Assembly: GCA_026770585.1 (NCBI GenBank)
Contig: MU646318.1
Coordinates: 945,400 to 972,011, forward strand
Direction: 5' to 3'
DNA: 26,612 nt
Origin: Baffinella frigidus
Taxonomy: Eukaryota > Cryptophyceae > Cryptomonadales > Baffinellaceae
The notes beneath the pieces are model-generated. The model ran no database searches and had not been told where the DNA came from. It worked only from the letters and a program-made list of their open reading frames with translations. The translations under genes were made by a program, and so were the position numbers. Shown here piece after piece: positions 1 through 26,612 of the stretch (positions within the stretch are counted from its first letter, which is position 1; every line of letters starts with the position of its first letter).

Positions 1-519
1 TTCCCCGCTCCCCTGAATCCAATGCACCCATAAGCTCTCTCTATGCCCCCCCTCATTTCCCTCGCAACCAACCTGTTCCGGCTACCTACATTGTACAGTA
101 CTCACTCTCTCTCTCTCGTTCCATGTTGTGCTGCTCTGTCGGGCATGTTGTGCTGCTCTGTCGACCGCGGTTGTTGGATAAGAGTTCAAGCGTGCATCTG
201 TATTAACTGAGGGCATTAATCGGAAAAGAAACACTCTCAGTGATGGTGGAGTGACTGCCAATCGAGTGTTAATAAATGTTGGGGTCTCCTGAATTTTCAG
301 TTCCAGCGCCTCTTGTAAACCTCTGGAACATGCAGATAACAACTTCTGGTGCCAAAACAAACTTGTTTTTCGTGTTTATGGGGGTTTCGTACCCCCTAGG
401 AGACCCCTAACTATTTTTTTCGCGAGTCTGGTACAGAAATACAAAGAAGAACGCATAGAGTAAATAGGGCAATCACATCAGTACGATTCTGATCGTATGC
501 TAAATATATTTCTGAGTTG
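1..519. other. Left-edge spacer without a recognisable gene
   Basis: No open frame here resembles a known protein. A 20-bp sequence, CATGTTGTGCTGCTCTGTCG, is directly duplicated at 122-141 and 144-163. A perfect 6-bp inverted repeat with a 4-nt loop lies at 482-497. Immediately before the transposase fragment, the sequence GCTAAATATATTTCTGAG (about 499-516) resembles a branch point plus 3' splice site. The following gene could therefore have an upstream exon, but I could not find one. Confidence 0.4.
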
Positions 520-1275
520 ATGGGGTTCATGGACAACCTGGGCTCGCAGACCTCCGGGCCGTTCAAGGGGCTTCTCAAGAACCAAGGCATCGCCCCGCAC
601 TTCCTGCCTCCTGGTACCACGGACAACACGCAAGTCGTCGACGGGGGGGTCGCCTTCTCGCACAAGCATCTCACCAACCAGGAGCGCGATGACTGGATGC
701 AGCAGCCGACCGGCCGGCCCGGAGCGCCCGACGACGAAATCAACGCCGACCGCATCAGCACGAGCAAGAAGGGCGCGACGGGTGGGATTCAGCACGTCTC
801 CGCCAGCGAGCTCCGCGTCCTCGTCACGCAGTGGGCAGGCAACGCATGGACGAAGCTGTGCGAGGGGGGGGGGGAGGGGCGCGAGGGGAAGCTGCCGTTC
901 AACATGTACAAGCTGGGGTGCAAGCTGGGGTCCTGCATGTCGGTCGACGGGTCTCGCGACGATATGATCAACCTGCAGGGTTGGCCTAAGGACGCCCCCC
1001 GCTTCTCGTTCTCGGAAGCCGACTTGGGCTGGGAAAGCGAGGAGAAGAAGGCTGAGGCTGCGGGCAGGGCGTGGGACGAAACCGCTAGGGGGTACCTAGA
1101 CTTCGCTAACTTCCCAGTCCCTGACGAGCTCTCCTCGGATGAGGAGGAGGGGAGCGAGGAGGGGAGCGAGGAGGGAGGGGAGCAGGGGGGCGAGCAGGGG
1201 GGCGAGGAGGAGAGCGAGGATTCAGAGGAAGATGTTCCTCTTGCTAAGAGGAAGAGCAAGGTTGCACGGGTCTAA
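520..1275 (+). CDS. C-terminal fragment of a DDE_1 (pogo/jerky-like) transposase
   Basis: The frame encodes about 251 residues. DDE_1 transposases cut and paste DNA using three acidic residues. The start of this protein matches the region between the second and third: MDNLGSQ (catalytic Asp near residue 5), then HFLPPGTTDNTQVVDGGVA, where LPP-TT-Q-x-x-D carries the usual third Asp. A later stretch, ASELRVLVTQWAGNAW, resembles the conserved helix after the DDE core in algal and oomycete members. The C-terminus is a low-complexity Glu/Gly/Ser acidic tail ending in a basic KRKSK patch. The first catalytic Asp and the DNA-binding domain are missing, so this is either a truncated copy or the last exon of a spliced gene. 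I chose the ATG at 520; in-frame TTG at 517 is not a likely eukaryotic start. Seven small elements with pogo-like ends lie in the same window, but none brackets this gene on the left. Confidence 0.65.
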   Translation: MGFMDNLGSQTSGPFKGLLKNQGIAPHFLPPGTTDNTQVVDGGVAFSHKHLTNQERDDWMQQPTGRPGAPDDEINADRISTSKKGATGGIQHVSASELRVLVTQWAGNAWTKLCEGGGEGREGKLPFNMYKLGCKLGSCMSVDGSRDDMINLQGWPKDAPRFSFSEADLGWESEEKKAEAAGRAWDETARGYLDFANFPVPDELSSDEEEGSEEGSEEGGEQGGEQGGEEESEDSEEDVPLAKRKSKVARV

Positions 1276-1279
1276 TAAA
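1274..1279 (+). terminator. AATAAA polyadenylation signal overlapping the stop codon
   Basis: AATAAA begins on the second base of the TAA stop (1273-1275) of the transposase fragment. The 3' untranslated region would therefore be extremely short. That the motif is used is inferred. Confidence 0.45.
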
Positions 1280-1380
1280 GGACAGCCGAGCTGATCGCGT
1301 GTCTTGGTTGTACATGTAGATGTACTGAATTCAAGGTCCGCACACACTCGTTTTTCGCGAACTTTGCTGAATTTAAGGTC

Positions 1381-1490
1381 ATTTAACGTCACACACTGAC
1401 TGCTTTTCTGCGGACGTTAAATTTAACGTCACACACACTGACTGCTTTTCTGCGGACGTTAAATTTAACGTCCGCACACTGCACTGCTCA
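1381..1490. repeat. Tandem repeat containing a 26-bp perfect palindrome
   Basis: A unit of about 42 bp (TTTAACGTCACACACTGACT, then GCTTTTCTGCGGACGTTAAA) is repeated about twice. The last unit boundary forms a perfect 26-bp palindrome at 1451-1476 centred on GTTAAATTTAAC. Shorter degenerate copies (AATTTAAGGTC, AATTCAAGGTCCGCACAC) occur just upstream at 1328-1380. Confidence 0.75.
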
Positions 1491-1544
1491 AAAGTGTGTG
1501 ACCTTAACTTCGAGTAAGGCCTGTATCTGGATATCCCACCTATC

Positions 1545-1666
1545 TACAGGGGTACCTCGCTCACAAGAAACCGCCCCCCCCCCTAGAACCACCTTAGGGC
1601 CCTAGACATAGGCCTACTGTAGGGTCCTAAGGGGGGGCGGTTTCTTATGAGCGAGGCACCCCTGTA
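1545..1666. mobile_element. Family A MITE, copy 1 (pogo/Tigger-like ends)
   Basis: The element starts TA-CAGGGGTACCTCGCTCACAA and ends with the inverted complement and TA, giving a TA target-site duplication. Each terminal repeat is about 28 bp and runs into a C-rich/G-rich stretch. The core repeats CCTAGG and TAGGGTCCTA motifs that let the whole element fold into a hairpin. There is no coding capacity. The first 13 bases resemble the Tigger1 terminus (CAGGCATACCTCG, from memory). Confidence 0.85.
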
Positions 1667-1789
1667 TGGGATCGGGTAAAGGACTGCCCAGTCGGGTAGC
1701 AACTCCGGATCTTTTTGATAAATGTATCAACAGTGCCAGACCGACCAAAACCTCCCTAGGTTACATGTATTGGGATATCCCACCTTGGC

Positions 1790-2094
1790 TTTGTGCGCCG
1801 GACCCTTTGTGCCACAGCGCGCGGGCCCTTTGTGCCACACGAGCAGAGACTTTTATTGAACTTATGACGTCGGGCCGTAAACTTAAGGCGCCCAGAGAGG
1901 GCTCGAACTATGTGCTTCTTAAAGGACCTACGATACTAAATGTACAACCGGGCCCACCTACCTTAGCGTCGGAGGCGCTTGCTTCACGACTCTGCTTGCC
2001 ATCACTAACTCGACAGGCCCCACAAACACGGAGAGGTACGTTACTCGCCGGCCCTGGTCTCTGGTCTGTGCCTCTGCCATCCGCGGATCAACCC
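1790..2094 (+). repeat. Inverted segmental copy of 3152-3288 with a 170-bp insertion
   Basis: Bases 1790-1843 and 2014-2094 match the complement of about 3288-3152 (landmarks ACCCTTTGTGCCACAGCGCG and AGGCCCCACAAAC, then CCGGCCCTGGTCT). The intervening 1844-2013 is absent from the other copy. The partner copy lies inside the minus-strand frame at 2842-3810, where this segment could be an intron or an inserted repeat. Confidence 0.7.
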
Positions 2095-2096
2095 CC

Positions 2097-2150
2097 TAGG
2101 GTTCAGGGTTCAGGGTCCAGGGTCTAGAGTTCAGGGTTCAGGGATCAGGA
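2097..2150 (+). repeat. Degenerate telomere-like heptamer/hexamer run
   Basis: Repeats of the form AGGGTTC and AGGGTCC lie between two unrelated segments. They are derived from or related to TTTAGGG. It is a short, isolated block. Confidence 0.7.
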
Positions 2151-2271
2151 CTTGGGGCGCCAGGCGCGCTCTCTCTCTCTCGTCCAGGCATGACCCGATG
2201 TTTGCCACAAACGTGACAGGACGAGACCCGCCCCGCCCCTCCGACCATTGTTTGCGGACGACATCCCAACT

Positions 2272-2397
2272 TACAGGTGTACCTCGCTCATAAGAACCCC
2301 CCCCCCCCCCTAGGACCACCATAGGGCCCTAGGCATGGCCCTACTGTAGCGTCCTAGGGGGGGGCGGTTTCTTATGAGCGAGGTAGGTACCCCTGTA
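2272..2397. mobile_element. Family A MITE, copy 2
   Basis: It has the same ends as copy 1 with TA on both sides. The right arm carries a 4-bp internal duplication (GAGGTAGGTACCCC instead of GAGGTACCCC). The left arm has drifted (ACAGGTGTACC). Confidence 0.85.
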
Positions 2398-2479
2398 GCC
2401 CCCGACTTCCTAACGGCGGGCACAAAGCGAGGGAACGGACGGAGACACTATCTTAAAGTAAACCAGGTGCATTCCGCAC

Positions 2480-2485
2480 TTTATT
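2480..2485 (-). terminator. Possible polyadenylation signal of the 2842-3810 gene
   Basis: AATAAA on the minus strand, about 357 nt past the stop codon at 2842-2844. It is the first such motif downstream that I see. The implied 3' UTR would contain the hairpin at 2778-2820 and a short telomere-like block. Confidence 0.35.
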
Positions 2486-2561
2486 GTTAACGCTGGGGAC
2501 GCGTGTCGCGCCCTGCAAGAAAAAAAATACTAAGCCTCGCCCCCGTCGCCAGATGCAGAGG

Positions 2562-2586
2562 ACCCCTAAACCCTAAACCCTAAACC
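2562..2586 (-). repeat. Three perfect telomere heptamers
   Basis: The plus strand reads CCCTAAACCCTAAACCCTAAA, i.e. TTTAGGG repeats on the minus strand. It is interstitial, flanked by ordinary GC-rich DNA. Confidence 0.8.
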
Positions 2587-2777
2587 GCGCTCACACCGAC
2601 CACGCGCTCGCCACTACCGCTCTCGCCCCTCCCCTCCTTCAATACCCGTGTGCTAGACGGCCCGCGCGGCGCGCACGTCCCAGCACTACCACCCTGCTCG
2701 CGCCCAGATGCGTTCCGAGGCGGGGCCGTCTTTCGCCCACGTCCTCACACGCCGAAGGCCGAATGCCCCTCACAAGC

Positions 2778-2820
2778 TCGGATGGGTCGGCGTCGCTGAT
2801 TGCGACGCCGACCCATCCGA
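2778..2820. other. Perfect 19-bp hairpin just downstream of a stop codon
   Basis: Arms 2778-2796 and 2802-2820 (TCGGATGGGTCGGCGTCGC and its complement) are perfectly paired around a 5-nt loop. For the minus-strand gene ending at 2842 the hairpin begins 21 nt after the stop codon. It would be a very stable 3' UTR stem-loop. Confidence 0.8.
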
Positions 2821-2841
2821 GACCGAGGGGGATGGTAAACG

Positions 2842-3810
2842 TCAGTAGTAGTCCGACTTCCCGCCGTAGGGGTTGCCGGGCGCCTCCGGCCCGAACTGCC
2901 ACTGCGGGGCCGCCACGGCCGCGACGCTCTCCTTGCACGTCATGGCCGCGTCCATGCTCCCGCCCCCGCCGCTCCACCACGCCACCTGCGCGCGACATTC
3001 TTCAGGCGCGCTGCTCAGGGTGGGGGCAACAACGGAATTGATGGGTGGTCCCCAGCGCGGGTGAGGCTCAGGCGCGCTGCTCCCCGCATCCTCCATACCC
3101 ACCCGGGCTAAATTAGGAAGTCGTCCGCAAACAGCGGGTCGTGAAGTGGACGAGGGAGTTGACCCGCGGATGGCAGCGGCACAGACCAGGGCCGGCGTGT
3201 AACGTTCCTCTCCGGGTTTGTGGGGCCTGTTTTGTGGCACAGAGGGCCCGCGCGCTGTGGCACAAAGGGTGCGCGGACAAAGACCAGACTTGCCGTTGAG
3301 GATGGCACAAACCTGCGGGTCGACCCTTGACACCGCGGAAACCGCCTGGTGGTAGTACGTCGGGCAGGTGCTGCCGTTCGAAGGGAATCGCTGGAACCGC
3401 GCGGGGGACGAGGGGCACAGGGCGCTTTGCACCCCCGTGTCCATCATCGCCTCGTCCATGCCCTCGCTTTGTGCCGCGCCACACACCCCGACGCTGCCCC
3501 CAAGCTGTGCGGCCCCCATTCCTTGGTCGCCATGCATCCATGCCGCTTGGTGGTTCTGGAAAGCAGGATGCCCCCCCCGGTTCTGCATCTGCTGGGCCGC
3601 CGCATGCGCATGGCCAGGGCCCCCCAAGAAATGCAGGGGAGACATGTTCTCGCGCTCCTGGTTCGCGAACGCAAGGTTCCCGTGGGCACGCTTCGCGCAG
3701 CCGATCGCGTCATCCTGGAAGACGTCGCGCCCGCGTTTGCCTGGGCTCTGCACGCAGTGGAAGGGCTGTGCGAAGCCCTGAACCACCATGCTCAACGGTG
3801 AAGTGGTCAC
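2842..3810 (-). CDS. Unknown Gln/Gly/Ala-rich protein
   Basis: A continuous frame of 322 codons, ATG at 3810 and TGA at 2842-2844. I do not recognise a family. The N-terminal third has a basic KRGRDVF patch that could be a nuclear signal, then a His/Gln/Gly-rich stretch (HAHAAAQQMQNRGGH, MHGDQGMGAAQLGG). The C-terminus (WWSGGGGSMDAAM to NPYGGKSDYY) looks like real protein. The middle (about residues 170-260) is suspect. It contains the segment duplicated in inverse orientation at 1790-2094, and on the coding strand it ends in CTAATTTAG, a plausible branch point and 3' splice site. One or two introns may therefore interrupt the frame. A short peptide, SSAPE, occurs twice near 3020 and 3080. 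It is divergent from the coiled-coil gene with 153 nt between start codons. Low-complexity composition would suit a regulatory or RNA-binding protein, but that is only inference. Confidence 0.5.
   Translation of the reverse strand: MTTSPLSMVVQGFAQPFHCVQSPGKRGRDVFQDDAIGCAKRAHGNLAFANQERENMSPLHFLGGPGHAHAAAQQMQNRGGHPAFQNHQAAWMHGDQGMGAAQLGGSVGVCGAAQSEGMDEAMMDTGVQSALCPSSPARFQRFPSNGSTCPTYYHQAVSAVSRVDPQVCAILNGKSGLCPRTLCATARGPSVPQNRPHKPGEERYTPALVCAAAIRGSTPSSTSRPAVCGRLPNLARVGMEDAGSSAPEPHPRWGPPINSVVAPTLSSAPEECRAQVAWWSGGGGSMDAAMTCKESVAAVAAPQWQFGPEAPGNPYGGKSDYY
3152..3288 (-). repeat. Partner of the inverted duplication at 1790-2094
   Basis: The uninterrupted version of the segment also found at 1790-2094. 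See that entry. It overlaps the middle of the unknown minus-strand gene. Confidence 0.7.
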
Positions 3811-3963
3811 AAAAGGCGGGATTGTCCCCCGTATATGACCGTCACTTTACACCGGAACCCATATATTGATCCCTAGGATCCGTATATCCACTTTTTTTGT
3901 CTAGCTGTCTACTACTAAAAAAGACTTTTGAACCTCGACGGTTGTGAGGAGAGAGCCGAGACG
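3811..3963. promoter_or_regulatory. Short divergent promoter
   Basis: Only 153 nt separate the two outward-facing start codons (3810 minus, 3964 plus). The stretch is more AT-rich than its surroundings and holds CATATATTGATC (about 3859-3870), CCGTATATCC and an A-rich run before the plus-strand gene. These could be TATA-like elements. No binding site is identified. Confidence 0.45.
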
Positions 3964-6686
3964 ATGAGCTCAGGGGAGAGCCAGCACGTGGATGCGGACG
4001 GACACGTCGAGGATGGGATCCCCCGCATGCGTGAAAGGCTTTTGCCCACGGAGGTACCCGCTCGCATCCACCTTCCCCCCCCCATTGAAGCTGCGTCCCC
4101 GTCCTCCCTGTCCCGGTGCCAAGCCAACGTGCCCGAACCACCCCCAGGCGGCCAAACCTCAGGCGGCGGATACCTCCGGAGAGCCTCAAGAAGAAGAGGG
4201 GCCGGACGATGGGGAGGTGGAATTGGAAGAGCTGGACTCAATTGACGATCCAGACGGGGTGCTCGGGGATCTGATGAAGCGGTTGCAATCGGTTCGACCC
4301 TACCAATCACGCACCTAGCTGCCTCCATCACCCGACCCTCCCACCGGTCCCCGCATCTTACTGGCGCGTTCTCATCGTGGCTGAGTTGCCAATGCGTGTT
4401 GCCAGCCCCAACGTCTCATGCATACACGTCCAGGACCAACCCAGTCGCGAGACTGACGAATAGACCTCCGCGCGCTGAGCGCCCATCACCATTCCAGGTG
4501 ATGGGCGCGCTGAGCGACACGGAGAGAGAGAACCAAATCCTCCAGGACGAGATCAAGGAGCTGCTCTCGGACCAGGACGAGCAGCACGAGCTGCGCGACG
4601 AGCTCGGCGACCAGCTGCGGGAGCGCTCGGACCTGATGGCGCAGCTGGCGCACCAGGCGCTCTCCGACACGGAGCAGAACAGCGCCATTTTGCAACGCAT
4701 CGCCAAGCTCAGCGAGGTCCAGCGCAGCCCACCAGCCACCGAAGTGAAACAGATCGGGGCGGAGTTGAGTAATTTCCCCCCCCAGGAATAAACCCTAGGG
4801 TTTAGTCCTGGTGAAATTTGCAGAACAGCGTGATCCTGCCACCAGCCCTCAGATTGGGAGCAAATCCTCTTGTTCGAGACCCATGATTTGTACCACAGGC
4901 CGCCGGATTCCGGCGGCCTCCAGTACAATGCAGGGGGGTTAAACAAGGCGATTTGCTCCCACTCTCAGGGCTGGTGGTGCAACGCATCGACAAGCTCAGC
5001 GAGGACTCCTCGCGACGATACCCTGCACCTCAAATCGACCGCGTCTTTCTATTATTCCTGAGCTCAGCGGTCTAGCGCCGCCCACCAGCCACCCGACGTT
5101 TATCAAATCGGAATATGCCGCATGCAGTAAAGTTTACCAGGGATAAACCCTGAGATTTTATCACTGGTGAACAAAAGCCCAGCGAGGTCCACCAGCCACC
5201 CGAATTGAACCAGATCGGGGTGGAGTTGACTTTTTTTTTGTTGACCAGGGGTACAAATCTGAGATGTACCTCCTGTGAAATTTAATTCAGGGTAATCATC
5301 CCGATCTGGTAAACTTTGGGTGGCTGGTGGTAGCGCTGCCTCGCTCGGGTTGACCGACAGTTATCAAGCTGACGTGCTGGGTGCGCGGTGCAACTGCGTC
5401 AACTTTCGAGCGGGAAAGAGCCCGGGCTCACCAAAGTGGTGAGCCCGAATAGACTGAGACAGAGCTAGGAGGTGCGTGTGCCAACCAGGCCTCCCAAGTC
5501 AAGTCTTCCCTCTTCTTCTTTGAGGTTGGTTCCTCTTTGAGGTTTTTAGTTGGCCGGGTGTGTACCAATATGGCCGATAATCGACACCACGTTCGGTACT
5601 AATCGGGGGTTGGCCCAGCGATCAAAACCCACCACTACAGAGAAAAGGCGGACTTCTCTTCCCCAAAACTTTGAGCATGCGGCCATGCACGATTCCTAGC
5701 TCTGCCTGAACAAAACTGGGCTCGCCATGAAGGCAATTTTTTTGCCCGTTTTTACTGGAGTTTCTGCTCTAAACATGTTGTATGACGAGCCCAATTTTAC
5801 TCGGGCAGAACCAGGATTCGCACCTTTACTGCGCCCCCAGATGCGCTATAATTCTAAGTAAATTTGATGGTACCATGTTTTGTCTATTCCTAGCTCTGTA
5901 CTACTTGATTTGGGCTCCTCATCAATTCGCCCCCCTACTTCCAACGTGAACCCCCCCCCCCCAGGAAATTCACGTGTGAAATTGGGGGGGGGGTGGGGGC
6001 GAATTGATGAGGAGCCCAAATCAAAGTGGGGCAGAGCTAGTATTCCTCCCGAGTAGTTCCTGGTTGACGCCCCCCTCCGCGTTCCGCGGTCGTACTGTGG
6101 GACCATTCAACGCTGCTGCCCCTTCCATATTCGGCGCCCCCCCCCTCGACACACCGGCGCACCCCCCCGAAAACGGGGGGGGGGGGTCCGGTCTGTGTTC
6201 TTAAGTTCTGTTTTTTTTATCCCTTAAGTGGCCAGTAGGCGCATACGCCCTACGGTAGGGCCCTAGGACCTGCCTAGGACCTCTTGGCCGTCAAATTTGA
6301 CGGCCTCGCCGCTTAAGGGATAGCCCACATACCCCTGTAATTGCCACCTTCTCTCCTCGGCGGGCCGATCCACCCCGAAGCGGGCCTATCCCAGGCCTTC
6401 CCTCACACCGCCTCCTCCCACCCCGCTGATGCGTCCCCCCTCGGCGCAGGCGGGCGCAGGGTTTGTACCAGGAGAGTAGATAGCTCAGTCGGGCAGGGTC
6501 TCGTCCGTGCACCCGTCTACCTATTATTTGTTTGGTCTATCTATTATTTGATTGGTCTGTCTATTATTTGTTAGGTCTATCTGAAAACACACCCCCTCGG
6601 TGCAGGACGCGGCAAAAGAGCGGGAGCTGTTCTCGGGCGAGATGGCGCGGCTCGACGCCCAGCTGTCGAGCCTCGGCGCCCAGTGA
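3964..6686 (+). CDS. Small acidic coiled-coil protein, four exons
   Basis: My model has exons 3964-4053, 4148-4291, 4498-4716 and 6606-6686, all joined in phase 0 with GT-AG ends, giving 177 residues. Exon 1 begins MSSGESQHVDADG. Exon 2 is very acidic (EPQEEEGPDDGEVELEELD). Exon 3 is a strong heptad-type coiled coil with an internal repeat (ALSDTERENQILQDEIKEL, then ALSDTEQNSAILQRIAKLSE). Exon 4 (DAAKERELFSGEMARLDAQL) continues the coil to a TGA at 6684. I do not recognise the family; a structural or adaptor role is a guess. Intron 3 (1889 nt) is filled with nested inverted-repeat elements and holds an echo of the end of exon 3 at about 4980-5006. An alternative reading lets exon 2 run to a stop at 4316-4318, making a shorter protein. 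Exons 3 and 4 are the firmest parts. Confidence 0.55.
4479..4508 (+). other. Hairpin spanning a 3' splice site
   Basis: A 12-bp stem (4479-4490 with 4497-4508, GCGCCCATCACC and complement) with loop ATTCCA brackets the AG of the proposed exon 3 acceptor (AG at 4496-4497). In addition GCGCGCTGAGCG is directly repeated on both sides (about 4470-4481 and 4505-4516). Confidence 0.7.
4839..4977. mobile_element. Family E inverted-repeat element, copy 1
   Basis: It begins CCACCAGCCCTCAGATTGGG and ends in the inverted counterpart (CACTCTCAGGGCTGGTGG), with about 28-bp terminal repeats. The centre is a palindrome around GGCCGCCGGATTCCGGCGGCC-like sequence. It is inserted in intron 3 of the coiled-coil gene, beside an echo of exon 3. 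Confidence 0.75.
5189..5330. mobile_element. Family E-like element, copy 2
   Basis: Terminal repeats CCACCAGCCACCCGAA... and ...TTTGGGTGGCTGGTGG enclose about 140 bp, with a second inner inverted match around CAGATCGG. Half copies of the left end occur at about 4728 and 5081, so several insertions have piled up here. Confidence 0.7.
5331..5468. mobile_element. Family G element, copy 1
   Basis: It starts TAGCGCTGCCTCGCTCGGG and ends GACTGAGACAGAGCTAG, abutting the preceding family E element directly. It shares its body (GAGCGGGAAAGAGCCCGGG, then TGGTGAGCCC) with copies at 12719 and 22579. Confidence 0.75.
5696..5815. mobile_element. Family G-related element
   Basis: The ends CTAGCTCTGCCTGA and TCGGGCAGAACCAGG are inverted relatives, with GGGCTCG / CGAGCCC further in. 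ATTC occurs on both outer sides, suggesting a short target duplication. Confidence 0.6.
5890..6040. mobile_element. Family G-related hairpin element with TATTC target duplication
   Basis: The arms CTAGCTCTGTACTACTTGAT... and ...CAAAGTGGGGCAGAGCTAG share a long, nearly uninterrupted inverted block (GATTTGGGCTCCTCATCAAT and complement). The flanks 5885-5889 and 6041-6045 are both TATTC. A C-run and G-run form the inner stem. Confidence 0.8.
6218..6322. mobile_element. Family B MITE, copy 1
   Basis: A 105-bp element with TA-TCCCTTAAGTGGC at one end and GCCGCTTAAGGGA-TA at the other, giving a TA duplication. The core contains CCTACGGTAGGG and a GTCAAATTTGAC palindrome. It matches copies at 20199 and 24572 in length. 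Confidence 0.85.
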
Positions 6687-6710
6687 TCTCAAAGAGGGGA
6701 GATCACTGGG
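6679..6710 (+). other. Hairpin containing the coiled-coil gene's stop codon
   Basis: CCCAGTGATCTC at 6679-6690 pairs perfectly with 6699-6710 around an 8-nt loop. The TGA stop (6684-6686) lies within the left arm. Confidence 0.7.
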
Positions 6711-6758
6711 AATCACTGAGCGCACAGTAATGTCTCCGGTTTCTCGTCACTATTATTG

Positions 6759-6884
6759 TACAGGGGTACCTCGCTCGTAAGAAACCGCCCCCCTCCCTAG
6801 GACCACCATAGGGCCCCAGGCATAGGCAGGCCTACTGTAGAGTCCTAGCGGGTGGCGGTTTCTTCTGAGCGAGGTACCCATGTA
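6759..6884. mobile_element. Family A MITE, copy 3
   Basis: TA-flanked, with ends CAGGGGTACCTCGCTCGTAA and GAGCGAGGTACCCATG. It lies in the convergent spacer between the coiled-coil and VTT genes. Confidence 0.85.
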
Positions 6885-6978
6885 CATGTAATTGTTGGTC
6901 CTAGTCAACCAAGGCCTTCTCGGGCGCAGTAATCTTGCCTCTTTCGCGTAACTAACTTTTGGCGTTGAGGTCCTGCGA

Positions 6979-7095
6979 CAGGGGTACCTCGCTCATAAGA
7001 AACCGCCTCCCCATAGGATCCTACAGTAGGACCAGGCCTAGGGTCCTAGGGTGGTCCCAGGGGGAGGGGTGGTTTCTTATGAGCGAGGTACCCCT
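6979..7095. mobile_element. Family A MITE, copy 4 (core reversed)
   Basis: Termini as in the family. The right flank is TA and the left flank is GA, so the duplication has decayed. The core order (CCTACAGTAGGACCAGGCC) is inverted relative to copies 1-3, which may only reflect insertion in the other orientation. Confidence 0.85.
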
Positions 7096-7102
7096 GTATT
7101 GC

Positions 7103-7172
7103 AAGGCCTTCACGGAAAGGAATACATGGCGGCCATGTCGGTTTCGATCCGTAATAAACGCACGTGTCTCTC
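7103..7172 (-). repeat. Dispersed repeat L
   Basis: On the minus strand it reads GAGAGACACGTGCGTTTATT, then ACGGATCGAAACCGACATGG, then a CATGGCC palindromic stretch. Related copies lie at about 8836-8890, 10095-10150, 19810-19855 and, interrupted, 23080-23275. I cannot assign it to a known class. Confidence 0.65.
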
Positions 7173-7263
7173 TACATGTATCGTGGGTCCTGCATGTGGT
7201 CACGCAAGGCATCCGCGGGAATCGTCTTCAAAAAAAATCCAGGACGGTTTCAACGAAGAGACC

Positions 7264-7269
7264 TTTATT
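7264..7269 (-). terminator. Polyadenylation signal of the VTT gene
   Basis: AATAAA on the minus strand, 44 nt past the TAA stop at 7314-7316. Confidence 0.6.
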
Positions 7270-7313
7270 GACACCAACATCAACCCCCCCCCACGGAGGT
7301 TTCCGCACCCCGA

Positions 7314-8515
7314 TTACGGGATGAGCTTGTCGCCTTCTGTCTTGGCCTCCTCCTCCTTGTCGGCGTCGTCGAGGATTTCCTGTTTTCAGGTTTTAGGGTT
7401 TAGGGTTTGGGCTCAGGTTTTAGGGTTCAGGGGTTCCGGGCTCAAGGTTGAGGATTTCGTGCTTTACGGTTCACTCCTCCTCCGTGTCGGCGTCGTCGAG
7501 GATTTCCTGTTTGAGACGTGGGGGTTCAGGGTTCAGGGATTTCCTGCTTTGGGGATTTCCGAGGATGTTCGGTTGAGGGTTCTGGGTTTATGGTTCAATT
7601 TTCAGGGGTTAGGGTTCAGGGTTCAGGGTTCAGGGTTCAGGGTTCAGGGTTTAGGGTTTAGGTCTCCTCCTCCTAGGGGTTTGGGCGCAGGGTTCAGGGC
7701 GCAGGGCGCAGGGCGCGGGGCGCAGGGCGCAGGGCGCAGGGGCTCAGGGTGGAGGGTGGAGGGTGGAGGGTGGAGGGTGGAGGGTGGAGGGTGGAGGGTG
7801 GAGGGTGGGGGGCGGGGGGGTTCCTGTGCGACGTGCGATGCATACCAGACGACGAGAACCATGGCGACGATTCCCATCACGGTTCCGATGATGTGATATT
7901 GGTTCAGCCCCTGCACAGAGAGAGAATCACCTTTGTGGTATAGAGGTGTTGGTGGGTCTGGCCATGGAACCGTACAGCTCACTTTTGTGCAGGCGGGGTT
8001 GCGCGTAAAGTCAATAATCAACTTAAAGACTTCTCCACTCTCGATCCTCCATGGCGCCCGAAGTTCACTCGGACGACCTCTGTTTCCGAACCATAGCGAC
8101 GATTCCCATCACGGTTCCGATGATGTGGTATTGGTTCAGCCCCTGCACAGAGAGAGAATCAACTTTACATGCCAACGTTAGATGCCGATAGTTCCAGCCA
8201 AAATTCCCCGTCCGGTGAAAATCACGAGGTTTAGGGTTTCGCGTCTAAGCAGATTCAGGATCGTGTTTGGCACCGTGCGTGGAGCCCTTACCCCGTTCTT
8301 GGAGCCCTTTGTCAACTACCCCGTTCTTGGAGCCGTTTGTCAACTTTTGGCCGAGATGGCCCCAGGCTCTTCAAAAAACCCTCAAGAAATTGACTTTTGA
8401 AATACCCCCCCTCGAGCCTTGCGTGGGTCAACCGGGGGAGGCGCACCCCCGGTTCTGACGTTTCGAGGGGTGAGAGGGCGAGAGGGCGAGAGGGCGAGAG
8501 GGCGAGAGAGAGAGA

Positions 8516-8564
<49 letters not shown>

Positions 8565-11500
8565 GCGTACCCCCGGTTCTGACGCGTCCGACAGCGCGAC
8601 GCCGATCAGCAGATTCAGGATCGTGTTAGGCACCATGCCCTGCACCAGAGCAACGTGCATTTATCACATCAATTATGCCGGATTGAACCCACCATGGCCA
8701 CCGTGCCCTCCCCGCGCGCGCGCGCGGGGAAGGGGGGGGGGCGTCGTTCGGCAGAAAAACGCGAACTGAATTCTCGCGGTAACGTGGCGAATTCCAGTAC
8801 AGCCCCTCTACAAGAGGTGGTGGGTGCCCATGCCCAGCGCGAGAAACGTGCGTTTATTGTACGGGTCGAAACCAACATGGCCACCATGTATTCCTGCGCG
8901 GGGGGGGGAGCAGGGGGGGACATTCCAGCCGAAAAACGTGGAGAGAAAGGGTGCGTGTATTACCGATGCGGAATCAATGACGGTGGTCAAAAAAGGGCGT
9001 CAGGTCTGGCCGCTTAAGTACGGCACCGGCGCTGGCCGGCAAACGAGGGGTGTCGGGAGCTGCTTGCAGCCACACAGGGCGCTACGTGGGGGTATTCCAG
9101 GGTCGCCCTTTGAGCCATTGGGGCGCCCTTGGAGCCGTTTTCTGCTCAAAATTGACTTTTGAATACCCGTTTTCCCTAAAAAAAAATGACTTTGAAATAC
9201 CCCCCCTCCAGCCCTGCGTGGTGCAGGATCGCGGAAGGGGGGCAAGCGCGCTTCCGACGGAAGATAACCCCTAAGCGATAAGACCTAGGACCCTACGGTA
9301 GGCAACCCGTAGGGGCATAGGGGGGTTCCTACGGATAAGGTAACGGAAACTCGGCCCATTTTGGGCCGAAACCCCAGACGTCCCCCCCCTTCGCCCCCGT
9401 GCCACTTGAAACATTCACAGGGTTTAGAGTTTAGGGTGTGTGGTTGATGGTTGATGGTGTAGGGTGTAGGGTGTAGGGTGTAGGGTGTAGGGTGTGGGGT
9501 GTAAAGTTTATAGTTAAGGGTTTAGGGTTTAGGGTGTAAGGTTCATGGTTTAGGGTTTAGGATTTAGGGTGTAGGGTTTCGCACCATCATAAAGAAGAGG
9601 ACGAACTGCTCGGGCATAAAACAGAGGGGGGTGGGGGAACTGCCAACAAAATGCCACAAAAAATGCCACTCGAAAAACGAAAATCGGGGAGATGCGAGAC
9701 GGACCATCATGAAGAAGAGGACGAATTGTTCGAAGGGAACGTCGGAGAGGGAGAAAAGGTAAGGGTGCGAGCCGTAGGGCACGGGCATGAAGCAGAGGAG
9801 TACGTTGATTTTCGCCGCCTGGAAGCGCACCACGTTTCAGCCACACAGCGGACTACGAAGCGATGTTCGGGCAGGAAACGCCCGATTTTCCGTTACGTTA
9901 TCCGTAGGAACCCCCCTATGTCCCTACGGGCTGCCTACCGTAGGGGCATGAAGCACAGGAGTACGTTGATTTTCGCAGCCTGGAAGCGTTCAGGGTTTAG
10001 GGTTTAGGTTTTACGGTTTAGTGTCTGGGGTCCATGAGTAGGGTTGCTTGGGGAACCACCATTGGGGCATTACGGGTCCGAATCTCGACGTGCTCGCCCG
10101 GGAGAGGAAAGTGCGTTTATTACGGATCGAAACCAACATGGCCGTTTCAGCCCACTCCACACAGAGGGCTTCGGAGGAAATTTCGACCGAACCCCGGTCG
10201 AAATTTTGGTGAACAAGATGTATGTGTACCAGGAAATTCTTAATCGGTTCCACGAAAATATATAGAGAGACCGATCTGCGCGGCCCACTCAGGTTCGCTC
10301 CACTTGGTGTATTTTGTAAAGCACATGTACGCCGTGCATGCTGCGCTTAATTTCATCTCGGAAGATGCCATAATATGTCCTGATTTTAAGCTATTTTAAG
10401 CCTTGGATTGATGCCTAAAATAGCTTACTCCCCCTTATCTTAAGCTTTGTAAGCCTTGAGAACCCAGACAGATCCTGTCTTGTTCCGAAATTAAATTTGT
10501 AAAGCGCATGTACGCCGTGCAGGCTACGTGGACGCCAAATGAGCGCACCGTGCAAAAAAACCCACGTAGGTGTCTTCCGAGGTGACTTCCGAGACAAACA
10601 CGCGATAGGTGTCTTCCGAGACGAACACGCTATAGGTGTCTTCCCAGGCGAACACGCGACAGCGCGAGAGAGTTCGTCTCAACGCGCATGGACTGTTGGA
10701 TCCATCATACCCAGGCTTGAGCGAAGTAACGAAGATGTGAATAGGGAGGGTGCTCCAGCGTTCTTGCGTGGCACCGCTGGAGGGGCGCACCTCCCGCCAG
10801 TAAATGCGCCCCCGCCAGTACGTGTTGATGAACTTGATCAACCCCTTCCAAACAGACGAGCGCGTATGTGCAGGACAGACCACGAAGGCGCGTTCCGAGA
10901 CGACCACGCGATAGGGCGGGCGTTCCCCGTACGGCTCACAGACTGTTGGATCCATCATCCCCAGGCTTGAGCGTAGTCACGGAGAAGCAGACAGGGTGAG
11001 AGGGGGTGCACCTCCCGCCACTCCGAAAAGTACAGTCCACCTACCCTAACACAGGCTACCGTAACACATACTTACCCTCCACACATACTCCTTCGGCCGG
11101 CCCCCGATTCCCCCCTGCAAGGAAGTATGCCGGAAGGGTGGACACCATAACGCATACCTACCCTCCACACATACTCAATCAGTCCGGCCCCGACGGGTAT
11201 GTGTTGGGGTAGGTCCACTGTACTACACATCGCCCCACTTGTAAAGGAAACCCGGTTTTGAAATAGTCGCATGTAAAGCTTCGAGTGGGCGGGGGCGCAC
11301 CTCACGCCAGTCCTTGTTTATGAACTTGAGCAACCCCTTCCAAACCTGGGGTTGGGGTTTGGGGTGTGGGGTGTGGGGGGTAGGGTTTGGGGTTGAGGGT
11401 TTGGGGTGTAGGGTTTAGGGTTTGGGGCTTGGGGTTTAGGGTTTAGGGTTTAGGGGTCAGGGTTTAGGGTTTAGGGTTTAAGGTTTAGGGTTTGGGTTTT

Positions 11501-13815
11501 AGGGTTTGGGGTTTAGGGTTTGGGTTTTAGGGTTCTGGGTTCAGTGTTCAGTGTTCAGGGTTCAGGGTTCAGGGTGCAGGGTTCAGGGTTTAGGGGTTCG
11601 GGTTTCCGGTTTACCGAAGAGCCCTCGGAGCGCGAAATGATCTCGTGCACCTTCTCCTTGAGGATTGTTCGCCCGACCCCGTATAGGACGGCCGACGACA
11701 CGAACACGCCCACCATCTGCAGCAGACACAACAAAAATTGGCAAAAGTTGAGGGTTCTGGTACAAACTTGTTCACTTTCACCATTGTTGGATTGTTCGCC
11801 CGACCCCGTATAGGATGGCCGACGACACGAAGACGCCCACCATCTGCAGAAGAACGAAAATTGGCAAAAGTTGACGGCTCTGGTACAAAATTGTTGACTT
11901 TTCCCACGAAGACGCCCACCATCTGCCGCAGAAATAGTGAATATTGGCAAAAGTTGACGGCTCTGGTACGAAATTGATGACTTTTGCCATTATTGCATTA
12001 TTTTTCGGTCCCGTATAGGATGGCCGACGACACGAACACTCCCACCATCTGCCGCAGACACGGATATTGGCAAAAGTTGACGGTTCTGTCAACTTATGAA
12101 ATTGTCGACTTTTGCCACTATTGCATTATTTTTGAACCGTCCGCCTGATCTCGTGTGAGACGGCCGACGATACGGAGACGGCGACCATCTATTTAGGGTT
12201 TAGGGTTTAGGGTCTAGGGTTTAGGGTTTAGGGTTTAGGGTTTGGGGGTTTAGGGATAAGGGTTTAGGGTTCAGGGCTTAGAGTTTAGGGTTTAGGGTCT
12301 AGGGTCTAGGGTCTAGGGTTTTATCCGCGAACAAGTATTTTTCTTTCAGAAATGAGTTTTACTAAGTTCAAAACTCATTTCTGAAAGAAAAATACTTGTT
12401 CCCGGATCAGGTTCAGGGTTTAGGGTGCAGACTTGGATGAGGAATCCCCAAAAGAATCCCATGGCGATACAGAAGGGCGGAGCTAGGATACGTTTTTCAA
12501 CTGTATACGTATATGTTTTTCAACTGTATACGTATATGTTTTTCAACTGTATACGTATTTTTTTTCAACTGTATACGTACATGTTTTTCAACTGTATACG
12601 TATATGTCTTTCAACCGTATACGTATACGTTTCTCAACTGTATACGTATATGTTTTTCAACTGTATACGCATACGTTTTTCAACTGTATACGTGTATGAC
12701 CAGCAGGCGCGTCAGAGTCTAGCTCTGCCTCGCTCGGGTCGACTAACTATTCCCAAGTTGACAACCTCGTTCCACGGTACAAATCCGTCAACTTTGGAGC
12801 GGGAAACAGCCCGGGGGACGCAGATTGGTGAGCCCAAATCGACGGAGACAGAGCTAGAGCTATTCCGGTAGGACTTGTCGCGTTTTCGAATTTGGGATTT
12901 GAGAATTTCAGACTTCATTTGTACCATGCGATTTGAAACGGTGTGTTTTAAAACTTTTCACGACCTTTAAAACCTTTTTGAAGTCTGAAATCTTGAAATC
13001 TCGAAGTCGAAAACGCGACAAGTCCTACCGGAATGGCTCTAAAAAATATTATTTGTTTACCAAAGCAATTACAATGATAATGCTAGAAACTGTAGGAGGT
13101 GCTGATCAACAATCCAGTCTTTGGATTTCAGGCGGGCTCTTGAGCTATTCCCTCCAGCCCAAATCGCCTGAGACACAGCTGTCGCCCCCAGGGAGAGGGA
13201 TAGAGAGGAGGGGTGGGAGGGGAGAGCGAGGGTAGCGAGAGAGGGAGAGGGAGAGGGAGGGAGAGACGGCGGTAGGAGGAGGGGGGGGGGTCCCCACGAG
13301 AAGCCGTAGATGAACCCCATGGCGATTCAAACCAGGTACAGGCGCTTCGAAGTGGACCAAATCAAGAATCCAGCCTTTGGATTCCAGGCGGGCTATTGAG
13401 CCATTCCCTCCGAATTTGGAGGTCCGCAGGCGGGAAATGGCTCAATCCACGTCCTTGATTTGGTCCGCTTCGGAGGTCTAGTGGGGGGGGTAATGCGAAA
13501 AGCTCACGCCAGCGGACCCCTTAGCCTACGGTAGGAACCCCCCCTCCTCCTACGACGTTTAAAACAAAAAGGTCTTTAAAAGTCGTAGGAGGGGGGCTCC
13601 TACCGTAGGCAATCCGTAGGCTCTAGGTACCTCGCTGGCGTTAGCTTTTTGCATGAGGGGGGGTGCAGACTTGGATGAGGAACCCCCAGAAGAAACCGTA
13701 GATGAACCCCATGGCGATGCAGAAGGGCCCGTACCTGTTTCAGGGTTTCTGGTTTAGGGTTTGAGGTTGGGGTTCAGGGTTAAGGGTGTATGCTGTAGGG
13801 TCTGGTGTGTAGGGT

Positions 13816-13847
<32 letters not shown>

Positions 13848-14738
13848 GGTTTAGGGTTTGGGGTTTGGGGTTTGGGGTTTATGGTGTGGGGTCCAGGGTT
13901 TAGGGCTCAGGGTTTGGGGCTTAGGGTTTAGGGTTTAGGGTTTAGGGTTTAGGGTTTAGGGTTGAGGGTCTAGGGTCTAGGGTCCAGGGTGTGCGGGTAT
14001 CTGGGTACCTAAGGATGCAAGGTTATGAGGACTCCAAAGGTAGGGTGTAGGGTAAGGGCGCATTCCGTTAGGGTTTAGAGTTGAGGTTTTAGGGTGTAGG
14101 GTGTAGGGTGTAGGGTTTGAGGTTCAGGGTTTAGGGTTTAGGGTTTGGGTTTGGGTTTGGGTTTGGGTGTAGGGTTTAGGGTTGAGGGTCTAGGGATGGG
14201 CACGCACGGCATGAGGCACATGGCCGAGATAACAAAGACGATGCAGTAGAGGACCAGCGAGACGGGGAGGTCCGAGAGACACGCCACACGGCGTGTTGTT
14301 CCCGGACAAGACACGCCAAATGTCGTGTTTTTGAGAACACGATCCAGGGTTTCGGGTTTCGGGGTCAAGGGTGCGTACGGCATGAGGCACATGGCCGAGA
14401 TGACGAAGACGATGTAGTAGAGGACCAGCGAGATGGGGAGGTCCGAGAGACACGCCACACGGCGTGTTGTTCCCGGACAAGACACGCCAAACGTCGTGTT
14501 TTTCGAGGACAAGACACGCCAAACGTCGTGTTTTTGAGAACACGATCCAGGGTTTCGGGTTTCGGGGTCAAGGGTGCGTACGGGATGAGGCACATGGCCG
14601 AGATGACGAAGACGATGTAGTAGAGGACCAGCGAGACGGGGAGGTCCGAGATGAACCACGCTTTCGCGTCGATCATCTGGGATTAGGGATAAGGGCTTAG
14701 GGATTAGGGTTTGGAGTCTGGGGTTTGGGGATTAGGAT

Positions 14739-14770
<32 letters not shown>

Positions 14771-16279
14771 GGATCAGGGTTTAGGGTTTAGGGTTGAGGA
14801 GATAGGATAGGGTTGAGGGTCGATCGTCTGCAGACAAAGGCGGGGATCCGTTAGTTGCACAGAGTCCGTCTATCCACACGAGAATGCTAGAGGGGCCTAT
14901 TTAAAACCGTTTGTTTTTACAAGTGGGTATTTGTGTAGTAAGTTTCATTGAAAATTGATCACGCTAGTAAAAAATATACCAGGCGCGAGGTTGGAATGCC
15001 CTATCCTGGTACAAATGTTTACAACCCCACATGTAAAAAGGATCCCTCAGCATTCTCAAGTGGGTAGGACTGCCGGTAAGGATGGGCTGACCTAATTCCG
15101 GCGTCAACCTAATTCCGGCATTCCGTAGGGATCTACATTATGCAATACGGTAGGGTGCTACGGAATTCCAAAATTAAATAAACATCGGAATTAGGGTGTC
15201 CACCCTTCTAGAAGTCTGTGTGTGTCTGATAGAAAATAGCTGGTCTTTGATAGCAGGGTAGCACGTCAGCAACCCACGCAGGGCCCTTCGGGGGGGTATT
15301 CCAGGGTCGCCCTTTGAGCCATTGGGTCGCCCTTGGAGCCGTTTTATTCCCAAAATTGACTTTTGAATACCATTTCCTTTAAAAAAATGACTTGGGAATA
15401 CCCCCCCCTCCAGGCCTGCGTGGGCACGTCAGCAACGTCGGGTGCGCCGCATGCTCCGGAGACGTCTAAATGTATTTTATGGCGCGCCCGACTTTACTCG
15501 GACAGATCTATGAGTCTGTCTGTGGGACTGCCGGTAAGGGTGTACGCCCTAATTCCGGCGTCAACCTGATTCCGGTATTCCGTAGGGTGCTAAGGTAGGC
15601 AGGCAGGCAATGCAGTAGGGTGCCCCGGAACGCCGGAAATAGGTTGACACCGGAATTAGGTCGCCCACCCGTATGTCTGATAGGAAAGTAGCTGGTCTTT
15701 GATAGCAGAGTAGGTGATCAGCCATCCATGTCACGTCAGCACCGTCAGGGGGTCCGCGTGCACGCGTGGATCAAACGCGTGGTCGCCTACACCGCAGGAC
15801 TGCACGGCAGCTGCGACGTGAGGACACCATAGCCGCTCCAGGCGTCAAGCTGCCGCTCCTGCTCCCGAGTCACCCCTGCCTCCTTCTGATTCCCCCGCGG
15901 CCTGCCCCTGCCCTACTAGCTAGAGGGCATCGTGGGGAAGGCGGTGCCAGAAGGCCGTGAGAGGAGTCGCGGTGGGGGACGGGGAAAGCGGGTCGCACCA
16001 AGTTGAAGATCTGGTTGCCGAAGAACCATCCCTGCACAGACAGCACGCACACGCCGGGCATTAGATGTAGAGGGCAAGCAAGCCACGGGGGGGTATGAGC
16101 TTTTCAGAGGGACCCTGAGCTGTCGCAGCTGGACGGGACGTGCTCACCACGACAAGGACAATCACCACGACGCCGATCGAGATCCACATGTCGGGGTTCG
16201 TCACGGAAAACCACTCGACGATTTGTTGCCGTGTCTTCGACTCGGGCTTCGCGGGTGGTTCATCGTCCTTGGTCGCCAT
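7314..16279 (-). CDS. VTT-domain (TVP38/TMEM64-type) membrane protein, ten exons
   Basis: Model exons on the minus strand: 16279-16148, 16031-15999, 14676-14582, 13734-13671, 11716-11615, 11345-11301, 9818-9705, 8639-8571, 7910-7833, 7379-7314. They join in frame to 265 residues. VTT proteins are multi-pass membrane proteins of the ER/Golgi or plastid; some animal relatives scramble lipids. Evidence: exon 1 has a hydrophilic start (MATKDDEPPAKPESKT) and a hydrophobic helix; exons 3-5 give membrane segments with MCLIPYGPFCIAMGFIYGFF and MVGVFVSSAVLYGVGR; exon 7 has LLCFMPVPYGSHPYLFSLSD, the family's R/F-x-P-x-P-x-G re-entrant motif; exon 8 has GMVPNTILNLLIGVAL, the family's G-M-x-P signature; exon 9 is a final helix; exon 10 is an acidic tail ending DKLIP. 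Nine introns, eight in phase 0. Introns are filled with telomere-like heptamers, MITEs and extra partial copies of exons 3-10. Exons 2 and 6 and the exact donors are the least certain. Confidence 0.75.
7385..7680 (+). repeat. Telomere-like heptamers in VTT intron 9
   Basis: Runs of GGGTTTA, GGGTTCA and GGGGTTA variants fill most of the intron. On the coding (minus) strand they read CCCTAAACCC and lead directly into the exon 10 acceptor (CCTGAAAACAG). Confidence 0.85.
7471..7506 (-). pseudogene. Second copy of VTT exon 10
   Basis: It encodes EILDDADTEEE followed by TGA and has its own CAG acceptor (AAACAG). It matches the first eleven codons of the model exon 10 (7379-7314) with one change. 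It could serve as an alternative, shorter last exon. Confidence 0.75.
7686..7820 (+). repeat. GCGCAGG and TGGAGGG minisatellites
   Basis: A GGGCGCA-type heptamer array (about 7686-7745) is followed by about nine copies of GGGTGGA (about 7746-7806) and a G-run. Both units are seven bases long, like the telomere-like units nearby. Confidence 0.85.
8085..8142 (-). pseudogene. Partial second copy of VTT exon 9
   Basis: It encodes GLNQYHIIGTVMGIVAMV with the same CTCTGTGCAG acceptor as the model exon at 7910, then diverges. It keeps the frame for 18 codons. Confidence 0.8.
8245..8290 (-). pseudogene. Fragment of VTT exon 8
   Basis: It encodes TVPNTILNLL and then diverges. The acceptor is altered. 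A second scrap of the exon 8 donor end (GTACCCCCGGTTCTGACG-like) lies at about 8441-8460. Confidence 0.65.
8462..8557 (+). repeat. GA microsatellite
   Basis: GAGGGCGA units pass into a pure (GA)n run and then a G-run that touches the donor of VTT exon 8. It reads as (CT)n on the coding strand of the VTT gene. Confidence 0.9.
8836..8960 (+). repeat. Dispersed repeat L, two tandem partial units
   Basis: GTGCGTTTATTGTACGGGTC, then GAAACCAACATGGCCACCAT, followed by a G-run and a second weaker unit (GGGTGCGTGTATTACCGATG). A further degenerate unit lies at about 8650-8705. Confidence 0.6.
9070..9221. mobile_element. Family O element, copy 1
   Basis: The termini are CCACACAGGGC and GCCCTGCGTGG, with inner inverted GGGGGTATTCCA / AAATACCCCCC. 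The body has a duplicated GCCCTTTGAGCC / GCCCTTGGAGCC motif and AAAATTGACTTTTGAATACC. It lies in VTT intron 7. Confidence 0.75.
9264..9353. mobile_element. Family C element, partial copy 1
   Basis: AACCCCTAAGCGATAAGACC through ACGGATAAGGTAACGGAAAC is the complement of about 18787-18876. The outer terminal repeats seen in the 18747 copy are missing. Confidence 0.7.
9419..9590 (+). repeat. Telomere-like heptamers in VTT intron 7
   Basis: It is dominated by a homogenised TGTAGGG array (about 9455-9495), with TTTAGGG and TTGATGG variants around it. Confidence 0.85.
9588..9640 (-). pseudogene. Internally deleted copy of VTT exon 7
   Basis: It encodes LCFMPEQFVLFFMM followed by a GTGCGA donor. 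Compared with the model exon it lacks the middle residues from VPYGS to VPF, with the frame kept. Confidence 0.75.
9841..9949. mobile_element. Family C element, truncated copy 2
   Basis: CCACACAGCGGACTACGAAG, an imperfect CGGGCAGGAAACGCCCG hairpin, then CCGTTACGTTATCCGTAGGA to CTACCGTAGGGG. The right terminal repeat is missing and the sequence runs directly into a partial copy of VTT exon 7. Confidence 0.7.
9949..10000 (-). pseudogene. 5' half copy of VTT exon 7
   Basis: It encodes AAKINVLLCFMP with an intact CGCTTCCAG acceptor preceded by CCCTAAACCCTGAA telomere-like sequence. It stops where the family C element begins. Confidence 0.75.
10095..10160 (+). repeat. Dispersed repeat L copy
   Basis: AGTGCGTTTATTACGGATCG, then AAACCAACATGGCC. 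Confidence 0.65.
10387..10427. other. 12-bp perfect hairpin in VTT intron 6
   Basis: TAAGCTATTTTA at 10387-10398 pairs with 10416-10427. A short sequence (GTAAAGCRCATGTACGCCGTG) is duplicated on either side at about 10316 and 10500. Confidence 0.6.
10565..10665 (+). repeat. Three tandem units of about 30 bp
   Basis: The unit TAGGTGTCTTCCGAGACGAA, then CACGCGA, is repeated about three times with small changes. A fourth degenerate unit sits at about 10889-10915. Confidence 0.75.
10685..11015 (+). repeat. Direct segmental duplication around an exon 6 copy
   Basis: GACTGTTGGATCCATCATAC, then CCAGGCTTGAGCG, at about 10689 recurs at about 10941. Between them lies a copy of VTT exon 6 at about 10772-10848. 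That copy encodes WKGLIKFINTYWRGRIYWRE, with an extra GRIYWR insertion and a matching GTGCGC donor but no clear CAG acceptor. Confidence 0.65.
11031..11222. mobile_element. Second pogo-like MITE type with TA duplication
   Basis: It starts TA-CAGTCCACCTACCCTAACA and ends GTTGGGGTAGGTCCACTG-TA. The terminal repeats match at about 18 of 21 positions. Internally a CATACYTACCCTCCACACAT unit is duplicated. CAGT ends with TA duplication fit pogo or Tc1/mariner relatives. Confidence 0.75.
11346..11605 (+). repeat. Telomere-like heptamers forming VTT intron 5
   Basis: Almost the whole intron between exons 5 and 6 is GGGTTTA, GGGTTTG and GGGTTCA variants. On the coding strand it ends CCCCAACCCCAG, which is the exon 6 acceptor itself. 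Confidence 0.9.
11717..12190 (-). repeat. Tandem array of VTT exon 5 copies with hairpin spacers
   Basis: After the model exon 5 (11716-11615), four more copies follow at about 11782-11847, 11905-11925, 12008-12053 and 12130-12178 (coding on the minus strand). The first reads MVGVFVSSAILYGVGRTI, the third is shorter, and the last is strongly decayed (MVAVSVSSAV). Most keep the CTGCRGCAG-type acceptor. Spacers carry TTGGCAAAAGTTGACGG, CTGGTACAAA and TGACTTTTGCCA, an inverted repeat that can fold as a hairpin. Confidence 0.8.
12191..12322 (+). repeat. Telomere-like heptamers in VTT intron 4
   Basis: TTTAGGG with TCTAGGG variants, the latter homogenised at about 12296-12318. Confidence 0.9.
12323..12407. 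mobile_element. Near-perfect 38-bp hairpin embedded in telomere-like repeat
   Basis: Arms 12323-12360 and 12370-12407 pair with one mismatch around a 9-nt loop; the inner 32 bp are perfect (GAACAAGTATTTTTCTTTCA and onward). It is AT-rich, unlike its surroundings, and probably a young foldback insertion. Confidence 0.8.
12431..12477 (-). pseudogene. Copy of VTT exon 4 with an in-frame 12-nt deletion
   Basis: It encodes PFCIAMGF-FWGFLIQ followed by the same GTCTGC donor. IYGF, four residues of the membrane helix, is missing. Confidence 0.75.
12487..12697 (+). repeat. Nine tandem copies of a 22-23-bp AT-rich unit
   Basis: The unit TTTTTCAACTGTATACGTAT, then ATG, occurs nine times with scattered changes. 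Each unit holds nested palindromes (GTATAC, TATACGTATA). Confidence 0.9.
12719..12857. mobile_element. Family G element, copy 2
   Basis: It begins CTAGCTCTGCCTCGCTCGGG and ends CGACGGAGACAGAGCTAG. It abuts the next inverted-repeat element, sharing CTAG. Confidence 0.8.
12856..13040. mobile_element. Family I foldback element
   Basis: AGAGCTATTCCGGTAGGACT, then TGTCGCGTTTTCGA, at the left matches the complement of the right end (TCGAAAACGCGACAAGTCCT, then ACCGGAATGGCTCT). The arms total about 60 bp with small interruptions (GAATTTCAGACTTCA / TGAAGTCTGAAATC). A truncated relative starts at about 24680. Confidence 0.8.
13185..13335 (-). pseudogene. GA-rich tract and partial copy of VTT exon 4
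   Basis: Bases 13185-13289 are a GGGAGA-type purine tract. It is followed at about 13290-13335 by a minus-strand fragment encoding IAMGFIYGFSWG, an echo of exon 4 that lacks splice sites. Confidence 0.65.
13348..13472. mobile_element. Family F inverted-repeat element
   Basis: CGAAGTGGACCAAATCAAG and CTTGATTTGGTCCGCTTCG form the ends. Inner palindromes (TTTGGATTCCA, and GGCGGG with its inverse) fold the rest. Part of the body recurs at about 13097-13165. Confidence 0.75.
13493..13654. mobile_element. Family D element, copy 1
   Basis: 162 bp, with ends ATGCGAAAAGCTCACGCCAGC and GCTGGCGTTAGCTTTTTGCAT. Inside are inverted CCTACGGTAGGA and CCTCCTACGAC blocks around a TTTAAAACAAAAAGG centre. The same element lies inverted at 17173-17334 with identical length. 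Confidence 0.85.
13737..14200 (+). repeat. Telomere-like heptamers in VTT intron 3
   Basis: It holds sub-arrays of TTGAGGG (about 13812-13846), TTTGGGG, TTTAGGG and TGTAGGG. On the coding strand it runs into the exon 4 acceptor (CCCTGAAACAG). Confidence 0.9.
14200..14581 (-). repeat. Two extra copies of VTT exon 3 with shared spacer
   Basis: Minus-strand copies at about 14208-14280 and 14378-14452 encode DLPVSLVLYCIVFVISAMCL and DLPISLVLYYIVFVISAMCL, each ending at the same kind of GT donor. Both lack the MIDAKAWFIS start of the model exon. They are preceded instead by an identical spacer holding short hairpins (ACACGCC-ACAC-GGCGTGT). The unit is about 170-205 bp. Confidence 0.8.
14681..14820 (+). 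repeat. Telomere-like heptamers in VTT intron 2
   Basis: GGGATTA and TTGAGGG variants. On the coding strand CCCTAATCCCAG is the acceptor of exon 3 and includes a CTAAT branch-point-like motif. Confidence 0.85.
15060..15745 (+). repeat. Tandem segmental duplication carrying inverted-repeat element N
   Basis: The two halves (about 15065-15265 and 15527-15745) share GACTGCCGGTAAGG, then CCTAATTCCGGCGTCAACCT, and AGCTGGTCTTTGATAGCAG. Each holds an element of about 130 bp bounded by AAGGRTGG...CCTAATTCCGG and its inverse. A family O element separates them. All lies in VTT intron 2. Confidence 0.75.
15274..15423. mobile_element. Family O element, copy 2, with 13-bp direct repeats
   Basis: The termini are CCACGCAGGGC and GGCCTGCGTGG. 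The flanks immediately outside are both GCACGTCAGCAAC, and the paralogous segment at about 15729-15745 has the site once, without the element. The body matches copies at 9070 and 17837. Confidence 0.85.
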
Positions 16280-16485
16280 ACCTCCTCAATTCTCGCTTCC
16301 TCGCCAACGCCACGCGACGACCCCTCACCCGCCTTAGGAAAAATTCGCTAGATGGACGGGGACGGTGGGCGTCGGGTTGACCCTCCACCCGCCTGACAAC
16401 TGAGGTGGATCCCGCTTGTCCTTTCCACGCCCAACGTCACGTCGCGACCCCTCGGACCCACGATTTATCCGAAATCGTGAAGGTC
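16280..16485. promoter_or_regulatory. Divergent VTT/NTF2 promoter
   Basis: 206 nt separate the start codons. A 25-30-nt motif is present twice in the same orientation: CGCCAACGCCACGCGACGAC-CCCTC at about 16303-16328 and CGCCCAACGTCACGTCGCGA-CCCCTC at about 16428-16453, one near each gene. The second holds ACGTCACGT, a bZIP-type core. An inverted CGATTT...AAATCG pair lies at about 16461-16477. Confidence 0.5.
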
Positions 16486-19400
16486 ATGAGCCGCAGGGCA
16501 AAGGCAAGGACGATGAACGCGTGGAATGTGGCCGTTGTGGCCGTGCTGAGCCTCATGCTGGCAGCAGAGGCCGGGTGCGCTGGTGTTCTCCCGCTCAGCG
16601 CGGGACATCGGCTGGGAAGCCACCTCGGGCAGGGTCAATTCTCCGGATTGCCAGCGCCAGTCTCATCAGGTCATTTGGGGCTCCGGGGGGGCTCTGCGCC
16701 CGCTGACGTCCAGGACGTGGGCAAGCAGTTTGTGGGCTATTACTACCAGACGTTCGACTCCAACCGCGCCGGGCTTGCACCGCTCTACCAGGAGGTGACC
16801 TTCTGCGGATCCCCCCCCCAGGCCGCTGATCGCAAGCACGCGTGTGAGACTTCGTCTTTGAGAGTAGAGGCCACCGTTCCTCGTAGGATCTGCCTGCGCG
16901 TAGCCTTGTGATGAAACGCTGCGGGGGGGCTGGCCACAGCCCCTTACCTCCAGCGACGCAGCGTGCTCCACAGACGTGGCTGACTCTTCTCCCTCCCTCA
17001 GGTTTCATGCCTCACGTTTGAAGGAGAGCAGTTCATGGGGCAGAACGCCATCTCGCAGAAGCTGACAGGGCTGCCGTTCCAGACTGTGAGCCACGAAGTG
17101 CTCACTGCAGACTACCAGCCCTCGCCGGGCGGGTGCATTCTAGTAATGGTGCGATCCCTGCAGCCCTTGGTCATGCGAAAAGCTAACGCCAGCGAGGTAC
17201 TTAGAGCCTACGGATTGCCTACGGTAGGAGCCCCCCTCCTACGACTTTTAAAGACCTTGTGTTTTAAACGTCGTAGGAGGAGGGGGGCTTCCTTTCGTAG
17301 GCTAAGGGGTCCGCTGGCATTAGCTCGTGGCATTATTGGGGTTTAGCTCTAGAGAGTTGCAGGGGTAGAAACCCTAAACCCCGAACCCCGGAGCCCCGCC
17401 TCCTCCCACCGCGTCCTTGATACTTGAATGCCGACTCATCAACGGTTTGGCCCCCAGTCAGCTCGAGGGTGGAGCAGGCCCAAATCCTGAATCGGTTTGG
17501 ACCTGCCACCAACCCTCACGGAAAGACCAAATCCTCGATTCTCAGACCTCGGATTTACCTTGCCAGCCAGGCGAATTCGCCTGGCTGTGCTAACTTAAGT
17601 CCCAATCCTGGTACACAATCAACTTTTGGGAACAGGTCGAAATCAATCGATTTGGTCCTTCCGTGAGGGTTGGTGGTTGTGGAGCGCTTGCGGGAAAACT
17701 TGGCCGGTTCAAGAAGAAACTTGTTCAGAAATCGAGAATTTTGCGCCGGGACGTGACATGTTAACGGTCCACCAAAACGATTCTGGTGCAAATTCTGAAA
17801 AAAAATCTCTTCAAAAACGGCCAAGTTTTCCCGCCACCACGCAGGGCTGGAGGGGGGTATTCCAAAGTCAATTTTTTGAGGGAAAACGGTATTCAAAAGT
17901 CAATTTTGAGAAGAAAACGGCTCCAGGGCGACCCAATGGCTCACAGGGCGACCCTGGAATACCCCCACGTAGCGCCCTGTGTGGTTCCGGCGTCCCGTGA
18001 AGTCCCGTGAACCAGAAAAATCGAAAGACAGGAGTGGGAGGGTTGGTGAGTGCGAACGGGATGTTGGCTCTCTGCCAAGATACGCGGGCAAGCTGGCTCC
18101 CTGCCCGCACGTCCCCCCCTGCAACGAGCCTGAGCTTGCCGCGGTCGCGCTGTATGTTCGACAAACGGTGCCCCCCCACTCTACAATTCCAACAGCTCAC
18201 CCTGGAGGATGAGGACTTGGTGCTTCCCCCCTATACAATTGCAAAAGCTCACCCTGGAGGAGAGACGACTTAAGTCCAGGTCTAGCCCTGGACTTAGCCC
18301 CTCTGACAAGGGGTTGCCAAGCAAGCTTGGGTGTTTGACAGGGCATTGTTGTAAATTTTGTACCAAGTCGCGTCGAAACTAGTCCTCGTCTAGCTAATGC
18401 CACTTAGGGGGGGGTGAGGTCCTTTCCACCGTGAACTCAAGGTGAAACTCCGGTTAGGTTCTAGGGCAATGGATAAGATTCTAGTACACTTCGTTTAGAT
18501 GGACTGTATCCGTGAAGCCCCCGGTGGCTGCTAAGTGGTAGCGTGAGCGTTTTGCATGGTGCACAAACTGCGCGTGTCGTCTTGGAACGGCGCCCCCCCC
18601 TCCATAATAAATCACGTTGCCTTCCCCTCCACTTGCGGTGGGTGACTGGGAACGTGAAAGTGGACGAGTTCGGTAGGTGGCCGGGAAGCTGAAAGTGGTC
18701 CCTCCAAGGGAGGCGTTTTGCATGATCTACAAATGGCGCTGTGTCCCACACAGCGGGCCACGAAGGGATTTTCGGGCACTCAGTGCCCGAGTTTCCGTTA
18801 CCTTATCCGTAGGAACCCCCCTATGTCCCTACGGGTTGCCTACCGTAGGGTCCTAGGTATTATCGCTTAGGGGTTATTGAAAATCCCTTCGAAGTCCGCT
18901 GTGTTGCTATGAACAGCCCTCCACGTAATAAACGCACTTTCCTCTCCACTTTTGGCAGGTGACTGGGAAGCTGAAAGTGGACGGAGGCGAACGGCACGTG
19001 ACTGGGAACTCCACGTACGGTAGGTGACTGGGAACCTGAAAGTTGACGCGTCCCCTCCACTTTTGGCAGGTGACTGGGAAGCTGAAAGTGGACGGGGGAG
19101 ACACCCCCGTGGCGTTCTTCCAGGAATTCAGTGATTTTATAAGCAACCAACTTCCATCATTGGCATGGTGTACACACGGCGGTGTGTCGTCCTTGAAGGG
19201 CACTCCCCCCTCCATAATAAATAACCGGCGCCCTCCCCTCCACTTTCGGCACGTGACTGGGAACGTGAAAGTTGACGCACACGGTAGGTAACCGGGAATC
19301 TGAAAGTGGACACGAACGGCAGGTGACTGGGAAGCTGAAAGTGGACGGGGGAGACAACCCTATGGCGTTCACGCAGGCGTTCCTCCTCGCCCCGCTCCAA

Positions 19401-20773
19401 CCCCAGGTCAACTCTCCTCTCAAATTAATTCAGGATTCAGGGCTGGATGTTTGGGATTCAGAATTTGGTGTTTGGGATTCAGGGTTTGATGTTTCCCATG
19501 GCGTTCACGCAGTCGTTCCTCCTCGCCTCGGTCCAACCCCAGGTGAAACCTCACTCTAATTCAAGGAAGTTAGCACCCCCATTCAACCCCAGGTGTCCCC
19601 TCCTCTCGAATTCAGGGTATCCAACCCCAGGACAGTCCCGCTCCACCCCCAGGTCAACTCTCCTGTCAAATTAATTCAGGATTCAGGGCTGGATGGGATT
19701 CAGAATTTGGTGTTTGGGATTCAGGGTTTGATGTTTCCCATGGCATTCACGCAGTCGTTTCTCCTGGCCCCGCTCCAACCCCAGGTGAAGCCTCCCCGAA
19801 TTCAGAGAGGTGAAACGCGTGTATTACGGATCGAACGCAACATGGCCACCATGCATTCCCTTCCGTGGAGGCAACGAAGGGTATGTAGCATACGGTACGC
19901 TATCGGACTAAACACGAACACGATTTGCGCCCACTCTGAGGACTCGAGAGAGGGATGGCCTGCGCTTGCTCTTGGTAGAGCGGTGTGCAGAGAAATTGGC
20001 CTCGGAAACAACGAAAAATTGGTAAAAGTTACAGGTTCTCGCACAAAACTTTAACCTTTACATTTTTTGTTATTGTTTCGGCAGCCACTTCTCTGCATAC
20101 CACTCTGTGCCGGACGCCTGTGTGACTTCCTGTCCGCACCCCCACCCCCCCTAGGACCACCGTAGGGCAATATCGGCGTACTGTAAGATAGCTCGTAGTA
20201 TCCCCTAAGTGGCCAGCCGGTCAAAATTGACCCGCAAGAGGTCCTAGGCAGGTCCTAGGGGCCTACCGTAGGGCGTATGATCCTACTGGGCATTTAAGGG
20301 ATATACCGGACACCCCGTGTGACTTCCAGTCCGACCCCGCCCTCGAGCGCGCCTCTCCCTGCTCTGAACCTGCGCTTTCCGCGGGTAGCGTTTTGGTCGT
20401 GTCGTTTTCGGTGTCACGTCCGGGTCGTGTTGTTTTAAGGGTCACGTCCCGGGTCACGTCCGGATTGGACACGGTAGGTAGCGTGCTGGGTGGTGAATAC
20501 TCCCCGACTTTTTTATCGTTCCAACTGAGGTCTCTCACACTCTCTCGCGCGCGCTCTCACTCTCTCTCTCTCGCTCTCGCTCTTGCGCTCGCTCTCTCTC
20601 CCTCCCTCCCTCCCTCTCTCCCTCTCTCTCTCTCTATGTATGTATGTATCTCTGTCTGTCTCTGCCTCTGTCTCGCTCGCTCTCTCTCTCTCTCTCAATA
20701 ATCGGCGCCCCCCCACCCCCATCCGCAGGGATTCTTCGTGCAAAACGACGTATTCCGCCTCTGCACTTTCTAA
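16486..20773 (+). CDS. NTF2 (nuclear transport factor 2) homologue with an N-terminal presequence, four exons
   Basis: Exons 16486-16794, 17002-17148, 19323-19406 and 20729-20773, all joined in phase 0, give 194 residues. NTF2 carries Ran-GDP into nuclei through nuclear pores. The domain (about residues 74-194) is close to full length. It contains VGKQFVGYYYQTFDSNRAG, then SCLTFEGEQFMG (Glu matching the Ran-binding Glu42 of the rat protein), then LPFQTV and QPSPGGCILVM, then VTGKLKVDGGDNPMAFTQAF, and finally FFVQNDVFRLCTF before TAA. The N-terminus is unusual: MSRRAKARTMNAWN, a hydrophobic core (VAVVAVLSLMLAAEA) and a Gly/Ser/His/Leu-rich stretch to GLRGGSAPAD. This resembles a signal peptide plus transit-like sequence. 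Intron 2 (2174 nt) holds three MITEs and an array of partial exon 3 copies; intron 3 holds more. The ATG at 16486 is the first in the open frame; 16513 is a second possible start. No AATAAA was seen after the stop. Confidence 0.8.
17173..17334. mobile_element. Family D element, copy 2
   Basis: The reverse complement of the copy at 13493-13654 and also 162 bp. It begins 25 nt after the donor of NTF2 exon 2. The right terminus has drifted (GCATTAGCTCGTGGCAT). Confidence 0.85.
17506..17676. mobile_element. Family E element, copy 3
   Basis: CCACCAACCCTCACGGAAAG, then ACCAAATC, at the left is mirrored by GATTTGGTCCTTCCGTGAGG, then GTTGGTGG, at the right (28 bp, about perfect). The centre is the palindrome GCCAGGCGAATTCGCCTGGC. 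Confidence 0.85.
17837..17984. mobile_element. Family O element, copy 3
   Basis: CCACGCAGGGCTGGAGGGGG to GCGCCCTGTGTGG, opposite in orientation to copies 1 and 2. It is in NTF2 intron 2. Confidence 0.8.
18180..18300 (+). repeat. Short direct duplication and hairpin in NTF2 intron 2
   Basis: AGCTCACCCTGGAGGA occurs at about 18194 and 18246, each preceded by a CTAYACAATT motif. TAAGTCCAGG and its complement form a hairpin at about 18272-18296. Confidence 0.6.
18640..19314 (+). repeat. Array of 5' partial copies of NTF2 exon 3
   Basis: GTGACTGGGAASNTGAAAGT-like copies begin at about 18641, 18678, 18959, 18996, 19023, 19069, 19253 and 19286, before the intact exon at 19323. Most follow a GGCAG, GGTAG or GCAC junction and cover the first 8-9 codons (VTGKLKVDG). 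The copy at 19069 is longest: VTGKLKVDGGDTPVAFFQEF. Larger units also repeat the leader CCTCCATAATAAAT and CCCCTCCACTT before the junction. Confidence 0.85.
18747..18904. mobile_element. Family C element, complete copy
   Basis: CACACAGCGGGCCACGAAGG, then GATTTTC, faces GAAAATCCCTTCGAAGTCCG, then CTGTGT. Inside are a CGGGCACTCAGTGCCCG hairpin and the TTATCCGTAGGAACCCCCCT to TTATCGCTTAGGGGTT body. It is inserted within the exon 3 echo array. Confidence 0.85.
19496..19788 (+). repeat. 3' partial copies of NTF2 exon 3
   Basis: At 19496-19546 and 19737-19788 the end of exon 3 recurs (PMAFTQSFLLA, then PQ) with its CCAACCCCAG-GT donor. Both are preceded by degenerate GGATTCAGGG repeats. Smaller scraps of CAACCCCAGG lie at about 19580 and 19622. 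The intact exon ends at 19406. Confidence 0.8.
19810..19860 (+). repeat. Dispersed repeat L copy
   Basis: GTGAAACGCGTGTATTACGG, then ATCGAACGCAACATGGCCAC, then CATG. Confidence 0.65.
20199..20303. mobile_element. Family B MITE, copy 2
   Basis: 105 bp from TA-TCCCCTAAGTGGCC to GGGCATTTAAGGGA-TA, with the same core (CCTAGGCAGGTCCTAGG, CTACCGTAGGGCGTATGA). It is in NTF2 intron 3. Confidence 0.85.
20531..20697 (+). repeat. CT microsatellite before the last NTF2 exon
   Basis: (CT)n with CG, TATG and CTGTCT interruptions ends 31 nt before the CAG acceptor at 20727-20728. It is pyrimidine-rich on the coding strand, so it may serve as an oversized polypyrimidine tract. Confidence 0.85.
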
Positions 20774-20839
20774 GCTTCTTCTGCGCCCCCACTTTCCAAG
20801 GCGGTGTAGCATGGTGTAGTAGATGTTATCGACCCCAAA

Positions 20840-21070
20840 GAGGTCATAGGCAGGTCACAGGGACGATAGGGCGTATGAGCCTACAGGGGTACCTCGCTCA
20901 TAAGAAAGCGCCAACCCCTAGGACCATACAGTAGGCCTATGCCTAGGGCCCTATGGTGGTCCTAGGGGGGGGGCAGTTTCTTATGAGCGAGGTACCCCTG
21001 TAGGGCCCTACGGTAGGGCGTAACAGCCTACTGGCCACTTAAGGGATAGACTGGCCACCTAAGGGATAGA
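20840..21070. mobile_element. Family B remnant interrupted by family A MITE copy 5
   Basis: Family A copy 5 spans 20882-21002 with TA on both sides. Just left is family B core sequence (AGAGGTCATAGGCAGGTC, AGGGCGTATGAGCC). Just right is more family B sequence (CTACGGTAGGGCG, CTGGCCACTTAAGGGATA), with the end TGGCCACYTAAGGGATAGAC duplicated in tandem at about 21032-21070. Confidence 0.8.
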
Positions 21071-21180
21071 CCCCTTGCTGTCTCCGCACCCACGATAACA
21101 GATGCCTCACTCAAAGTGCACTGGGGAGGCTACAACGAAGTAAGTACATAAATGTACCGGACATTCAGTGCGTACTTGCT

Positions 21181-21276
21181 GTGAGGACCTAGTCCAGGAC
21201 GAGCCCGCTAGGAGCTTACCCCAATTACAGTCGACCTATTGGCCCGAGGCGGGCTCTTCCTGGACTAGGTCCTCAC
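21181..21276. mobile_element. Family K 96-bp inverted-repeat element
   Basis: GTGAGGACCTAGTCCAGGAC, then GAGCCCGC, pairs with the right end at 27 of 28 positions. There is a 40-nt centre. No clear target duplication is seen. Confidence 0.8.
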
Positions 21277-21489
21277 ACTAACGGCTGCGGTGGAGGAAAT
21301 GCCCACAGCAATTGTACTCCCGTAGCTCAAACTACTGCATGGTAACTACTTGGGTGACTCCAACTTCAGTCCTTGAGGACACGCACCGCCCCTAGCTAGG
21401 GTGGGCATATGCGCATATGCATAGGTCTACATGTACGGTATGTGGCCAGGGCGGAGTGTGCCATTGATTTCGAGTAACCCATGTACATG

Positions 21490-21611
21490 TACAGGGGTAC
21501 CTCGCTCATAAGAAACCACCCCCCACTAGGACCCTACAGTAGGCCTAAGCTTAGGGCCCTATGGAGGTCCTAGGGGGGGGGGCTGTTTCTTGTGAGCGAG
21601 GTACCCCTGTA
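21490..21611. mobile_element. Family A MITE, copy 6
   Basis: TA-flanked with ends CAGGGGTACCTCGCTCATAA and GAGCGAGGTACCCCTG. The insertion site is a TACATGTACA palindrome. Confidence 0.85.
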
Positions 21612-21741
21612 CAGCAATGCAACGCAGGCAGCACGCGCAGCTGGTACCAGGGTATAACCCGAATGCATTTGCGAACCTTGCATTGCAGACTATGTACACG
21701 TGGCGTGAACATACACGGCTAGCCCACAACCCCCATCGCCC

Positions 21742-21862
21742 TACAGGGGTACCTCGCTCATAAGAAGCGCGCCCCCCCCTAGGATTACCTTAAGACCCTA
21801 GGCATAGGCCTACTGTAGGGTCCTAGGGGGAGGCGGTTTCTTATGAGCGAGGTACCCCTGTA
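21742..21862. mobile_element. Family A MITE, copy 7
   Basis: TA-flanked with family ends. It is followed at 21879 by an orphan family B terminus (TATCCCTTGAGTGACCGCA). Confidence 0.85.
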
Positions 21863-22001
21863 GGACCCAACAGTACCCTATCCCTTGAGTGACCGCACAT
21901 AAGAGGCGGGCAGAGCAAATCCTAACACCTGAGCCCCACGTTGGAGCATCTTTCATTGTTCATATCTACAAGCGGTGCGACCACACACGGCTAGCTCACA
22001 C

Positions 22002-22054
22002 CCCACACCCCACACCCCACACCCCACACCCCACACCCCACACCCCACACCCCA
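22002..22054 (+). repeat. CACCCCA heptamer array
   Basis: About seven to eight perfect copies of a 7-bp unit (CACACCC in another register), C-rich on the plus strand. Confidence 0.9.
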
Positions 22055-22068
22055 CCCCCCGAAACATC

Positions 22069-23437
22069 CTACATCATGTGTGTGAGCGAGAGAGAGACGG
22101 GAGAGTCCTTAAGTGGCCGCGCGGGGGAGGAGTTAAGTGGCCGCACGGGAGAGCCATGGGGTAAGGGAGCTTCGCAGGATTCCGCCTCGGGGGGGTCTGC
22201 GTAGCGGAGGTACAGAGGCGCCCAGATCTGCGAGTGAAAGGGGTGTCAAGGGGTGTCAAACAAGGCTGCAGGCACCTCGGGGTCAAATCAATTTTCGGAA
22301 CCCTGGTTGAAAACAACGGAACCCTGGTTCAAAAAAAAGTTTTTAAAAACGGCTCCAGTTTCTTGGCAGGATTCCGCGTCGTTGGTTTCATGGTAGGATT
22401 CCGAGTCGTTCTTTTACAAGTAAAGAAAAGAAAAAATGTAGTAATTTTCACACAAATAGGGGCATTTGGTCACGTATCTCAACTTATAACTTGAGATACG
22501 TGGCCAAGCATGCCCGTGACTGGCACTAAATTTAACAACCCCACATTTAAAATACCCCCTCTTCGAGCCTCGAATGGTCCAGCTCTGCCTCACTCGGGTT
22601 GGCCGACCATTCTCAAGTTGGCATGCTGGACGTGCAGTCCAACCCCGTCAACGTGGGAGCGGGATCGAGCCCTTATCTCAGAAAACGAGTTCTAAAACTC
22701 GTTTTCTTAAGTCAATTCCCCTACAAATTTGTCAACTTATTCTTTACTCTCCGCATAAGTTGACAAATTTGTAGGGGAATTGACTTAAGAAAATGAGTTT
22801 TAGAACTCGTTTTCTGAGATAAGCCCGGGCTCGCGAAATTGGTGAGCCCAAGTAGACTGAGACAGTGCTAGGAAGAGTCCGCGTGTAGGAGGTGGAGTTA
22901 GAATCCATCCGGAAAATGCTCGTATGAGCGGCCGACACGGGGTACAGTAAGTGGCACAATGCGTAGCATGTGCGGCGCTGACGCTGGCACAATGCGTAGC
23001 ATGTGCGGCGCTGACGCTGGTTGTTTGGCAATAAATTATCAAACTCTCCCCGCGTGAAAAGGACATCGCGTTCGACCTCATTGTGTCCATGTTGGTTTCG
23101 ATCTCATATGGAAACACTTTAATTTAAAAAACTTCGGTTATGAAATTTACTAACACAGAACTATTTTTACTAGTAATATTAAAGCAAACGTGTAGTAATT
23201 TTCATCGAAATCCAGTTTTGTAAATTAAAAGTGTTTCCACATTGGATCCGAAATAAAGGCACGTGTCTCTCACCTCAACTTCCTTCGGAGAGAGGCGGAT
23301 CGGGAGCAGTCCCGGGACCGGTCGGTGTTTCGCGTGTGCGAGAGTGTCCTTTCTAGCGTCCAACGCTGGCCAGACGGATCGGGTCTTGCGGGTTGCGTCG
23401 TGTCGTTGTGCTGACTCCTGGGCGAGAGAGAGAGTCG

Positions 23438-23468
<31 letters not shown>

Positions 23469-23475
23469 CGAGCAA

Positions 23476-23506
<31 letters not shown>

Positions 23507-23543
23507 GGAGAGAGAGAGAGAGAGAGCGCGAGAGAGAGAGAGC

Positions 23544-23584
<41 letters not shown>

Positions 23585-25190
23585 CGAGAGAGAGCTGACT
23601 CCTGAGAAGGGAAGATGCGTTTGTGTTCCTGCGTGGTTGAGCGGCTGGGGTGAAGTGGAGGGGTCACTCGCGAAAACGAAGAGGGAGACACGACAATCTT
23701 TGAACTCGAAACCCGATCCGGCTTCGTCCAAAAGTCAATTTCCAGTAGGAATTCTCGACAGGTCTCCAAAAGTGGCCGGTCCGTGTTACAAATCTTAGAA
23801 AGACGTGTGTGCTCCCGGGTCGGTCGTGGGCTCTTGCGTGGCGGGTTCAGGGTTCAGGGTTTAGGGTGTAGGGCACCGGGGAATCGAAGGCGAATGACCC
23901 GAAGCAATGCTCGAGGCACGCGTCCGTGAGCGCCAACAGGAGCTCCTCCTTAACCTCAAACCGCGATCCGCCTCCAGCCAAAAGTCAATTTCTGGTATGA
24001 TTTCTCGACGCGAGTCTTCAAAAGTAGCCGATCCGTGGTACAAACCGTTCAAGATGTGTAGACAATATTTAGAAAGACGTTTACCGGAGAGTCGAACACG
24101 AAGGTTCCATAGCGGCGCTCGAGGCACGCGTCGGTGAAGGCCAAAAGTCAATTACTGGTAAGATTTCTCTGTCGGGTCTCCAAAAGTGGCCGCGTCGTGG
24201 TACTAATCTTTAGAAAGACGTTTACCGGAGAGTCGAACGCGAAGGTTCCATAGCGTCGCTCGAGACACGCGTCAGCCAGCGCCAACAGGAGCTCCTCTTT
24301 GAACTCGAACGCATGCCGCCGTGCCTGCCGGGGGGAGAGAGACGTTTCATACTAGAGCGCTGCACAGAGAACATGGCCACGGAAATAACGGAAAGTTGGT
24401 TAAAGGTTGCCGGTGCTAGTACAAAAACGTGAGCGTTGGCTGTTTTTTATTGTTATTTCGAGGGTTGTGAAGCGGTGCTCGAGGCACGCGTCAGCCAGCG
24501 CCAACAGGAGCTCCTCCTTGAACTCGAACGCGTGCCGCCACGCCTGCCGCCGTGGAGAGAGACGTTTCATATATCCCTTAAGTGGCGAGGGGGTGAAAAT
24601 TGACCCCCAAGAGGTCCCAGGCAGGTCCTAGAGCCCTACGGTAGGGGGTATGAACCTACTCGCCACTTAAGGGATACAGCTAGAGCTATTCCGGGACTGA
24701 CGATCGCGAAATTAGTTTTGCTTTACAAAACTAATTATAGGTTGCGTCACTATTAAAGTACACAGCTGGAGCTGTCCGGCTGTCGTCGAGAGACCTGGAG
24801 TATCTGCCAGACAGCGTCGAGCAAATCGCCCTTTTTCAACCTCGGTGATTTGCACTGGATGTCGTCGGAATCCGGCGACCTGTGGTACAAATCAGGGGTC
24901 TCGGCCAAGCGGATTTTCTCCCACTCTGAGGGCTGGTGGGGCACGCTCGCCCCACCTGGTCACGTTACTCTACGGAATTCCGTAGAGCAACGTGACCAAC
25001 CCCGTACAAATCCTGGACGCGGTCGTACAACCAACATTTTTAAAAAGGCCAGGGCCAGCCTCGAGTGGGTGTGATCTGGTGACGATGGTTTAGGATTTGG
25101 CGTTGAGCGTTCGGGTGGTGGGGAGGAGACCTTGAGAATTTGCCAGACTGCGTCGGCCGCCTCTCTCTCTCTCTCTCTCTCGCTCTCTCG

Positions 25191-25223
<33 letters not shown>

Positions 25224-25741
25224 GAGGAGACCTGGAGAATTTGCCAGACAGCGTCGAGGAACTGCAGGAAGATTGGCGACTGGCACGCCCGCCCAACCTG
25301 GTGTGGTGATCAGAGATTAGGGTTTAGGGTGTGGGGTTTAGGTTTTGGGGTTCAGGGTTTCAGGGTTCAGGGTCGAGGTTGTAGGTCTTAGGTTGTAGGG
25401 TTTAGGGTTCAGGTTTTGGATTTTAGGGGTTGGGGGTTAGGGTTTTAGAGTTCAGGGATTGGGGGGAAACACTGGGGCGTGTCCAAGGGTTTCGGGGTTC
25501 AGGGTTTAAGGTTCGGGGTGTAGGGTTTGGGGTTGAGGGTTTCGGGGTAAGCACCGGAGCGTGTCCCAGCCTTAGCGCGAACTTGTGACAAGACGCAAGG
25601 GTTGAGGGTTGAGGGTTTGAGATGTATGTTGTGGGGTGTGTGGTTTGAAGTGTGGGGTTTAGGGGGAAGCACCGGAGCGTGTCCCAGCCTTAGGGCGAAC
25701 TTGTGGCCAAACGCAAAGGTTCAGGGTTTAGAGTTTATGGT

Positions 25742-25794
<53 letters not shown>

Positions 25795-26117
25795 GGTTTC
25801 GGTTTTGGGGTTTAGGGTTGAGCGTTGAGGGTTGAGGGTTTAGAAGGACGCACCAGAGCGTGTCCCAGGGTTTCATGGTTCAGAGTTCAGGTTCCAGGGT
25901 GTGGCTTTGGGGGTTTCGGGTTTCCGGGCAAGCACCGGAGCGTGCCCAAGCCTTAGCGCGAACTTGTGGCCGAATGCAAATGTTCGGGGTTGAGGGTTTG
26001 GGGTGTATGGTTTGGGGTGTAGGGTTTGCAGTGTAGGGTTTGGGGGGGTACCGGTGCGTGTCCCAGCCTTAGCGCGAACTTGTGGCCGAACGCCACCCAC
26101 TCCTTTTCGATGAGCAC
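22069..26117 (-). CDS. Myotubularin-family phosphoinositide phosphatase, C-terminal part, five exons
   Basis: Minus-strand exons 26117-26052, 25279-25232, 24324-24226, 23417-23274 and 22227-22069 join in phase 0. Myotubularins remove the 3-phosphate of PI3P and PI(3,5)P2 on endosomal membranes. In order: VLIEKEWVAFGHKFALRLGH, the conserved segment soon after the catalytic CX5R loop; SPIFLQFLDAVWQILQ; HAFEFKEELLLALADACLER then RYGTFAFDSP, matching the family's AFEFNE...LL..L.D...FGTF block; KTRSVWPALDA; and IWAPLYLRYADPPEAESCEA, matching the LW-x-x-YY-x-R-W end of the domain. The catalytic loop and PH-GRAM domain must lie right of the window. The last exon has an open frame to TAG at 22069-22071 but could end earlier at a GT, so the C-terminus is uncertain. 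Exons 1-3 of this set sit among multiple partial copies of themselves. Confidence 0.75.
22471..22502. other. 12-bp hairpin
   Basis: CACGTATCTCAA and its complement around an 8-nt loop, in the last intron of the myotubularin gene. An unrelated 33-bp perfect tandem duplication (unit beginning GCACAATGCGTAGCATGTGC) lies at 22954-23019. Confidence 0.65.
22579..22871. mobile_element. Family G element, copy 3, split by a nested insertion
   Basis: The outer parts (CCAGCTCTGCCTCACTCGGG to GGGATCGAGCCC, and GCCCGGGCTCGCGAAATTGG to GAGACAGTGCTAGG) match the copies at 5331 and 12719. The 150-bp hairpin at 22673-22822 lies between them. Confidence 0.85.
22673..22822. mobile_element. Young foldback element nested in family G
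   Basis: Two 68-nt arms (22673-22740 and 22755-22822) match at 67 of 68 positions around a 14-nt loop. The termini are TTATCTCAGAAAACG. GCCC is present on both sides (22669-22672 and 22823-22826) but only once in the other family G copies, giving a 4-bp target duplication. Confidence 0.9.
23104..23244. mobile_element. AT-rich foldback element inserted in a repeat L copy
   Basis: TCATATGGAAACACTTTAAT and the right end TTAAAAGTGTTTCCACATTG are inverted relatives. GATC flanks both ends (23100-23103 and 23245-23248). Joining the flanks restores the repeat L consensus found elsewhere, with a single GATC. Confidence 0.8.
23424..23596 (+). repeat. GA microsatellite before a myotubularin exon
   Basis: A (GA)n run of about 170 bp with scattered CG and GGGA interruptions. 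On the coding strand it is (CT)n and ends directly at the CGCCCAG acceptor of exon 23417-23274. Confidence 0.9.
23690..24550 (-). repeat. Array of copies of the myotubularin FEFKEELLLAL exon
   Basis: Besides the intact exon (24324-24226) there are copies at about 24478-24545 (HAFEFKEELLLALADACLEH, donor end lost), 24085-24140 (TDACLERRYGTFVFDSP with GTAAAC donor), 23870-23975 (FEVKEELLLALTDACLEHCF, ending FDSP with GTGCCC) and about 23695-23725 (GSGFEFKD). Several share a leader, CAAAAGTCAATTWCTGG, on the plus strand. Confidence 0.85.
24360..24470 (+). repeat. Small inverted-repeat element related to the VTT exon 5 spacers
   Basis: GAAATAACGGAAAGTTGG...GTACAAAA...TTATTGTTATTTC. A sister copy lies at about 20002-20080 (GGAAACAACG...GTTATTGTTTCGG), and a shortened version separates the exon 5 copies at 11717-12190. 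Confidence 0.6.
24572..24676. mobile_element. Family B MITE, copy 3
   Basis: 105 bp from TA-TCCCTTAAGTGGCGAG to CTCGCCACTTAAGGGA-TA. The terminal repeats are perfect over 16 bp or more. Confidence 0.88.
24780..25165 (-). repeat. Partial copies of the myotubularin LDAVWQILQ exon
   Basis: Minus-strand fragments at about 24790-24825 (LLDAVWQILQ with GTCTCT donor) and 25128-25165 (ADAVWQILK with GTCTCC donor) echo the exon 25279-25232. Between them lie a family E remnant (about 24825-24937) and a 40-bp palindrome with one mismatched pair at 24958-24997. Confidence 0.8.
25162..25224 (+). repeat. CT microsatellite
   Basis: (CT)n with CG interruptions between an exon echo and the donor side of the intact exon at 25232. 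Confidence 0.9.
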
Positions 26118-26612
26118 CTGAGGTTAGGGTTGAGAGGTTTAGGGTTGGGGGTTTAGGGTATACATACACAAGTGTGTAAGGTTTAGGGTTGGGGGTTGGG
26201 GGTTGGGGGTTGGGGATTAAGGGTTTAGGGTTGGGGGTTGGGGGGTTGGGGTTTAGGGTGTAGAGTTCAGAGTGCAGGGTTCAGGGTGCAGGGTGTAGGG
26301 TGTAGGGTGTGGGGTGCAGGGTGCAGGGTGCAGGGTGTAGAGAGTAGAGTGTGGGGTGTGGGGTGTAGGGTGTAGGGTGTAGGGCGTAGGGTGTAGAACG
26401 TAGAGGGTGTAGGGTTGGCGCTTGGAATTCGTGATACCATTGCCAAGTGTTGATCGTGCTTAGGTTTGGGGTTCAGGGTTTAGGGTTCTGGGTTCAGGGT
26501 TCAGAGGTCAGGGTTTGGGGTTTAGGGTTTAGGGTTTAGGGTCAGGGTTTGGGGTTTAGGGTTTAGGGTTTAGGGTCAGGGTTTGGGGTTTAGGGTTTAG
26601 GGTTTAGGGTTT
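25318..26612 (+). repeat. Degenerate telomere-like heptamer field with exon echoes
   Basis: Nearly continuous NNNAGGG-type heptamers run to the right edge. Homogenised sub-arrays include TTGAGGG (about 25738-25796), TTGGGGG (about 26182-26245), TGTAGGG/TGCAGGG (about 26280-26400) and a 34-bp higher-order unit near the end (GGGTCA, GGGTTTG, then three GGGTTTA), repeated about three times from about 26505. Copies of a myotubularin exon are embedded at about 25470-25985. Confidence 0.9.
25470..25985 (-). pseudogene. Five partial copies of the myotubularin FGHKFALRLGHAP exon
   Basis: Minus-strand fragments at about 25470-25488, 25554-25602, 25668-25719, 25849-25871 and 25931-25982 repeat the 3' half of the exon at 26117-26052 with its donor region. 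Two (25668 and 25931) keep FGHKFALRLGHAP intact; the others are shortened or changed. Each is separated by telomere-like heptamers. Confidence 0.85.

Follow-up and report, generated by a model that had tools for sequence, protein, structure and literature searches.

How do internal exons of three unrelated genes come to lie beside partial copies of themselves? This question is raised by a stretch of 26,612 nucleotides (hereafter the window) located within a 1.48 Mb contig of the 382-Mb genome of Baffinella frigidus, which carries a VTT-domain gene, an NTF2 gene, part of a myotubularin gene and a possible fourth gene (Table 1). When the VTT protein assembled from the window was used as a query, it matched T484DRAFT_1926716 of B. 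frigidus (99%, full query), which is one protein with entries in NCBI, JGI and MMETSP and is referred to here as P0001. The ten-exon VTT splice reproduced P0001 letter for letter (268/268 residues, followed by TAA), and the introns began with GT in eight of nine cases and with GA in the last one. No full Baffinella NTF2 protein was among the matches listed in the NTF2 protein search. A Rhodomonas salina protein was found to have an extra stretch precisely where VTT exons 6 and 7 meet, and the C-terminal end of this protein corresponded to the exon 7/8 junction. We take the extra stretch to be a retained intron in the position of the VTT exon 6/7 intron, and at least the 6/7 and 7/8 intron positions therefore seem to predate the partial copies (hereafter echoes) and other additions. 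When viral contigs were searched with P0001, six pattern matches came up but no relative, and Rfam gave no matches on the window at gathering scores. Hairpin elements were found to make up 16% of the window and simple repeats 14%.

When the window was compared with itself, with simple repeats masked and hits less than 2.5 kb apart taken as local, 58 local direct self-hits were found, compared to none in 20 Markov-resampled windows, in which the total of inverted hits was two. The copies of internal exons in three genes described in the earlier note are thus real at a level well beyond chance. In the VTT gene, partial copies were present in the introns adjacent to exons 3 to 10, as had been reported (eight of ten exons), and exons 1 and 2 had none. 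Copies of three myotubularin exons were likewise recovered: three for exon A, two for exon B, and one acceptor-side and two donor-side copies for exon C, one of the latter at 21/30. For NTF2 exon 3 the presence of copies was upheld and the tally was revised: at an identity of at least 22/30, seven copies belong to the acceptor side and three to the donor side, instead of eight and two. The copies were local and many included intron sequence, in agreement with the view that they are neither a whole-gene duplication nor processed pseudogenes. The blocks shared by exon and copy differed by 3-22%, with codon-position structure, and the intron portion of many of them was only 2-24 nt long.

Table 1. 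Genes, exon copies and intervening sequences in the window
Feature	Position	Strand	Remarks
VTT-domain gene, ten exons	7317-16279	-	Spliced product is P0001; Pfam VTT_dom, 7.3e-15
VTT exons 1-5	16148-16279, 15999-16031, 14582-14676, 13671-13734, 11615-11716	-	
VTT exons 6-10	11301-11345, 9705-9818, 8571-8639, 7824-7910, 7317-7379	-	
NTF2 gene	16486-20773 (exons 16486-16794, 17002-17148, 19323-19406, 20729-20773)	+	Splice sites, homologues and Pfam (PF02136, 1.1e-32)
Myotubularin gene, partial	24226-26117 (exons A 26052-26117, B 25232-25279, C 24226-24324)	-	Pfam (PF06602, 9.3e-24)
Possible fourth gene	4699-5215	+	Donor edge at about 4716, downstream copies near 4978 and 5178; by-eye exon model
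VTT exon 10, acceptor-side copy	7474-7512	-	33 exon and 6 intron nt, 97%
Telomere-like filler, VTT exon 10 to its copy	7386-7473	-	Outer flank also telomere-like
VTT exon 9, acceptor-side copy	8088-8166	-	55 exon and 24 intron nt, 96%
E9F, dispersed 153-nt retroposon-like element	7935-8087	-	Fills VTT exon 9 gap; best genome hit 7931-8087
VTT exon 8, inner copy	8248-8278	-	Without acceptor
VTT exon 8, donor-side copy	8434-8460	-	
GA-rich array, VTT exon 8 to donor-side copy	within 8461-8557	-	
VTT exon 7, donor-side copy	9580-9612	-	
VTT exon 7, acceptor-side copy	9944-9988	-	
Partial dispersed element, VTT exon 7 to acceptor-side copy	9841-9945	-	
VTT exon 6, copy	10813-10853	-	Without acceptor
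VTT exon 5, four acceptor-side copies	11789-12194 (11789-11853, 11899-11928, 12010-12061, 12165-12194)	-	Last one weak (21/30); tandem cluster, includes sequence related to element at 19977-20106
VTT exon 4, donor-side copy	12423-12478	-	Four codons missing
VTT exon 4, inner copy	13292-13329	-	
VTT exon 3, two donor-side copies	14198-14448	-	203-nt tandem unit; nearer copy 95%
NTF2 exon 3, seven acceptor-side copies	18636-19311 (18636, 18671, 18953, 19018, 19064, 19247, 19282)	+	Partly a 35-nt tandem array
NTF2 exon 3, three donor-side copies	19495-19795 (19495-19552, 19629-19658, 19737-19795)	+	
Myotubularin exon A, three donor-side copies	25553-25977 (25934-25977, 25663-25714, 25553-25596)	-	Among telomere-like arrays
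Myotubularin exon B, two donor-side copies	24790-25155 (25123-25155, 24790-24824)	-	CT array separates exon from nearer copy
Myotubularin exon C, acceptor-side copy	24459-24549	-	Dispersed element between copy and exon
Myotubularin exon C, two donor-side copies	23875-24147 (24064-24147, 23875-23961)	-	Nearer copy 29/30, farther copy 21/30 at edge

Thirty exon edges were scanned against both strands of the whole window with 30-nt probes consisting of 24 exon and 6 intron nucleotides, and junction-spanning copies were counted at an identity of at least 22/30. Such copies were present on 14 of the 30 edges. The six acceptor edges among them bore 14 copies, all of which were upstream of the intact exon (14/14), and the eight donor edges also bore 14 copies, all of which were downstream (14/14). 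The probability of this side rule is 2^-14 for 14 of 14 edges, assuming that the edges are independent and free to go either way. No inverted copies at 22/30 or better were found in the whole window for the 30 edges, and no inverted local copies were found for 422 exon 30-mers or for 188 edge 30-mers. Hits at 20-21/30, which were not counted, comprised two local hits on the expected side, three distant hits on the same strand and four inverted hits. The AG or GT was preserved in 26 of the 28 junction copies, the AG being lost in two NTF2 copies (18636 and 19247). Inner hits to VTT exons 6 and 8 were found downstream of the exon; they had no acceptor, with matches at just 1 and 2 of the 6 intron bases, and were excluded from the side-rule count by eye.

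These findings clearly show that the copies are in direct orientation and obey a side rule, which, together with the lack of inverted copies, indicates direct duplication across the junction and not pasting. Random pasting of exon edges is contradicted by all 28 junction-spanning copies. They also demonstrate that the process is not specific to exons, since introns were duplicated as well: among intron 30-mers that were unique and did not fall in dispersed elements, hairpins, simple repeats or echoes, 181 of 1370 had a local direct duplicate, compared to 152 of 422 exon 30-mers. Five of the 17 exons (VTT 1 and 2; NTF2 1, 2 and 4) had no local duplicates. Exons probably look enriched because selection holds the exon constant, so that its copies stay recognisable longer than intron duplicates do. 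With a side rule of 28/28, no inverted copies and duplicated introns, the repeated local copying of exon edges as a specific process, which had been suggested for this locus, finds no support here.

Tandem duplication requires the gap between an exon and its copy to be like the outer flank of the copy, and the two were compared in the 15 nearest pairs. The likeness expected of a plain tandem duplication was found in six pairs (VTT exons 3 and 5; NTF2 three times, once head to tail; and the donor side of myotubularin exon C). The gap was unlike the outer flank in seven pairs (VTT exon 4, exon 7 twice, exons 8 and 9; and myotubularin exons A and B), and two pairs were ambiguous (VTT exon 10 and the acceptor side of myotubularin exon C). 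The earlier description of intron flanks as different is therefore correct for seven of the 15 pairs but not for the six in which the flank was duplicated too. Four of the seven pairs without flank homology enclose GA, CT or telomere-like repeats or a dispersed element, and E9F lies within another; the remaining two enclose unrecognised sequence (VTT exon 7, donor side) and a mixed 1.2 kb (VTT exon 4). Over all nearest gaps, telomere-like repeats were present at VTT exon 10 (88 nt) and myotubularin exon A (72 nt), GA or CT arrays at VTT exon 8 (97 nt) and myotubularin exon B (68 nt), and dispersed elements at VTT exon 7 (116 nt), at VTT exon 5 (62 nt, in a tandem pair) and at myotubularin exon C (128 nt). 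The telomere-like arrays were mostly degenerate TTTAGGG-like and intronic, and the sequence leading up to 5 of 15 acceptors was among them. Tandem arrays with units of 35, 203 and 23 nt were also found in the window. Filler is thus present between some of the copies and their exons, and break repair with filler has support as the better half of the interpretation first offered, as direct copies enclose telomere-like arrays, GA/CT arrays and dispersed elements.

The filler at VTT exon 9, E9F, was also found elsewhere in the genome. When six copies were aligned, one end was common to all of them and three copies were shorter at the other end; the constant end is presumably the 3' end. Direct duplications of 79, 53, 42, 36 and 35 nt, with 91-96% identity, flanked five of the six copies, the element ends having been placed by the analyst to within approximately 10 nt. 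When the search was rerun more strictly, the copy with the 42-nt duplication (L010) was not recovered. In a control with 150 random positions, five had duplications of at least 30 nt at 85% identity or more, and all five coincided with E9F or with a direct repeat already listed. Target-site duplications of retroposons are usually 5-20 nt long. E9F is similar to SINE-like retroposons in its common end, its variable other end and its flanking duplications, which are mostly present; it is unlike them in the length of these duplications (35-79 nt), in having no A tail in the six-copy alignment and in having no match in Rfam at E<=1. In the VTT gene E9F makes up 153 nt of the longer intron 7911-8570, and the splice sites are not at the element ends. 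Another copy, in L009, is located at the donor site of what looks like a coding exon, and from a by-eye reading we take this exon to be ankyrin-like.

Copies of the other filler families were mostly without long flanking duplications in the sequences sampled. No long flanking duplications were found for the other copies of the VTT exon 7 filler family, and nothing above 19 nt flanked the 23 copies of the dispersed family present at 9070-9221 of the window. E9F is therefore the family for which long flanking duplications are established, and this does not extend to every filler. A common insertion process for all fillers does not follow from these data, since the other families mostly have no such duplications, and a single element family with long duplications as the source of every filler is contradicted by the 9070 and VTT exon 7 families.

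Outside the window, 20 stretches of 10 kb were sampled; 13 of them consisted entirely of N and another one almost entirely, so that approximately 45 kb was readable in seven. Similar structures were found in some of these other parts of the genome. There were 23 non-overlapping direct-repeat/gap/direct-repeat structures in the approximately 45 kb (gaps of 40-260 nt, and arms with no second place in the analysed sequences, which is a weak filter); the gap was unrelated to the outer flanks in 16 of them and seven were tandem-like. All 23 were confined to three of the seven readable stretches. In the sample and window together, direct pairs outnumbered inverted pairs by 74 to 6 (filtered arms, gap of at least 40 nt), where the 74 direct pairs, 29 of them in the window, overlap and are not independent. 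Before the arm filter, there were 86 direct pairs with a gap of at least 40 nt and 21 inverted pairs with any gap. A test of the sampled duplications for coding rhythm had a weak outcome (sum of 130 compared to 119 expected, in 32 pairs), and among ten chosen open frames from the sampled stretches Pfam recognised a TPR protein and, weakly, an LRR.

It could be argued that all echoes are plain tandem duplications, for which hairpins and G-rich repeats paved the way by promoting slippage during replication or unequal exchange, and that the filler came later through array expansion or transposition. The six nearest pairs with a duplicated intron flank, the seven tandem-like structures of the sample, the 35-nt, 203-nt and 23-nt arrays, the share of the window taken up by hairpin elements and simple repeats, and the other filler families, mostly without long flanking duplications, are all in line with this. 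However, gap and outer flank have no homology in 7 of 15 pairs and in 16 of 23 sampled structures, and E9F abuts long duplications, to within approximately 10 nt, in five of its six places. As an account of every echo, plain tandem duplication is possible but rather unlikely.

The fate of the copies was followed in the protein and in the pattern of substitutions. P0001, one protein and for the VTT gene only, equals the ten-exon product and contains no copy. The copies were mostly one-sided, with the acceptor or the donor edge only, and a stop was found within 50 codons in 11 of the 14 acceptor-side copies. These observations argue against the reservoir of alternative exons that had been put forward as the other possibility. 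In 17 blocks (14 edges and three inner blocks), exons and copies differed by 36 synonymous and 28 nonsynonymous changes, or 0.187 and 0.050 per site, respectively. The ratio of 3.7 (bootstrap 95%, 2.1-7.0) compares to a neutral expectation of approximately 2, in which the copy is free to drift while the exon accepts silent changes only, and 1.4% of the bootstraps were at or below 2. Fast silent change in the exon, a diverged allele as the source and past constraint are possible reasons for the synonymous excess.

The copies could be functional alternative or regulatory exons, such as decoy splice sites, maintained by selection. The synonymous excess and the AG or GT intact in 26 of 28 junction copies would fit such a role, but with P0001 free of any copy, the copies mostly one-sided, the AG lost at NTF2 18636 and 19247, and the stops in most acceptor-side copies, this is very improbable. 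A diverged allele or haplotype could have supplied the copies through unequal recombination, in which only the exons would be similar enough to recombine; a short intron part and silent differences would result, as seen in many blocks and in the synonymous excess, and the intron flanks would differ, as they do in 7 of 15 pairs. A second haplotype was not found among the 40 of 3911 candidates that were scored in a genome search with 2001 bases, and the tandem families with duplicated introns, as well as E9F, are explained without one, which leaves such a source improbable. The copies are known from a single assembly, and an artefact of that assembly has to be weighed as well. The 3-22% divergence of the blocks from the exon region with its codon-position structure, the similar structures on several other contigs and the length of the window's own contig speak against it, and we consider its probability to be nearly negligible.

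The explanation that we favour, with somewhat better than even confidence, is that the echoes are junction-spanning local direct duplications which arose by filler insertion at widely staggered breaks and by tandem duplication, and which were tolerated by splicing. In the first type of event, a widely staggered break would take up a short filler (retroposon-like, telomere-like, GA/CT or a dispersed element), and once the overhangs had been filled in, direct duplications of tens of nucleotides would remain on both sides (27-91 nt here). In the second type, plain tandem duplication would give units of about 35-250 nt. A duplicated block covering an acceptor would place its outer copy upstream in the intron, and a block covering a donor would place it downstream. 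Such an event would be tolerated because the intact exon is still spliced and the outer copy passed over, and the intron would grow. The staggered breaks with their fill-in, and the enzymes involved, are what we infer from the structures. Some findings stand against this explanation: the ratio of 3.7 exceeds that expected of neutral debris; for filler families other than E9F, long flanking duplications are mostly missing; many blocks end 2-24 nt into the intron, which is not obviously expected from random junction-spanning events; the inner copies of VTT exons 6 and 8 are downstream and without an acceptor; the sampled structures are clustered; and the evidence from E9F consists of six copies.

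A stronger form of the staggered-break explanation, which we regard as speculative and unlikely, is that an insertion machinery makes its cuts in the two strands at a distance of 30-90 nt and closes the gap by copying short RNAs, telomerase-type TTTAGGG repeats and E9F among them, with introns as the tolerated landing zone. If this were true, unusually long target duplications would be found wherever the machinery is active, intron growth would be its fossil record and each echo would preserve an older state of its exon.

Several known systems share features with the echoes. Fill-in of 3' overhangs by CST-Pol alpha, leading to small tandem duplications, is described in passages of PMC8355091, and natural insertions in rice (Vaughn and Bennetzen 2014) in a passage of the review PMC7407515. 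The products of staggered-break repair and the echoes are alike in their direct orientation, their size of tens to hundreds of nucleotides, with or without inserted DNA, and their local origin. Unlike in those systems, the events in Baffinella recur at splice junctions of the same genes, often with telomere-like filler. Mammalian interstitial telomeric sequences are inserted in break repair, with site duplication at 4.6% of rodent and 16% of primate loci according to sections of PMC2246262, and they share with the echoes the telomeric arrays as filler and, sometimes, a duplicated site. The Baffinella arrays are unlike the mammalian ones in their mostly degenerate sequence and their location in introns, in 5 of 15 cases directly in front of the acceptor. 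Intron gain through duplication or break repair is treated in parts of PMC2891723, PMC3296678 and PMC2809761, and direct repeats of 4-30 bp (mean 11.4) at intron borders in a part of PMC11782384. In intron gain and in the echoes alike, direct repeats near splice sites come from insertion or duplication; in the echoes, unlike in intron gain, existing introns grow and the repeats are 27-91 nt long. Template switching at transposons is the subject of sections of PMC8277862. Introners, which constitute introns and have 3-5-nt direct repeats (passages of PMC7789003), share with Baffinella the occurrence, within introns of a protist, of direct repeats alongside short elements that are repeated or form hairpins, whereas E9F in the VTT gene is just part of a longer intron.

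No paper on Baffinella introns or on comparable exon copies was found in a search that left subscription journals largely outside. What may be new is an insertion process whose target duplications are 30-90 nt long; it is documented for one small element family, and the sampled structures are suggestive of it. How introns lengthen can usually not be reconstructed, because the traces on either side of the event fade. In the echoes one side is an exon under selection, which makes the event legible, gives it an orientation and may even allow it to be dated. If echoes occur genome-wide, many such events would be available, and they would offer a direct test of break repair, telomerase or retroposons as builders of introns.

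Copies of the 152-nt dispersed family with a member at window 9070-9221, in the VTT-domain gene, have sharply defined ends but lack a long target duplication (a flanking direct duplication of tens of nucleotides, as around copies of the E9F element); more than 30 further copies occurred among the genome matches listed. The palindromic element family was represented by seven copies within the window, where a total of 29 hairpin intervals was listed, some of which are the paired arms of a single element. No Pfam match was found for the open frame near the window start.

Coordinates of sequence features in the window
Feature	Size	Copies	Window position
Dispersed family member	152 nt		9070-9221
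Open frame	260 codons		493-1275
Palindromic element	~120 nt	7	1545-1666, 2272-2397, 6759-6884, 6978-7098, 20882-21002, 21490-21611, 21742-21862

On a different contig, a direct duplication, coding-looking as judged by eye, was observed around a short element and a telomere-like array (L024:190-490). On another genome sequence (L032:4921-5682), a stretch labeled LRR-like from a weak Pfam match was followed by a close second copy with the frame unchanged.

The last VTT intron has GA-AG borders (GA start at 7823-7824), provided that the protein T484DRAFT_1926716 is correct. Telomere-like arrays in the VTT (7317-16279) and myotubularin (23871-26612) regions were nearly all in the same orientation, 1467 versus 14 bases and 934 versus 15 bases, respectively, the main orientation being CCCTAAA-like on the sense strand. 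At 5 of 15 acceptors, the preceding 40 nt were at least 90% telomere-like array, and the arrays ahead of acceptors look as if they were 3' splice-site tracts.
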